DNA of 64,000 bases, taken from Chitinophaga pinensis. Lineage in GTDB: Bacteria > Bacteroidota > Bacteroidia > UKL13-3. Below the pieces are notes generated by a model that saw nothing but the letters and a program-made list of their open reading frames with translations, was not told where the DNA came from and did not search any database. Within the stretch, counting starts at the first letter, position 1. The number at the start of each line of letters is the position of its first letter. Where the stretch lies: NCBI GenBank assembly GCA_945860865.1, contig CAMARW010000001.1, positions 524,294 through 588,293 of the forward strand. Reading direction: 5' to 3'. Shown piece by piece: positions 1 through 64,000 of the stretch. Made by a program: the position numbers and the translations under genes.

Positions 1-14
1 AAAACTTAACACCC

Positions 15-992
15 ATGAACATACAACACGAAGCACTAAAGCAATTTAACTATCAAATAAATTATGCCATAAACAACTACAGCGCGCACGGAATGAGTTG
101 TGGACAGTTTAATAATATCCTTATTGGTGGCTTGGGAGGCAGTGGTATTGGCGGCCGATTGGTTAAGAACATTTTTGCCAATGATTTTCCATTGCCTGTA
201 GAAGTGGTGGCAGATTATACCTTGCCCGCTTATGTAAACGATAAAACTCTGGTTATTCTGGGTTCATACAGCGGTAATACAGAAGAAACTTTAGCCATGT
301 TTGAGGAAGTGCTTGAGCGCGGTAGCCAAATGATTATTTTAACTAGCGGTGGTAAACTAGGTGAATTGGCCAAAGAAAATAAATTAAAAACTTACCACAT
401 TGAGCCAGGTTTTCAACCTCGTATGGCCCTTGGATTTTCGCTCACGTATTTAATTCAAATTATGGGCGACCTAATGGGAACACCAAAAAGTGAAGAATTG
501 AAAACAGTAGCAAGTTTATTTGAAGATTGCACGGCATATCACCAAGAAGCCGAAGAAGTTTATAATGCGATTCAATCGCGCGCTAAGGCTAAATTTGTAG
601 TGTTAAGTGATGGTCCGTTTGAAGCCGTGGCCACCCGTTTTGCCCAGCAAGTGCAGGAAAATGCCAAGCACGAGTGTTTTACACATGTTTTGCCTGAACA
701 CAACCACAATGCGATAGAAAGCTATTATGGCACACTAGATACGGTTTTCTTTTTCTTAGATTCAAACTCAAATGCAAGAGTAACTACTCGATTTGATTTT
801 TTGGTGGGTTTATTAGAAGTAGAGAACCACAAAATTATTGAAATTGGCGTTGAAAAATTCACTTTGGCTAGTGTTTACCAAACCATTCACAGATTAGATT
901 GGATAAGCTTATTGGTAGCAGACGCCCGCAAGGTGGATTCCTTGAACGTTCCTAATATTGCTTCTCTTAAAGAATACTTAGCAAACGCATAA
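15..992 (+). CDS. Bifunctional phosphoglucose/phosphomannose isomerase
   Basis: ORF with SIS-domain motifs (GGLGGSGIGG, GSYSGNTEET) and C-terminal PEHNHNAIE region. Confidence 0.85.
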   Translation: MNIQHEALKQFNYQINYAINNYSAHGMSCGQFNNILIGGLGGSGIGGRLVKNIFANDFPLPVEVVADYTLPAYVNDKTLVILGSYSGNTEETLAMFEEVLERGSQMIILTSGGKLGELAKENKLKTYHIEPGFQPRMALGFSLTYLIQIMGDLMGTPKSEELKTVASLFEDCTAYHQEAEEVYNAIQSRAKAKFVVLSDGPFEAVATRFAQQVQENAKHECFTHVLPEHNHNAIESYYGTLDTVFFFLDSNSNARVTTRFDFLVGLLEVENHKIIEIGVEKFTLASVYQTIHRLDWISLLVADARKVDSLNVPNIASLKEYLANA

Positions 993-993
993 T

Positions 994-1752
994 TTGTCAT
1001 TATTTAACAAAATATTCGGCACAAAAGGAATACCATCCAACACGGGTATTCCTTTTGTAAACCCCATTCATGTAGAGTTTCACTCGCACCTTATATTTGG
1101 GGTTGATGACGGCTGTGAAACCATAGACCAAAGCATTGAATTACTGCGCGATTTTGAACAATTAGGCATGAAAAAGGTAGTTACTACTCCACATGTAATG
1201 TCTGATTTTTACAAAAATAGTAAAGAAAATATCTATCCCCTCCGCGATCAAATTAGGCAACGTTTAAAGGAAGAAAACATACAAATAGAATTTGATGCCG
1301 CAGCAGAATACATGATTGACGATGGATTTGAAAAAAAGATAGCGGCAGGAGATTTACTCACCTTTGGAAAAGACAATAAACACATTTTAATTGAATTGCC
1401 TTTTATGAGCGAACCGCCCAATCTCAATGCTTGCTTGTTTGAACTCCAAATAGCAGGATATATTCCTGTGTTGGCGCATCCAGAAAGGTATTTATACTAT
1501 GCCAACGACCGTGAAAAATACATAGGTTTAAAAGAACGTGGTATTTTATTGCAATTAAATATACTCAGTTGCGTGGGTTATTATTCTAAGCCTGTGGCTG
1601 ATGCAGCAGAATATTTAGTGCTTAATAATTTAATAGATTTAGTTGGTTCAGACACGCACCACAAGCGCCACATGCAGATTTTACCTGATGCCATTCAGCA
1701 TAAAATTTATAGAAAAGTTTGTGAAGCCGAATTATTAAATAATTATTTATAA
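994..1752 (+). CDS. CpsB/YwqE-type PHP-family tyrosine-protein phosphatase
   Basis: EFHSHLIFGVDDGCET...LAHPERY...GSDTHHKRH motifs; apparent TTG start directly after the upstream stop. Confidence 0.75.
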   Translation: MSLFNKIFGTKGIPSNTGIPFVNPIHVEFHSHLIFGVDDGCETIDQSIELLRDFEQLGMKKVVTTPHVMSDFYKNSKENIYPLRDQIRQRLKEENIQIEFDAAAEYMIDDGFEKKIAAGDLLTFGKDNKHILIELPFMSEPPNLNACLFELQIAGYIPVLAHPERYLYYANDREKYIGLKERGILLQLNILSCVGYYSKPVADAAEYLVLNNLIDLVGSDTHHKRHMQILPDAIQHKIYRKVCEAELLNNYL

Positions 1753-1761
1753 ATGATAGGG

Positions 1762-1769
1762 TAAATTTG
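1762..1769 (+). promoter_or_regulatory. Candidate Bacteroidetes -7 box TAAATTTG
   Basis: Matches TAnnTTTG just upstream of the ATG at 1777. Confidence 0.35.
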
Positions 1770-1776
1770 CCCCATC

Positions 1777-3105
1777 ATGAAAAAATACTTAATCTTTTTT
1801 ATTGGTTTATTTTATTTTGGTTTGAACCAAGCCTTTGCCCTAACCTATGCCCAAACAGAGGCCAAAGGACAAGAAATAATAAACCTAATGGCAACTAAAC
1901 AATATGAAGCCATTAGTAAACAAGTAGATTCTTTGTATCAAAGTAGTTACCCTGCCTATGTTTTGGAGAAGGATTGGGCAGAACTTACTGGCACCTATGG
2001 CGCTTACCAGAGCGCAAAGCCGGTGAACTATGAGCTTAGCTCGTATTATCATTTCATCGCTTTTAAGCTGCAATTTGAATACCTTCCTTATATATTTAAT
2101 ATTAGTTTTAACGATGCTGGAAAAATAATTTATCTCTCGTTTATGGAAGCCCATAAAATTTATGTAGCCCCTGATTATTGCGATGTAAGTAAGTTCTTAG
2201 AACGCAAAATTATTGTTGTAAATGGTATGTACGATTTGCCGGGCATTTTAGCCATGCCCAACCAATCGGGCAAAAAGCCCCTTGTAATTATTTTGCCAGA
2301 AGCGGGTCCAACAGATAAAGATGGGTCATACGAAGAAAATAAACCTTATAAAGACCTCGCTTGGGGCCTAGCAAGCAAGGGGATTGCCGTTTTTAGATTC
2401 GAAAAACGCTCCAATAATTATGGCATGTTTTTACTTAAAGACAAAGCTGCTTATGAAACGTTTACTCCTAGAGAGGAATTATTAATTGATTTATATAAAA
2501 TAATAGATTCGCTTAAAACTTTGCCAGATGTAAACCCAGATAAAATCTTTATTCTTGGTCACGGACAAGGCGGTATGTTAGCCCCACTGGTGGCCAAAGA
2601 AAGAAAAGATATTGCAGGAATTGTTATGATGGGAGCCAATGCCAAACGCACCCAAGCAATGATGATAGATCAATATGAATATTTGAGCAAAGTTTCGCCA
2701 GAGAAAAAGCCAGAATACGATGAGCAAACGCGCAAAGCCATACGCAGCATGGATAAAAAATTAAACCCCCTTACAGAACATCACCTCATGCCCTATGATG
2801 TGCAAGCCACCTATTGGGTTTGGCTGAACCAATACCCACATTTAGAGATTTCGCAGAAATTAAACAAACCGCAGTTTGTATTGCACGGAGAACGCGATTA
2901 CCAAGCCAATATGGAAAACTATGAGCTTTGGAAAAAGACGCTTCAAAAAAACAGTAAAGCCATAGTAAAATTGTACCCTCGACTCAATCATTTATTTTAC
3001 GCCGGCGATGCACAATCAACCTATAGCGAATATTATTTAAAGAGTAATATTCCCGAAAATGTGATTACTGATATTGGTGATTGGTTGATGAAAATTGCAA
3101 ATTAG
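1777..3105 (+). CDS. Secreted alpha/beta hydrolase (DUF3887-like N-terminus)
   Basis: Signal peptide; GHGQGG nucleophile elbow; C-terminal LNHLF. Confidence 0.7.
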   Translation: MKKYLIFFIGLFYFGLNQAFALTYAQTEAKGQEIINLMATKQYEAISKQVDSLYQSSYPAYVLEKDWAELTGTYGAYQSAKPVNYELSSYYHFIAFKLQFEYLPYIFNISFNDAGKIIYLSFMEAHKIYVAPDYCDVSKFLERKIIVVNGMYDLPGILAMPNQSGKKPLVIILPEAGPTDKDGSYEENKPYKDLAWGLASKGIAVFRFEKRSNNYGMFLLKDKAAYETFTPREELLIDLYKIIDSLKTLPDVNPDKIFILGHGQGGMLAPLVAKERKDIAGIVMMGANAKRTQAMMIDQYEYLSKVSPEKKPEYDEQTRKAIRSMDKKLNPLTEHHLMPYDVQATYWVWLNQYPHLEISQKLNKPQFVLHGERDYQANMENYELWKKTLQKNSKAIVKLYPRLNHLFYAGDAQSTYSEYYLKSNIPENVITDIGDWLMKIAN

Positions 3106-3178
3106 CGCGCGATTAATTTGTTAGGTGTAATTGCATGGCCCCATTATATATTTTTACTTTAACATTGTAGGATATTAC

Positions 3179-3186
3179 TATATTTG
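3179..3186 (+). promoter_or_regulatory. Candidate -7 box TATATTTG upstream of sucA
   Basis: Exact TAnnTTTG 23 bp upstream of the ATG. Confidence 0.4.
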
Positions 3187-3208
3187 AGGCAAATTTTAGT
3201 GCCATAAT

Positions 3209-5935
3209 ATGGATTCATTTTCTTATATTTCAAATGCCGACGTGTCGGCCATAGACAACCTACATCAGCAATACCTGCAAAATCCAGAAGCTGTTGATTA
3301 CGGTTGGCAGAAATTTTTTGAAGGTTTTGACTTTGGGTATAATCAACGTTTTGCCAATGGCAAAGTCACAGCAATTTCTGAAGATGCGTTAAAAGAAATA
3401 AATGTTCTTAACCTAATTCAAGGTTATCGTACACGCGGACATCTTTTTACTAAAACCAATCCCGTGCGCGAGCGCAGAAAATATTCCCCTACTTTGGCCA
3501 TTGAAAATTTTGGATTACAAGCCGCAGATTTAGAAAAAACTTTCACTGCCGGAGCCGAATTAGGCTTAGGTTCAGCCAAATTAAAGGATATTATTAGCCA
3601 CCTAGAACAAACCTACTGCCAGAGCATTGGCGCTGAGTTTATGTTTGTGCGCGAGCCGCAAAAATTAGCTTGGCTTAAAGCTAAAATGGAGAAATCTAAA
3701 AATACACCCCAATTAAGTATAGACGAAAAACGCCATATTCTTAGCAAGCTGAACCAAGCCACCGTTTTTGAAAATTTTTTACATACCAAGTTTGTGGGTC
3801 AGAAACGTTTTAGTTTAGAAGGACTCGAAACCTTGATACCTGCCTTAGAATTTGTTATTCAATATGGAGCAGATTTGGGCGTAGAAGAATTTGTGTTGGG
3901 CATGGCACACCGCGGAAGATTAAATGTATTGGCCAATATTTTAAATAAAACTTACGACGAAATTTTTAAAGAATTTGAAGGCAAATCTGCCGAAGATGAG
4001 GGTATTTTTGAAGGTGATGTGAAGTACCACATGGGCTTTGCCAGCGAAATTAATACCATCAACGGTAAAAAAGTGCGCTTAAGTTTAAGTCCTAACCCAT
4101 CTCACCTAGAAACAGTAAACCCAGTTGTAAAGGGAATTACACGTGCCAAATTAGAATACACCCACCAGCATGATATAGACAAAGTTGCTCCTATTTTAAT
4201 TCATGGTGATGCCTCGGTGGCCGGACAAGGAATTGTATACGAAGTATTACAAATGGCAGGTTTGCCAGCTTATTCGGTGGGAGGCTGTATTCATATTGTG
4301 GCCAATAATCAAATTGGATTTACCACCAATTACACCGATGCCAGAACGTCTACTTATTGTACCGATGTAGCTAAAACAACACTGAGTCCGGTTTTTCATG
4401 TAAATGCAGATGATGTAGAAGCAGTAGTGTATACCATTAAATTGGCAATGGAGTACCGCCAAGAATTTAACAGCGATGTGTTTATCGACTTGTTAGGGTA
4501 CAGAAAATATGGCCACAATGAAGGCGATGAGCCTCGTTTTACGCAACCTGTTTTATACAAAGCCATTGGTTCGCACCAAAACCCTAGAGAAATTTACAAC
4601 CAAAAACTTTTGGCCGCAGGCAGCGTAGAAGCCGAGCTAGCCAAAGAAATGGAAAAAGGATTTAGGGGTTTGCTGCAAGAAAAATTAGAAAAATCTAAGC
4701 TAGATAAACCAGCCAAGGTAAAGAATTTTGTGAAAGATATATGGGAAGGATTTAGACCTGCACTAGAAGCAGATTTTAACCAATCTCCTAATACGGCTGT
4801 AAACCAAGAATTGCTTATTACTTTGGCGCAACAGCTTACCACTTTACCCGAAAACTTTAATGCCTTCAGTAAAATTGCCAAATTAATGAAAGATCGCAAG
4901 GCAATGATTGAAAACAATAAATTGGATTGGGCTATGGGCGAGCTTTTAGCCTACGCTACCCTCAGCAATGAAGGGCATAATGTGCGCATGACCGGACAAG
5001 ATTGCGAACGCGGAACTTTTAGTCACCGCCATGCCATTATCAAAGGAGAAGATTCAGATAAAGCTTACAATACCTTTGATAGTTTAGGTTCAAATAAAAA
5101 AGCAAAAGTGCATTTCTACAACTCATTGTTGAGCGAATATGCCGTTTTGGGTTTTGAATATGGTTATAGCATGGTTACTCCCAACGATCTTACCATTTGG
5201 GAAGCACAATTTGGAGATTTTGCCAATGGTGCTCAAATTATAATCGACCAATATTTAGCCAGTGCTGCCACCAAATGGAAAACCTTTAGCGGTTTAACTT
5301 TGCTGCTGCCACATGGATACGAAGGACAGGGTCCAGAGCATTCTTCTGCTAGGTTAGAAAGATTTTTGCAACTTTGTGCCAATTACAATATGCAAGTTTG
5401 TAATATAACCACACCAGCCAATTACTTTCATGCTTTACGCCGACAATTAAAGCGCCAAGACCATCGCTTGCCATTGGTAGTTATGACGCCTAAAAGCTTA
5501 TTAAGACACCCTGCATGCGTAAGCAGTATAGCTGATTTTACCGAGCAAAAGTTTCAAGAATTAATAGATGATAGCAGTGCAGAAGTGAGCAAAGTAAAAC
5601 GCGTGCTTATGTGCAGTGGCAAAATTTATTTTGAATTGCTTGAACGCAAATTGGCAGATAATAGGAGTGATATAGCCTTGGTAAGGTTAGAGCAGTTATA
5701 TCCAATGCCTACGCAGCAAATAGAAGCCTTGCATAAAAAATACGCAGGTGCAGAGTTTTGTTGGGTGCAAGAAGAGCCTAAAAACATGGGTGCTTGGTTG
5801 CATTTATTGCGTTGGGAAAACAACATGAATTTAAAAAGAATCTCGAGAGAATCGAGCGCTTCGCCAGCCACAGGCTACAGCAAAGTGCATGCAATAGAGC
5901 AATTGGCTATTATAGATAAAGCCTTTGCACTTTAG
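3209..5935 (+). CDS. sucA: 2-oxoglutarate dehydrogenase E1 component
   Basis: 908 aa; GMAHRGRLNVLAN, HGDASVAGQGIVYE, LLPHGYEGQGPEHSSARLERFLQ motifs. Confidence 0.95.
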   Translation: MDSFSYISNADVSAIDNLHQQYLQNPEAVDYGWQKFFEGFDFGYNQRFANGKVTAISEDALKEINVLNLIQGYRTRGHLFTKTNPVRERRKYSPTLAIENFGLQAADLEKTFTAGAELGLGSAKLKDIISHLEQTYCQSIGAEFMFVREPQKLAWLKAKMEKSKNTPQLSIDEKRHILSKLNQATVFENFLHTKFVGQKRFSLEGLETLIPALEFVIQYGADLGVEEFVLGMAHRGRLNVLANILNKTYDEIFKEFEGKSAEDEGIFEGDVKYHMGFASEINTINGKKVRLSLSPNPSHLETVNPVVKGITRAKLEYTHQHDIDKVAPILIHGDASVAGQGIVYEVLQMAGLPAYSVGGCIHIVANNQIGFTTNYTDARTSTYCTDVAKTTLSPVFHVNADDVEAVVYTIKLAMEYRQEFNSDVFIDLLGYRKYGHNEGDEPRFTQPVLYKAIGSHQNPREIYNQKLLAAGSVEAELAKEMEKGFRGLLQEKLEKSKLDKPAKVKNFVKDIWEGFRPALEADFNQSPNTAVNQELLITLAQQLTTLPENFNAFSKIAKLMKDRKAMIENNKLDWAMGELLAYATLSNEGHNVRMTGQDCERGTFSHRHAIIKGEDSDKAYNTFDSLGSNKKAKVHFYNSLLSEYAVLGFEYGYSMVTPNDLTIWEAQFGDFANGAQIIIDQYLASAATKWKTFSGLTLLLPHGYEGQGPEHSSARLERFLQLCANYNMQVCNITTPANYFHALRRQLKRQDHRLPLVVMTPKSLLRHPACVSSIADFTEQKFQELIDDSSAEVSKVKRVLMCSGKIYFELLERKLADNRSDIALVRLEQLYPMPTQQIEALHKKYAGAEFCWVQEEPKNMGAWLHLLRWENNMNLKRISRESSASPATGYSKVHAIEQLAIIDKAFAL

Positions 5936-5958
5936 GCCGAACCTATTAAAATAAAAGC

Positions 5959-6507
5959 ATGAAATTATTTAAAATATTTGCCGGAATAATGGGCTTTTTC
6001 GCCCTTGTATTTCTGGTTTCTTTATTTTTTCCAAGGCAATACAAAATTGAAAAAACAATTGTTGTTAATATTCCCGTTTTTGAGTCGTATGCGTATTTAA
6101 ATCAGATCCAAAATTGGAAAGATTGGAGTCCGTGGAATAATAATTTAGACAGCACTATGGTGTTTTTTTACTCCCAAAACATAAGCGGTTTAGGCGCGGC
6201 TCAATACTTTAGAGGCGATTTAGTGGGTATTGGCAGGTTTAGAATTGTGACTTCTGTGCCCAATGAAAAGATTAAGTTCAACTTATCCTTAGATCATGGT
6301 TTTATGAACATAGATCAAACCTTTTATTTTAAAGCTTTGGGCGGTAAAACTCAGCTTACATGGGTAGATGAGGGAGATGTAGGCATGAATCCACTTTTTA
6401 GATTTATGTTACCTACTAAGATTAAAAATTCGGAAGAGGCTTTTGAAGAAGGGTTAATTACAATAAAACGTGCAGCAGAAAACAAATCGCTGCTTGGTAT
6501 GCCTTAA
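5959..6507 (+). CDS. SRPBCC/polyketide cyclase-like family protein
   Basis: N-terminal TM then IEKTIVVNIPVFESYAYLNQIQNWKDWSPW. Confidence 0.65.
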   Translation: MKLFKIFAGIMGFFALVFLVSLFFPRQYKIEKTIVVNIPVFESYAYLNQIQNWKDWSPWNNNLDSTMVFFYSQNISGLGAAQYFRGDLVGIGRFRIVTSVPNEKIKFNLSLDHGFMNIDQTFYFKALGGKTQLTWVDEGDVGMNPLFRFMLPTKIKNSEEAFEEGLITIKRAAENKSLLGMP

Positions 6508-6671
6508 ATTTTATTGCTTTTCTTGAGCCAAACAAACGTAAAAACAACGGCTAAGATAAAAAATAGGTAGGCTTTGCTGGCTACAAAATCTTCTAAAATA
6601 GCCACAAGAAAACCAACAAGCAAAGAGGCTATAGCTAAGATTAACCAATTTCTAAGAATCCATTTATCCAT
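6504..6671 (-). CDS. Small (55 aa) membrane protein, not in the ORF track
   Basis: Translated by eye: MDKWILRNWLILAIASLLVGFLVAILEDFVASKAYLFFILAVVFTFVWLKKSNKI*; start overlaps the upstream stop (TAATG). Confidence 0.6.
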   Translation of the reverse strand: MDKWILRNWLILAIASLLVGFLVAILEDFVASKAYLFFILAVVFTFVWLKKSNKI

Positions 6672-7213
6672 TACTGATTTAGATTTATAATTCCACTAAT
6701 ATTTAATACTTTAAACTGGGTAAATGCGGTGTTAGAGACCATGCCAGTGCCCATAATTATTTTATCTGGCGTAGTAATTCTAACCGCTTTATCTGAATAA
6801 ATTTTATCAGTTTTCTCATCCCAAATCAACTCTTCGGTGCGCAGGGTATCGCCTTTATTATTTACTACTTGTACTTCTTTGCGGGCTGTTATGGTTCTTT
6901 CACGCTCGTTTCTAATGGCATATTTGCTCTTAATAAAACTATTTACCTTGCCCTCTCTGCTATAAAAATAGGCGGTTATACCTTTAGTCATTTCGGTTTC
7001 TGAGCGTGTTTCTGTGGCATATCTTTCTAGTAATGGAGCAAATAAAATAGCTTTTTGAAACCCACTATCCGTATAACTAATGCTCACATTGGAGCCCACT
7101 TCTACAGGCAAATCGCCCGATTGGGTAATTACCTTAATCTTTTCTAAGTCTTTGTTTCCGCAACTTAAAATACAAGCAGATACGATGCAGAGTAATACAA
7201 AATGTTTAATCAT
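6671..7213 (-). CDS. lptC: LPS export ABC transporter periplasmic protein LptC
   Basis: Lipoprotein/TM N-terminus, ERTITARKEVQVVNNKGDTLRTEELIWDEKTDKIYSDKAVRI; likely start is MIKHF at 7213. Confidence 0.7.
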   Translation of the reverse strand: MIKHFVLLCIVSACILSCGNKDLEKIKVITQSGDLPVEVGSNVSISYTDSGFQKAILFAPLLERYATETRSETEMTKGITAYFYSREGKVNSFIKSKYAIRNERERTITARKEVQVVNNKGDTLRTEELIWDEKTDKIYSDKAVRITTPDKIIMGTGMVSNTAFTQFKVLNISGIINLNQ

Positions 7214-8513
7214 AACGGTATCTGTAAAACCATTTGTCGGCAAAACTTACACCAATATATACCCTAAAATAATTTTCCTGAACCAATCCATTTGCCACCG
7301 TACCGCGCTGCAACCATTCGGCTCCAATGTTTACCTTCGACTTGCTCTTAGCCATTGGTAGGCCCAAACCTGCATTAAAAGAGAGAATATCTACTCCGGT
7401 TCCATCTACAGACAAATTGCTTTGCTCATACCTAATTCCTGCTCGGTATTCTATGCGGGAAAAAAAGTTTTTCCCTTTAATGTTGGGCGTATAACTACCT
7501 CCCATGCTGCCGCCCAAACTATTACGCAAAGAATCGGTTGAACCAAAACTTCTGTAATCAGACCATTGTGTGCCGCGAATATCTGCGGCCAACAGCCACT
7601 TATCTTTTCTGGCTAAGCTAATACCTGCTTTAAAAGCGAGCGGAGAAACAATGGTTCCTAAAATGCCAGTTTCAGAAAAAATGGTATCACGTGTGCCGCC
7701 TTTACTGCCTATAGGCAAACTGCGCAACAAATAACTTTGCTCTGCATTAAGGTTAGAAAGAGGAGTTACCGTACCTCCTAATACCCATTCGTATTCGCGC
7801 AATTCGTTTTTTACAACACGTGTAAAAGTATCATGTATTTGAAGGCCAATATCGTAAACCCAACCATTTATATAGGTACGTTTATCCTCATTGGTATTAA
7901 ACATTCTGTACCCAGAAGGAATAAGTAGCTGAGTGGTATTGGTATTCTCGCCAAAAAGATAATTGGCGTTTATGCCTATGCTGGTAGTTCTGTGCAAGCG
8001 CATACCATAGCCCAAGTAAAACCTACTTAAACCGCCTCTACCTACAAAATTATAAAAAGCAGGTATGGAACCTGTATCGCCAGGCAAAGTAGTTTCTGAT
8101 TCAATATTGTACCCCAAACCAGAGAAAGGAGTTAGTCCGAAAGATACGCCTATGCCCTTTTTAACAGAAATGGGCAAAGCTAAATTAAGGTAGGCAATCC
8201 ATGCATTATTCACGCTGGCGCTGCTGGTATTGGTTGTAAATGTTCCTAAACTATAAGTAGCACCCGCCTCAATATTGGTGGTTTTAGTAGCAGAGTAGGA
8301 GGCAGGATTTAAGATATTAATGGCAAAAGGGTTTCTAATAGCTTGGTTGGTTTGCCCCATAGAGTAAGTGCTAGCATTGCCCGAGTATACCACATCTCCA
8401 ATACCTACAATAGAATAAGGAGATTTGGTAATATTTTGTGCCGTTACTAAAAAAGAGCAAGCCCAAATAACAGTAATAAAAGTAAAAACGAGCCTTTGGG
8501 CGCTATTTTGCAT
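7206..8513 (-). CDS. Outer-membrane beta-barrel protein
   Basis: Signal peptide; 'ITKSPYSIVGIGDVVYSGNASTYSMGQT' start typical of Bacteroidetes OM porin-like proteins; aromatic C-terminal strands. Confidence 0.6.
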   Translation of the reverse strand: MQNSAQRLVFTFITVIWACSFLVTAQNITKSPYSIVGIGDVVYSGNASTYSMGQTNQAIRNPFAINILNPASYSATKTTNIEAGATYSLGTFTTNTSSASVNNAWIAYLNLALPISVKKGIGVSFGLTPFSGLGYNIESETTLPGDTGSIPAFYNFVGRGGLSRFYLGYGMRLHRTTSIGINANYLFGENTNTTQLLIPSGYRMFNTNEDKRTYINGWVYDIGLQIHDTFTRVVKNELREYEWVLGGTVTPLSNLNAEQSYLLRSLPIGSKGGTRDTIFSETGILGTIVSPLAFKAGISLARKDKWLLAADIRGTQWSDYRSFGSTDSLRNSLGGSMGGSYTPNIKGKNFFSRIEYRAGIRYEQSNLSVDGTGVDILSFNAGLGLPMAKSKSKVNIGAEWLQRGTVANGLVQENYFRVYIGVSFADKWFYRYRYD

Positions 8514-9300
8514 GGTGAGTTAATATTTTATGTAATCCAAATAACAATAGATTTTCGTGTACAAATATGCTGGTTTTTATGCGTTTTGCCAACAATTGTG
8601 CATCACCACCTGTAAGTAAAATTTTTAGGTCCTTATTTGCCATACTATAATGGGCGCTTTGGTAGGCTATTTCTGCAATTATTCCGTAATAAGCACCGCT
8701 TAATAAACAGTCGTTGGTATTTTTACCCAGTAGATTTGGTTCAGCCATAAAAGTAGCTAAGGGAAGTTTTTCGGTAAAAGTGTGCATGGCTTGTAACCTC
8801 ATTTGTAAACCCGGACTAATACTTCCGCCCAAGTATTCCTCAGACGCAGAGAGCAGGTCGAAAGTTACACAAGTGCCAGCATCAATAATTAAGCATGGCT
8901 GATTCGGATAAAAATGCATGGCGGCTGCTACTAGTGCTTTTCTATCGGCGCCGAGTGTAGCTTTACTTTCATATAAATTTTTAAACGGCAAGGCAGTATC
9001 CGCATTAAGCCAATGTATGTTACAAGGCAAATTTGGCGGCATACTTGCTACTAATTTCCCGCTAACATCACTTATAAGCACTTGGTTTATTTGGTCTGAA
9101 CCTATCCAAGCACTCAAAGATTCCCAAAAGTCTTCATAGGTAATCATCTGTTGATGCAATAAGGCATCATGACTAAACATGGCCATCTTAACTCGGGTAT
9201 TCCCCGCATCTACAACGATTGATTTTTTATTACTCATGATATTATTGCTTGAACCAATTTTTATGCAAATATTACAATTGTGGGGGGATTTTACTATCAT
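8503..9300 (-). CDS. coaX: Type III pantothenate kinase
   Basis: VVDAGNTRVKMA, LGADRKALVAAA, LIIDAGTCVTFDLL, GGSISPGLQMR, LTGGDA motifs; true start is probably MSNKKS. Confidence 0.9.
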   Translation of the reverse strand: MIVKSPHNCNICIKIGSSNNIMSNKKSIVVDAGNTRVKMAMFSHDALLHQQMITYEDFWESLSAWIGSDQINQVLISDVSGKLVASMPPNLPCNIHWLNADTALPFKNLYESKATLGADRKALVAAAMHFYPNQPCLIIDAGTCVTFDLLSASEEYLGGSISPGLQMRLQAMHTFTEKLPLATFMAEPNLLGKNTNDCLLSGAYYGIIAEIAYQSAHYSMANKDLKILLTGGDAQLLAKRIKTSIFVHENLLLFGLHKILTHHAK

Positions 9301-9353
9301 CAGAAAATAAACTGTCTATCGGTCTGCCGGCTGTGGAATCTGCAGCTGCCCTC

Positions 9354-9377
9354 AGAGACACACGGCCGTGTGTCTCT
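9354..9377. repeat. 24-bp perfect palindrome AGAGACACACGGCCGTGTGTCTCT
   Basis: Directly seen; zero spacer; overlaps the birA stop codon. Confidence 0.95.
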
Positions 9378-10149
9378 AAAGGATTAATTTGATTTCCTTG
9401 TTTGCGTAACTTTTTATTTCGTCGTTTTGCAAAATGTGTATACGACCTTTTTTATCTATGCCTAAAATTTCTCCAATAAATGTTTCCCCATTTTTTTCGA
9501 AAACTGCAGGCTCACCTTTGGCAAATAAATGGGTATGGTATAATTCCCACAGAGGTTCTCTTTTATTGCCCAAGAGCAATGCATAATAATGTGTGAGTTT
9601 CTCGCACAATAGTGTTCGCGCGTGGTTTGGGTCGACTTTAACTTTTGTAAAATTAAAAATGGAAGCAGCTTGAGGTGTGTTAAACGATTCTTGGTTTAGG
9701 TTTAAACCGATACCTATGATGGCCATGCGAATGCGGTTGCCTTGCAAAACATTTTCTATGAGTATGCCGGCCACTTTCTTTTTTTGGATAAAAATATCGT
9801 TGGGCCATTTTATAAAAACGGGCTCCTGGCAGAGTGCTGCAACGGTGTCTCTGAGGGCTAAACTGCATACCAAATTGAGCCAAATTTGCTCTTCAGCTAA
9901 TAAAAATTGAGGCTTCAAATAAATGCTTAAAAGCAGGTTTGAACCAAATTCCGACTCCCAAGTATTTTGCATTTGTCCGCGGCCCTTGCTCTGATATTGC
10001 GTGTGCACTAAGGCGCCTTCAGGCACATTGGTGCTGTTAATCAAAAGCTTAAGCTCATCATTGGTGGAAGTTGTTTGCTCCAAATACACAGAATATGCGC
10101 CGATATTTATAGGTTGGTGTGCCAAAGAAAAATGCTTATTTTGCGTCAA
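9376..10149 (-). CDS. birA: Biotin--[acetyl-CoA-carboxylase] ligase
   Basis: TSTNDELK, SKGRGQMQNTWES, WPNDIFIQKKKVAGILIE, GIGLNLNQ motifs. Confidence 0.9.
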   Translation of the reverse strand: MTQNKHFSLAHQPINIGAYSVYLEQTTSTNDELKLLINSTNVPEGALVHTQYQSKGRGQMQNTWESEFGSNLLLSIYLKPQFLLAEEQIWLNLVCSLALRDTVAALCQEPVFIKWPNDIFIQKKKVAGILIENVLQGNRIRMAIIGIGLNLNQESFNTPQAASIFNFTKVKVDPNHARTLLCEKLTHYYALLLGNKREPLWELYHTHLFAKGEPAVFEKNGETFIGEILGIDKKGRIHILQNDEIKSYANKEIKLIL

Positions 10150-10168
10150 ATTTACAGGTAGAATTTAG

Positions 10169-10726
10169 ATGACAATAACACCAGCGAAAAAAATCGCAAA
10201 AAAAACAGCAGCAAAGAAAGTAGCTGCTCCTAAAAAAACTGCAGCTAAGAAAGTTACTGCAGTAAAAAAAGTAGCAGTAACCCCAAAGGTTGTAGTTAAA
10301 AAAGAAGCCGCGCCTAAAAAGGTTGCAGCTAAAAAAGTAAGCTCAAAAAAGCCTGCTGATTTGCAAATAATGGAACCCGGATTGCTGCTAGCATTAACTG
10401 TTGCGCAAGGCATGTATGAAAGAAAAGCAGAGAATATTCGCATTTTAGATATGCGTAAAATTCAAAGTGCTTCATCTGATTATTTTGTAATTAGCAGTGC
10501 TGATAACGACAAAAAAGTGGAAGCCATAGCTAAAAGTGCAGAAGAAGAAGTGAAGAAACGTTTGAATGAAAATCCGCTTCACCGCGAAGGATTTGAAAAC
10601 TTAGAATGGGTTCTACTCGATTTCTTCAATGTGGTGGCGCATGTTTTTCAAGAAGAAAAAAGAGATTTCTACGGTATAGAGCAATTGTGGGGTGATGCAG
10701 AAGAAATCGTATTTAAAGGAAAGTAA
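10169..10726 (+). CDS. rsfS: Ribosome silencing factor RsfS with Lys/Ala-rich N-terminal extension
   Basis: C-terminal ~115 aa match RsfS (ENIRILDMRKIQSASSDYFVISSADND...WVLLDFFNVVAHVFQEEKRDFYGIEQLWGDA); N-terminal ~65 aa are (A)AKK/PKK repeats. Confidence 0.88.
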   Translation: MTITPAKKIAKKTAAKKVAAPKKTAAKKVTAVKKVAVTPKVVVKKEAAPKKVAAKKVSSKKPADLQIMEPGLLLALTVAQGMYERKAENIRILDMRKIQSASSDYFVISSADNDKKVEAIAKSAEEEVKKRLNENPLHREGFENLEWVLLDFFNVVAHVFQEEKRDFYGIEQLWGDAEEIVFKGK

Positions 10727-10745
10727 ATTATAAGCATTTGTTTTT

Positions 10746-12431
10746 ATGTTAAGAAAACTCGTACTCAGTACCCTTGGATTATTTTTAATTGGAAGCATTG
10801 CTTTAGCACAAGAAGGTGAAAAGAAAGCGGAAAAAGGCGAATTCTCTGGTAATTTTCAAACTACCAATCAGTTTTATGTGAAAGATTCGGCCATTGGAGC
10901 AACTACTACGCAGTATCAAAGAGAATTATCATCGGCAGATGCATGGCTTTTACTTAACTATAAAATAAGTGGCTACACTTTTACGGCCCGTTTCGATTTA
11001 TTCAATAACTCTCCTTTGTTAAATCCGCAAGAAGCTTATACGCGTAGTGGCCTGGGAATATACAGTGTGCGCAAAGACATAGATAATTTGAGTATCACTG
11101 CCGGATATTTTTACGATCAATTTGCCAGTGGAATGGTATTTAGGGCATTTGAAGACCGTAACTTAGGTTTAGATTTTGGGGTTCAAGGCGTGCATGTAAA
11201 ATATACGCCAACCGAGAATACCACAATTAAAGCTTTTACAGGTTTACAAAAGTTTAGGTTCGATTTACGTCCTGTTGTGCTTAAAGGTGCCAATGCAGAA
11301 CATCATTTTGGAATAACAGAAAATTTTAGTTTAGAGCCGGGTGTAAGCATTGTAAATAGAACCATCGATCAAAATACAATGAATGTGATGGCCGCAACCA
11401 TCAATAATTATAAATTGGAGCAAAGATTTAATCCAACATATAATGTATTTGTATATAATGTTTACAATACTTTGCGTTACAAAAACCTATCGTGGTATTT
11501 AGAATTGGCCGAAAAAACTCCAGAAGCCATTGTAAATCCTAATAATGATTTAATGGAATTACATAAAGGAAAAGCCTATTTAACCTCTTTAAGTTATTCG
11601 CAAAAAGGGTTTGGGGTAAATGCACAATATAGGTACATAGACCGCTTTTCTTTAAGGACTTCTCCTTTAGAAAATCAAAACTTAGGTATGATTGCTTATT
11701 TACCATCTGTAACCCGCCAAAATGTATATCGCTTGTTGGCCCGTTACAATGCCTTTACCCAAGAGTGGGGCGAAAATGGTTTTCAACTCGATTTAACCTA
11801 TAAGCCTAAAGCTTTAAAAAAGTATCAAACCCAACTCAATTTTAATACGTCAATTACTACACCGCTAGGAAGTTTTCAAGGGAATACGGTTAACCCAGTT
11901 AATTTTGAGGCCGATTCTAACCGATACTTTAGAGAGTATTATGTAGAATTACAGCATAAGTTTACCAAGAAGTTTAAATTATTGTTGGGCTATCAATTAA
12001 TAAACTATAACCAGCGTTTATTTGAAGCTAAACCAGGTGTACCTTATGTAGTAGCTAATACTATTTTTGGAGAAGCAACGTATAAATTAAGTAACAATAA
12101 ATCTATTCGCATAGAAACCCAATATTTAGAAACCAAACAAGATCTAGGAAGCTTTGTAAATGGGTCTGTAGAACTTAACATTGCGCCACACTATTCATTT
12201 AGTTTTGGAGATATGGTAAATGTAAAACCTGGTGCAAGAAATAAACCAAGTGGAGAAAATAAATTTGAATTGGTTCATTACTGGAACGTATTTGGTGCGT
12301 TTACTTTTAAAAGCACCCGATTTACAGGAGGCTATATAAAACAAGTTGAAGGTGTAAATTGCACAGGTGGCGTGTGTAGGGTTGAACCAGCTTTTAGCGG
12401 TGTTAGGCTAACATTAATGACAAATTTTTAA
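10746..12431 (+). CDS. DUF6029-like outer-membrane protein
   Basis: Signal peptide, long beta-barrel-like sequence, operon with an Omp28-like gene. Confidence 0.55.
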   Translation: MLRKLVLSTLGLFLIGSIALAQEGEKKAEKGEFSGNFQTTNQFYVKDSAIGATTTQYQRELSSADAWLLLNYKISGYTFTARFDLFNNSPLLNPQEAYTRSGLGIYSVRKDIDNLSITAGYFYDQFASGMVFRAFEDRNLGLDFGVQGVHVKYTPTENTTIKAFTGLQKFRFDLRPVVLKGANAEHHFGITENFSLEPGVSIVNRTIDQNTMNVMAATINNYKLEQRFNPTYNVFVYNVYNTLRYKNLSWYLELAEKTPEAIVNPNNDLMELHKGKAYLTSLSYSQKGFGVNAQYRYIDRFSLRTSPLENQNLGMIAYLPSVTRQNVYRLLARYNAFTQEWGENGFQLDLTYKPKALKKYQTQLNFNTSITTPLGSFQGNTVNPVNFEADSNRYFREYYVELQHKFTKKFKLLLGYQLINYNQRLFEAKPGVPYVVANTIFGEATYKLSNNKSIRIETQYLETKQDLGSFVNGSVELNIAPHYSFSFGDMVNVKPGARNKPSGENKFELVHYWNVFGAFTFKSTRFTGGYIKQVEGVNCTGGVCRVEPAFSGVRLTLMTNF

Positions 12432-12435
12432 GGAT

Positions 12436-13338
12436 ATGAAACATACGATTTATTTTATTTTAATTAGTTTGATTCTCACCTTTACCTCTTGTAAAGAAGA
12501 GCCACCTTATATCAATTTTACGCCAGATAGAACCGTTGGAGATACCAGCTATATTAAACTACCTGCACCAAGTGCGCAACCAAGAGCCATTTACATAGAG
12601 GAATTTACTGGCGTGCAATGCCCTAATTGTCCGAAGGCACAAGCAGAAGCAAAATTAATTTCAGAAAATAATCCAAATAGGGTATTTATACTTACGATGC
12701 ATCCATTGGGTATTATGACTCCATTAACCCGTCCATTTGATGCAACAAAAGGAGATAAAAAAACCAGTAAATATGATTTTAGAACTGAGCCAGGTGCTAG
12801 AATTTTCGAAATGGTAGGATTTGGTCAAACGGGCTCATTGCCTATTGGCAATGTAAATAGAAAATTGTTTGGGTCAGAAGTTCACCGTAATATAGATTAT
12901 CAAAAATGGGCTGCCTATGCTGCGCAAGATTTGGCTGAACCAACTTCTGTTAACATAGATTTAAAAGCAAAGAATACGGGAGATTCTGTGGAGGTAGAAA
13001 TTACGCTTTCCTATACCAGTGCCGTGAGTGATTCACAATATGTAAGTATTGCCCTAGCAGAAAACGGGATTATAGATGTACAAGAAAGCAAAGACGACCA
13101 GGGTGCCAGTATTTATGAAGACAACTATGCACATAATCATGTACTACGAACCATGGTAACTAGCTATTTCGGCGATTTTTTAAATGCGAGTTACGAACCA
13201 GGCAGAGTATTTTATAAAAAATACCGCATCCTACGCAACAAGGCTTGGAACTCGGCTAATTTAGAAGTAGTAGCGTTTGTGCATTTAAATACCACCAAGA
13301 AAAATGTATTGCATGCTAAATCTGCTAAGGTACAATAA
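12436..13338 (+). CDS. Omp28-related outer membrane lipoprotein
   Basis: Lipobox (LTFTSCKEE); IYIEEFTGVQCPNCPKAQAEAKLI thioredoxin-like Omp28 motif. Confidence 0.7.
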   Translation: MKHTIYFILISLILTFTSCKEEPPYINFTPDRTVGDTSYIKLPAPSAQPRAIYIEEFTGVQCPNCPKAQAEAKLISENNPNRVFILTMHPLGIMTPLTRPFDATKGDKKTSKYDFRTEPGARIFEMVGFGQTGSLPIGNVNRKLFGSEVHRNIDYQKWAAYAAQDLAEPTSVNIDLKAKNTGDSVEVEITLSYTSAVSDSQYVSIALAENGIIDVQESKDDQGASIYEDNYAHNHVLRTMVTSYFGDFLNASYEPGRVFYKKYRILRNKAWNSANLEVVAFVHLNTTKKNVLHAKSAKVQ

Positions 13339-13936
13339 GAAGCTATTAGCCATTGGCTGTTGGCTATTGGTTCTTGGTGCATGCACTGATATAGTTGAAG
13401 ATCCTGCCTACAGGCATGAACTAGCCTCCGAAAGAATGGCTATAAATGAACAGTTTTTCGACCCCAAAGAATCGCCTTTGGATAGCCATTTGTTTTATAC
13501 TTTTAAAGGCATCAAGTTTTTTCCTATCAGTGAGAAATATAGGGTTAAAGCAAGTCTTAGCTTACTTAAAAACGATAGTGTATTTGAGCTTCCGCACTCA
13601 CATGATGCCACTAAGCCATACAAACAATATGCAGTAGCATCTTTTGAACTTCTAGGTAAATCTTATGAATTATTAGTACTAGAGCAAGTTGTAAAAAAAC
13701 CAGGTGCAGAAAACTATTTGCTACTTCCTTTTACAGATGCCACTAGCAACATAGAAACATATGGCGGCGGGCGTTACATAGATTTAGATAAAACAGCAGG
13801 TACAGAAATTACCATAGATTTTAACAAAGCTTATAATCCGTATTGCCTTTATAATAGCAAATACACATGCCCCATTCCTCCCAAAGAAAATAAATTACCC
13901 ATTCGATTGGAAGCCGGCATGAAAGCAGATTTATAG
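13304..13936 (+). CDS. Hypothetical lipoprotein
   Basis: ORF overlaps the upstream CDS; lipobox-like LLVLGACTDI. Confidence 0.5.
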   Translation: MYCMLNLLRYNKKLLAIGCWLLVLGACTDIVEDPAYRHELASERMAINEQFFDPKESPLDSHLFYTFKGIKFFPISEKYRVKASLSLLKNDSVFELPHSHDATKPYKQYAVASFELLGKSYELLVLEQVVKKPGAENYLLLPFTDATSNIETYGGGRYIDLDKTAGTEITIDFNKAYNPYCLYNSKYTCPIPPKENKLPIRLEAGMKADL

Positions 13937-13943
13937 GGAGAAG

Positions 13944-13992
13944 GTCGATAGAGCATAGTCCATAGTCCATAGAGGATAGTTGATGGTTTATT
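13944..13992. repeat. Period-7 tandem array (GTCGATA GAGCATA GTCCATA GTCCATA GAGGATA GTTGATG GTTTATT)
   Basis: Directly seen heptamer register in a convergent intergenic region. Confidence 0.85.
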
Positions 13993-14025
13993 TATTGAAA
14001 AATCACCCCGGCAAATTGCTTAACT

Positions 14026-15144
14026 TCATTTATACAAGCTAAACAACATGCGCGCATCGAAAATGTAGGCTTTTTGCATGTTCGAGTTTAGGTTCAGGCC
14101 AAGCATTAGGTGTTTATTTAATTTGTAGTTGATGCCAAAACGGTGGTATAATCTGCCCACAAATTCTTTGGGAATTTCGTTGTGTAAATAGTAGCCCAAT
14201 TGTTGTGAAAAAATCATGCGGTTAAATAAAAATTCGTGTCCGCCTAAGAGTCCTAGCATCCTTACATCAAAGGTATAAGCATAATACACATTGTGTTTTT
14301 GAAGTGCAAAATCCATGCTCTCGTCTTTAAAGGCTTCTAAGCCAATTGTAAATGCATGTAAGTTGCCTGTTCTGTAAGATGCATTGGCCATAAAGCCGTA
14401 TGTCCAGAACCGCATGTTTTTAAAATCAGATAATGATTTATTAGAAGCCATTAAACCTAAATCAAAGCGCCAATGTTGCTTGTACCAAAGTTGATTTTTA
14501 ATAACAGGTGATTTATGGACTAGTTTTCTTTCGTAACCCAAACCCAAAAAGGGATAATTAACGCCAAAATTGGGATTGTTTGTATTGCCATTAGAAAAAT
14601 GCCCATAGGTGGCAGAGGCATATAAAGCGTGGTTTGCATTTAATGCGTAATGTGCATGCAAACCCAACCCCAAATAACCATTAAGGTGCCAGCTGTAAGC
14701 CTTGTTTTCAGGATTGCGTGTGAGGTGCCACGGGTTACTTGCATAATTTAAACCACCTGCAGCCCGCAGGCGCAGAGAGAAGTTCTTTATAGAAAATAAA
14801 AAAGGCTCTATAAAATAAATGCCGTTTATAGTATAACCTAAATGGGCATTGTTGAACTGAACAAACTGCAAACTAAAGCCCGAATTATAGCGTGTTTTAA
14901 CCCTACTTTTTATATGCTCATCAGTTCTATATCTGTTTAAATCTATTTGAAAACCAGCGCCTGTAACTCCTCTAAATTGCTGCAATGCCTTATCATGTGC
15001 GTATAAATTGGCGTGCAATGGCATAACAGAAATATGATACGAAACCTGCTTGGTTTTCTTGTTTATTGGCATCTTTTTTTGCGCAAACAAGTTGCCCAAA
15101 AAAAGAAGTTTGATTAGCAAAAAAAAAGATACCTTCTTTTGCAT
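14026..15144 (-). CDS. Acyloxyacyl hydrolase / lipid A 3-O-deacylase (PagL-like)
   Basis: Signal peptide, beta-barrel, 'YGHFSNGNTNNPNFGVNYPFLGLGYE' resembling the PagL HxSN motif. Confidence 0.6.
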   Translation of the reverse strand: MQKKVSFFLLIKLLFLGNLFAQKKMPINKKTKQVSYHISVMPLHANLYAHDKALQQFRGVTGAGFQIDLNRYRTDEHIKSRVKTRYNSGFSLQFVQFNNAHLGYTINGIYFIEPFLFSIKNFSLRLRAAGGLNYASNPWHLTRNPENKAYSWHLNGYLGLGLHAHYALNANHALYASATYGHFSNGNTNNPNFGVNYPFLGLGYERKLVHKSPVIKNQLWYKQHWRFDLGLMASNKSLSDFKNMRFWTYGFMANASYRTGNLHAFTIGLEAFKDESMDFALQKHNVYYAYTFDVRMLGLLGGHEFLFNRMIFSQQLGYYLHNEIPKEFVGRLYHRFGINYKLNKHLMLGLNLNSNMQKAYIFDARMLFSLYK

Positions 15145-16493
15145 TAGGCGTTTTTGTTTTTCATTAAAAAATAAATGGGCACGCCCAATAAAACAATGCC
15201 CAAACCGCCAAAACTATAGGCAGGTTTATACACCAATAAACTAATACAAATTACCAAAGCAATAAGTATATACAATGCTGGAACTATTGGATAGGCAAAT
15301 ACCCTGTAAGGTCTTGCTAAACTGGGCATTTTTGACCTTAATACAAATACGCCTGCCACAGTTAAAATATAGAAAATAAGGACCGCAAATACCACATAAT
15401 CCAACAAGTCGCCATACGATCCACTAAGCGTTAAAATGCTTGTCCAGATGGCCTGCATAATAAGCGCTTTTTGCGGAGCTCCTTGCTTGTTTAAGGAGGC
15501 GGCAGATTTAATAAAATAGCCATCTTTGGCCATGGCATAAAACACCCGTGCGCCACTTAAGGCTAATCCGTTTATGCAGCCAAAGGTAGAAATCATAATT
15601 ACAATGGCCATCACAATAGCGCCTACTTCGCCAAAAACAGTATTCATTAATACGGTTCCAACCCTATCAAACTCGGCGCCTTCAATTTGCGCACTGCTAA
15701 GTGCTTTAACATAAACCAAGTTACAAAGAATATACAAAATGGTAACGCCACCTGTGCCTAGAACCAAGGCACGCGGCAGATTTTTCTCTGGCTTTTCAAT
15801 TTCGCCAGCAGTAAAAGTAATGTTGTTCCAGGCATCGCTCGAAAAAATAGAACCCACCAATGCCGCGGCAAATAGGCCAATTCCCAAGCCTTCCAGAGAT
15901 AAATTACTCCAGTTCCATTGCCAATTTACACTTGGCGATTGGGCTGTAAAATATACCCCAGCAACAATTACAAAGATGAGTGCTAAAATTTTGCTAATGG
16001 TAAATACGTTCTGAACCAAAGCCCCCGATTTAACGGAACGAAAATTACTGAGGGTAAGCATCCAGATGACTGCAATGCCTAATAATTGAACAGTACTAAA
16101 AGAAAATGTCCCAATACTAAAAAGTAAGTTATTCTCTGAAATTACCGGAAACAGCACTCCGGCAAATTTAGCAAAAGCCACTGCCACAGCGGCAATGGTA
16201 CCCGTTTGAATAACGGTGAAAAGTGTCCAACCATATAAAAAGCCATATAATTTTCCGTAAGCTTCTTTTAAATAAATGTATTGTCCGCCCGCCTTAGGCA
16301 TGGCTGCCCCTAATTCTGCATAGCTTAGTGCGCCAAATAGCGTTAAAACGCCTGTTACTAGCCAGGCTAAAATTAAGTTTTCTATGCTACCTAAATCTCT
16401 TAACATGGCGGCCGAAACTATAAAAATGCCCGAGCCAATCATGCTGCCCATTACCAACATGGTGCTATCTAATAAGTTTAATTTTTTGCTCAT
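15144..16493 (-). CDS. APC-family amino acid permease
   Basis: MLVMGSMIGSGIFIVSA, AELGAAMPKAGGQYIYLKEAYG; about 12 TM segments. Confidence 0.85.
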   Translation of the reverse strand: MSKKLNLLDSTMLVMGSMIGSGIFIVSAAMLRDLGSIENLILAWLVTGVLTLFGALSYAELGAAMPKAGGQYIYLKEAYGKLYGFLYGWTLFTVIQTGTIAAVAVAFAKFAGVLFPVISENNLLFSIGTFSFSTVQLLGIAVIWMLTLSNFRSVKSGALVQNVFTISKILALIFVIVAGVYFTAQSPSVNWQWNWSNLSLEGLGIGLFAAALVGSIFSSDAWNNITFTAGEIEKPEKNLPRALVLGTGGVTILYILCNLVYVKALSSAQIEGAEFDRVGTVLMNTVFGEVGAIVMAIVIMISTFGCINGLALSGARVFYAMAKDGYFIKSAASLNKQGAPQKALIMQAIWTSILTLSGSYGDLLDYVVFAVLIFYILTVAGVFVLRSKMPSLARPYRVFAYPIVPALYILIALVICISLLVYKPAYSFGGLGIVLLGVPIYFLMKNKNA

Positions 16494-16499
16494 AAAATT

Positions 16500-16991
16500 T
16501 TATAAATAAGCCTTTATTTTCGGAATCCAATTTTCATTGGGTTCAATCAAAATACCTTTTATACCAACAGCTTCCCCGCAGGCAATATCGCGCGGTTTAT
16601 CGCCTATGAAGATAGAATTTTCTGGGTTGATATGATGTTTGCTAATGGCTTTTTCTACTAGCAGCGAATTGGGCTTTCTGCAGAGGCAATGGCCATAATC
16701 TGGGTGGTGCGGACAATAATACACATCATGAAATTGGATGGAATGTTTTTGCATTTCAATTTCCATATAGGAGTGCATTTTTGTTAACTCAGTTTCATCA
16801 TATAAACCCTTAGCAATACCACCTTGATTGGTAATGACAATAAAAATAAATCCGGCATCGCGCAAAAGTTCCAACCCTTGAACTAGGTGAGGTAAAATTT
16901 CAAAATCCTCAAACCGTTTAATATAATCGCCTCGTTCTACATTTATAACGCCATCTCTATCTAAAAATACTGCTTTTTTCTGCCCATTCAT
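16500..16991 (-). CDS. gmhB: D-glycero-D-manno-heptose 1,7-bisphosphate 7-phosphatase-type HAD hydrolase
   Basis: FLDRDGVINVE, ITNQGGIAKG, CPHHPDYGHCLCRKP zinc-loop, FIGDKPRDI. Confidence 0.85.
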   Translation of the reverse strand: MNGQKKAVFLDRDGVINVERGDYIKRFEDFEILPHLVQGLELLRDAGFIFIVITNQGGIAKGLYDETELTKMHSYMEIEMQKHSIQFHDVYYCPHHPDYGHCLCRKPNSLLVEKAISKHHINPENSIFIGDKPRDIACGEAVGIKGILIEPNENWIPKIKAYL

Positions 16992-17035
16992 AGGCGCTAA
17001 GTAAGTAAATATTCGTTTAATATTGAATATTTGCA

Positions 17036-17794
17036 GTGAAAAACTTAAGTTTGACGACCTTGTCGAAGAAAATTGTCATTATACCAACCTACAATGAACG
17101 CGAAAATATTGAAGATATAATTCGCGCTGTTTGCGCTTTGCACCAATCTTTCGATATTTTAATTGTAGACGATAATTCACCAGATGGCACGGCAAGTATT
17201 GTAAAAAACCTGCAAGCAAATGAGTTTAAACTCAATCTCCACATTTTAGAGCGCCAGGTAAAAAATGGTTTAGGTACAGCGTACATTGAAGGATTTAAGT
17301 GGTGTTTAAAAAACGGCTATGAATTTATCTTTGAAATGGACGCAGACTTTTCGCACAATCCAAACGATTTACCCAAATTATATGAAGCTTTGTGTGATGG
17401 CGCAGATGTATCTATTGGTTCACGTTACAAAACGGGTGTAAATGTGGTAAATTGGCCCATGAGCAGGGTAATGCTCAGTTATTTTGCTAGCGCCTACGTT
17501 CGGTTCATAACAGGTTTAGATATTAGAGATACCACCGCAGGCTTTGTGGGTTATAGAAGTAGGGTGCTCAACACCATTGCTCTAGATGAGATAAAGTTTA
17601 GGGGCTATGCCTTTCAAATTGAAATGAAATACACCGCCCATAAACATGGTTTCAAAATAGAAGAAGTTCCCATCATTTTTACAGACCGCACCAAAGGCGA
17701 ATCTAAAATTAGCAATGGCATTATCCAAGAAGCCATCATTGGCGTGGTGAGCATGAAGATAAAATCTTTTTTTAAGAAGTATAGAAAATTATAA
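17036..17794 (+). CDS. Polyprenol monophosphomannose synthase (GT2)
   Basis: IIPTYNERENIEDII, DDNSPDGT, EMDADFSHNP, DTTAGFVGYR motifs. Confidence 0.85.
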   Translation: MKNLSLTTLSKKIVIIPTYNERENIEDIIRAVCALHQSFDILIVDDNSPDGTASIVKNLQANEFKLNLHILERQVKNGLGTAYIEGFKWCLKNGYEFIFEMDADFSHNPNDLPKLYEALCDGADVSIGSRYKTGVNVVNWPMSRVMLSYFASAYVRFITGLDIRDTTAGFVGYRSRVLNTIALDEIKFRGYAFQIEMKYTAHKHGFKIEEVPIIFTDRTKGESKISNGIIQEAIIGVVSMKIKSFFKKYRKL

Positions 17795-17859
17795 ATTACG
17801 AATTACGAATGAAAGGCAAATTCAGCCTTCATTCATAATTCGTAATTCGTAATCCGTAA
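17795..17859. terminator. Long inverted repeat built from AATTACG/ATTCGTA heptamers with inner AATGAA(A)GGC/GCCTTCATT stem
   Basis: Fills the whole gap between two convergent stop codons. Confidence 0.7.
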
Positions 17860-18447
17860 TTAATTCACAAACAAAGGAAACTGCACTTCAATGTCAGAGC
17901 TTCCGGCATTAATACCATTGGTTTTTGGATCTGAGCTAGTATAGTGTTTTAACACACATTTTAAATTACCCGATTCCATCACATCTGGTGTGGTAATTCT
18001 AAACTTTAATCCTAATTCCATGGCTGGCGTTTGGGTGTCAAAATCTAATACCTGCAATATTAAACTAGAAATGGTGCTGGTATAAATAAAACGGTGAAAA
18101 TTAGCTGCATTACCAATCTCTATGGTAATGTTTTTAACAGGTGTTTTACTCTCATCTAAAACCTCGGTAAATGCTTCATAAACTTTGCCTTGTTTTAAAA
18201 CCATAGAATCTACCACTATCGCCGTTCCTGGTCCACCCACTTGTTTCCAAGCATAGCTTACTGTGTCTGTAGTACCTGTTTCTATTAAATGCAATCTAAT
18301 GGTTGTAATTAATTCATTCTCGTGGTCATGATCATCATGATCGTCATGGTCATCGTGCTTAGAGCAAGCCGTTGTGCCTAACATAAAAATACCTGCTAAT
18401 AGCAATGTAAAGAAACGTAATTTGTTGTTTTTAATAATGTTTTTCAT
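17860..18447 (-). CDS. His/Asp-repeat lipoprotein, putative metal-binding
   Basis: Lipobox LGTTACSK followed by HDDHDDHDDHDHE; next to a TonB receptor. Confidence 0.6.
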   Translation of the reverse strand: MKNIIKNNKLRFFTLLLAGIFMLGTTACSKHDDHDDHDDHDHENELITTIRLHLIETGTTDTVSYAWKQVGGPGTAIVVDSMVLKQGKVYEAFTEVLDESKTPVKNITIEIGNAANFHRFIYTSTISSLILQVLDFDTQTPAMELGLKFRITTPDVMESGNLKCVLKHYTSSDPKTNGINAGSSDIEVQFPLFVN

Positions 18448-18453
18448 AAAAAT

Positions 18454-20787
18454 TTAAATTGGAATGTGTAATCGTAAAATAAAATTAACACCGGGTTCAT
18501 CTGTAAAATACCTAAACCTGCTTAGATAATCCCGGTAATTTGTGTTTAGCAGGTTGTTAATAGTCACATGGATATTCCAAGCCCTCCATTTTGGGTTTAC
18601 CAAATAGGAAAAACCCATATTCAGTTGAAACAAAGCATAAGCAGCAGGCGGTTCTCTAAAGTCTAAATTGGGCGCAAATCTGTGTTGCCTTGCCACCCAT
18701 AAACTACGCAGCTCTGCATAGGGTTCAGCCATTTTTTTATAGCTTTTAAATGCATAGGCCAAGCTATGTTCCATGCTATTGGCGGGCATTAAAAATAAAG
18801 CCTCTTGCAAACGCAAATCTTGTCCGTAAATCTGGCTGAACCTACTTTCCCATTGCCAACCTATGGCTGGCTTATACCTCAACACGGCATCTACGCCCGC
18901 AATAAGTGCACTTGTTTGGGTAAACATAAAGGCAGGAAAAGCGCCGCGTATAGTTAATATAGGGGCCGATAAGGGTCTTTTATAGATATAGTTTTCAAAA
19001 ACTTGTGCGTAAAAACTACCTTCTACCTGCCAGTTTTTATAGCTCTTTTTAACATCCCACTCCAGCATCCAAGCGCGCTCAGGCACCAAATTGCTATCAC
19101 CTATTTCAAAACTAGCCAAGCCATAATGCAAGCCGTAACTATACAATTCATTTAATGCGGGTGGTCGCCAGGCACTCTGCAAACTCAAGGTATGTTGCCA
19201 CTTATGTTGGGTAAGTTTAATGTAGGTTATCCCAGCGTTTAGTCCGTTAAAGTCTCTGGCATAGGCATAGTTTTTGCCAAACCTCCTAAATTCAGGCACA
19301 TTTAATTTTCTGTAATCGTACCTTAATCCTATACTTAAACTACTGCTTTCATTGTAATATTTAAGCATACTAAAAGCAGCCAAGTTTACCGAATTAAAAG
19401 TAGGAATTATCCACTGCAATCCAGCTGTTATATTCTCCTGAAAGCTTTGGTTCAAACCAGCTTTTAACATCCAATGTCCGCCCCATTTTTTCTCCATAAC
19501 CTGCTCTAATTGCCTGCTCAATATTTCTAAATCTAGCGCCGCTCTGCCTTGCAAAGCTTGGTTGTAAACCCTATCTGCGTCAAATTCTTGCCTATCGTTT
19601 ACCTGTTGCGAATAGCTTAAACGCAATTTGGTGCTGGCATTTAATTGGTAGCTTAATTCGCTTAAAAACAAGACATGCTTTACTTGTTGAAAGGGCCTGT
19701 TTATTTGGTAGGTAAAGGGCAAAACAATTAAGGGCCTATTAGCTGCTAAGGCACGGTTTAAATCGGAGGTATTTCCTAGGTGCGCCGCTTGTAAAATGGC
19801 TTGTTTAGTTTGGTAAATACTGAGGGTATTTTCCCATTTCCATTTTTTTGAACCTACGAAACTTTGGAACATTCCTGCGTTTTCGGTAAAACCGGTATTG
19901 CTTAAAACATAGTTGGGGGTTCTGGCATCGCCTGCTTTTCGGGCACTAGCTTGCATGCGCCAACCGTATTGTATTTTTTTGCCATATACAGATTCTAAGC
20001 GCAAAGAGGCAGCACCTTGTCTATTGTTGCTTAATCCTTGCAAATACAAAGCGCCTTCCATGCCTTTTTCGCTGCGCCAAGGTTTTGGTTCAACTTGTAT
20101 AACCCCGCCCATTGCTTCTGGACCAAATTCTACCGCGGCAGCGCCTTTGATTACGGAAACAGAGTGGGCTATAAATGGGTCCAATTCCGGACCATGGTCT
20201 TCGCCCCATTGCTGACCTTCAATGCGTGAATTTCCCTGCATGGTTACAATTCTTTGTCCGCTTAAGCCCCTTATTACAGGTTTTGCAATGCCTCCCGCCG
20301 AGTTCATGGCTTTAACTCCATTGATATTTTTGAGCAATTCGGCCAAATTTTGTCCGCGCCTTTTGTCTATTTCAGCTGAAAGCATTTGGTCTTGCTTTCT
20401 ACCACTAAAAACAGCCTTATTGGCTTCGGCCTGAACCAAACCCTCATGCAAGTGAAAGGTTTCGGAGCATAGCTCGATGGTATAGCTTAGCTGCTGCGGG
20501 ATACGCAATAATAGGTCGCTGTGGTGGTAGCCAACAAACGACACATGTAATACATAATTGCCAGCCAAAAGCATAGGCAAAACAACAATACCTTGCTCAT
20601 TACTGAGCCAAAGTTGCTTTTGTTTGTCCAAGCTTACAGAGGCATAAGCCAAGGGCTCTTGGGTAAGACTATCAACTATCTTTATGTGCAGTTCATGCTC
20701 ATGTTGCGCTTGTACCAGCGAAAAGGAGCCTAGGTTCAAACCGAAAAATAAAAGGTAGTAAATAGACTTGAAACGAATTGGTTTCAA
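18454..20787 (-). CDS. TonB-dependent receptor with carboxypeptidase-like N-terminal domain
   Basis: Plug motifs (KRRGQNLAELLKNINGVKAMNSAGGIAKPVIRGLSGQRIVTMQGNSRIEGQQWGEDHGPE), VIKGAAAVEFG, C-terminal beta-barrel. Confidence 0.88.
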   Translation of the reverse strand: MKPIRFKSIYYLLFFGLNLGSFSLVQAQHEHELHIKIVDSLTQEPLAYASVSLDKQKQLWLSNEQGIVVLPMLLAGNYVLHVSFVGYHHSDLLLRIPQQLSYTIELCSETFHLHEGLVQAEANKAVFSGRKQDQMLSAEIDKRRGQNLAELLKNINGVKAMNSAGGIAKPVIRGLSGQRIVTMQGNSRIEGQQWGEDHGPELDPFIAHSVSVIKGAAAVEFGPEAMGGVIQVEPKPWRSEKGMEGALYLQGLSNNRQGAASLRLESVYGKKIQYGWRMQASARKAGDARTPNYVLSNTGFTENAGMFQSFVGSKKWKWENTLSIYQTKQAILQAAHLGNTSDLNRALAANRPLIVLPFTYQINRPFQQVKHVLFLSELSYQLNASTKLRLSYSQQVNDRQEFDADRVYNQALQGRAALDLEILSRQLEQVMEKKWGGHWMLKAGLNQSFQENITAGLQWIIPTFNSVNLAAFSMLKYYNESSSLSIGLRYDYRKLNVPEFRRFGKNYAYARDFNGLNAGITYIKLTQHKWQHTLSLQSAWRPPALNELYSYGLHYGLASFEIGDSNLVPERAWMLEWDVKKSYKNWQVEGSFYAQVFENYIYKRPLSAPILTIRGAFPAFMFTQTSALIAGVDAVLRYKPAIGWQWESRFSQIYGQDLRLQEALFLMPANSMEHSLAYAFKSYKKMAEPYAELRSLWVARQHRFAPNLDFREPPAAYALFQLNMGFSYLVNPKWRAWNIHVTINNLLNTNYRDYLSRFRYFTDEPGVNFILRLHIPI

Positions 20788-20819
20788 AACTGAATATTTA
20801 TCTAAATGTGAATACTAAT

Positions 20820-21194
20820 TTAAGCTGTGAAAATACAACTTAGAGGCGGACCTCTATTAGATTCTGAGGGCGGTTGAATGTTCCCACTATTGGGGTTAGT
20901 ATAATTAAAAACATAAGCATGATGAACCAAATTAGTTTGGAACAAAAATGTTGCATGTTGGTAATTTTTTATGAAATGAAAGGTACAAGCAAAACAATCG
21001 GGGTGGGTTTCTGCGATATGGCTTTTGTGCTCACAGGCATGTAACAGGGAAAGCTGGCAAGCATATTCATCTAATTCGCAATGGTGTTTGGTCTCATCTT
21101 GTTCATTTAGCATGGCCGCAACATGCTCATCATGCGCATGCAAGTGCAGGGCGTTGTATGGAATTATGGTAACTCCAAACACCAACAGAAACAA
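20820..21194 (-). CDS. Small His/Cys-rich exported protein (HYC_CC_PP-like)
   Basis: N-terminal hydrophobic segment, LHLHAHDEH, HHCELDEYAC, HPDCFACTFH, C-terminal QPPSESNRGPP. Confidence 0.5.
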   Translation of the reverse strand: MFLLVFGVTIIPYNALHLHAHDEHVAAMLNEQDETKHHCELDEYACQLSLLHACEHKSHIAETHPDCFACTFHFIKNYQHATFLFQTNLVHHAYVFNYTNPNSGNIQPPSESNRGPPLSCIFTA

Positions 21195-21315
21195 CCAGGC
21201 TATATGTACTAGAAACTTTTTCAGTGTAACAAATATAATAAGATTTAAAACCGATTGAGCGATTTTAGGTTTTATCCATATAAAAAAGAATTATTTTCGT
21301 CCAAATTTTTACCAA

Positions 21316-22971
21316 ATGAGCAGAGAAATACGCGCCGCAAAAGGCAATACTTTAAGTTGTAAAGGCTGGGTTCAAGAAGCCGCTTTACGCATGTTGCACA
21401 ATAATTTAGATCCAGATGTAGCAGAAAAGCCAGAAGACCTTATTGTATATGGTGGAATAGGTAAAGCAGCCCGTAATTGGGAGAGCTTTGAGTTGATAGA
21501 AAAAGCCTTGAGAGATTTAGAAGAAGATGAAACTTTGCTTATTCAAAGTGGTAAACCTGTTGGTATTTTACCTACCCACAAAGATGCTCCGCGGGTTATT
21601 ATATCTAACAGTATGTTGGTGCCTAAATGGGCCAATTGGGAAACTTTCCATGAGTTAGATAAAAAAGGCCTAATGATGTATGGGCAAATGACTGCCGGTA
21701 GCTGGATTTATATTGGTTCGCAGGGAATTGTGCAGGGAACTTATGAAACCTTCGCCGAAGCTGCTCGTCAGCATTTTAACGGCAGCTTAAAGGGTACTTT
21801 AACTGTAACCGCCGGATTGGGTGGTATGGGTGGCGCTCAACCTCTTGCGGTGACCATGTGCGATGGTGTTTGTTTGGCAGCAGAAATGGTAGAATGGCGC
21901 ATTAAAAAACGCATTGAAACACGTTACCTTGATGTAATGAGCAGAGACATAGACCAAGCCATAGACATGGCCTTAAAAGCTAAGGAAGAAGGCAGAAGAT
22001 TGTCTATTGGTGTGGTATGTAATGCCATTGATTTATTAGAGCGTTTAATTGAACGTAACATTACGCCAGATTTATTAACGGATCAAACATCGGCGCACGA
22101 CCCATTAAATGGATATTACCCAGAAGATATTGCTGAGGAGGTTTCGGATAGAATGCGTAAAACCGATCCAGAAAAATACACGCGCTTGAGTTTAGATACC
22201 ATGGCGCACCATATTAAATTGATGCTCGAATTGCAAAGTCGTGGAGCCATTACCTTTGATTATGGAAACAACCTACGCGGACAAGCCAAAGATCAACGTG
22301 GTGTGGCCAATGCGTTTAACTTCCCGGGCTTTGTGCCTGCCTATATCAGACCATTATTCTGCGAAGGAAAAGGGCCGTTTAGATGGGTGGCTTTAAGTGG
22401 TGATCCTAATGATATTTATGTAACCGACCAAGTAATGAAGGACTTGTTTCCAGAAAATACTTCTTTGCACCGTTGGTTAGATATGGCCAAAGAGCGTATT
22501 GCCTTCCAGGGTTTACCTGCACGCATTTGTTGGATTGGTCAGGGCGACAGAGAAAAAGCAGCTTTGGCGTTTAATGAATTGGTTAGAACAGGTAAGGTAA
22601 AGGGACCAATAGTAATTGGAAGAGATCACTTAGATACGGGTTCAGTAGCTTCTCCAAACCGCGAAACCGAAGCTATGAAAGATGGTAGCGATGCGGTTGC
22701 CGATTGGCCAATCTTAAATGCTTTGATAAATACTGCCGGTGGGGCAAGTTGGGTAAGTGTGCACCATGGTGGTGGCGTTGGTATGGGTTATAGCATACAT
22801 GCTGGTATGGTTATTTTAGCAGATGGCACAGATGATGCCGCTCGCCGCTTAAAGCGTGTTTTACATAACGACCCTGCTATGGGCGTAATTCGCCACGCAG
22901 ATGCCGGTTATGATATTGCCATAGATACCGCGCGTAAACATAGATTAGATATTAAAGAAAGATTGAAGTAG
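21316..22971 (+). CDS. hutU: Urocanate hydratase
   Basis: 551 aa; [60 protein letters not shown]. Confidence 0.95.
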
Positions 22972-23028
22972 TCTATCGCTCTTGTTTTGTTTTATAATCA
23001 AAGATAGCAATGTATGGTAGCTGGTAGT

Positions 23029-24702
23029 TTAGATATTCTTGAACCTAACCCTATGCGGCGATACATCACCCAAACGCTGTTTTTTGTTCTCTTCGTATTC
23101 TGAATAGTTTCCTTCAAAATAGTAAATCTGACTATCGCCTTCGAAGGCTAAAATATGCGTGGCAATTCTATCTATAAACCACCTATCGTGGGAAATTACC
23201 ACCACGCAGCCTGCAAAGTTTTCTATGGCTTCTTCTAAAGCACGCAAAGTGTTTACGTCTATATCATTGGTAGGTTCATCTAGCAACAACACGTTACCGC
23301 CTTGCTTAAGCGCCATGGCCAAATGCACGCGGTTTCTTTCTCCACCAGATAAAACGCCAACCTTTTTACTTTGATCAGTACCGCTAAAATTAAACTTTGA
23401 AATATACGCACGGGCATTTACTTGCTTGCCGCCCACTATCATGGTTTCGGTACCGCCGCTAATTACTTCAAATACGCTTTTGTCTGGCAATAGGTCTTTA
23501 TGACTTTGGTCTACATAGGATATTTGCACGGTTTCACCCACTTTAAAATCGCCGCCATCTGGGGTTTCTAAGCCCATAATTAAACGGAATAAGGTGGTTT
23601 TACCCACGCCATTCGGACCAATTATGCCAACGATACCGCCACGTGGAAGAGAGAAATTTAGGTTTTCATATAATAACTTATGGCCATATTGCTTGCTCAC
23701 ATCATGCGCTTCTATTACCACATCTCCCAAACGTGGTCCAGCCGGAATAAACAATTCTAGCTGTGCTTCTTTCTCTTTTTGTTCCTCATTTAACAACCTA
23801 TCATAGCTATTTAAACGGGCTTTTTGCTTGGCTTGGCGACCTTTTGGTCCTTGCCTTACCCACTCTAATTCGCGCTCTAATGCCTTGGTTCGCTTACTTT
23901 CTGATTTCTCTTCCGCTTTTAATCGATTTGCTTTTTGCTCTAACCAGCTGCTGTAATTGCCTTTCCACGGAATACCTTCTCCGCGGTCTAATTCCAGAAT
24001 CCAGCCAGCTACGTTATCTAAGAAATACCTATCGTGCGTTACCGCAATTACCGTTCCTGGGAAATTCTTTAAATATTGCTCTAGCCAATCTACACTCTCT
24101 GCATCCAAGTGGTTGGTAGGCTCATCTAATAGAAGAATATCGGGCTGACTCAATATTAACCTACACAAAGCTACACGGCGGCGCTCACCACCCGAAAGCA
24201 CTTTAACCATGGCATCAGGCTCTGGGCAACGAAGTGCGTCCATGGCTTTTTCTAATTTGGTGTCGAGCTCCCAGGCATCAAAACGGTCCAGTTCTTCCAT
24301 CACCACTGCTTGGCGGTCGAGGATTTTCATCATTTCATCGCCATCGAGGTTTGGATCAGCCAACTTGTTGTTAATGTTTTCAAACTCATCTAACATATCT
24401 GTTATATGTTTTACGCCTTCTTTAACTACCTCAACAACAGTTTTGGTTTCGTCTAAATTAGGTTCTTGCTCTAAGAAACCAATTTTATAATTTTTAGAAT
24501 CGAATACTACTTCACCTGTAAAATTTTTATCTAAGCCTGCAATAATTTTAAGCAAGCTAGACTTACCCGAACCGTTTAAACCCAACACGCCAATTTTAGC
24601 GCCGTAGTAAAAGCCCAGGTAAATATTTTTTAATACTTGTTTTTGCGGCGGAAACGTTTTGGAAACGCCTGCCATTGAAAATATGATTTTGTGATCGCTC
24701 AT
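23029..24702 (-). CDS. ettA: ABC-F ATPase EttA-like (energy-dependent translational throttle)
   Basis: Two ABC cassettes (GLNGSGKSSL, LSGGERRRVALCRL, GPNGVGKTTLF, LSGGERNRVHLAMAL); likely start MSDHKIIFSM at 24702. Confidence 0.9.
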   Translation of the reverse strand: MSDHKIIFSMAGVSKTFPPQKQVLKNIYLGFYYGAKIGVLGLNGSGKSSLLKIIAGLDKNFTGEVVFDSKNYKIGFLEQEPNLDETKTVVEVVKEGVKHITDMLDEFENINNKLADPNLDGDEMMKILDRQAVVMEELDRFDAWELDTKLEKAMDALRCPEPDAMVKVLSGGERRRVALCRLILSQPDILLLDEPTNHLDAESVDWLEQYLKNFPGTVIAVTHDRYFLDNVAGWILELDRGEGIPWKGNYSSWLEQKANRLKAEEKSESKRTKALERELEWVRQGPKGRQAKQKARLNSYDRLLNEEQKEKEAQLELFIPAGPRLGDVVIEAHDVSKQYGHKLLYENLNFSLPRGGIVGIIGPNGVGKTTLFRLIMGLETPDGGDFKVGETVQISYVDQSHKDLLPDKSVFEVISGGTETMIVGGKQVNARAYISKFNFSGTDQSKKVGVLSGGERNRVHLAMALKQGGNVLLLDEPTNDIDVNTLRALEEAIENFAGCVVVISHDRWFIDRIATHILAFEGDSQIYYFEGNYSEYEENKKQRLGDVSPHRVRFKNI

Positions 24703-24734
24703 GTGTTGAAATTTGTAGGTGGCGAAAATAGCAT

Positions 24735-25331
24735 CTATTCTGCCTTTTCTAAAATAAAAAATAGCTCTTTTCCTAAACGGGGTTTTATAGAGTTGAGGCA
24801 AGGTTCTAGCCTATGGATTTTAAAACTAGGTTCAAACAATTGCTGGTAGCTAGGGGCATCTCCGCCAAAAGGCGGACCTTCATCGGTTAATGGAAAATTA
24901 AATAATAAGCCAGCTAAAGTTCCGGTTTGAACCAAAAGCGAATGCATGTGTTTGGCGTAATCTGCGCGTTGAGAGGGGTGTATGGCGCAGAAAAACGTTT
25001 GTTCTAGAATTAAATCGTAGTTGCCTTGGTGCGCAAAAAAATCTTCGCAAACTAATTTTAAATGGCCAGATGTCATGGCTATTGGATTTCTGGCGGCAAT
25101 ATTTTTGAGCGGACTCTCAGCAAAATCTAGCACCGTTATGTTGGTGAAACCTAGGTTCAGCAAGGCTTCTACCTCATGCGCGTTGCCGCAGCCAGGTATT
25201 AAAATGCGCAGGTTTTTGTTAGGCAATTGCTGGCAATAACTAATAAGGGGTGTGCTGGCCGAACCCATATCCCAGCCTGTTTCTCCTTGTTGATATCGTG
25301 TTTCCCAATAATTTTCATTGAATGTGGGCAT
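24735..25331 (-). CDS. SAM-dependent methyltransferase (TPMT-like)
   Basis: YWETRYQQGETGWDMGSASTPL, LIPGCGNAHEVEAL, FCAIHPSQRADYA. Confidence 0.8.
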   Translation of the reverse strand: MPTFNENYWETRYQQGETGWDMGSASTPLISYCQQLPNKNLRILIPGCGNAHEVEALLNLGFTNITVLDFAESPLKNIAARNPIAMTSGHLKLVCEDFFAHQGNYDLILEQTFFCAIHPSQRADYAKHMHSLLVQTGTLAGLLFNFPLTDEGPPFGGDAPSYQQLFEPSFKIHRLEPCLNSIKPRLGKELFFILEKAE

Positions 25332-25359
25332 AGTGTGAATAGTTTAATTTAGAGTAGAT

Positions 25360-25367
25360 TATATTTG
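25360..25367 (+). promoter_or_regulatory. Candidate -7 box TATATTTG
   Basis: Exact TAnnTTTG upstream of the ATG at 25386. Confidence 0.45.
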
Positions 25368-25385
25368 CACGAAAATAACAGCAAA

Positions 25386-26042
25386 ATGAAATTTTTTATA
25401 GATACAGCCAATTTGGCTCAAATTAAAGAAGCCAACGACCTTGGTATTTTAGATGGTGTAACCACCAATCCATCGCTTATGGCCAAAGAAGGCATAGTAG
25501 GAGAGGCAGCAGTAATGCAGCATTACTTGGATATTTGTAATATCGTTAATGGCGATGTAAGCGCAGAGGTAATTGCTACCGATTTTGAAGGAATGGTTGC
25601 CGAAGGCGAGAAATTAGCCGCATTGCATGAAAACATTGTGGTAAAAGTTCCTATGATTAAAGAGGGTATTAAGGCAATTAGTTACTTTACCTCTAAAGGA
25701 ATAAGAACCAACTGTACTTTAATTTTTAGTGCTGGCCAAGCCCTATTAGCAGCCAAAGCTGGCGCTACTTATGTGTCGCCGTTTGTAGGCAGATTAGATG
25801 ATATTAGCTACGATGGTATGGAGTTAATTGCACAAATTTCGCAATTGTATTCTATTCAAGGTTACCAAACTCAAATCTTGGCTGCATCAATTCGCAATCC
25901 CATACACATTATTAAATCTGCTCAGTTTGGAGCCCATGTAATAACTAGTCCGCTACCTAGCATACTTGCCTTATTAAAGCACCCCTTAACAGACAGCGGT
26001 TTAGCGCAATTCTTGGCCGATCACAAAAAAGCCAATGCATAA
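25386..26042 (+). CDS. tal: Transaldolase / fructose-6-phosphate aldolase family
   Basis: MKFFIDTANLAQIKEANDLGILDGVTTNPSLMAKEG. Confidence 0.9.
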   Translation: MKFFIDTANLAQIKEANDLGILDGVTTNPSLMAKEGIVGEAAVMQHYLDICNIVNGDVSAEVIATDFEGMVAEGEKLAALHENIVVKVPMIKEGIKAISYFTSKGIRTNCTLIFSAGQALLAAKAGATYVSPFVGRLDDISYDGMELIAQISQLYSIQGYQTQILAASIRNPIHIIKSAQFGAHVITSPLPSILALLKHPLTDSGLAQFLADHKKANA

Positions 26043-26044
26043 TA

Positions 26045-26077
26045 AAAAAAAACCAGCGCCTTGGCGCTGGTTTTTTT
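26045..26077. terminator. Rho-independent terminator (AACCAGCGCC-tt-GGCGCTGGTTTTTTT)
   Basis: Perfect stem plus T-tract after the tal stop. Confidence 0.9.
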
Positions 26078-26165
26078 ATGAACTTTTTAAAGTACCATAA
26101 ATAATTGTTTCATAAAAATACCAGCTATCAAACTTTTGATTTTGTTATTGAACGCAAATTTCATC

Positions 26166-26408
26166 TCAATAATTAGTTAAAATACTACCATTACCAGTGG
26201 ATAGGGCTTTTGCCTCAATTTGCTTAGCAGAATAAATTACACTTCCTACTATTTTGACAATGCCCTTTTTGGCTTTATTATTGTTTTGGTCTTCGTATTG
26301 CATTTCTATTTTATCACAACAGTTTTTAAATTGATTGTGATTGATTAATCTGCCTTCTAAGCTAGATATATGTCTAACATAGATTTCATCAAAGGATTTT
26401 GAATACAA
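26166..26408 (-). CDS. Small hypothetical protein
   Basis: 80-aa ORF in an otherwise unassigned gap; no recognised motif. Confidence 0.3.
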   Translation of the reverse strand: MYSKSFDEIYVRHISSLEGRLINHNQFKNCCDKIEMQYEDQNNNKAKKGIVKIVGSVIYSAKQIEAKALSTGNGSILTNY

Positions 26409-26445
26409 GGCTATTATGTAGTAGATTTCCAGAGGTAGAAAATTA

Positions 26446-26470
26446 AAAAACCAGCCGAAGCTGGTTTCTT
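26446..26470 (-). terminator. Terminator hairpin AAACCAGC-cgaa-GCTGGTTT downstream of the tRNA
   Basis: Stem-loop with T-rich tail on the minus strand. Confidence 0.75.
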
Positions 26471-26474
26471 TTAG

Positions 26475-26546
<72 letters not shown>

Positions 26547-26658
26547 ATATATCTTTATCTATATTGAAATCGTGGTAACCAAATAAAAGTTTCTCTCTTT
26601 GTTTTTGGGACTGCAAAGATATTATTGTTTCTTTGTTGTGCAAATAAATAAAATAAAA

Positions 26659-27540
26659 ATGTCGTTTAAATCTGGTTTTGTGTCGATTATAGGTAAGCCT
26701 AACGTTGGAAAGTCTACATTATTGAATGCTTTGTTAGGTGAAAAGCTATCCATTATCAGTGAAAAGGTACAAACTACCCGACACAGAATCAAAGGAATTT
26801 TGAATAATCCCAATTATCAAGTTGTTTTTTCAGACACTCCCGGTATCATAGATCCAAAATATAAGTTGCAAGGAAATATGATGAAATTTGTAAATGAGAG
26901 TTTACAAGATGCCGAACTTATTGTATTCGTTACCGACTTTGACATTAGAAATGAGGATGAGGCTATTTTTGAAAGATTATCATTGATAAAAACGCCTATG
27001 ATTTGTTTGTTAAACAAAATTGATGGGGTTAGTCAGGACCAATTAAATGCCAAGTTGAACTTTTGGAATGAAAAGCAATTGTTTAAAGAAATCATTCCTA
27101 TTTCTGCCTTAAACAAGTTTAATATTGATGCCTTGTTAAAAAGTATTTTAAGCTATATGCCAGAAGGTGCACCTTATTACGAGCAAGACCAATTAACCGA
27201 TAAGAGTGAGCGATTTGTGGCGGCGGAAATAATTAGAGAAAAAATTATGGTGCGTTACAAGGAAGAAATTCCATATAGCGTGCAGGTAGAAATTGAGCTG
27301 TTTAAAGAAGAAAAAGATATTATTCATATCCATGCGCTTATTTATGTAATGCGCGATAGCCAGAAAATTATTTTAATTGGCAAAGGTGGTTCAGCCTTAA
27401 AAAATGTTGGCATTGCCGCAAGAAGGGACCTGGAGCTATTCTTCAAAAAGAAAATTTTCCTTAAAACTTTTGTGAAGGTAAAAGAAGATTGGCGCGATAA
27501 TTCGCGCACCCTAAAAGAATTTGGTTACGACAGCGAATAA
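26659..27540 (+). CDS. era: GTPase Era
   Basis: GKPNVGKSTLLNALLG, DTPGI, NKID, KH-domain IGKGGSALKNVGIAARRDLE. Confidence 0.95.
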   Translation: MSFKSGFVSIIGKPNVGKSTLLNALLGEKLSIISEKVQTTRHRIKGILNNPNYQVVFSDTPGIIDPKYKLQGNMMKFVNESLQDAELIVFVTDFDIRNEDEAIFERLSLIKTPMICLLNKIDGVSQDQLNAKLNFWNEKQLFKEIIPISALNKFNIDALLKSILSYMPEGAPYYEQDQLTDKSERFVAAEIIREKIMVRYKEEIPYSVQVEIELFKEEKDIIHIHALIYVMRDSQKIILIGKGGSALKNVGIAARRDLELFFKKKIFLKTFVKVKEDWRDNSRTLKEFGYDSE

Positions 27541-27994
27541 CCTCTTTAACCCATTCTCGGTTCAGCCCGCAATAATTGGGCCTTAACAAGTGCTATTTTC
27601 CCTTAGAAATTTTAAATCCTATCTGCAATAACAGGTTCGATAGTGGGAAGTTTTTTTCTTTTGGCTTGTAATTAATTGCTTGTGTATGAACCTCTGCGCA
27701 CATACGACTTAAAACTGGGATATACATGTGGCAAATAGTTTCGGCTAAAAATCAACAAAAAGTCTATTTGAAATAGCATTGATTTGTGCCTTTTAATGTA
27801 AAAAATCCTATTTACCTGATTTTCTTTTAGCCCTTTATTAAAGCGAGTTTATAGTGTTTTTTGGTGAGTAAGGGCATGATTTTAACTGAAGCTACAGGAT
27901 AGATAATATTAAATTATTTATATTGGCTATTGATTAATCAAAAAACAACAAGGCCTTGAACCCCATTTATTTTTAACCATTTATTAAAAAACCA

Positions 27995-29020
27995 ATGAAA
28001 TTTTCTACCCTAAGTGCAAGTCTATTTGTCCATACTATATGTTTTGGGCAAAGCACACTCTACAAACAGACCAACAAAATCATGGACTATCAATTTGCTG
28101 TGGCAGATTCTTCTGCTGTTAGGCAGATGAGTGAAAGCGAAAAGATAAAGTTTGAGCTGAAGTATGTTGAGAAATCATACACCAGAACTATTAATAGCAA
28201 CTTTGAATCTAATATTGAAGTAAGAATTGATAGTAATGACTTTAAAAAAGACTGGATGACCCTAGCCAAAAAATACCGGTATACCCAAACAGGAATTGAT
28301 ATGATTGGTTCAGACAATTTAGTTGCTAAATCAATACCTTATTCTACCGACGAATTAGCCTTTATTAAAGAAGAAAAAGCAGGCATATCGGATGATGGTT
28401 TTCATCCCGGCTTAATTGCTTTCCCTAGTTTTGATGCAGCAACTATCAATGCACTCTCTGCCGAAAATATCATTGTAACTAATATGCCCAATGGAGAAGT
28501 GAAAGTAAAATCTGGTGGCTATACCACCATTTATAATAACTTTAAAAAAACGATTGTATCTGATTACACAGACGGGGATGGAATTAAATGCAAAGAAACC
28601 CTGGCCTATGAGCCCTATGCTAGCGATAAAGGATTTTTGCTTAAAATTAAAAAATTGGAACGTTTTGTAACTACAAATGCTGGAAAATGTATTACAGAAA
28701 CCCGCCTATCTTATTACTCCAATTATGAAATTGAAGACAATGGGAATTTGGTTAACAAAGCGATGGACAAAAAGGATGTGGTGAACCTATATCCAAACCC
28801 CAACGATGGCGTATTTACCGTTGCTGTTGCGTTAAAAGATGATGCAAGTATTGCAAGTGTGAGAGTGATACATGCCTTATCAGGAAGCACAGTAGTAGTG
28901 AATCACAATAACCAAAGCACTTTCTTGGTGAACCTACCTAATTTAACAGCGGGTAATTATGTTTTGCAGCTTGTAACTAGTAACCAGCGCACCATTAACA
29001 CCAATTTTATTAAAAACTAA
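27995..29020 (+). CDS. Secreted protein with T9SS type A sorting domain
   Basis: N-terminal signal; C-terminal VVNLYPNPNDGVFTVAV...LTAGNYVLQLVTSNQRTINTNFIKN. Confidence 0.75.
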   Translation: MKFSTLSASLFVHTICFGQSTLYKQTNKIMDYQFAVADSSAVRQMSESEKIKFELKYVEKSYTRTINSNFESNIEVRIDSNDFKKDWMTLAKKYRYTQTGIDMIGSDNLVAKSIPYSTDELAFIKEEKAGISDDGFHPGLIAFPSFDAATINALSAENIIVTNMPNGEVKVKSGGYTTIYNNFKKTIVSDYTDGDGIKCKETLAYEPYASDKGFLLKIKKLERFVTTNAGKCITETRLSYYSNYEIEDNGNLVNKAMDKKDVVNLYPNPNDGVFTVAVALKDDASIASVRVIHALSGSTVVVNHNNQSTFLVNLPNLTAGNYVLQLVTSNQRTINTNFIKN

Positions 29021-29040
29021 AACCCCTAGATAATTAAGCC

Positions 29041-30873
29041 ATGAAAAAAGTAAGAAATTTAGTCATTATCAGTTTACTGATAGTGGCTGCAGCTAGCAAC
29101 TTATATGCCCAAAACAATATACCTCAAGACACGGCTACTATTTTAGTGCCTAAGCAGCAATTGTTAAGTCAAGAATTGCAGAAATTTGGAATGAAGTTGT
29201 TTGAGTTTCCAGCTGAACAAATTTGCCCAAGTGCTGGTCCGGCCCGAATCCATGATTACCCATTGGAAGGCGTGAATCCACCTAATGATTATCCAACGCT
29301 AAAATTTGGTGATTTTACACCTGGTGCAGTAAAAGATAAAGAAATAAATGTTATTTGGTTACACGGATTAAATGGTAATACCGATAGTTGGAATATTGCC
29401 GCACATGCAACCCAATTTGGTTATCCCGGAATTTTTCCTGCCAGAAAAGCCAGGTCAGTTCGCGGTCCAGCCAGTTCGAGTTCGCACCCTGTGCAATTTT
29501 ACAGTGAAAGTTCGGGAATAGTTGGCGCTGCGCGTGATTTAGAAAATGGTGTACCCGTTTACATTAATAGTTCTAATAAAACAAAATGGGATTATATCAT
29601 TGCGCATAGCCAAGGAGGTATTGTTGCGCGCGAGTGGTTAAGGCAAATGGACCAGTCTCCAGCTACCTTTCAAAAACTTGCTAACGGCTTAGTTACTTTT
29701 GGTACACCGCATGCCGGAGCAGAAGTAATAAATAATACAAGGCCTACCTTAAGGAATAAATTACCTGCTTTTTTTAAAGAAGCTTGTGTTGCTTTGGGCG
29801 GTGCTGTGGTAATACCAAAGATTAATGATAATTTATTAACAAGAATGCTCATATCAAACAATATGCGAAAAGTACTAACCGATGAAGCTTGCGGTTTATC
29901 CTCTAATCTAATTATACCGTATGCCTTGGATAATTATTTTAAGTCTACCACCAATGATTATTTTGTTGGCGCGCCTTTTTTGGAAGGTACACCCACAAGT
30001 CAAGGGCTTTCACAATATGAGTTAAATGTTCCAGTAGTTCAATTTTTTGGGGTTGAGCTGCAGCCTGTGATGTGGAGATTTATGAGCTCTAACCTAAATA
30101 TTGGGCATGATTATTTAGATAATACCCAAAAAATATTCGGGTACAACCAAGATGATCAATTGCAAATTAAGGTTCAGGGTATGATTAATGAATTTGATGC
30201 CAATGCCATTCTTGAAGATAGAGAGGCAGAACATCAAAGAAGATTAGAAATCATCTATTATGCCACTTCTATTTTAAATCCATTAATTTTACCGTTAGCT
30301 ATTATAGCAACCAAAAATAAAAATAGGGCAATAGAAAATAAACATGCCTACATAAAAGCCAAAAATTGGCTAGCAGATGCCAATGAAGTATATCAAGTAG
30401 AATTATTGGGCGATAAAAAAACACAAGTAGTAATGGAGTGTCATTTAATAGAAGAGTTAGACTGTTATGATCCTAATAAAAACCCCAAAGGATTTATGCC
30501 TCCAATTAAATTAATAATGGAGCAAAAATACAGGGGAACTGGCGCTTTTTGCTCTGGGCCAAGTATTGCAGATAAATATACTAATTATGAATTCCCAGGA
30601 GACGACGGTACCATTTGGAAAGGCAATTGCGAAGGAACCCAATTATTTTTATCTGCTTTAAAAATAATTCATGTGCCACTTGAAAATGATGGCATCGTTT
30701 TAGTAAAATCTGCCGCAAGCAGAATTAAAGTTAAAACTGGGAACTCGCATGCTATTACAATAATGCCAGAAACCAATCATGATCAAATGAAGAATTCTGA
30801 GCAAACAAGGATTGCGCTTAATAATTTATATGACGGTATTTTAGGTGATTTTTTCTCCATTCAATTAAGATAA
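29041..30873 (+). CDS. Secreted lipase/esterase-like alpha/beta hydrolase (PGAP1/DUF676-like)
   Basis: Signal peptide; WLHGLNGNTDSW; IIAHSQGGIVAREW nucleophile elbow; late His in PETNHDQM. Confidence 0.7.
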   Translation: MKKVRNLVIISLLIVAAASNLYAQNNIPQDTATILVPKQQLLSQELQKFGMKLFEFPAEQICPSAGPARIHDYPLEGVNPPNDYPTLKFGDFTPGAVKDKEINVIWLHGLNGNTDSWNIAAHATQFGYPGIFPARKARSVRGPASSSSHPVQFYSESSGIVGAARDLENGVPVYINSSNKTKWDYIIAHSQGGIVAREWLRQMDQSPATFQKLANGLVTFGTPHAGAEVINNTRPTLRNKLPAFFKEACVALGGAVVIPKINDNLLTRMLISNNMRKVLTDEACGLSSNLIIPYALDNYFKSTTNDYFVGAPFLEGTPTSQGLSQYELNVPVVQFFGVELQPVMWRFMSSNLNIGHDYLDNTQKIFGYNQDDQLQIKVQGMINEFDANAILEDREAEHQRRLEIIYYATSILNPLILPLAIIATKNKNRAIENKHAYIKAKNWLADANEVYQVELLGDKKTQVVMECHLIEELDCYDPNKNPKGFMPPIKLIMEQKYRGTGAFCSGPSIADKYTNYEFPGDDGTIWKGNCEGTQLFLSALKIIHVPLENDGIVLVKSAASRIKVKTGNSHAITIMPETNHDQMKNSEQTRIALNNLYDGILGDFFSIQLR

Positions 30874-30875
30874 TT

Positions 30876-32147
30876 ATGATCAAAAAAATTAAATTATTAA
30901 GTTTAGTACTTACTGTATTTTTAATAACCAATCAAGGATGTAAGTTGCGGGAGGTAGTATCTCCCGCAATTCCTAACATAGTAAAAGATACTTCTTTTAT
31001 AGATTCCATTTGGCGAAGTGAAATAAGAGAAGCAAGCATGACGCCAATATTAAATAGTGAGGGTAATATTATTACCAGTAAGGTTTTTTCAAACCCTATA
31101 GGTGAAGTTTTTGAGTTGAGGGATGGTAAAAATGGCCGTTTAATTTGGCAGTGGAGTGATTATTTCTTGCCTGAATATGCTTTTCGAGGGGCATCAATCA
31201 TTTACCATAAAGATGTAATTATTATATCTAAATCGTACAATACATACGCAATTGATGCCATAACAGGAAAAACACTCTGGAGAGACCAACAAAAAGGCAT
31301 GATTGGCGGAAAATCAATGGCAGTTGATGAGGATGGGTTTATTTATCACAGTTTTTGTGATGATAACGATAATAACAGGAATATTTATGTCTGGCGCACG
31401 CGTTTTGATAATATAAAATGGGAGCAAGTTTTTGTATATAGTGATACCGTAGATAATAATAGAATCTCTTTAATGAACATGGTTGTTACAAAAAATACAA
31501 AAGGGGAAAAAATAATTGTAGGAACACCAGTTATGTTTAGAACAATAAATGGCGAAAATAGACATATGTCGAAGGTTATAGCCTACAATATCGATTTAAA
31601 GAAGATAGAATGGCAAGTAGATTACAATCCGGATAAATCTAATATTCAATTTTGGAATACGAATATCATTGCAAAGCACAATAAAATTTATGTTTTTGCA
31701 GTTGCGGGAACCAATTATTATTTAATGGCTTATAAGATTGAGGATGGTTTATTGGCATTTGTCAAGATTTTAGAGGAATTTGGTGTAGGATTGCATTTTT
31801 ATAACGATATGGTTATTCCTTTATTAAATGGAAATGCTCTTGTTGCAGCCTATGATGTAAATACTGGAGTAGAAAAATGGAATATAAGTTTTTTAGATAA
31901 AGGTAGGTACACAGTTAATTTCGATTTTAATGATTCTAAAATTTACAAAAATTTTCTTATTTCTACTCAATGCAAGAAAATACTAGGCATTAATCTTGAC
32001 AATGGGAAAGAAGTGTTTTTTGGCAATCCCAAAGCAATGAATGATTGCCTCCAATATGGACTTGCTATCAACGAAGAAAAGCGCTGGTTTTATGTGCAAG
32101 ATAGGAGATACATAAACTGTTTTACCCTTCCGGTTCAAATAAAATAA
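30876..32147 (+). CDS. Lipoprotein with PQQ-like beta-propeller repeats
   Basis: Lipobox TNQGCKL; repeats such as DAITGKTLWRD, DVNTGVEKWN, NLDNGKEVFFG. Confidence 0.7.
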   Translation: MIKKIKLLSLVLTVFLITNQGCKLREVVSPAIPNIVKDTSFIDSIWRSEIREASMTPILNSEGNIITSKVFSNPIGEVFELRDGKNGRLIWQWSDYFLPEYAFRGASIIYHKDVIIISKSYNTYAIDAITGKTLWRDQQKGMIGGKSMAVDEDGFIYHSFCDDNDNNRNIYVWRTRFDNIKWEQVFVYSDTVDNNRISLMNMVVTKNTKGEKIIVGTPVMFRTINGENRHMSKVIAYNIDLKKIEWQVDYNPDKSNIQFWNTNIIAKHNKIYVFAVAGTNYYLMAYKIEDGLLAFVKILEEFGVGLHFYNDMVIPLLNGNALVAAYDVNTGVEKWNISFLDKGRYTVNFDFNDSKIYKNFLISTQCKKILGINLDNGKEVFFGNPKAMNDCLQYGLAINEEKRWFYVQDRRYINCFTLPVQIK

Positions 32148-32167
32148 AATCCTAAAATATAATTTAT

Positions 32168-32914
32168 ATGATAAACAAGATTTCGATACTGCTGTTTTTT
32201 GTCGCTTCACAATTATTTGCTTTGGGTCAAGATAAGCCTAAGAAAAATAATTTTTATTTGGGCACCCTCCCCATTTTGACCAGTAAATTTGATCAAAGTC
32301 AAATTGCCTCAAATCTCTATTTAAGGAATAACTTGTATCAAAAATCAATTTATGAATTTGGCGAAGTACTGAAAGAAAATTATAGTCATGTTACCATTCC
32401 CATTCTAGCAATATTGGAATTTAATATTCCATTAACATTTATAGCAGACGTGAGAATAAATAGATTTAATTATGAGGCATCCAAAAAGGTTGTCAATTAT
32501 GATTGGACAGATAAAGATGGGTTTAGAAGTGAAAATGTGACCGGAAGCGGTTTTTATTTTTGCTATGGTGTGGGTAAATCGTTCCGATTTCTGGAAAATA
32601 AAAGTCTTTCTATCACTCCGTATGCTGGTCTTTTCCTGAGCATGATAGATAGTAAATACCATGCCCAGTCTAAATTAAATGGAATGACTATTGAAAGATC
32701 TTTTACTAACTATAATGTTGTATCAGGTGCAAAAGCCTGTATTATTGTTAATTTTGATATAAGCAAACGATTAGCTTTAGGCTTAAATTTAGATAACATT
32801 ATTGGCATCCAAAGCAACTCTGAGGGACGCGGCGATTTTGCCGACCAAAATGAATATACCAGCCTTTTAAGCCCGTTTTCAGATAATCAATTTTACCTCG
32901 CGCTGAAATTCTAA
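32168..32914 (+). CDS. Hypothetical outer-membrane beta-barrel protein
   Basis: Signal peptide; Gly/aromatic-rich beta-strand pattern, terminal FYLALKF. Confidence 0.5.
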   Translation: MINKISILLFFVASQLFALGQDKPKKNNFYLGTLPILTSKFDQSQIASNLYLRNNLYQKSIYEFGEVLKENYSHVTIPILAILEFNIPLTFIADVRINRFNYEASKKVVNYDWTDKDGFRSENVTGSGFYFCYGVGKSFRFLENKSLSITPYAGLFLSMIDSKYHAQSKLNGMTIERSFTNYNVVSGAKACIIVNFDISKRLALGLNLDNIIGIQSNSEGRGDFADQNEYTSLLSPFSDNQFYLALKF

Positions 32915-33487
32915 CTATTCGGCAAGGGCACCGTAACTTTGAATCACCTTTTTTTCAAAATCGAGCCACTCTTGCCAACGTGCATCCACTTTTACTCCTG
33001 TGCCATACTTTTTGGCATAGGATAAAAAAGTAGTATAATGATTGGCCTCGCTTTCCATTAAGTCTCTATAAAAAGTTGCTAATTCAACATCTTTAATGTT
33101 TTCTGATAGTACCTTAAAACGCTCGCAACTGCGGGCTTCTATGAGCGCAGAAAAAAGCATGCGGTCTACAAAGGCCATGGTTCTGCTACCATCTTTCCTC
33201 AAAAACTTAAACAGTTCGTTCACGTATGGATCTTTGCGTTCTCTGGCCAAAGTAAAACCCCTAGCAACAATTATGTTATGCACCAATTGAAAATGTTCAA
33301 CTTCCTCTTTGGCAATAGCCAACATATCTGAAACCAAATCTGGGTGTTCAGAATTATTGGTAACTACAGATAAGGCATTGCTTGCCGCCTTTTGCTCTGC
33401 CCAAGCATGGTCGCTCAATATCTCTTCTATATTACTTTCTACTAATTGCGCCCAGCGTGGGTCGGTTGGAAGTTTTAATCTTAACAT
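32915..33487 (-). CDS. miaE: tRNA-(ms2io6A)-hydroxylase-like
   Basis: HAWAEQKAASNALS, AKEEVEHFQ, SEANHYTTFL diiron ligands; start MLRLKLPTDPRW at 33487. Confidence 0.85.
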   Translation of the reverse strand: MLRLKLPTDPRWAQLVESNIEEILSDHAWAEQKAASNALSVVTNNSEHPDLVSDMLAIAKEEVEHFQLVHNIIVARGFTLARERKDPYVNELFKFLRKDGSRTMAFVDRMLFSALIEARSCERFKVLSENIKDVELATFYRDLMESEANHYTTFLSYAKKYGTGVKVDARWQEWLDFEKKVIQSYGALAE

Positions 33488-33575
33488 AAGCCTTATTTTC
33501 GGCACAAAAATACGGTAATTCCATGCAAATTTTAAGGTTTTATACCTAGTTTTTAGGATAAAAAAGATGTAATTT

Positions 33576-34943
33576 GTGCCGTTGAAACCAATAAACCACA
33601 TAAAATTATCTGAACTCACTTTGCTTATTAAAGAAGCTATGCAAAGTAGATTCGGAGAACAAACTTTTTGGGTTTTGGGTGAAGTAAGCGGACATAAATT
33701 CTATGCAAATCCTGATAGGCATTATTTTGAGTTGCTAGAAAAAGAAGCAGCTGATAAATCTCCTGTAGCCAAAGTAAAATCGATTGCTTGGACAAGCGGT
33801 TCGGAGCGGATTGCTGCATTTGAACAAGAAACCATGCAAAAATTTGAAAATGGAATGCAGGTATTGGTTCAAATAAAAATTGAGTTTAATGCAGCTTATG
33901 GCTTTCAATTAATTATTTTAGACGTAGACCCAAACTATACCATAGGTAAAATTGAACAGCAAAGGAGAGATACACTGCGCAAACTACTGCTTGAAAACCC
34001 AAGTAAGATTTTTAAACAAGGCAACGAATACATAACCTTTAATAAACAACAAAAACTAAAACGGGTAATACACCAAATGGCTTTAATTGGTTCGCCTAAT
34101 TCGGAAGGCTTTTCTGATTTTTGCCACACCCTGCAAACCAACCAATATGACTACAGATTTAAAATAGACATATTCCAATCGGCTGTGCAAGGTGCCAACG
34201 CTGATTTAGAAATTAAAGCGAAACTTATTCAGGTATTTGAATCGAATACCCAATACGATGCGGTAGTAATAATTAGAGGCGGTGGTTCAAAATCAGATTT
34301 ACTCACCTTTGATTCGTATGGCTTGGCGCAAACCATAGCCAGATTTCCTATTCCAATTATCACAGGTTTGGGTCACCACAACGATGTTAGTATTTCAGAT
34401 TTAATGGCACATACCGCCACCAAAACACCTACTAAAGCCGCAGAGTTTATCATCTCTCACAATAGAAGTTTTGAAGAAAGTTTGCTGGTGCTGCAAAGAA
34501 GGTTAATCATTAAATCGCAACAAATTGTTTACCTCAAACAACAAGAAATTGCTGCTACCAAAGAACTCGTAGTAAATAGGGTGCAGGGCTTGTTAAACAA
34601 CTATGCTCTAAAATTAAGTTCCTTGCAGGGCCAATTATTGGTTCAGCCCAAAGCGTTTATCGGGAAAAAGTCGAGCGAAATTCAATATTATAAACAAGGA
34701 TTGAAGTTGAATTTAGATAGTTTTTTAAGGAAAAATAACCATGATTTAGCGCATTATGCTTCACTCATTAAAGTAATGAGTCCAGAGAACATTCTTAAAA
34801 AAGGCTTTGCTTATTTACAAGTTAAGGGTAAAATTGTGAGCGATGTAAACGGTTTACAAGCCCATGATGAATTAACGGTGGTAACGGCAAAGCACATATT
34901 AAACACCAAAATAGAATCTATAAATGAAATCAATAAAAGCTAA
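33576..34943 (+). CDS. xseA: Exodeoxyribonuclease VII large subunit
   Basis: FWVLGEVSGHKF, VVIIRGGGSKSDLLTFD, TGLGHHNDVSISD, TPTKAAEFI. Confidence 0.92.
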   Translation: MPLKPINHIKLSELTLLIKEAMQSRFGEQTFWVLGEVSGHKFYANPDRHYFELLEKEAADKSPVAKVKSIAWTSGSERIAAFEQETMQKFENGMQVLVQIKIEFNAAYGFQLIILDVDPNYTIGKIEQQRRDTLRKLLLENPSKIFKQGNEYITFNKQQKLKRVIHQMALIGSPNSEGFSDFCHTLQTNQYDYRFKIDIFQSAVQGANADLEIKAKLIQVFESNTQYDAVVIIRGGGSKSDLLTFDSYGLAQTIARFPIPIITGLGHHNDVSISDLMAHTATKTPTKAAEFIISHNRSFEESLLVLQRRLIIKSQQIVYLKQQEIAATKELVVNRVQGLLNNYALKLSSLQGQLLVQPKAFIGKKSSEIQYYKQGLKLNLDSFLRKNNHDLAHYASLIKVMSPENILKKGFAYLQVKGKIVSDVNGLQAHDELTVVTAKHILNTKIESINEINKS

Positions 34944-35142
34944 TTTAACATACGAAGAAGCCTATGAAGAGTTGTTGCAAATAGCCTCCGAAATAGAAGA
35001 GGAATCTGTTTCGGTAGATGTGCTGGCAACCAAAGTAAAAAGAGCCTCTGAGCTCATAAGTTTTTGCCAAAATAAACTAAAAGCCACAGAAAAAGATGTG
35101 TTGAATATCATTCAGAAAATGGAGAATAAGCCCACTCCATAA
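34924..35142 (+). CDS. xseB: Exodeoxyribonuclease VII small subunit
   Basis: LTYEEAYEELLQIASEIEEESVSVDVLATKVKRASELI; overlaps xseA. Confidence 0.88.
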   Translation: MKSIKANLTYEEAYEELLQIASEIEEESVSVDVLATKVKRASELISFCQNKLKATEKDVLNIIQKMENKPTP

Positions 35143-35166
35143 GTTTAGATTATTGGTTCCAACACA

Positions 35167-36399
35167 ATGAAAACAGACGCTACTTTATTAGTTATTGGCT
35201 ATGTTTGGCCTGAACCAAACTCGAGTGCTGCGGGCAAAAGAATGATGCAATTGCTGCAAAGTTTTATACAAGCCAATTATGAAATTGTATTTGCTTCTGC
35301 TGCCCAAAAAAGTGGGTTCGAGGCAAACCTAATTGCACTTGGAATTGCCGAAAAACAGATACAATTAAACCATGCTTCTTTTGATGCATTTGTTATCGAT
35401 TTAAATCCCACTGTGGTGCTGTTTGATAGGTTTTTTATAGAAGAACAATTTGGCTGGCGAGTAAGTAAAAATTGTCCCAATGCGTTAAAGATTTTAGATA
35501 CAGAAGACCTTCATTTTTTGCGGCATGCGCGCCAAACTGCTTGGAAAGAAAATAGGGAAGTAAACGTACAAGATTTGCAATCAGATTTTGCAAAAAGAGA
35601 AGTGGCCAGCATACTCCGTTGCGACTGTTCGCTTATCATATCTGAATATGAAATGCAGCTTTTGCAAACGAGTTATGCTATTTCGCCTGATATCTTGTGG
35701 TATTATCCGCTTTTTTTTCAAAAGTTAGCTGACAGCACTTCCCCTTTTATAGAGCGTAAAGATTTTATTTTTATCGGCAACTTTTGGCATGAACCCAATT
35801 GGCAAGCCGTAAAATATTTAAAGGAGCAAATTTGGCCATTAGTTTCCAAAGCCTTGCCACAAGTTTCTATGCAAATTTATGGTGCCTACGCTTCAGAAAA
35901 GGTTTTGCAATTACAAAATTTAAAGCAGCGATTTATAGTAAATGGTAGGGCAGAAAATGCCCTTCAAAAAGTGAGTGCAGCACGTGTTTGTTTGGCTCCA
36001 CTTTCATTTGGTGCTGGATTAAAAGGGAAGTTATTAGAAGCGATGCAAGTAGGCACGCCTTCTGTTACTACCCAGGTGGGTGCAGAGGGCATTGCAAGTA
36101 AAGAAGATTGGCCCGGTTTTGTTGCCCAAACACCCGAAAATATTGCCCTTGCTGCGGTTCAATTGTATAGCGATTTTGAGACTTGGCAAAGTGCCCAAAA
36201 CAAAGGGTTTTCGATATTAGAAAATGGGTTCAAACAGGAATTATATGAGGGAGATTTTTTGGAGCATGTTGTATGCTTGAGGCAAAATTTAAAGAAGCAT
36301 AGAGAACGCAATTTTATGGGAGCAGTTTTGCAACACCAAACAATGGCTAGTACAGAATATATGAGTAGGTGGATAGAAGCAAAAACCAAACTCAGCTAA
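35167..36399 (+). CDS. Glycosyltransferase
   Basis: GT4-like C-terminus: ARVCLAPLSFGAGLKGKLLEAMQVGTPSVTTQVGAEGI. Confidence 0.75.
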   Translation: MKTDATLLVIGYVWPEPNSSAAGKRMMQLLQSFIQANYEIVFASAAQKSGFEANLIALGIAEKQIQLNHASFDAFVIDLNPTVVLFDRFFIEEQFGWRVSKNCPNALKILDTEDLHFLRHARQTAWKENREVNVQDLQSDFAKREVASILRCDCSLIISEYEMQLLQTSYAISPDILWYYPLFFQKLADSTSPFIERKDFIFIGNFWHEPNWQAVKYLKEQIWPLVSKALPQVSMQIYGAYASEKVLQLQNLKQRFIVNGRAENALQKVSAARVCLAPLSFGAGLKGKLLEAMQVGTPSVTTQVGAEGIASKEDWPGFVAQTPENIALAAVQLYSDFETWQSAQNKGFSILENGFKQELYEGDFLEHVVCLRQNLKKHRERNFMGAVLQHQTMASTEYMSRWIEAKTKLS

Positions 36400-36844
36400 G
36401 CCAATACGTTGGGCCATAACTGCAATAAATTTCTTCGCCAGCTTTTATTTTTTTGCGCGCAATTAAACAAACTTTTCCGTTTTCGTTGAGCGCAATTTTA
36501 GCATTGTTTTTAGCTGTGCTTAACTGCTTACCGCTTGCATCATTGGCATATCTTGCAAAACAAGTACTGGCAATAGAATCTAAAATTTTGCCATTTGGGA
36601 GATTAATAAAGTACTGGTTTTGTTTTTTTGCTGCCCGCTTTTTGGCCTCATTTGGGCCAATGGTTTCACCTCCATAGAGGCAAATTACTTCGTCTTTAAA
36701 AATGGGTATAGCTGTAAATAATCCTTGGCCAGCCTCTGCAATAAGCGATTGAGCCACATATAAATAATCGGCCTCGGGTGCAGCAATGGCTGCGTTATTA
36801 GCATTATTTTTTTTCAAGCTTTTACCAAGGCTTATTTCTTTCAC
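36392..36844 (-). CDS. SET domain-containing protein (putative protein-lysine methyltransferase)
   Basis: AGQGLFTAIPIFKDEVICLYGGE ... CFARYANDAS ... NAKIA ... KKIKAGEEIYCSYGPTYW. Confidence 0.75.
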   Translation of the reverse strand: MKEISLGKSLKKNNANNAAIAAPEADYLYVAQSLIAEAGQGLFTAIPIFKDEVICLYGGETIGPNEAKKRAAKKQNQYFINLPNGKILDSIASTCFARYANDASGKQLSTAKNNAKIALNENGKVCLIARKKIKAGEEIYCSYGPTYWLS

Positions 36845-36971
36845 TACAAATATATTCTTTTAGTTTAGCTATTGTTCTTTTTTATACCCGCAAACAACTA
36901 AAAGGTTCAAAAAAAAGTGAATGAGCTAAACTTAAATACGGTTTTTATCTTTTAATATTTTAATTTGCAGC

Positions 36972-38810
36972 ATGTCGTATACAATTAGGGAAATAGAGCG
37001 GAAATGGGAAAATCAGTTTTTGGAATGTGGCTTGGTAGATGCAGATAAACAGCTTTTTAACTCAAATTTTGCCCATCAATTGTACTATGGTAAAATCGAC
37101 GATAGTTACCCTCCCCATTTCCCGCTTGCTTTTCAAGAGGTATACTTAAAAAAAGAAGAACTTCAGCAGCATGATTTTATTGAACAAACGATTCCCTTTT
37201 TACATTTTATTGGCATAAACCTGCAAGCAGAGGTGCTACAAAAACATTTGGAAAAATTTCCGGATGATTTTGCCAAGTTTACTTCCCATACTTATTATAT
37301 TTTTAAAACTTTGGCGCACTATGGCGATTCTATAGACATTACCAAGCCGTTTAAAGACTTAGAAGCCAACCTCTATTTTTTATCGAGAATTGCTAGTCAG
37401 GAAGCCGTAACGCTGCAACAACTCGATTTTATGCAAGAGCTAGAACTACCCGATTTATACAATAGGTTTTCTGTTTTTCCGGATGCTTATGAAGAGAATG
37501 TTTTGGTTCAGGACTTATTTAAAAAAATTAATGAAAGCAGTAGTTGTTTTTTTATAACGGGTAAGGCCGGTACGGGTAAATCTACTTTTATTCAATATTT
37601 TACTACCCAAACACACAAGAAGGTTTTAAAGTTGGCCTTTACCGGAATAGCAGCTATAAATGTAGGCGGACAAACCATTCATTCTTTCTTTTTGTTTCCG
37701 TTAAAACCCATGATGCCCAATGATGATGAGGTTTTTAGGTTCAAACAAAATACCAAGAAATATAAGTTAATCCAAAGCATTGAGGTAATTGTAATTGATG
37801 AAGTATCTATGTTGCGGGCCGATATTTTAGAAGCCATAGATTATTCATTGCGCATTAATGGCGGTAATCCAGCTTTACGTTTTGGGGGTAAACAGATTTT
37901 GTTTGTAGGCGATATTTTTCAATTGCCCCCAGTTGTTAATTTGCAAGATGAGGTAGAAAAAATTGTATTTACAGAGGTGTATAAAAGCGAATATTTTTTC
38001 GATTCTATAGCCTACAGAGAAACACAACCAGTTTATTTTGAGTTTCAAAAATCGTATCGTCAGCAATCTGATTTGGAGTTTGTTAAATTGTTGGATGAAG
38101 TAAGAATTGGCAAGGTAAGCGAGGAGTCTTTAGCCGCATTAAATAAAAGATATTACCCCCGATATACGCCACAACGCGATGAATTTGTGATAAATTTAGC
38201 TTCCACTAATTATATTGCTAATGCAGAAAATAACAAGCGTTTATTAGAGTTGCCTTATACCAGTTTTTTCTTTGAAGCCACCATTGATGGGGATTTTAAA
38301 TCGGATAAATACCCTACTTCCAAAATGCTTGAGCTGAAAAAACATGCCCAGGTAATCTTTATTAAAAATGATTCTAAACGCAGATACGTAAACGGAACCA
38401 TAGCCAAAATAGATTTTATTTCTAAAGACTTACTCGAGATACGTTTGCAAGATGGCAGCATTCATAAGCTTGTAAAGGAAACTTGGGAGAATAGAAAGTA
38501 TGAATACGACCCCATTAAAAGGCGGGTTGTTTCTAAAACAGTGGGCACTTTTACGCAATATCCCATTAAATTGGCTTGGGCCATAACGGTTCATAAAAGT
38601 CAGGGATTAAGTTTTGATAAGGTAGTTTTAGACATGGGAAATGGTGCTTTTGTAAACGGACAAATGTACACAGCGCTCAGTAGGTGCAGGTCGCTCAATG
38701 GTTTAGCCCTCAAACAAAAAATTACCCAAGCAGATTTGGTAATGGATGAGCGTGTGGTTAATTTTTATTTAACCGAAAATATTATTGATAAGGTGGTGGG
38801 TGAGGATTAG
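36972..38810 (+). CDS. PIF1/RecD-like SF1 helicase
   Basis: FFITGKAGTGKSTFIQYF, VIDEVSMLRADILEAID, QILFVGDIFQLPPV, LAWAITVHKSQGLSFDKV. Confidence 0.88.
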   Translation: MSYTIREIERKWENQFLECGLVDADKQLFNSNFAHQLYYGKIDDSYPPHFPLAFQEVYLKKEELQQHDFIEQTIPFLHFIGINLQAEVLQKHLEKFPDDFAKFTSHTYYIFKTLAHYGDSIDITKPFKDLEANLYFLSRIASQEAVTLQQLDFMQELELPDLYNRFSVFPDAYEENVLVQDLFKKINESSSCFFITGKAGTGKSTFIQYFTTQTHKKVLKLAFTGIAAINVGGQTIHSFFLFPLKPMMPNDDEVFRFKQNTKKYKLIQSIEVIVIDEVSMLRADILEAIDYSLRINGGNPALRFGGKQILFVGDIFQLPPVVNLQDEVEKIVFTEVYKSEYFFDSIAYRETQPVYFEFQKSYRQQSDLEFVKLLDEVRIGKVSEESLAALNKRYYPRYTPQRDEFVINLASTNYIANAENNKRLLELPYTSFFFEATIDGDFKSDKYPTSKMLELKKHAQVIFIKNDSKRRYVNGTIAKIDFISKDLLEIRLQDGSIHKLVKETWENRKYEYDPIKRRVVSKTVGTFTQYPIKLAWAITVHKSQGLSFDKVVLDMGNGAFVNGQMYTALSRCRSLNGLALKQKITQADLVMDERVVNFYLTENIIDKVVGED

Positions 38811-38834
38811 ATTTACCGTACAAAGAGATAAAAC

Positions 38835-38871
38835 AAAAAGGGGGAATTCAATTTTTGAATTCCCCCTTTTT
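38835..38871. terminator. Bidirectional terminator, 17-bp perfect arms (AAAAAGGGGGAATTCAA/TTGAATTCCCCCTTTTT)
   Basis: Directly seen between convergent genes. Confidence 0.92.
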
Positions 38872-38901
38872 GTTTTCTAAAAATTTCCTTCTTCTTATTT
38901 T

Positions 38902-38943
38902 CGGATTTAGTATTTCGAATTTTGTATTTCGAATTTAGTTTTC
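38902..38943. repeat. Period-7 tandem array (CGGATTT AGTATTT CGAATTT TGTATTT CGAATTT AGTTTTC)
   Basis: Directly seen heptamer register, strongest as a 14-mer doublet. Confidence 0.85.
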
Positions 38944-38957
38944 CAGATTTCTATCCT

Positions 38958-39329
38958 TTATTCAGCCGCTGCTGCTTCAACAATTGGCTCAACAGGTTTT
39001 TTAACGATAACTTGAATTTTAAGTTTATAATCTGAACCTAAATTGATTTTAAAATAGTTTTGTTGAATCATGGCTTTGCCCGAATCAGAGGCTTTTAATA
39101 CAGCTAATAAATCTCTAGCGACTGCGATAGCAGCAATATTGTTAACCATCATCCCTTTGTTTACTTCCATATTAAAGCCATAACCAGAAGTGCGCTTTCC
39201 TCCAATTTGCTCAAATTCATGACGATAAAGTGGGTATTCTTGTGGTTCTACAAGAGCCAATTTCATTTTGCTTAAAATGGCTGGCCTGTATTTTTGCCAT
39301 AATGGTAAGTAAACGCTTGATTTATTCAT
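38958..39329 (-). CDS. Conserved hypothetical protein
   Basis: Coherent 123-aa ORF in a convergent setting; no domain recognised. Confidence 0.55.
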   Translation of the reverse strand: MNKSSVYLPLWQKYRPAILSKMKLALVEPQEYPLYRHEFEQIGGKRTSGYGFNMEVNKGMMVNNIAAIAVARDLLAVLKASDSGKAMIQQNYFKINLGSDYKLKIQVIVKKPVEPIVEAAAAE

Positions 39330-39451
39330 AATTTAATAATGGTAGTTGCCTAATATGTTTGCAAATAAGCACATTTATGTTACATTTAATAATTAAAAAG
39401 CAAAAATGACATTAGCCTAAAACTAAATTTTTATAAAAATGTTGCAAAAAT

Positions 39452-40240
39452 TTATTTTTCTAAAACTTGCAAGAAAATCCTGAACCCCACTAGTGGGCAA
39501 GCCATATAACTAGGATAGAACTCATTAGGTGAATCTGTTTTCCTGAAAAAGGGATCAGATCTAAAATTACCACCCATACAATCACCTTTACTGCTTATCA
39601 TTTCGCTTACATTACCAGCTACATGATAGAGTTCGTTTTTGCTTTGTTTAAACCTTTTTTGGTTTACCTTAAGTGGAAAGTTTGGCTTATTGTTGCGCAC
39701 AAGCTCAAAATCATTTACTTTTATTTTCCTTGGTTTTAGGGTTAAGGTATCGCCCCAAGGGTATAAATTAGCAACTACGCCATTGCTTGCAGCTTGCTGC
39801 CATTCGCTTCTGCTAGGTAGTTTAAAGACTGCTTTTTTAAAGGGTTTATTCGGGTCTTTTTCGTATTCTTTAGTAAGCCAAGCACAATAAAAATTAGCCT
39901 GCTCATAATTGATATTCACCACAGGATACAATGCAAATTTTGGTCCGCGCAAATATACCTTAACCCAATTTGGTCGTTGTATGCCTGGGTCGTTCCACCT
40001 GTTTGTATCGGGTAATAAACTATTGTAAACCGATGAGTTCATGCGGTGTTTTACATCATTTATAAAACGAACATAATCGTTATTGGTGGTTTCATATTTG
40101 CAGGCATAGGTATTCTTATTTATTTTAACAAAATGCTTGTTTATATCTTTCGCTAAATGGAAAGATTTTTTAGCAACTTGGCCCTGAACCAAGCTTTGGT
40201 TTAAAAATAAAATAAAGCATACTAATTTCAATTTGTGCAT
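39452..40240 (-). CDS. SUMF1/EgtB/PvdO-family (formylglycine-generating-enzyme-like, GldJ/GldK-related) secreted protein
   Basis: YETTNNDYVRFI, VNINYEQANFYCAWLTKEY, KLPSRSEWQQAASNG, LYPWGD, HVAGNVSEM, GGNFRS. Confidence 0.8.
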   Translation of the reverse strand: MHKLKLVCFILFLNQSLVQGQVAKKSFHLAKDINKHFVKINKNTYACKYETTNNDYVRFINDVKHRMNSSVYNSLLPDTNRWNDPGIQRPNWVKVYLRGPKFALYPVVNINYEQANFYCAWLTKEYEKDPNKPFKKAVFKLPSRSEWQQAASNGVVANLYPWGDTLTLKPRKIKVNDFELVRNNKPNFPLKVNQKRFKQSKNELYHVAGNVSEMISSKGDCMGGNFRSDPFFRKTDSPNEFYPSYMACPLVGFRIFLQVLEK

Positions 40241-40463
40241 GTTGTGGGAGTCTTGCTAATTCACTTTTGTTTACCTATTCTTTGCTTCCTGTTGGTTTTT
40301 TAACCATGCTTCGTTTGGTTCTGCAAATGTTGTGCGCTGTGGTTTTAAAATTAAAATATAACTTGGTGTAAAATTGCACCATTTTTCGCTTTATTCCAAA
40401 TCAGGGGTATTGCAGGATTTGGGTTTTGGGGTTAAATTTTTGTTGTAAATATTATTAACATAA

Positions 40464-40892
40464 ATGCCTCATTTTTTTTTGATATATTCGCCATGCAAAA
40501 TGAGGCCAATCTTTAAAAAATGTGTGCTATTATACTTGGGAATTTTATTTTTCCTAAGTTCCTTATTGCCCAATTTTACAGAGCAATTGGCTAAGTTACC
40601 TTCTTTGTTTAATCATTATGCGCACCACCAAGCCGATCATGAGGTAAGCGATTTTGCGTCTTTTTTGTTATTACATTACAGCGATGAATCGGCCCACAAA
40701 TCAGAAGAAAATCATGAAGATTTGCCGCTCTTTCAGATGAGTAATTTCAATACTTTACTTATTCTCCAAGAATTGCCTGTTTTTGCTTTTATAACCCAAG
40801 ATATTACCCAAGTTGTACACCAGCAATTATTGGATCAAACCTACTCTTTTGCCCCTGTAGGCGGCATTTTCCAGCCACCAAGAGTGGTGTAG
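40464..40892 (+). CDS. Small His-rich exported protein upstream of efflux genes (HYC_CC_PP-like)
   Basis: Hydrophobic N-terminus, NHYAHHQADHEVSDF, C-terminal GGIFQPPRVV. Confidence 0.5.
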   Translation: MPHFFLIYSPCKMRPIFKKCVLLYLGILFFLSSLLPNFTEQLAKLPSLFNHYAHHQADHEVSDFASFLLLHYSDESAHKSEENHEDLPLFQMSNFNTLLILQELPVFAFITQDITQVVHQQLLDQTYSFAPVGGIFQPPRVV

Positions 40893-40968
40893 TTTTTTTT
40901 AAATTCTACTTATGCAAGTTGCCTATGCCTCTTGCCATTTTTTAATTCATTATTTTAAGTATTTGTAA

Positions 40969-43900
40969 ATGTTAAACAGAATCATTGGATTTTCTGTCCA
41001 TAATAAATTAATTATAGCCATTGCCACTTTGTTTTTATTGGTATTTGGCATTTATCAACTCACTAAATTACCCATAGATGCGGTGCCTGATATTACCAAT
41101 AACCAGGTGCAAGTAATAACTGTTTCGCCTTCTTTGGGTGCTCCAGATATTGAGCGTTTAATTACTTTTCCCTTAGAGCAAGCCTTGAGTAATATTCCAG
41201 GTAAAATTGAAATACGGAGTTTTTCGCGTTTTGGCTTGTCTTTAGTTACCATTGTTTTTACAGATGAAACAGATGTTTATTGGGCAAGGCAGCAGGTAAG
41301 TGAGCGCTTGCAAGCCATAAGTGAGCTTATTCCTGCGGGGGTGGGCGTGCCAGAACTTGGTCCGGTTACCACGGGCTTGGGCGAAATTTACCAATACGTA
41401 CTGCGCCCCAAGCCGGGCTTTGAACAGCAATATGATGCACAGCAATTGCGTACCATTCAAGATTGGATTGTGAGGCGACAATTACTGGGTGTGCAAGGTG
41501 TGGCAGATGTGAGTAGCTTTGGTGGGTTGCTAAAGCAATACCAGGTGGAGGTAAACCCACAACAATTGCAAGCAAATGGCGTAAGTGTGGCCGAGGTGTT
41601 TGAAGCCATACAAAACAACAACCAAAATGAAGGTGGCGCCTACATAGAAAAAGGTCCGCAAGTGCTTTTTATTCGCAGCGAAGGTTTGCTCAAAAATATT
41701 TCAGAAATAGAACAAATTGTGGTAAAAAGTTTGCCCAATGGTGCTCCTTTGTTTGTAAGAGATTTGGCCAAAGTTACCACGGCTCATGCCACGCGCTACG
41801 GTGCTATGGTTTATAATGATGAGTCTGAAGTTGCCGGAGCAGTAGTAATGATGCTGAAAGGAGCTAATAGCAATGAGGTTATTAATTTGGTAAAAGAGCG
41901 CATTAAACAAATAGAAACTACGCTGCCAGAGGGTGTTTTAATTGAAGCATTTTTGGATCGAACCAAAATGGTAAACAATGCCATAAGCACCGTACAAACA
42001 AATTTAATGGAGGGTGCGCTCATCGTTATTTTTATATTGGTTTTGTTTCTTGGAAATATGCGCGCGGGCCTGCTTGTTGCTTCGGTTATTCCGCTCTCTA
42101 TGTTATTTGCCGTTTCCATGATGAACCTGTTTGGGGTTAGTGGAAATTTAATGAGTTTGGGTGCGCTAGATTTTGGATTAATAATAGACGGCGCCGTAAT
42201 AATTGTAGAAGCGGTTATGCATAATTTAACGCATAATAAGCGCTTAGCCTTGGTTCAAATAGAAAAAGAATTGGGCATGGATGCGCAGGTAAAAAATGCG
42301 GCCAGTAAAATGATGAATAGTGCGGTTTTTGGGCAACTTATTATCTTAATAGTTTACCTGCCTATCTTAAGTTTATCTGGCATAGAAGGCAAAATGTTTA
42401 AACCTATGGCGCAAACCGTTGCCTTCGCATTAATTGGCGCTTTTATTTTGTCTTTAACTTATGTTCCCATGATGAGTGCTTTATTACTCAAAAACATTTC
42501 GGCTGAACCAAATTTTGCAGATAAATGGATGGATAAATTGAGCCTCGCTTACGCAAAAATTTTAGCTAAAGTTTTGGACTTTCCGGGGCGTGTTTTAGGT
42601 TTTGTAATTGGTTTATTTATCCTTTCTCTGTTAGTATTAAGCACCTTAGGTGGAGAGTTTATTCCAGCGCTGGAAGAGGGTGATTTTGCGTTAGAAACGC
42701 GGGTGCTTACCGGAAGTAATTTAAATGTAAGTATTGATGCTGCCAAACAATCTGCTAAGGTTTTATTGGCCAATTTTCCAGAGGTAGAAAAAGTGGTTTC
42801 TAAAATTGGTAGTGGCGAAATTCCTACCGATCCTATGCCTATGGAAGCACAAGACTTAATGATTATTTTGAAGGATAAAAGTGAGTGGACAAGCGCAACT
42901 AATTTTAACGAATTAGCCGAAAAAATGAGCGAGGCTTTAGAAGTAATTCCTGGTGTAACCTATGGCTTTCAATATCCCGTTCAAATGCGTTTTAATGAAT
43001 TAATGACAGGTGCCAGGCAAGATGTAGTGTGTAAGATTTTTGGCGAAGATTTAGATAGTCTTGCATTTTATGGCAAACGCATGGGCGATTTAGCCCAGCA
43101 AATAACTGGAGCCAAGGATGTATTTGTGGAACCCATTGGGGGAATGCCTCAAATTGTTATTCAGTTTAATAGGGATAGATTAGCGCAGTACCAACTTTCT
43201 GTTGAGGAAATAAACAACCAAGTGCATACAGCATTTGCAGGTAAAAAAGCAGGTATGGTGTTTGAGGGAGAACGCAGGTTTGATTTAATAGTGCGCATGG
43301 CTAAAAGTCAGCGTAAAGAGCTTAGCGATGTGCAAAATTTACTTATTGTTATGCGCAACAAGCAAACTATTCCGCTCCACCAATTGGCGGATGTAAACAT
43401 CATAGATGGTCCTAACCAGATACAAAGGGAAGATGCCAAAAGGCGCATTGTAATGGGCTTTAATGTGCGTGGTAGAGATGTGCAAAGCATTGTTTCAGAT
43501 TTAAAGCAAAGGATGCAAGCAGAGGTTAAGTTACCTGCGGGCTATTATGTAACTTATGGAGGCTCTTTCGAAAATTTAGAGGCTGCTAAATCTCGTTTAG
43601 CTATTGCGGTGCCGGTTTCTTTGTTGCTTATTTTCTTGCTCTTGTATTTTGCGTTTCATTCTGTTAAACAGGGCATGCTTATTTACTCTGCCATTCCGCT
43701 ATCAGCTATGGGTGGAATTTTTGCATTGGCCATACGTGGCATGCCTTTTAGTATTTCTGCGGGCATTGGATTTATTGCTCTGTTTGGGGTGGCTGTGCTT
43801 AATGGTATTGTGCTTATTGCCGAGTTTAATAGGCAAAAAGAACTGGGCGTATACAGTATTAAAGATTTGGTGCTTACGGGTGCTAGGTTACGTTTAAGAC

Positions 43901-45309
43901 CGGTACTAATGACTGCCGCTGTGGCTTCGCTTGGGTTTTTACCCATGGCTTTAAGCAATGGCGCTGGTGCCGAGGTGCAAAGGCCGCTAGCCACCGTGGT
44001 AATTGGTGGTTTGGTTTTGGCTACTTTTTTAACCCTATTTGTGCTGCCCATTTTATATCTGTTGTTTGAAAAAAAGGTTTATGTGCCCAAAGAAAAAATG
44101 CTTGGTTTGGTTTTGTTTGCCATGCTCTCAGGAAGTGTTTCATTGCAGGCACAAACACCTATTTCTTTGCAAGCAGCCATAGATACAGCACTGCAAAACA
44201 ATGAGGGTTTAAGTGCCGAATCGTTTAAAGCTTTAGCGGTAAAAAAAATGCAACAAACAGCTTGGAGTTTACCCAATGCAGAGCTTGTTTATGGTCGCGG
44301 ACAAATACAATCAAACTACCAAGATGATTCTTGGGAGTTTACCCAAAAACTGGCTTTCCCTGGATTTTATGGTGCACAAAAGAAAGTTTTAAAGGCAGAT
44401 TATCAAATGGCACAACAAGATTATTCGGCTGCTACATTTTCTATAAAAGCCGCTGTAAGTGAAACATATTACCAGTATTTGCATGCTTTAGAAAAAGAAA
44501 GAATCTACCAAAGGATAGAAAAGCAATTGGCGCAGTTGCTAAAACTAGCCGATTTACGTTTGGCCGCAGGCGAAAGTAATATCATAGAAAAATCTGCTGC
44601 CGCCCAACAAATGGCAGAGGCATTAAAGCAATTGCAACAAGTAAAATTGGCTAAGCAAATAAGCCTTATTCGGTTTCAAATTTTATTGGGAACTGCGCAA
44701 GAATTTGTGCCAGATAGCACCGCCCTGCGTATGCCTTTTGCAGAGCGAATTGCTTTAGATAATAACCCCGTTTTATTAAAGTTTCAAACACAACAAAGTT
44801 TAAGCAGAGCCAAGTTAAAAACAGAACGCATGCGCTTTTTGCCAGAGTTACATTTGGGCTATCAAAACATGTCTATAACTGGTGTTGGCAATGATGAGCG
44901 TTTTTATCCTAGGAGTAATCGCTTTCAAGCGGTACAAGTGGGCATTGGCATGCCTTTATTTTTGGGTTCAAACCTGGCCAGAAGTAAGGCTTTGGCGTTT
45001 GAGTTAAAAGCTAGTGAATTGAGTTTTGCTTATGCACGCAAACAAATTTTACAGCAGCAAGAAAGTATGTTTAAGCAAATAATATCGCTCGATACTTTAT
45101 GCAAATACTACGAAACAGGTGTTTTATATGAGGCTAATTTGGCGCAAGATGCTGCTTGGCAGCAATACCAACAAGGCGGTATTAACTTTATGGAATGGAT
45201 GCTGCTGCATAACCAAAGCATACAAACCAATACTACCTATTTAGAGATAGTGCAGCAATACAATCAACTACTTATTCAGTATCAAAATTTTCAAAATTCA
45301 AATAAATAA
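40969..45309 (+). CDS. CusA/CzcA-family heavy-metal efflux RND transporter fused to a TolC-like outer membrane domain
   Basis: RND N-terminus (LPIDAVPDITNNQVQV), GALDFGLIIDGAVIIVEA; residues after ~1045 match the outer-membrane efflux protein family (ISLQAAIDTALQNNEGL...). Confidence 0.9.
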   Translation: MLNRIIGFSVHNKLIIAIATLFLLVFGIYQLTKLPIDAVPDITNNQVQVITVSPSLGAPDIERLITFPLEQALSNIPGKIEIRSFSRFGLSLVTIVFTDETDVYWARQQVSERLQAISELIPAGVGVPELGPVTTGLGEIYQYVLRPKPGFEQQYDAQQLRTIQDWIVRRQLLGVQGVADVSSFGGLLKQYQVEVNPQQLQANGVSVAEVFEAIQNNNQNEGGAYIEKGPQVLFIRSEGLLKNISEIEQIVVKSLPNGAPLFVRDLAKVTTAHATRYGAMVYNDESEVAGAVVMMLKGANSNEVINLVKERIKQIETTLPEGVLIEAFLDRTKMVNNAISTVQTNLMEGALIVIFILVLFLGNMRAGLLVASVIPLSMLFAVSMMNLFGVSGNLMSLGALDFGLIIDGAVIIVEAVMHNLTHNKRLALVQIEKELGMDAQVKNAASKMMNSAVFGQLIILIVYLPILSLSGIEGKMFKPMAQTVAFALIGAFILSLTYVPMMSALLLKNISAEPNFADKWMDKLSLAYAKILAKVLDFPGRVLGFVIGLFILSLLVLSTLGGEFIPALEEGDFALETRVLTGSNLNVSIDAAKQSAKVLLANFPEVEKVVSKIGSGEIPTDPMPMEAQDLMIILKDKSEWTSATNFNELAEKMSEALEVIPGVTYGFQYPVQMRFNELMTGARQDVVCKIFGEDLDSLAFYGKRMGDLAQQITGAKDVFVEPIGGMPQIVIQFNRDRLAQYQLSVEEINNQVHTAFAGKKAGMVFEGERRFDLIVRMAKSQRKELSDVQNLLIVMRNKQTIPLHQLADVNIIDGPNQIQREDAKRRIVMGFNVRGRDVQSIVSDLKQRMQAEVKLPAGYYVTYGGSFENLEAAKSRLAIAVPVSLLLIFLLLYFAFHSVKQGMLIYSAIPLSAMGGIFALAIRGMPFSISAGIGFIALFGVAVLNGIVLIAEFNRQKELGVYSIKDLVLTGARLRLRPVLMTAAVASLGFLPMALSNGAGAEVQRPLATVVIGGLVLATFLTLFVLPILYLLFEKKVYVPKEKMLGLVLFAMLSGSVSLQAQTPISLQAAIDTALQNNEGLSAESFKALAVKKMQQTAWSLPNAELVYGRGQIQSNYQDDSWEFTQKLAFPGFYGAQKKVLKADYQMAQQDYSAATFSIKAAVSETYYQYLHALEKERIYQRIEKQLAQLLKLADLRLAAGESNIIEKSAAAQQMAEALKQLQQVKLAKQISLIRFQILLGTAQEFVPDSTALRMPFAERIALDNNPVLLKFQTQQSLSRAKLKTERMRFLPELHLGYQNMSITGVGNDERFYPRSNRFQAVQVGIGMPLFLGSNLARSKALAFELKASELSFAYARKQILQQQESMFKQIISLDTLCKYYETGVLYEANLAQDAAWQQYQQGGINFMEWMLLHNQSIQTNTTYLEIVQQYNQLLIQYQNFQNSNK

Positions 45310-45310
45310 A

Positions 45311-46465
45311 ATGAAACATTTTATCATTTATATAGGCATTGTAAACATCTTTTGGGCCTGCAACCAAGCGCCAACAGCAAAAGAAGAACCCACCCAAGAA
45401 GCTTCTACAGAAAGTGTTTCAGAAAGGGTTAGCATAAGCGAAGCGCAATTAAAAAACATGTCGCTCACTTTGGTTCAGGCCAAAGAAGAGGAGATTAAAG
45501 AAACTTTTAAGGTAAATGGGGTGATAGATGTGCCACCGCAAAACTTAGTTTCTGTGAGCATGCCTATGGGTGGTTATTTAAAAAACACCAAATTATTGCC
45601 CGGCATGCATGTAAACAAAGGAGAGGTTATTGCACTTATGGAAGACGCGGCTTATATAGATTTACAGCAAGATTTTTTAATGGCTAAAGCGCGTTTGCAA
45701 TTAGTAGAACAAGAATTTAATAGGCAGAAACAGTTAAACCTTTCTAAGGCTAGTAGTGATAAGGTTTTTGAGCAAGCCAAAGAAGCTTTTGATAATGCAC
45801 AAATAAGTTTTAAAGCTTTGTCTGAAAAGCTGCAATTAATTGGGCTAAACCCAAACAAACTAAACACACAAACCATTGCGCGTACCATTCCTATTTACGC
45901 ACCAATAAATGGATTTGTAAGTAAGGTAAATGTAAATATTGGCAAGTATGTAAACCCTACAGATATTTTGTTTGAATTGGTAAATCCAGAAGATATTCAT
46001 TTAAGTTTAAACGTATTTGAAAAGGATATGGAGCAGGTTTATATGGGCATGCAAGTAATGGCTTATACCAATTCGCACCCAAACCGAAAATATGCCTGTG
46101 AGGTTATTTTGATTGGAAAAGATATTGGTTCAGACAGAAGTGTAAATATACATTGCCATTTTGAAGAATATGATAAGTTATTGGTACCTGGAACTTACAT
46201 GAACGCCACCCTTTTTGGTAAACCTAGGAAGGCCATTACTTTGCCCAGCGATGCCATTATACACACGGGCAGCAAACATTATGTTTTTGTAGCAAGGGGT
46301 AAAAATGAATTTGAAAAAATAGGGGTTAACATTGGTACAGAGAGCAACCAAAAAACAGAAATTATTCCGCTTACACAAAGTTTAAATTTGCTCAATTTAA
46401 ACTTTGTGCAGGCAGGTGCTTATACGCTCTGGATGAAACTAAACAATGTAGCAGAGGAAGATTAA
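45311..46465 (+). CDS. RND efflux periplasmic adaptor subunit (CzcB/CusB-like)
   Basis: Lipobox FWACNQ; VNGVIDVPPQNLVSVSMPMGGYL; PINGFVSKVNVNIGKYVNPTDILFEL. Confidence 0.88.
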   Translation: MKHFIIYIGIVNIFWACNQAPTAKEEPTQEASTESVSERVSISEAQLKNMSLTLVQAKEEEIKETFKVNGVIDVPPQNLVSVSMPMGGYLKNTKLLPGMHVNKGEVIALMEDAAYIDLQQDFLMAKARLQLVEQEFNRQKQLNLSKASSDKVFEQAKEAFDNAQISFKALSEKLQLIGLNPNKLNTQTIARTIPIYAPINGFVSKVNVNIGKYVNPTDILFELVNPEDIHLSLNVFEKDMEQVYMGMQVMAYTNSHPNRKYACEVILIGKDIGSDRSVNIHCHFEEYDKLLVPGTYMNATLFGKPRKAITLPSDAIIHTGSKHYVFVARGKNEFEKIGVNIGTESNQKTEIIPLTQSLNLLNLNFVQAGAYTLWMKLNNVAEED

Positions 46466-48483
46466 TAGCCCAATAAGGCTTGTAATGCTTCTTTAAATCT
46501 TTCTTTAGGCAAGAAATTTTGTTCTAAATCCATGTTAAAAGGCACGGGAGTATCAAGACTACCAACCCGCTTAACAGGCGCATCTAAGTATTTAAAACAG
46601 TGTTCAGAAATATGTGCGGCAATCTCTGCCCCAATGCCTCCGGTAAGGGTATCTTCATGCAAAATAATGGCTTTTCCTGTTTTCTTTACGCTGGTTTCTA
46701 CGGCCTCTTTATCCCACGGTAAAAGACAACGTAAATCAATAATTTCTGCATCTATATTTTCGGCTTTAACGTAAGCACTTGCCCAATGTACACCTGCACC
46801 GTAGGTTATAATACTAACTTCATTTCCGGGTTTAACCAATTTTGCTTTGGTTAGGTCTAGCATATAATAATCATCAAATACTTCCTCTTCTAGTTCTGTG
46901 CTTCTGTAAAGAACTTTGTGTTCAAAAAACAACACCGGATTGGGATCGTTAATGGCTGCAATCAACAAACCTTTGGCATCGGATGGGGTAGAAGGGTATA
47001 CAATTTTTAAGCCAGGCACATGAAAAAACCAGGCTTCGTTGCTCTGCGAGTGAAATGGTCCTGCACCTACACCCGCGCCCGTTGGCATCCGCACAACCAC
47101 ATCTGCTGCTTGCCCCCAGCGGTAATAACTTTTTGCCAAATTATTTACAATTTGGTTGAACCCAACACTTACAAAATCTGCAAATTGCATTTCAACCATC
47201 GCTTTCATTCCTTTGATGGCCAATCCGTAACCGGCGCCTAAAATGGCACTTTCGCATAAGGGGGTATTTCTCACTCTGCCTCTTCCAAATTCTTCCAAAA
47301 AGCCTTGTGTAATTTTAAATACACCACCGTAATCTGCAATATCTTGTCCCATTAAAACCAAGTTAGGGTGCTTAATCATGGCTTGTTTAAGTCCATCGCT
47401 AATGGCATCTACATATCGTTTACTGGTTTTGTTTTCGGTGGCAGGCTTTATAATTACATGTTGTAAATCGTGAAAATTGGCCACTGGATCTGGCACATTT
47501 GCCGCTTGGTAAACATCGCTTAATTCGTAGGCTGTATCTGGAATAATATCGGCTTCGTTCTCCACTTCTAAAATACCGGCATCTATCTCTGCTTTTATTT
47601 TTTCTTTTATTTCGGTTCGAACCGATTCTGTTAAAATGCCCTCTTCCATGAGGAACATTTCGTAGTTGTTAACTGGGTCTTTTTTGCCCCACATTTCAAA
47701 CAACTCTTGGGGTACATATTTGGTTCCAGAAGCCTCTTCATGTCCACGCATTCTAAAGGTCATGCATTCTAAAATAACAGGTCTGGGATTATTGCGCATA
47801 GAGGTACTAAGGTTTTTAACGGTATCATATACCTCTAAAATATTGTTGCCATCAATTTGGTAGGCTTCCATGCCATAACCCACGCCTTTATCGGTAAAGC
47901 TTTTAAACTTAAATTGTTGTTCAGAGGGAGTGCTTAATCCGTAACCATTATTCTCAATTAAAAAGATAACCGGTAAACTCCATACGGCTGCAGTGTTTAA
48001 TGCCTCATGAAAATCGCCTTCACTAGCGCCGCCATCGCCGCTAAATACCACCGTTATTTTCTTTTCTTCTTTAAGCAAATTTGCCAAGGCAATGCCATCG
48101 GCTACCCCCAACATGGCACCCAAGTGCGATATCATGCCCACTATATGAAACTCGTTGGTGCCAAAGTGAAAAGAGCGCTCGCGGCCTTTAGAGAATCCGC
48201 TAAACTTACCTTGCCATTGCGCAAATAATTTAGCAAATGGAATTCCTCTGCCGGTAAAAATGCCTAAGTTTCTATGTAAGGGTAAAATATATTCGTCTTG
48301 ATCCAAGGCTTTTACTACCCCAATGCTAATGGCTTCCTGACCAATACCGCTAAACCATTTACTTACTTTTCCTTGGCGCAATAAGATGAGCATTTTCTCT
48401 TCTATCATGCGAGGTTTTATAAGTGCTTCGTAGAGTGATAGGAGAGTTTGGTTGGTATATTGTTTACGATTAAATGATAGCAT
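46462..48483 (-). CDS. Alpha-ketoacid dehydrogenase E1, alpha and beta subunits fused
   Basis: N-half FSGDGGASEGDFHEALNTAAVW (TPP E1-alpha); C-half LMGQDIADYGGVFKIT...NTPLCESAILGAGYGLA (E1-beta). Confidence 0.9.
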   Translation of the reverse strand: MLSFNRKQYTNQTLLSLYEALIKPRMIEEKMLILLRQGKVSKWFSGIGQEAISIGVVKALDQDEYILPLHRNLGIFTGRGIPFAKLFAQWQGKFSGFSKGRERSFHFGTNEFHIVGMISHLGAMLGVADGIALANLLKEEKKITVVFSGDGGASEGDFHEALNTAAVWSLPVIFLIENNGYGLSTPSEQQFKFKSFTDKGVGYGMEAYQIDGNNILEVYDTVKNLSTSMRNNPRPVILECMTFRMRGHEEASGTKYVPQELFEMWGKKDPVNNYEMFLMEEGILTESVRTEIKEKIKAEIDAGILEVENEADIIPDTAYELSDVYQAANVPDPVANFHDLQHVIIKPATENKTSKRYVDAISDGLKQAMIKHPNLVLMGQDIADYGGVFKITQGFLEEFGRGRVRNTPLCESAILGAGYGLAIKGMKAMVEMQFADFVSVGFNQIVNNLAKSYYRWGQAADVVVRMPTGAGVGAGPFHSQSNEAWFFHVPGLKIVYPSTPSDAKGLLIAAINDPNPVLFFEHKVLYRSTELEEEVFDDYYMLDLTKAKLVKPGNEVSIITYGAGVHWASAYVKAENIDAEIIDLRCLLPWDKEAVETSVKKTGKAIILHEDTLTGGIGAEIAAHISEHCFKYLDAPVKRVGSLDTPVPFNMDLEQNFLPKERFKEALQALLGY

Positions 48484-48626
48484 GGTTTTTAATTGAACTG
48501 CAAAAATAACTTTTTTGCTTAGATGTAATTAATATTTTAAGACCAGTTTTAAATGAAAAAACGGCAGATGAAATAAATTTTTATTTATTTTTATTTTAGT
48601 CTATTTTTATTCTTTTAATTTATACC

Positions 48627-49082
48627 ATGAAAAAAGTCGTTATTTTTTGCTTGTTTCTAATTTCTCTCAGCTCTTTTACTACTCCTAGCCAGGAAGAATT
48701 GAAATGGTATAAATGGAACGATGCTTATCCTTTGGCCCAAAAGCAAGGTAAAATTTTACTCATAGATGCTTACACAGATTGGTGCGGTTGGTGCAAAAAA
48801 ATGGATAAAGATACTTATAGCAACCCGGAGGTAATTAAGTTAATAAACAAACATTTTATTCCTGTGAAGTTTAATCCTGAGTTGCGCGATTTAACATACG
48901 AAATAGATGGACAAACTTTTACCGCCCGCGATTTTTATGCGCAGTTAACTCGTGGAGAAAATACGGGTTTTCCCACCACCTATTTTATAGACCCCAAAAA
49001 GAAATCATTATTCATAGACCCCGGCTACCGAAACGCCGAAACCTTTAAGCAAATTCTTGAAAAGGTAATTGCGGATAAATAG
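48627..49082 (+). CDS. Secreted thioredoxin-family protein
   Basis: Signal peptide; DAYTDWCGWCKKMDKDTY; GFPTTYFIDP. Confidence 0.85.
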   Translation: MKKVVIFCLFLISLSSFTTPSQEELKWYKWNDAYPLAQKQGKILLIDAYTDWCGWCKKMDKDTYSNPEVIKLINKHFIPVKFNPELRDLTYEIDGQTFTARDFYAQLTRGENTGFPTTYFIDPKKKSLFIDPGYRNAETFKQILEKVIADK

Positions 49083-49086
49083 GGTT

Positions 49087-49121
49087 GGTCGATATTCCAT
49101 TGTCCATAGACCATAGTTTTT
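49087..49121. repeat. Period-7 array (GGTCGAT ATTCCAT TGTCCAT AGACCAT AGTTTTT)
   Basis: Directly seen; inverted partner at 49254-49288. Confidence 0.85.
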
Positions 49122-49204
49122 GTTCTTTCGAAATTATTTCCGCAATTTCAAGTGCTAAATATCCATTATAAAAACCAAAACACTTAGATAGAACCTGCGA
49201 TAAA

Positions 49205-49242
49205 AAAAAAGGCTGCCTCAATTATTGGAGGCAGCCTTTTTT
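49205..49242. terminator. Terminator AAAAAAGGCTGCCTC-loop-GAGGCAGCCTTTTTT
   Basis: Perfect stem with T-tracts, between convergent genes. Confidence 0.92.
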
Positions 49243-49253
49243 AAATTATTATC

Positions 49254-49288
49254 CTATGGACTATGGTCTATGGTCCATGGACTATAAA
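49254..49288. repeat. Period-7 array (CTATGGA CTATGGT CTATGGT CCATGGA CTATAAA)
   Basis: Directly seen; reverse-complement family of 49087-49121. Confidence 0.88.
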
Positions 49289-50602
49289 CTAGTAACGGTA
49301 CATTTCCGATTTAAACGGACCTCTAACTTGAACACCGATGTAATCTGCTTGTTCATTTTCTAGGATAGTTAATTTAGCACCAATATGCGCTAAATGCAAG
49401 AAAGCAACTTTCTCATCAAGGTGTTTAGGTAATACGTAAACTTTGTTCTCGTAGCTTTCACTGTTAGTCCATAATTCTATTTGAGCCAAAGTTTGGTTGG
49501 TAAACGAGTTACTCATAACAAAACTTGGGTGACCCATAGCGCAACCTAAGTTAACTAAACGACCTTCAGCTAATACAATAATGTCGTTTCCTTCAATATT
49601 GTAAATATCAACTTGAGGTTTCAAGGTGTTTTTGGTTGAACCATAAGTTCCATTTAACCAAGCCATATCAATTTCATTGTCGAAATGACCGATATTACAA
49701 ACGATAGATTTATCGCGCATGGCTCTGAAATGACGCTCAGTAATAATTTTTAAATTACCTGTAGCTGTAACAAAAATGTTTGCACGTTGGCAAGCTTCTT
49801 CCATGGTTACTACTTCGTATCCGTCCATGGCTGCTTGAAGCGCACAAATTGGATCAATTTCTGTTACTAATACACGAGCACCTGCGCCACGTAAAGATTC
49901 AGCAGAACCTTTTCCAACATCACCGTAACCCGCAACAACAGCAACCTTACCAGCCATCATAATATCAGTAGCTCTACGGATAGCATCTACCAAAGATTCT
50001 TTACAACCGTATTTGTTATCAAATTTAGATTTAGTAACAGAATCGTTAACGTTGATAGCAGGCATTACCAAAGTGCCTTTTTTCATACGCTCATATAAGC
50101 GGTGAACACCAGTAGTTGTTTCTTCAGATAAACCTTTGATGTCTTTAGTTAACTCAGGGTAACGATCAAACACCATATTGGTTAAATCACCACCATCATC
50201 TAAAATCATATTTAACGGTTGGCCACCTTCAAAGGCAAATAAGGTTTGCTCAATACACCAATCAAATTCTTCCTCATTCTGACCTTTCCAAGCATAAACC
50301 GGAATACCTGCGGCAGCAATAGCAGCAGCAGCATGATCTTGTGTAGAGAAAATATTACATGAACTCCAGGTAACCTCGGCTCCTAAATGTTTCAATGTTT
50401 CAATTAGTACTGCGGTTTGGATGGTCATGTGTAAACAACCAGCAACACGAGCACCTTTTAAAGGCTGACTTTCGCCATATTCTGAGCGAAGTGCCATTAA
50501 ACCTGGCATTTCTGCTTCGGCTAAACGAATTTCATTGCGTCCCCATTCTGCTAGGGTGATGTCTTTTACTTTGTAAGGAAGGGCAGTTTTTGCGTCTGAC
50601 AT
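49289..50602 (-). CDS. ahcY: Adenosylhomocysteinase
   Basis: [38 protein letters not shown]-terminal [18 protein letters not shown]. Confidence 0.95.
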
Positions 50603-50879
50603 ATTTATATGTTTAAAAATTTAGTGCAAATCTAAACTTAACTACCTGATAATAAAAATAAAATTTAGTCAAACTTTTGTATTCTTATTATTTTTATAAG
50701 GTGTCATTTACAAGTTACTAGGGTGCCTTTAAATCTTCCTTTAGCAATTGACCTAAATTAAATTTATTTTCGTGCCTCAACTGCAGGCTTTATGTCCCAA
50801 ATAAAAACTATAAAACTCAAAGCATAAAGCTGTAGCATTTAACTAAATATTTAAAAATCAAACCTTAAAACCAGAAATT

Positions 50880-51299
50880 ATGCCATATCCAGAAATGTTA
50901 GTTGCTCCAATGAGACAACAATTAGAGAATGTTGGATTCAAATCCTTAATGAATGCATCTGAAGTAGAAACTGCACTCAATAATAAAGTAGGTACTCAGT
51001 TAGTAGTATTTAATTCTGTTTGCGGTTGTGCCGCTGGAACCTGTAGACCAGGCGTAATTGATGCCGTAACCAATGGCAGCAAAAAACCTACTGAATTGTT
51101 AACTGTTTTCGCAGGACAAGAATCTGACGCAGTTGCAAAAGCGCGTGAATTTACGCTACCATTTCCACCTTCGTCGCCATCTATCGCTTTGTTTAAAGAA
51201 GGTAACTTGGTGCACTTCATAGAGCGCCACATGATTGAAGGTCGCAGCGCCGAAATGATTTCCCAAAATCTTCAAGCCGCATTCGACGAATATTGTTAA
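50880..51299 (+). CDS. BrxA/BrxB-family bacilliredoxin
   Basis: VFNSVCGCAAGTCRPG, HFIERHMIEGRSAEMI. Confidence 0.85.
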   Translation: MPYPEMLVAPMRQQLENVGFKSLMNASEVETALNNKVGTQLVVFNSVCGCAAGTCRPGVIDAVTNGSKKPTELLTVFAGQESDAVAKAREFTLPFPPSSPSIALFKEGNLVHFIERHMIEGRSAEMISQNLQAAFDEYC

Positions 51300-51332
51300 T
51301 TCATTTTAGACGGTTACCCAATATTCGGTTAG

Positions 51333-51360
51333 GTAGGGGAAAGTTGCGATTTTCCCCTAC
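51333..51360. terminator. Hairpin GTAGGGGAAA-gttgcga-TTTTCCCCTAC at a convergent junction
   Basis: Directly seen stem-loop overlapping the downstream stop codon. Confidence 0.7.
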
Positions 51361-52718
51361 TCCAACACAATCAATTCATCCCCCTTTTGATAGGGCACGT
51401 AGGTTATAATTAGTTGAAACATTTCATCGGTAGTTTTCATGCTACCTTCTCTTTCTGCAATTAATTTAGGCGGGTTAAACGGGTTATTGGGGTTACTTGC
51501 CCTGTTGTCGAAATCGCCTTCTACAAAAATGGTTGATCCTCTCGGAATCTTTAACATTTTCTTAGGCATGTAAAAGTACTGCCACCTAAAGTCCCAATTA
51601 TTTATTCTAATTAACCTAATAGTATCCCCACTTGGTTTGATAGCATAGGCCCAAAAACGTTTGCCAATTAAATGCATGTGCGGCACTAAATTTACAATTG
51701 AAATATCATTGGGTACAGTAAATTTAATATGAAATGTCTTCATTTCATTGGCTGGAACCACCAAAGTTGGCTCAACGGGAGCTAAACCCAATGTGCCAAT
51801 CTGAAATTCAGCCACAGGCCGTTTAGGCTCTTTTACCCCATAATAAATTTTGTAGTAAGAAGAGTCAATTTCATCTACTGGGCTCGGACCAAAATGCATG
51901 TCGTTTAAATAAAATGCATTTTTTTTACCAACTCTAAACCCACCAATTTCATCTGGGTAAAAACTAAACTGCGCACCAGGAAGATAGTTAGAAACGCTGG
52001 GTGTCATGGGCGCATAAGTGCCATCATCATTCAGTAGTCCTAATTCTTTGTGTATGCTTGTGCTTTTAGTTTGGTCTTGGTTCACCATAAATTTACCTGC
52101 TTGTAAATTCTTTTTTTTGCTAGCATTAAATTGAATAATATGGGTGTTAACATGGTGCACCAATCGTTTGTTCCCTGGCACAAATTCTATGGCTCTAATG
52201 ATGGTGTCTTGAGGTAATTCAAAAGGAATTTTCAAAACCATAAATAAATCAGTATTATTTCCCGGAACCTTTATGGGTTTTGGCATTCTTACAATTAAAT
52301 CGGGTGCCCCATTGCTCCATTTTTTTTCTAATATTTCTGGCTGAACCAATGCAGCCGTATCTCCTGGTAAACTGCCTTCTTCTGCCCAGCGTTTTATTAA
52401 CTGAATTTGTTCATCTGTTAAATAAGTTTCATTGGCAAAATGCGTGTAGGTTGGGTCTGCTGGCCAGGGTGGCATTAACCTGTTTGCTGTAACATAGGCA
52501 ATGAGTTTAGCTTTGGAGGCAATATCATCATAACTTATTAGTGAGAAAGGAGCGGCTCCATCTTGATTGTGGCATTTGCTGCAATTTTCGTAAATAATGG
52601 GTGCAATATGTTCGGCAAACAAAACAGGTTCATTGGCGCTTGGTAGTTGTGCGGTATTTTGGCATGCCGCAATAACAATAACCAAAAATGCAGTTAAGTA
52701 CTTTAATTTATGTAACAT
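51357..52718 (-). CDS. Lipoprotein c-type cytochrome / copper type II monooxygenase-like
   Basis: Lipobox IAACQN; haem motif CSKCH; HHVNTHI and HMHLIGKRFWAYA Cu-ligand-like motifs. Confidence 0.65.
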   Translation of the reverse strand: MLHKLKYLTAFLVIVIAACQNTAQLPSANEPVLFAEHIAPIIYENCSKCHNQDGAAPFSLISYDDIASKAKLIAYVTANRLMPPWPADPTYTHFANETYLTDEQIQLIKRWAEEGSLPGDTAALVQPEILEKKWSNGAPDLIVRMPKPIKVPGNNTDLFMVLKIPFELPQDTIIRAIEFVPGNKRLVHHVNTHIIQFNASKKKNLQAGKFMVNQDQTKSTSIHKELGLLNDDGTYAPMTPSVSNYLPGAQFSFYPDEIGGFRVGKKNAFYLNDMHFGPSPVDEIDSSYYKIYYGVKEPKRPVAEFQIGTLGLAPVEPTLVVPANEMKTFHIKFTVPNDISIVNLVPHMHLIGKRFWAYAIKPSGDTIRLIRINNWDFRWQYFYMPKKMLKIPRGSTIFVEGDFDNRASNPNNPFNPPKLIAEREGSMKTTDEMFQLIITYVPYQKGDELIVLE

Positions 52719-53266
52719 CCAATGGCCTTGGTTTTATAAGGTTTAACGGATTGACCTTGGTATATGTTTTCTAAAACATTAGCTAGGTCGTGTTCGGTAA
52801 TAACTTTTCTCTTTTTGCTCAATTCGTAGGCCCAATTATCAATTCTTCCTTGGTAAACTTTCACATTATTGGGGGTAAAAACGGCTACTTCTGGTGTTAT
52901 ACTGGCTTGTATAAAAGTAGCTAATGCTAGTTTGGTATCAAGGTAGAAAGGAATCTCCTCTAATTTGTATTTTTTTCTGAACGCACTTATTTTTTGTTTG
53001 CTAAATGTTTTGCCCGGTATAATTATAAAAAAGCTAAAATTTGCTTTTTGGTAAGTTTGAAACAAGTTTCTAATGGTAAGTGTATAGCTTTCGCAGAGGG
53101 GGCATTCTGGAGAAAGGAAAAGAATTACAGCCGTTTTATTGCTTGCTTTGGGATCTATCTGATATGCTTTTCCCGCCATTGTTTCAATGGTAATATCAGA
53201 TAAATTGTTTGTATTTTGGGCTTGAACTAGCCCAATACTGAATAACCATACAATAAAGATTTTCAT
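52703..53266 (-). CDS. Secreted redoxin/thioredoxin-fold protein
   Basis: Start MKIFIVWLFSIGLVQAQ at 53266; ILFLSPECPLCESYT active site. Confidence 0.75.
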   Translation of the reverse strand: MKIFIVWLFSIGLVQAQNTNNLSDITIETMAGKAYQIDPKASNKTAVILFLSPECPLCESYTLTIRNLFQTYQKANFSFFIIIPGKTFSKQKISAFRKKYKLEEIPFYLDTKLALATFIQASITPEVAVFTPNNVKVYQGRIDNWAYELSKKRKVITEHDLANVLENIYQGQSVKPYKTKAIGCYIN

Positions 53267-53284
53267 GTATACAAAGTTATTCTT

Positions 53285-53345
53285 TTTGATATTAACAAAT
53301 AAAAAAAGCGGGCTTAGCCCGCTTTTTTTATTTGTTAATATCAAA
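53285..53345. terminator. 61-bp near-perfect palindrome/terminator, 30-bp arms, 1-nt centre
   Basis: TTTGATATTAACAAATAAAAAAAGCGGGCT-T-AGCCCGCTTTTTTTATTTGTTAATATCAAA; right arm includes the accC stop and last codons. Confidence 0.95.
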
Positions 53346-54674
53346 GGTATTCATGAAGGCTGTGGTGAAATTACCCTTCTTAAAATCTTCGTTTTGCATC
53401 AATTTTAATGCTAAGGGAATGGTTGTTTTTAATCCCGGACCCTCAATGATAAACTCTCCTAGGGCTCTTTCCATTTTGATAATGGCTTCATCTCTAGTTT
53501 GGGCTGTAACAATCATTTTAGCAATCATACTATCGTAATTACTTGGAATAGTATATCCAGCGTAAATGTGTGTATCAACCCGCACACCATGACCGCCTGG
53601 TTTGTGTAGGTAATCTATTCTGCCTGGAGTAGGTCTAAAGTTATTGTTTGGATCTTCTGCGTTTATGCGCACTTCTATAGAATGACGTGATGGGTAATAA
53701 TTTCTACCACTTATTGGAACACCTGCTGCAATCAAAATTTGTTCCTTAACTAAGTCAAAATTAATTACTTCTTCTGTAACAGGATGCTCCACTTGGATGC
53801 GCGTATTCATCTCCATGAAATAAAAATTCCTGTGCTTATCCACTAAAAATTCAATAGTACCTAAACCTTCGTAACCAATGGCTGAGGCTCCTGCAATGGC
53901 AGCTTGTCCCATTTTTTCACGTAATTCATCGGTCATAAAAGGAGAAGGACTTTCTTCTACTAATTTTTGGTGTCTTCTTTGAATAGAGCAGTCTCTTTCA
54001 GATAGGTGGCAAACTTTTCCGTATTGATCTCCAGCTAACTGAATTTCTATATGACGTGGTTCTTCTACATATTTTTCCATGTAGATACCATCATTTCCAA
54101 AGGCCGCTAAAGATTCTTGTTTGGCACTGTCCCAGTGTTTTTCAAATTCTTCATCTGCCCAAATAATGCGCATGCCTCTGCCGCCGCCACCGGCGGTTGC
54201 TTTAATAATTACAGGATAGCCAATTACCTTAGCAATTTCTCTTCCCTCTGCGGCATCTTTTAATAATCCATCTGAGCCAGGTATAACGGGAACACCCGCT
54301 TTTTTCATCGTATCTTTGGCGTTAGATTTATCTCCCATGGAGTTAATCATTTCTGGACTAGCGCCAATAAATTTGATGCCGTGTTCTCTACAAACTTGAG
54401 AGAATTTTGCGTTTTCAGATAAAAAACCGTAGCCAGGGTGAATGGCATCTGCATTGGTTATTTCTGCAGCAGCAATAATATTGTTAATGCTTAAGTACGA
54501 TTGTGCAGAGGGTGGAGGCCCAATACAAACAGCTTCATCTGCAAACCTTACATGCAAACTTTCTTTATCTGCTGTAGAATAAACTGCAACCGTTTTTATG
54601 CCCATTTCACGAGCGGTACGTATTATCCTTAATGCTATTTCGCCTCGGTTGGCAATGAGTATTTTTTTAAACAT
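53328..54674 (-). CDS. accC: Acetyl-CoA carboxylase biotin carboxylase subunit
   Basis: [47 protein letters not shown]. Confidence 0.96.
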
Positions 54675-54725
54675 TTAAAAGCTAATTAATGGAACGTTAT
54701 GAATAAAACCCTGCCTAGCAGAAAC

Positions 54726-55196
54726 CTATTTAGGTTCAACCAAAAACAAAGGTTGGTCGTACTCAATAGGTGAAGCATTGTCGGCTAAAATTTTAACGAT
54801 TTTACCAGAAACCTCTGATTCAATTTCGTTGAATAATTTCATAGCTTCTACAATGCACAAAACCTGACCCACTTTTATTTCATCACCAATCTGAACAAAA
54901 GCAGGTTTATCTGGCGAAGCAGATTTATAATAAGTACCAATCATTGGAGATTTAATGGTAATTAAGTTGCTTGCAACCTCAGTATGGTGAGATTCCATTT
55001 TTTCTGTTGGTGCAGCAGCCACAACTGGCGCTGGTGCCGGTGCTGAGTAAGTTACTGGCGCTGATTGTTGCACAAGTACTGTTTTCTCATCTGTTTTTTT
55101 AATGGCCAATTTAAAATCGCCACGTTCTACCTCAACTTCAGAAACTCCTGATTCTGAAACCAGTTTAATAAGTTCTTTTATTTCTTTTAATTCCAT
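54726..55196 (-). CDS. accB: Acetyl-CoA carboxylase biotin carboxyl carrier protein
   Basis: IKSPMIGTYYKSASPDKPAFVQIGDEIKVGQVLCIVEAMKLFNEIE. Confidence 0.95.
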   Translation of the reverse strand: MELKEIKELIKLVSESGVSEVEVERGDFKLAIKKTDEKTVLVQQSAPVTYSAPAPAPVVAAAPTEKMESHHTEVASNLITIKSPMIGTYYKSASPDKPAFVQIGDEIKVGQVLCIVEAMKLFNEIESEVSGKIVKILADNASPIEYDQPLFLVEPK

Positions 55197-55277
55197 AAGA
55201 ATATCTATTTATAACAATCAAATTTATTCAAAAAAACCAATTGGCAATACCAATATTTAAAATTTTTATAATTTATA

Positions 55278-56279
55278 TTAGTTTGGTGTATCGTAGGCCC
55301 ATTTAAGATAGATTGCTCCCCAAGTAAATCCACCTCCAAAAGCGGCTAAAACGAGGTTGTCACCTTTTTTTAGTTGTTTTTCCCACTCCCATAAACAAAG
55401 TGGCAAAGTACCATTAGTGGTATTACCAAAATGGTCTATATTAATCATTACTTTCTCTTTATCAATACCCATTCTTTCTGCAGTTGCATCTATAATGCGC
55501 AAGTTGGCTTGATGTGGAACTAACCAAGCAATATCGTCTGGGGTTAAATGATTGCGTTCCATTATTTGAGCAGAAACATCTGCCATTCCTTTTACTGCAA
55601 ATTTAAAAACAGATTTACCATCCTGATAAACAAAATGTTCTCTGTTGTCTATTGTTTGGTAAGTTGATGGTTTAAGTGACCCTCCTGCTTTTTGATGCAA
55701 GAAGTGTCTTCCTGATCCATCCGATTTTAGAACAGCATCTATAATGCCATTCCCTTCGTAGTTGGGTTCAAGTAAAACAGCCCCGCAACCATCTCCAAAA
55801 ATAATGCAGGTGTTGCGATCTGTGTAATCTATAATAGACGACATTTTGTCGCCACCTACAACCAAAACTTTCTTATATTTACCAGATTCTATAAAACTAC
55901 TTGCTGTTTGCAAAGAGAATAAGAAGCCAGAACATGCGGCCATTAAATCGTAAGCAAATGCATTTTTTGCACCAATTTTATCTGCCAAAATACAAGCGGC
56001 AGAAGGAAAAATTAAATCAGGGGTTACGGTAGCAAATATAATTAAATCAATTTCTTCAGCATTAATTCCTCTCTTAAGTAGTAAGCCATTCACTGCTTCC
56101 ACAGCCATATCAGATGTGGCTAAATTAGGGTCTTTTAAAATGCGTCTTTCTTTGATGCCTGTTCTAGATGTAATCCATTCATCACTTGTTTCTACTAATA
56201 ACTCTAACTCTTTGTTAGTTAATACATCTGGTGGTACATAGCCATGAATGGCAGTAATTGCGGCAGTTATTTTGTTCAT
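55278..56279 (-). CDS. fabH: Beta-ketoacyl-ACP synthase III
   Basis: [47 protein letters not shown]. Confidence 0.95.
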
Positions 56280-57238
56280 TATTGTGCTGTAGGAACTAAA
56301 TCTTTAAAAGCATTTTGTATAATCTGAATCAAGTTAGAATCTACTACTTGCTTGGCAGAGAATAACATATTTTTAAAAGCTTTTGCATTAGAAATTCCGT
56401 GGCCAATAATTACGGGTGCATTAACGCCCATGATAGGTGTTCCACCAAAATTTTCATAGTTAAAACTTTCTAGATAATCATCTTGTATGCCACGCTTACG
56501 CAATGCAAAATACATAGATTCAAGAGATTTTAATACTACATTACCCGTAAAGCCATCGCATACTATAACATCAACTTTATCTGAGATTATATCTCTACCT
56601 TCAATGTTTCCAATAAAATTAAATTGGTTGGTATCCTCCATTATTTGGTGGGCAGAAATAGTAACTAAATTACCTTTTTCTTTTTCTTCACCAATACTTA
56701 ATAAGCCTACTTTTGGGTTTGCTACTTTGTGCACGTGCTGTAAAAGCAAAGAGCCTAAAATACCAAACTGGTTTAATACATCTGGTTTGCAATCTGCATT
56801 TGCCCCTACATCTAGCAGTAATCCAACCCCACCATGAGCCTTTGGCACCATGGCAGTAACACAAGGACGAATTACGCCTTCGATTGGTTTTACTGAAAAC
56901 ATAGCTCCAACTAGCATTGCTCCCGTATTTCCAGCACTTACAAAAGCACTGATTTCTTTTTTTGCTAAAAGGCCAAAGCCTACGGATATGCTAGAATCTT
57001 TCTTTTGCGAAATGGCTTTGGTTGGATGTTCGCTCATGCCAATTACCTCGCTAGTATGAACAAAATCAAAATCCTCTGTGTTTCCACCTTGTTCTAGCAA
57101 TTGTTGTTTGGCTTGTTCAATATCTCCAATAAGGACAATACGAACATCGCTTCCCATCTCTTGATTAGCAATTATCGCACCCGCAATTGCTTCTTTTGGA
57201 GCATAATCGCCCCCCATGATATCAAAACCAATCTTCAT
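56279..57238 (-). CDS. plsX: Phosphate acyltransferase PlsX
   Basis: [46 protein letters not shown]. Confidence 0.95.
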
Positions 57239-57269
57239 TAAGCAGAATTTTTGCTAGTTATGCGGTTTA

Positions 57270-57455
57270 TTAAATGTCTTTTTGCATCTCAGGGAAAGCC
57301 AACTTACCTTTGTAGTAACCACCAGCGGTAACACGGTGACGAAGATGTGATTCGCCTGAAGTTGGATCTACAGATACTGTTGGATTAGCTCCTTTGTAAT
57401 GCGTTCTGCGCTTATCGCGTCTTGCGTTTGAGATTTTGCGTTTTGGATTAGGCAT
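57270..57455 (-). CDS. rpmF: 50S ribosomal protein L32
   Basis: MPNPKRKISNARRDKRRTHYKGANPTVSVDPTSGESHLRHRV. Confidence 0.95.
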   Translation of the reverse strand: MPNPKRKISNARRDKRRTHYKGANPTVSVDPTSGESHLRHRVTAGGYYKGKLAFPEMQKDI

Positions 57456-57475
57456 TTGATATGTCTCCTTTTATT

Positions 57476-58024
57476 TTAATTTAGTAAATCTTTTAATTTA
57501 TCCCAACGAGGATCAGCTTTTTGAATGCTTTCTTCCTCTTTGGTGTCTTCTTTTTCTTCTATTTCAATCTGCCCCAATCTGTTTAATACATCTTGGTTGC
57601 AGGGTTTAGGCTCAGGTAAAACTTCACAGTTTTTCTTTTGAGGAATGGATAACAATAAACTTTCATATAAATATTGCTTCAAATCAAATTCAATTTCTGT
57701 TCTAGCAATATATATAATCTCTGTGTCGTCAAAATTATTTGCCTCACTTAATTTCATCATTAAGTTAAACTTTTCGTTCAAGGGCAAATCAATATTTTCA
57801 GCACAGGTATCACAATCTACCCTCGCATTTCCTTTAAATACAAACTTAAAATCATACATTGAGTCTGTTTTGTATAGTTTTAAATCTACCTTAACCTTCG
57901 CATGCGAAAGGGGAGCAAATTCAAATTCTGCCAACAACTCTTCGTCAAGCATAAATTCAAATTCATTTAAACCCAATACAAGTTTGTTGAATTCAATTAG
58001 GTATGCTTTTGTTTTAGTTCCCAT
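57476..58024 (-). CDS. DUF177/YceD family protein
   Basis: VDCDTCAENIDLPLNEKF; canonical position upstream of rpmF. Confidence 0.85.
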   Translation of the reverse strand: MGTKTKAYLIEFNKLVLGLNEFEFMLDEELLAEFEFAPLSHAKVKVDLKLYKTDSMYDFKFVFKGNARVDCDTCAENIDLPLNEKFNLMMKLSEANNFDDTEIIYIARTEIEFDLKQYLYESLLLSIPQKKNCEVLPEPKPCNQDVLNRLGQIEIEEKEDTKEEESIQKADPRWDKLKDLLN

Positions 58025-58150
58025 TTTAAATAGCTGGCAAATATAAGCATTGCTTATAAAAATCTAAATGTTTTTTGAAAAACAACTGATAATCACAAGG
58101 CTAATTTGAAAATTAGTATGGTTTTTAGCAGCTAAATAGCAATAAACTAA

Positions 58151-59221
58151 TTAAAAATCAATTCTGAATCTTTCTCTTTTACCCGGATTTAGTGGCAATG
58201 GATTTGCGTTTATTTCAGTAAAATTATTTCTACGGGCCCAAATATCAATTGCCATAAACAAGGCATTGCGCATAGATTGTTCGCTGGCCTCATTTTTTCC
58301 GGCAATGGCATAAGCTGTTCCATGATCAGGCGAAGTGCGCACAAAGGGTAATCCCGCTGTTACGTTTACGCCAGAATCAAAAGCAGCATATTTAAATGGC
58401 ACCAAACCTTGGTCGTGGTACATAGCCAAAATCCCATCAAACTGTTTATATTGGTTCGAACCAAAAAAACCATCTGCTGGGTATGGGCCAAATACAAACA
58501 TTTGATTTTCGCCTTTCGCTTTTTCTATGGCTGGAATAATAATATCTTTTTCTTCTGAACCTAATAATCCATTATCTCCCGCGTGCGGGTTAAGTCCTAA
58601 AACTGCAATTCGGGGTTTAGAAATACCAAAGTCTCGCTGCAAGCTCTGTCTTAATAATCCTATTTTTTTATAAATACCTTCAACACTTAGCTGGGATGCC
58701 ACATCTTTTACAGGTAAATGTCCGGTTGCCAATGCCAACTTTAAATCATCCGAAGCAAGAACCATTAAATGGTCTGTACCTGCCTGTTGGGCAAGGTATT
58801 CTGTATGGCCCACAAAAGGCAATTCGGGTGTATTAACTGTGTTTTTATTTAGGGGAGCTGTAACAATCGCATCAATTTTTCCTGCCAATGCATCTTTAGT
58901 TGCCAAGGCAAGCGCTTTAAAGGCGTATTGGCCAGCTAGGGCCGTGGCTTCACCTATTTTTATTTCTGTTTCTTCTTCCCAACAAGTTAAAATATTAGCT
59001 TTTTTAGGATTAATTTGGTCGATGTGTTTAATTATATTGAGCTGAAAATCATTTAGATTTAGTACTTTTCTCCAAAATGAAATTATTTTTGGAGAACCAT
59101 AAACAACTGGTGTGCAATAATTTAATATGCGGTTGTCGTTTAATGTTTTTATTAGTACTTCAACGGCAATACTATTCATATCGCCAATTGTTATGCCTAT
59201 AATAGGTAATCTGTGTGTCAT
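58151..59221 (-). CDS. pdxA: 4-hydroxythreonine-4-phosphate dehydrogenase
   Basis: PIIGITIGDMNSIAVEVLIK, GHTEYLA, LGLNPHAGDNGLLG, MYHDQGLVPFK. Confidence 0.93.
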   Translation of the reverse strand: MTHRLPIIGITIGDMNSIAVEVLIKTLNDNRILNYCTPVVYGSPKIISFWRKVLNLNDFQLNIIKHIDQINPKKANILTCWEEETEIKIGEATALAGQYAFKALALATKDALAGKIDAIVTAPLNKNTVNTPELPFVGHTEYLAQQAGTDHLMVLASDDLKLALATGHLPVKDVASQLSVEGIYKKIGLLRQSLQRDFGISKPRIAVLGLNPHAGDNGLLGSEEKDIIIPAIEKAKGENQMFVFGPYPADGFFGSNQYKQFDGILAMYHDQGLVPFKYAAFDSGVNVTAGLPFVRTSPDHGTAYAIAGKNEASEQSMRNALFMAIDIWARRNNFTEINANPLPLNPGKRERFRIDF

Positions 59222-60655
59222 TTATTTGCTCAATTTTTTAACGAAATTAAATAATAATCTCACGCCTACTGCAGTTCCGTGTTTACCTCTATAACTGTCG
59301 GCTACATTTAAATAAGCTGGACCAGCAATGTCGAAATGCATCCATGGATAATTGGTAAACTTCTCTAAAAACTTGCCGGCGGTAATGGCTCCGCCAATTG
59401 GGCCACCAATATTTTTCATGTCAGCTAAATCGCTATTGATAAGTTTGGCATAATCCTCCCAAAATGGAAATTCTACCAATCGTTCATGGGTAAGCTTTCC
59501 TGTATCTATTAGTGATTTTTTAATTTCTTCACTAGCTGTTCCCATAAAAACAGTTCCGTATGAGCCAATTGCTGCCGCTGCTGCTCCGGTAAGCGTAGCA
59601 AAATCTAAAACCAAACTAGGTTCGTATTTTTTAGCGTAGGCGAGGGCATCGCCCAAAAGCATTCTTCCCTCTGCATCTGTATTTAAAACTTCAACCGTTT
59701 GCCCATCATACATTTTTACCACATCGCCGGGTGTATAGGCATTTTCTCCAGGTCTGTTATCTGTTGCAGGTATTAGTGCAATAACATAATAGGGTAATTT
59801 TGCTTTGGCTATGGCGCATATGGCGGCAGCTACAGCAGCTCCACCTGCCATATCACACTTCATCGTATCCATAGAATTGGGTGTAGGTTTTAAACTCAAT
59901 CCACCCGTATCATAAACAACACCTTTGCCAACTAAAACCAATGGTTTTTTGTTTTTAGCTAATTTTGGTTTGTATTCTAAAATGGTAAAAGTTGGCGGTG
60001 TTTTGCTTCCCTGGTTAACGGATAACAATCCACCCATTTTTAAAGTCTCAATTTGCTTTTTATTCAGTATTTCACAAGCAACCCCAGCATCTGTTGCCAT
60101 CGACTTCATTTCTTTAGCAAAAACAACTGCTGTTAAATGTGATTGCGGTTCATTTACCCATGTTCTGGCCGTAAATACAGCATCAACTAAAATTTGAAGC
60201 GTTTCTAAATCTTTCTTTTGTACACCAATAATTCCAATACTGTTTAAGGTGTTAGTTTGTTTTTTATCTGATTTGTATTTTAAAAACTGGTAATTGCTAA
60301 GTGCTAAACCTTCTGCTATTGCTAATGTAAAATTTTCATTTGATGCAGCATGAATACATACGTTTTTATATTGGTGCGCATTCAATGCAGCACAAATCTT
60401 ATTGCCTAAATTCCTGTAATTTTCTAATTGTTCTGCCTCTGTTTTTTTCTTCCAATCTTCGGTAAACTGAATAAAAGTAAGTTGTGAAAATTGATTGATT
60501 AAAATGTAACTTTCTTTGGCTACTTGTTTTTTTGCAACGTAGGCAAGCTCTTCTTTATTTAAATTCCACTGCGATAATTCTTTAGCATTATTAACTAAAA
60601 TTACTTGAGATTGATCTTTTAGAACTTTGGTTTGCGCATTTATTTTTGTGTTCAT
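59222..60655 (-). CDS. pepA: M17 leucyl aminopeptidase family protein
   Basis: VLVGKGVVYDTGGLSLKP, MDTMKCDMAGGAAV, NTDAEGRMLLGDAL. Confidence 0.92.
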   Translation of the reverse strand: MNTKINAQTKVLKDQSQVILVNNAKELSQWNLNKEELAYVAKKQVAKESYILINQFSQLTFIQFTEDWKKKTEAEQLENYRNLGNKICAALNAHQYKNVCIHAASNENFTLAIAEGLALSNYQFLKYKSDKKQTNTLNSIGIIGVQKKDLETLQILVDAVFTARTWVNEPQSHLTAVVFAKEMKSMATDAGVACEILNKKQIETLKMGGLLSVNQGSKTPPTFTILEYKPKLAKNKKPLVLVGKGVVYDTGGLSLKPTPNSMDTMKCDMAGGAAVAAAICAIAKAKLPYYVIALIPATDNRPGENAYTPGDVVKMYDGQTVEVLNTDAEGRMLLGDALAYAKKYEPSLVLDFATLTGAAAAAIGSYGTVFMGTASEEIKKSLIDTGKLTHERLVEFPFWEDYAKLINSDLADMKNIGGPIGGAITAGKFLEKFTNYPWMHFDIAGPAYLNVADSYRGKHGTAVGVRLLFNFVKKLSK

Positions 60656-60950
60656 AAAATTTAAAATTTATAAGTTAAGCTGCTGTTTTTTTACTAAACA
60701 AGCAGCAATATTAACCAATTAAATCCAAATATATAATACAAAAAAGGGTTTTGAAAACCAGAATTGTAATCTAAAAGTCGTTAATTTGTCAATATTTTTC
60801 AACCTTTTCAAAAATAATTTTTAAAATGGGTTGATTACTTAAATTTGATTTGTTTTTGAAAAACTGTTTTTGTTCTAAATAAGAATAATGTGTCAATTTT
60901 TCAGAAACTATCAATTAAAAACTTAAATTTTATAGATAAAACCTTTCTAT

Positions 60951-61736
60951 TTGCAGAACATGATACAGTTAGTTAGGGCCAAAAAATACCTGGGGCAGCA
61001 TTTTCTTGTAGACCAGCAAATTGCTTCTCACATTGTGGAAGCACTGGTAAATGTATTTCCAGCAGGAAAAGTAATGGAGGTGGGCCCAGGAATGGGTGTG
61101 TTAACTCAGTTTTTATTGCCAGAAAAGCAATTAGAAATTTGGGCAGCAGAGGTTGATGCTGAATCTGTTAGTTTTCTTTTAGCTAATTATTCTAAATTAA
61201 GTGAGCGTTTGCTCCAAGAAAGTTTCTTAGAAATTAATCTTAGTAATTTATTCCCCCATGGAGTTTCTATTATTGGTAATTTCCCTTACAACATTTCCTC
61301 ACAAATTATTTTTCATATTTTAGAGCACAGGGCAAATATTCCTTTTATGGTTGGGATGTTTCAAAAAGAAGTTGCCGAGCGAATTGGTGCTGTTAAAGGA
61401 GGAAAGGAATACGGTATTATCTCGGTTATTACCCAAGCTTATTATGACGTAGAATATTTATTTACGGTTCCTGAACATGTTTTTAATCCTCCTCCTAAAG
61501 TAAAATCAGGTGTTATTCGTTTAACTCGAAAAGCCATTGGCCTAAACTGTGATGAGATTTTGTTTAGGAAAGTTATAAAAACAGCATTTAATCAAAGAAG
61601 GAAAAAACTGAGAAATGCAATATCTACCTTAGGTTTATCGGATGAAGTCTTAGGAGAATTTGCCTCAAAACGCGCAGAGGAATTGTCTGTTGATGATTTT
61701 ATTGTATTAACAAATTTAGTAGCTAACCAAGGATAA
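60951..61736 (+). CDS. rsmA: 16S rRNA dimethyladenosine transferase
   Basis: KKYLGQHFLVDQQIA, EVGPGMGVLTQFLL, GNFPYNISSQIIF. Confidence 0.94.
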   Translation: MQNMIQLVRAKKYLGQHFLVDQQIASHIVEALVNVFPAGKVMEVGPGMGVLTQFLLPEKQLEIWAAEVDAESVSFLLANYSKLSERLLQESFLEINLSNLFPHGVSIIGNFPYNISSQIIFHILEHRANIPFMVGMFQKEVAERIGAVKGGKEYGIISVITQAYYDVEYLFTVPEHVFNPPPKVKSGVIRLTRKAIGLNCDEILFRKVIKTAFNQRRKKLRNAISTLGLSDEVLGEFASKRAEELSVDDFIVLTNLVANQG

Positions 61737-63088
61737 TGGAAAAAATTCAAGTAAACAACGCGCTGCTAAAGCAATTTAAGGTATGGTTTCAAGAAGGTAA
61801 TTTAGCCGATTTGCATAACCAATTGGGGCAAATGTATCCGCAAGATATAGCTGCTGTTATTGATCGTTTGAATACAGAGGAAGCTCGGAAAGTGATGAAT
61901 GCACTGGATAAAGAAGCGGTAGTAAAAGTATTAGTAGAAACAGAGCAAGAAGCCCGCGAGCAGTTTTTATCGGCCTACTCCTCTTATGAAATTGCCAATG
62001 AGTTCATCGAAAAAATGAATAGCGATGATGCGGCATACATACTCAATCATTTTTCCAATAATAAAAAGGAAGAAATTATTGCCAAACTGCATGATATTGA
62101 ATATGCAAGCAGCCTGCTAGAGCTAATTAGCTATGAAAATGAAACTGCCGGAAGTTTAATGGCACTTGAGTTAGTTAAGGCTTATGAAGATTGGTCTGTT
62201 AAAAAATGTATCGAAGAAATTAGAATACAAGCCGAAAATGTGGAGAGCATTTTGGTGGTATATGTAGTTGATGATTTGGAAAGATTGAAGGGTATAATCA
62301 CACTCAAAAATCTTATTCTGGCCGATCCTAATGAACAGATTCAAAAACTTTTCAATAAAGAGGTAATCTCGGTTTCAACATCTGCCCCAGTTGATGAAGT
62401 AGCTAATCTTACAAAAAAATACGATTTAATGGTTTTGCCAGTGGTGGATCCTTTGGGCAGGTTGGTTGGCCGAATTACCATTGATGATGTGGTAGATTTA
62501 ATTAAAGATGAAGCCGACGAGGATTACCAGCTAATGAGTGGTATTACCGAGGATGTTGACCCAACAGATAAAGTTTGGATTTTGTCTCGCGCTCGTTTGC
62601 CATGGCTAATTATTGGTTTATTTGGGGGTATTGCAAGTTCACGTTTTCTGGCTCTTTATGAAGGTCAAATAATGATTCATCCAGAAATGGCTTTTTTTAT
62701 CCCTATGATTGCGGCTATGGGCGGAAATGTTGGTGTGCAATCTTCCGCCATTGTGGTGCAGGGTATAGCCAACGATACTTTAGGTACTAAAAATATAGGT
62801 CAAAAAATATTAAAAGAATTGCGGGTTGCCTTATTAAATGGAATTATTTGTTCTTTACTCATTTTGTTTTACAATTTAGCCTTTCAAGACTCTTATGAAC
62901 TAGCACTTACCGTAAGTTTTGCCTTATTAACAGTTATTATATTTGCTTCTATTTTTGGTACTTTTATTCCTATGGTTTTAAACCAAATGAAAATAGATCC
63001 AGCGTTGGCTACCGGTCCTTTTATAACCACAAGCAATGATTTATTGGGCATTGTTATCTATTTTTCAATTGGTAGGTTACTGTATTAA
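61736..63088 (+). CDS. mgtE: Magnesium transporter MgtE
   Basis: MgtE N-domain, CBS pair (MVLPVVDPLGRLVGRITIDDVVDLI), AAMGGNVGVQSSAIVV, GPFITTSNDLLGI. Confidence 0.94.
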   Translation: MEKIQVNNALLKQFKVWFQEGNLADLHNQLGQMYPQDIAAVIDRLNTEEARKVMNALDKEAVVKVLVETEQEAREQFLSAYSSYEIANEFIEKMNSDDAAYILNHFSNNKKEEIIAKLHDIEYASSLLELISYENETAGSLMALELVKAYEDWSVKKCIEEIRIQAENVESILVVYVVDDLERLKGIITLKNLILADPNEQIQKLFNKEVISVSTSAPVDEVANLTKKYDLMVLPVVDPLGRLVGRITIDDVVDLIKDEADEDYQLMSGITEDVDPTDKVWILSRARLPWLIIGLFGGIASSRFLALYEGQIMIHPEMAFFIPMIAAMGGNVGVQSSAIVVQGIANDTLGTKNIGQKILKELRVALLNGIICSLLILFYNLAFQDSYELALTVSFALLTVIIFASIFGTFIPMVLNQMKIDPALATGPFITTSNDLLGIVIYFSIGRLLY

Positions 63089-63139
63089 GTTTTTTAAAAT
63101 ACCCGTGCAACCTTCTATTAATTTTTAATAACTATTGCA

Positions 63140-64000
63140 ATGAATGAAGTTTTAAACCCTGAACCAATTACCTTGAATGTACTCATCGTTGATGATTTAC
63201 ATCCATGCTTAATGGAGGGTTTAAGTAAACATGGCTGCAAAGTTCTTTATTTGCCAGATGCAAATCGGGCAGAAATTTTAGCAGCACTTCCTAATAAAGA
63301 TGTACTCGTTATTAGAACTAAAACCATAGTAGATAAAGCCTTATTGGATCAGGCCAACGCTTTAAAAATTATAGCAAGGGCAGGGGCAGGTATGGATAAT
63401 ATAGATTTGTTTGAAGCTGAAAAGAGAAACATAACATGCTTTAATGCAGGGGAGGCAAATTCTGATGCGGTAGCAGAACAGAGTCTTGCCATGTTATTAA
63501 TGCTCTTAAACAATTTATTTAGGGCAAACCAACAAGTAAAAGCAGGAATTTGGCAACGCGAAGCTAATAGAGGCATTGAACTTGCTGGTAAAACGGTGGC
63601 TATTATTGGTTATGGAAATACTGGAAGTGCCTTTGCTTCCAAGCTTTCTGCTATGAAAGTTAAAGTGCTTGCTTATGATAAATACCGCTCAAATTTTGGG
63701 AATAGTCTGGTGCAAGAATGTACCTGGAAAGAGATATTTGAATTAGCAGATATACTCAGTTTCCATGTTCCTTTAACAAATGAAACAAAATACTATTTTA
63801 ATAGCTCCTTGCTGAACCAATTTAAAAAAAACATTTTCTTGCTCAATTTGAGTAGGGGAAAAGTGGTCAATACGAAAGATTTATTGCTGGGCTTGAACCA
63901 AGGAAAAATTTTGGGTGCTGCATTGGATGTACTCGAAAATGAACAGCTAAATTTATTAAATACGGAAGAAAAAATCTTGTTTGAACAGCTCTGTAAACAC
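63140..64000 (+). CDS. serA: D-3-phosphoglycerate dehydrogenase-like D-2-hydroxyacid dehydrogenase, truncated by window end
   Basis: Translated by eye: MNEVLNPEPITLNVLIVDDLHP...RAGAGMDNIDL...KTVAIIGYGNTGSAFA...; no stop before 64000. Confidence 0.75.
   Translation, partial: MNEVLNPEPITLNVLIVDDLHPCLMEGLSKHGCKVLYLPDANRAEILAALPNKDVLVIRTKTIVDKALLDQANALKIIARAGAGMDNIDLFEAEKRNITCFNAGEANSDAVAEQSLAMLLMLLNNLFRANQQVKAGIWQREANRGIELAGKTVAIIGYGNTGSAFASKLSAMKVKVLAYDKYRSNFGNSLVQECTWKEIFELADILSFHVPLTNETKYYFNSSLLNQFKKNIFLLNLSRGKVVNTKDLLLGLNQGKILGAALDVLENEQLNLLNTEEKILFEQLCKH

What the first reader, a model, noticed from the sequence alone, without database searches (positions are those of the whole stretch)
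1643..63901. Strongly over-represented dispersed word TTGGTTCA(G/A), core GGTTCA
Seen in sequence: my hand scan finds about 33 exact TTGGTTCA/TGAACCAA and about 79 GGTTCA/TGAACC. Base composition (~38% GC) predicts about 2.5 and 26 on both strands. The 9-mer TTGGTTCAG alone appears about 19 times. Example starts: 1643, 1823, 2825, 3750, 7279, 7539, 8736, 9250, 9940, 12270, 12936, 16012, 17415, 19447, 20095, 20432, 20923, 24928, 28306, 33864, 34638, 35211, 37503, 40185, 42250, 42504, 45470, 46125, 52077, 52342, 63160, 63813, 63894. About 14 read TTGGTTCA and 19 read TGAACCAA on the + strand, so orientation is not fixed. Copies sit in different frames and encode VGS, LNQ, LVQ, FGS or AEPN, so no single peptide motif explains them. 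Established analogues are Neisseria DUS, Pasteurellaceae USS, Chi sites and cyanobacterial HIP1. I do not know of such a word being described for this lineage. Inference: a DNA-uptake word, recombination/segregation motif, or trace of a methyltransferase/repair bias.
Basis: partly seen in the sequence, partly recalled or inferred. Interest (0 to 1): 0.82.

Follow-up and report, generated by a model that had tools for sequence, protein, structure and literature searches.

The report
Genus-wide repeated DNA word, self-uptake-like
A short DNA word (T-any-GGTTCA, usually continued as RVCC) is scattered about 1,000 times or more through the genomes of one uncultured, mostly freshwater bacterial genus and is maintained by evolution at the DNA level, which looks like the 'self' tags that some bacteria use to recognise their own DNA, but in a lineage that lacks the pilus machine known to read such tags.

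Summary
The window holds 33 TTGGTTCA, 19 TTGGTTCAG and 79 GGTTCA. The 2.59-Mb genome holds 518 TTGGTTCAG (263/255 by strand) against 17 for the reversed control. The word is better written TNGGTTCA-R-V-C-C-R-A, an imperfect 14-bp dyad: base 2 is free, T1 is strict, and CC falls at either of two spacings. It exceeds a null that permutes synonymous codons within genes (464 kb: TNGGTTCA 357 vs 84), in every reading frame the word allows. TNGGTTCARNC is enriched in all 18 genomes tested of one genus and in none of about 140 other genera surveyed in the class. The genus has three dialects (…TCAGCC, …TCAAACC, …TCGAACC) that broadly follow phylogeny. Synonymous sites inside the word are conserved 76% vs 51% expected; the free base is not. 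No replichore bias, hairpin covariation or intergenic preference, and near-Poisson spacing, so Chi/KOPS, terminators and regulatory sites are unlikely. A HIP1-like bias or a genome-wide protein-binding site remain live rivals. Function is not shown.

The parts
259..266 (+). word copy TGGGTTCA (free second base)
1643..1650 (+). word copy TTGGTTCAGACACG
1823..1830 (-). word copy TTGGTTCAAACCAA (full dyad)
2825..2832 (-). word copy TTGGTTCAGCCAAA
3567..3574 (+). word copy TAGGTTCAGCCAAA
3750..3757 (-). word copy TTGGTTCAGCTTGC
5085..5092 (+). word copy TAGGTTCAAATAAA
7279..7286 (-). word copy TTGGTTCAGGAAAA
7539..7546 (-). word copy TTGGTTCAACCGAT
8736..8743 (+). word copy TTGGTTCAGCCATA
9097..9104 (-). 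word copy TAGGTTCAGACCAA (full dyad)
9250..9257 (-). word copy TTGGTTCAAGCAAT
9940..9947 (-). word copy TTGGTTCAAACCTG
12270..12277 (+). word copy TTGGTTCATTACTG
12936..12943 (-). word copy TTGGTTCAGCCAAA
14089..14096 (+). word copy TAGGTTCAGGCCAA (full dyad)
16012..16019 (-). word copy TTGGTTCAGAACGT
16538..16545 (+). word copy TGGGTTCAATCAAA
17415..17422 (+). word copy TTGGTTCACGTTAC
17500..17507 (+). word copy TCGGTTCATAACAG
18837..18844 (-). word copy TAGGTTCAGCCAGA
19447..19454 (+). word copy TTGGTTCAAACCAG
19849..19856 (-). word copy TAGGTTCAAAAAAA
20085..20092 (+). word copy TTGGTTCAACTTGT (reader wrote 20095)
20432..20439 (-). word copy TTGGTTCAGGCCGA
20731..20738 (+). word copy TAGGTTCAAACCGA (full dyad)
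20923..20930 (-). word copy TTGGTTCATCATGC
21367..21374 (+). word copy TGGGTTCAAGAAGC
23040..23047 (-). word copy TAGGTTCAAGAATA
23271..23278 (+). word copy TAGGTTCATCTAGC
24827..24834 (+). word copy TAGGTTCAAACAAT
24928..24935 (-). word copy TTGGTTCAAACCGG
25152..25159 (+). word copy TAGGTTCAGCAAGG
27557..27564 (+). word copy TCGGTTCAGCCCGC
28305..28312 (+). word copy TTGGTTCAGACAAT (reader wrote 28306)
28782..28789 (-). word copy TAGGTTCACCACAT
28929..28936 (-). word copy TAGGTTCACCAAGA
33864..33871 (+). word copy TTGGTTCAAATAAA
34638..34645 (+). word copy TTGGTTCAGCCCAA
35211..35218 (-). word copy TTGGTTCAGGCCAA (full dyad)
35790..35797 (-). word copy TGGGTTCATGCCAA
36225..36232 (+). word copy TGGGTTCAAACAGG
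37503..37510 (+). word copy TTGGTTCAGGACTT
37736..37743 (+). word copy TAGGTTCAAACAAA
39033..39040 (-). word copy TAGGTTCAGATTAT
40185..40192 (-). word copy TTGGTTCAGGGCCA
42250..42257 (+). word copy TTGGTTCAAATAGA
42504..42511 (-). word copy TTGGTTCAGCCGAA
44963..44970 (+). word copy TGGGTTCAAACCTG
45470..45477 (+). word copy TTGGTTCAGGCCAA (full dyad)
46125..46132 (+). word copy TTGGTTCAGACAGA
47157..47164 (-). word copy TGGGTTCAACCAAA
52077..52084 (+). word copy TTGGTTCACCATAA
52342..52349 (-). word copy TTGGTTCAGCCAGA
54731..54738 (+). word copy TAGGTTCAACCAAA
55763..55770 (+). word copy TGGGTTCAAGTAAA
58556..58563 (-). word copy TAGGTTCAGAAGAA
63160..63167 (-). word copy TTGGTTCAGGGTTT
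63813..63820 (-). word copy TTGGTTCAGCAAGG
63894..63901 (-). word copy TTGGTTCAAGCCCA

Best explanation
TNGGTTCARVCCRA is a genus-specific, dialect-forming self-recognition word. It is most likely read during uptake or recombination of free DNA, so that DNA from the cell's own kind is preferred. Shown: high copy number, DNA-level (not protein-level) over-representation, strict core with one free base, maintenance at synonymous sites, restriction to one genus, clade-wise dialects, no orientation bias.
For: Copy number and density like DUS/USS: 201-2283 TNGGTTCARNC per genome in 18/18 genus genomes, reversed control 18-93. Over-representation beyond the codon null in every frame that avoids a stop. 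T1 strict (A/C/G starts 0.7-1.0x), base 2 free (3.6-4.8x for all four), RVCC extension at two spacings about 10-12x. Near-misses are not depleted as a group against their V-start baselines and some are mildly enriched (TNGGTTCG 1.97 vs 0.80), as expected of a word under drift plus biased gain. No replichore bias 170:155, both gene strands, near-Poisson spacing with mean 1.15 kb. Synonymous sites in fixed positions conserved 267/352 vs 178 expected (z 10); free N 49/80 vs 44 (z 1.2); one-mismatch control words flat or weak. Positions turn over: within the same dialect clade 51 of 82 aligned words are shared at 79% identity, so density rather than place is maintained. Dialects A/B/C broadly follow the ahcY+recA tree, as DUS dialects follow the Neisseriaceae tree (PMC3630211). 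ComEC and HHH_3 domain proteins are present in all genus genomes searched. Bacteroidota can be transformed without pili, and Riemerella columbina transformation is competed by its own DNA but not by equal amounts of foreign DNA (PMC8459023, PMC7965970).
Against: No uptake experiment exists and no receptor is identified. ComEC and HHH proteins are widespread and so uninformative. The motif is an imperfect dyad and is not enriched between genes, unlike many DUS/USS as I recall them. Word density is not lower in genes with atypical codon usage, whereas an uptake word should be scarce in recent imports. The ~820-aa surface protein next to ssb-recA is also present in genera without the word, so it is not an obvious reader.
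Confidence: 0.45

Rival explanations
1. Genome-wide binding site for a dimeric chromosomal protein (nucleoid organisation, replication-linked or recombination factor) under weak selection; the 14-bp imperfect dyad TNGGTTCRRVCCRA reflects two protein subunits, dialects reflect drift of that protein.
For: Dyad TNGG-N5/6-CCNA with free bases in both half-sites (150 vs 91 and 192 vs 95), no hairpin covariation (28 vs 27.3 expected), palindromic TTCGAA centre in dialect C (GGTTCGAAC 22 vs 0.8), synonymous-site conservation.
Against: About 1,000 or more sites per genome with near-Poisson spacing and positional turnover; the left half TNGGTTCA is enriched even without the C of the right half (TNGGTTCANNB 4.7x); two alternative spacings of the right half are unusual for a rigid dimer.
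Confidence: 0.27
2. HIP1-like creation by methylation-linked repair or conversion bias: an orphan methyltransferase plus a repair system ratchets near-matches into the word, which itself has little function.
For: HIP1 in cyanobacteria is a comparable high-copy word with lineage replacements tied to methyltransferases (PMC4390886); near-palindromic dialect C; enrichment sits in coding DNA.
Against: No single-mismatch neighbour is specifically depleted, as a one-mismatch repair ratchet should cause; the N6/N4 methyltransferase family PF01555 has a strong match in only 4 of the 16 genus genomes searched (G000, G001, G009, G015), so it is not the common driver (C5 and type I/IIG enzymes not tested). 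The word is not a true palindrome in dialects A and B.
Confidence: 0.18
3. Chi-like or KOPS-like polar recombination/segregation site.
For: High copy number; a degenerate internal base also occurs in the Haemophilus Chi (recall, not tested).
Against: No strand bias by GC skew (170:155, p=0.44); imperfect dyad symmetry makes a polar reading unlikely.
Confidence: 0.05
4. Codon/peptide or mutation-bias artefact.
For: TTGGTT/AACCAA is mildly common in the genome generally (941 vs 576).
Against: Codon-shuffle null exceeded about 4-10 fold, all allowed frames, V-start control word at 1.0x, absent from sister genera of similar GC.
Confidence: 0.02

Closest known systems
DNA uptake sequence (DUS) of Neisseriaceae
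   Same: Short strict core plus softer flank, around a thousand or more copies, also in coding DNA, lineage dialects that follow phylogeny (PMC3630211)
   Different: Different phylum; no type IV pilus ATPase found in the genus; imperfect dyad with a free base; no uptake shown; not intergenic-enriched
Uptake signal sequence (USS) of Pasteurellaceae
   Same: Similar density, no orientation bias, dialects (density and orientation from recall; dialects PMC12616744)
   Different: Pilus-dependent; non-dyad 9-mer; sequence unrelated
HIP1 of cyanobacteria
   Same: High-copy word, (near-)palindromic, lineage replacements (PMC4390886)
   Different: HIP1 is a perfect 8-bp palindrome tied to orphan methyltransferases; here dialects A and B are not palindromic and the one methyltransferase family tested is not conserved
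Riemerella pilus-independent natural transformation
   Same: Bacteroidota, no pilus; ComEC and HHH proteins; R. columbina prefers its own DNA (PMC8459023, PMC7965970)
   Different: Only A/T-rich k-mers were listed there as candidate words; whether the present genus has the specific Riemerella outer-membrane genes was not established

Membership tests
DUS/USS (DNA uptake word) | Over-represented many-fold, hundreds to thousands of copies, both strands | tested here: met
DUS/USS (DNA uptake word) | Not explained by codon or peptide usage | tested here: met
DUS/USS (DNA uptake word) | Dialects consistent with phylogeny | tested here: met
   (partial genome samples; one small two-gene tree; some species mix A and C)
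DUS/USS (DNA uptake word) | Type IV pilus / pilin receptor in the same genomes | tested here: not met
   PF00437: no true hit in the genus genomes searched; the control rang in 14/14 reference genomes
DUS/USS (DNA uptake word) | Word increases DNA uptake or transformation | not testable with these tools
   needs a culture and a competition assay
DUS/USS (DNA uptake word) | Frequent inverted pairs acting as terminators between genes | tested here: not met
   TTGGTTCA intergenic density 0.27/kb vs 0.44/kb coding; no hairpin covariation
DUS/USS (DNA uptake word) | Scarce in recently imported DNA | tested here: inconclusive
   no fall in density with atypical codon usage, but this is a crude index of import
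HIP1 | Perfect palindrome | tested here: not met
   only dialect C approaches a TTCGAA centre
HIP1 | Associated orphan methyltransferase conserved with the word | tested here: inconclusive
   PF01555 strong match in 4 of 16 genus genomes; C5 and other classes not tested
Chi / KOPS | Polar orientation along replichores | tested here: not met
   170:155 by local GC skew

The most novel reading that the evidence does not exclude
A self-recognition DNA uptake word, with dialects, read by a pilus-independent import machine in Bacteroidota: a third, independent origin of DUS-like self-tagging after Neisseriaceae and Pasteurellaceae.
Probability: 0.38. Interest if true: 0.9.

Novelty: new variant of a known kind. 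Interest (0 to 1): 0.72.

Why it matters
[quoted passage not shown] A third, unrelated lineage with a dialect-forming word but without a pilus ATPase would show that self-tagging arises repeatedly and with other readers, and gives a handle for finding the outer-membrane DNA importer of Bacteroidota. If instead it is a chromosomal-protein or repair word, it offers a non-cyanobacterial comparison for the open HIP1 question.

Tried and rejected
Peptide or codon artefact: rejected by synonymous shuffles. Hairpin/terminator: no covariation of the free bases and lower intergenic density. Chi/KOPS: no strand bias. VSR-type single-mismatch repair: no specific depleted neighbour. Type IV pilus uptake: no PF00437 ATPase. 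N6/N4 methyltransferase as common driver: patchy. Concerted site-by-site dialect change (TNGGTTCA to TNGGTTCG at aligned sites): too few sites to tell. The per-position identity profile on the first 44 sites was too noisy and was replaced by the codon-stratified test. Literature: one unrelated paper holds this word; none was found on uptake words in Bacteroidota.
Full report
Observation. The window lies in a 2.59-Mb, 13-contig genome (99.9% complete) that holds 263 + 255 TTGGTTCAG against 17 for the word read backwards. The relatives with named records are metagenome-assembled Bacteroidota, several from freshwater lakes and reservoirs judging by isolate names; one of them (JAJTEN010000006.1) appears to be the same contig as G014:C2, by equal length.

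More than chance. I called genes with a simple codon-model caller and permuted synonymous codons within each gene, so that proteins and each gene's codon usage are kept. In 464 kb of the same genome TTGGTTCA occurs 186 times against 43.5 (maximum 59 in 100 shuffles) and TTGGTTCAG 89 against 9.6, with copies in all frames except the one that would create a stop. In the window alone: 31 vs 6.7 and 19 vs 1.5. Over all k-mers, the GGTTCA family is the leading 7-, 8- and 9-mer family under this null.

Anatomy. The word is not simply TTGGTTCA. TAGGTTCA, TCGGTTCA and TGGGTTCA are enriched as strongly as TTGGTTCA (4.8, 4.3, 3.6 and 4.2-fold), while A, C or G in place of the first T gives 0.8, 0.7 and 1.0-fold. 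Downstream, R then V then C C is preferred, with CC one or two bases after the A: TNGGTTCANCC 12-fold and TNGGTTCANNCC 10.5-fold, TNGGTTCAGCC 20-fold. Together this reads TNGGTTCRRVCCRA, an imperfect 14-bp dyad TNGG...CCNA. The two free bases do not covary (28 complementary pairs vs 27.3 expected), so it is not a hairpin. Single-mismatch neighbours are not specifically depleted; a few are mildly enriched.

Placement. TNGGTTCA occurs about every 1.15 kb with near-Poisson spacing (CV 1.1; variance/mean 1.19 in 5-kb bins), equally by GC-skew leading and lagging strand (170:155, p = 0.44), on both gene strands (196 sense, 161 antisense), and TTGGTTCA is rarer between genes (0.27/kb) than in genes (0.44/kb). 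Density does not fall in genes with atypical codon usage, so no depletion in putative alien genes was seen with this crude index.

Distribution. TNGGTTCARNC was counted in whole genomes. In the order-level search, which reached only this family, all 18 genomes of the genus are enriched (201 to 2283 copies; reversed control 18 to 93) while the 13 other genera are at or near background, one (g7) weakly raised. In a class-wide sample of 247 genomes from 141 genera only the genus members stand out.

Dialects. With the codon null on samples of several genomes: dialect A TNGGTTCAGCC (G000, G001, G006, G014); dialect B TNGGTTCAAACC (G004, G007, G009, G013); dialect C TNGGTTCGAACC (G010, G012: TNGGTTCG 7.3 and 5.8-fold, GGTTCGAAC 18 vs 0.7 and 22 vs 0.8). 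G002, G003 and G005 carry both A and C forms (small samples); G015 is weak. On an unrooted ahcY+recA tree of 17 genomes, B genomes group with G017, G015 and G018, C genomes are sisters grouped with G002 (weak support), and A genomes form one clade with G005.

Maintenance. In alignments with sister genomes (118 HSPs, 280 kb in all), synonymous third positions that fall on fixed word positions are conserved 267/352 (76%) against 178 (51%) expected from the same codons outside words, z about 10; positions at the free base are 49/80 vs 44.2, z 1.2; one-mismatch control words are flat or weak. Sites from several sister pairs are not independent, so z overstates the evidence, but the contrast with the internal control is clear. 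Composition-matched control words are fully conserved 13% of the time against 30% for the word. Copies nevertheless turn over: at 79% identity 51 of 82 aligned words are shared within the dialect-A clade. Density, not place, is kept.

Mechanism. Orientation-free, Poisson-spaced, genus-bound, dialect-forming and maintained words are what DUS and USS look like, and biased transformation explains accumulation in any tolerated place. The known reader, a type IV pilin, has no machine here: the T2SSE/PilB ATPase family had no true hit in the genus genomes searched while the control search rang in all 14 reference genomes. ComEC and HHH_3 (ComEA-like domain) proteins are present, but they are widespread. 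Riemerella, also Bacteroidota, is transformed without pili through ComEC, an outer-membrane barrel, an HHH protein and others (PMC8459023), and R. columbina transformation is competed by its own DNA but not by equal foreign DNA (PMC7965970); its authors counted k-mers and listed only A/T-rich words. I therefore favour a pilus-independent self-recognition word (0.45). Shown steps: word, dialects, maintenance, genus restriction.

Rivals. A dimeric chromosomal protein would explain the dyad and the conservation; the two spacings of the right half and the enrichment of the left half alone speak against a rigid dimer. A HIP1-like repair ratchet (PMC4390886) predicts depletion of a one-mismatch neighbour and a conserved methyltransferase; the first is not seen and PF01555 has strong matches in only 4 of 16 genus genomes, but C5 and other methyltransferase classes were not tested. 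Chi or KOPS is disfavoured by the lack of polarity.

Limits. Genomes are draft and unnamed behind handles; gene calls are my own; dialect calls rest on 14 to 464 kb per genome; the tree rests on two genes; strand bias used local GC skew of 20-64 kb stretches rather than a closed replichore map. No function was tested.

Noticed in passing
464-kb genome sample incl. window: The palindrome TGCGCA is the top 6-mer over the codon null (378 vs 136), a second DNA-level signal unrelated to GGTTCA.
   Followed up: no
464-kb genome sample incl. window: Palindromes CATATG, AGATCT, TGATCA, ATCGAT and AACGTT are avoided (z about -8 to -9), as under restriction.
   Followed up: no
464-kb genome sample incl. 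window: A different repeat, ACGAATTACGA / TCGTAATTCGT, is almost purely intergenic (26 of 30 ACGAATTACG copies) and hugely over-represented (30 vs 0.4).
   Followed up: no
L228, L230, L231, L245: A genus-conserved ~820-aa T9SS-sorted surface protein (Ig-like, weak OB-fold/DUF5689) sits directly beside ssb and recA.
   Followed up: partly
window 52350-63150: An 11-kb stretch of core genes (accC/accB/fabH/plsX/pdxA/pepA/ksgA-like region) has no TTGGTTCA and only three TNGGTTCA.
   Followed up: no
G031 genome (other family): Nine N6/N4 methyltransferase matches in one genome, far more than the other relatives searched.
   Followed up: no
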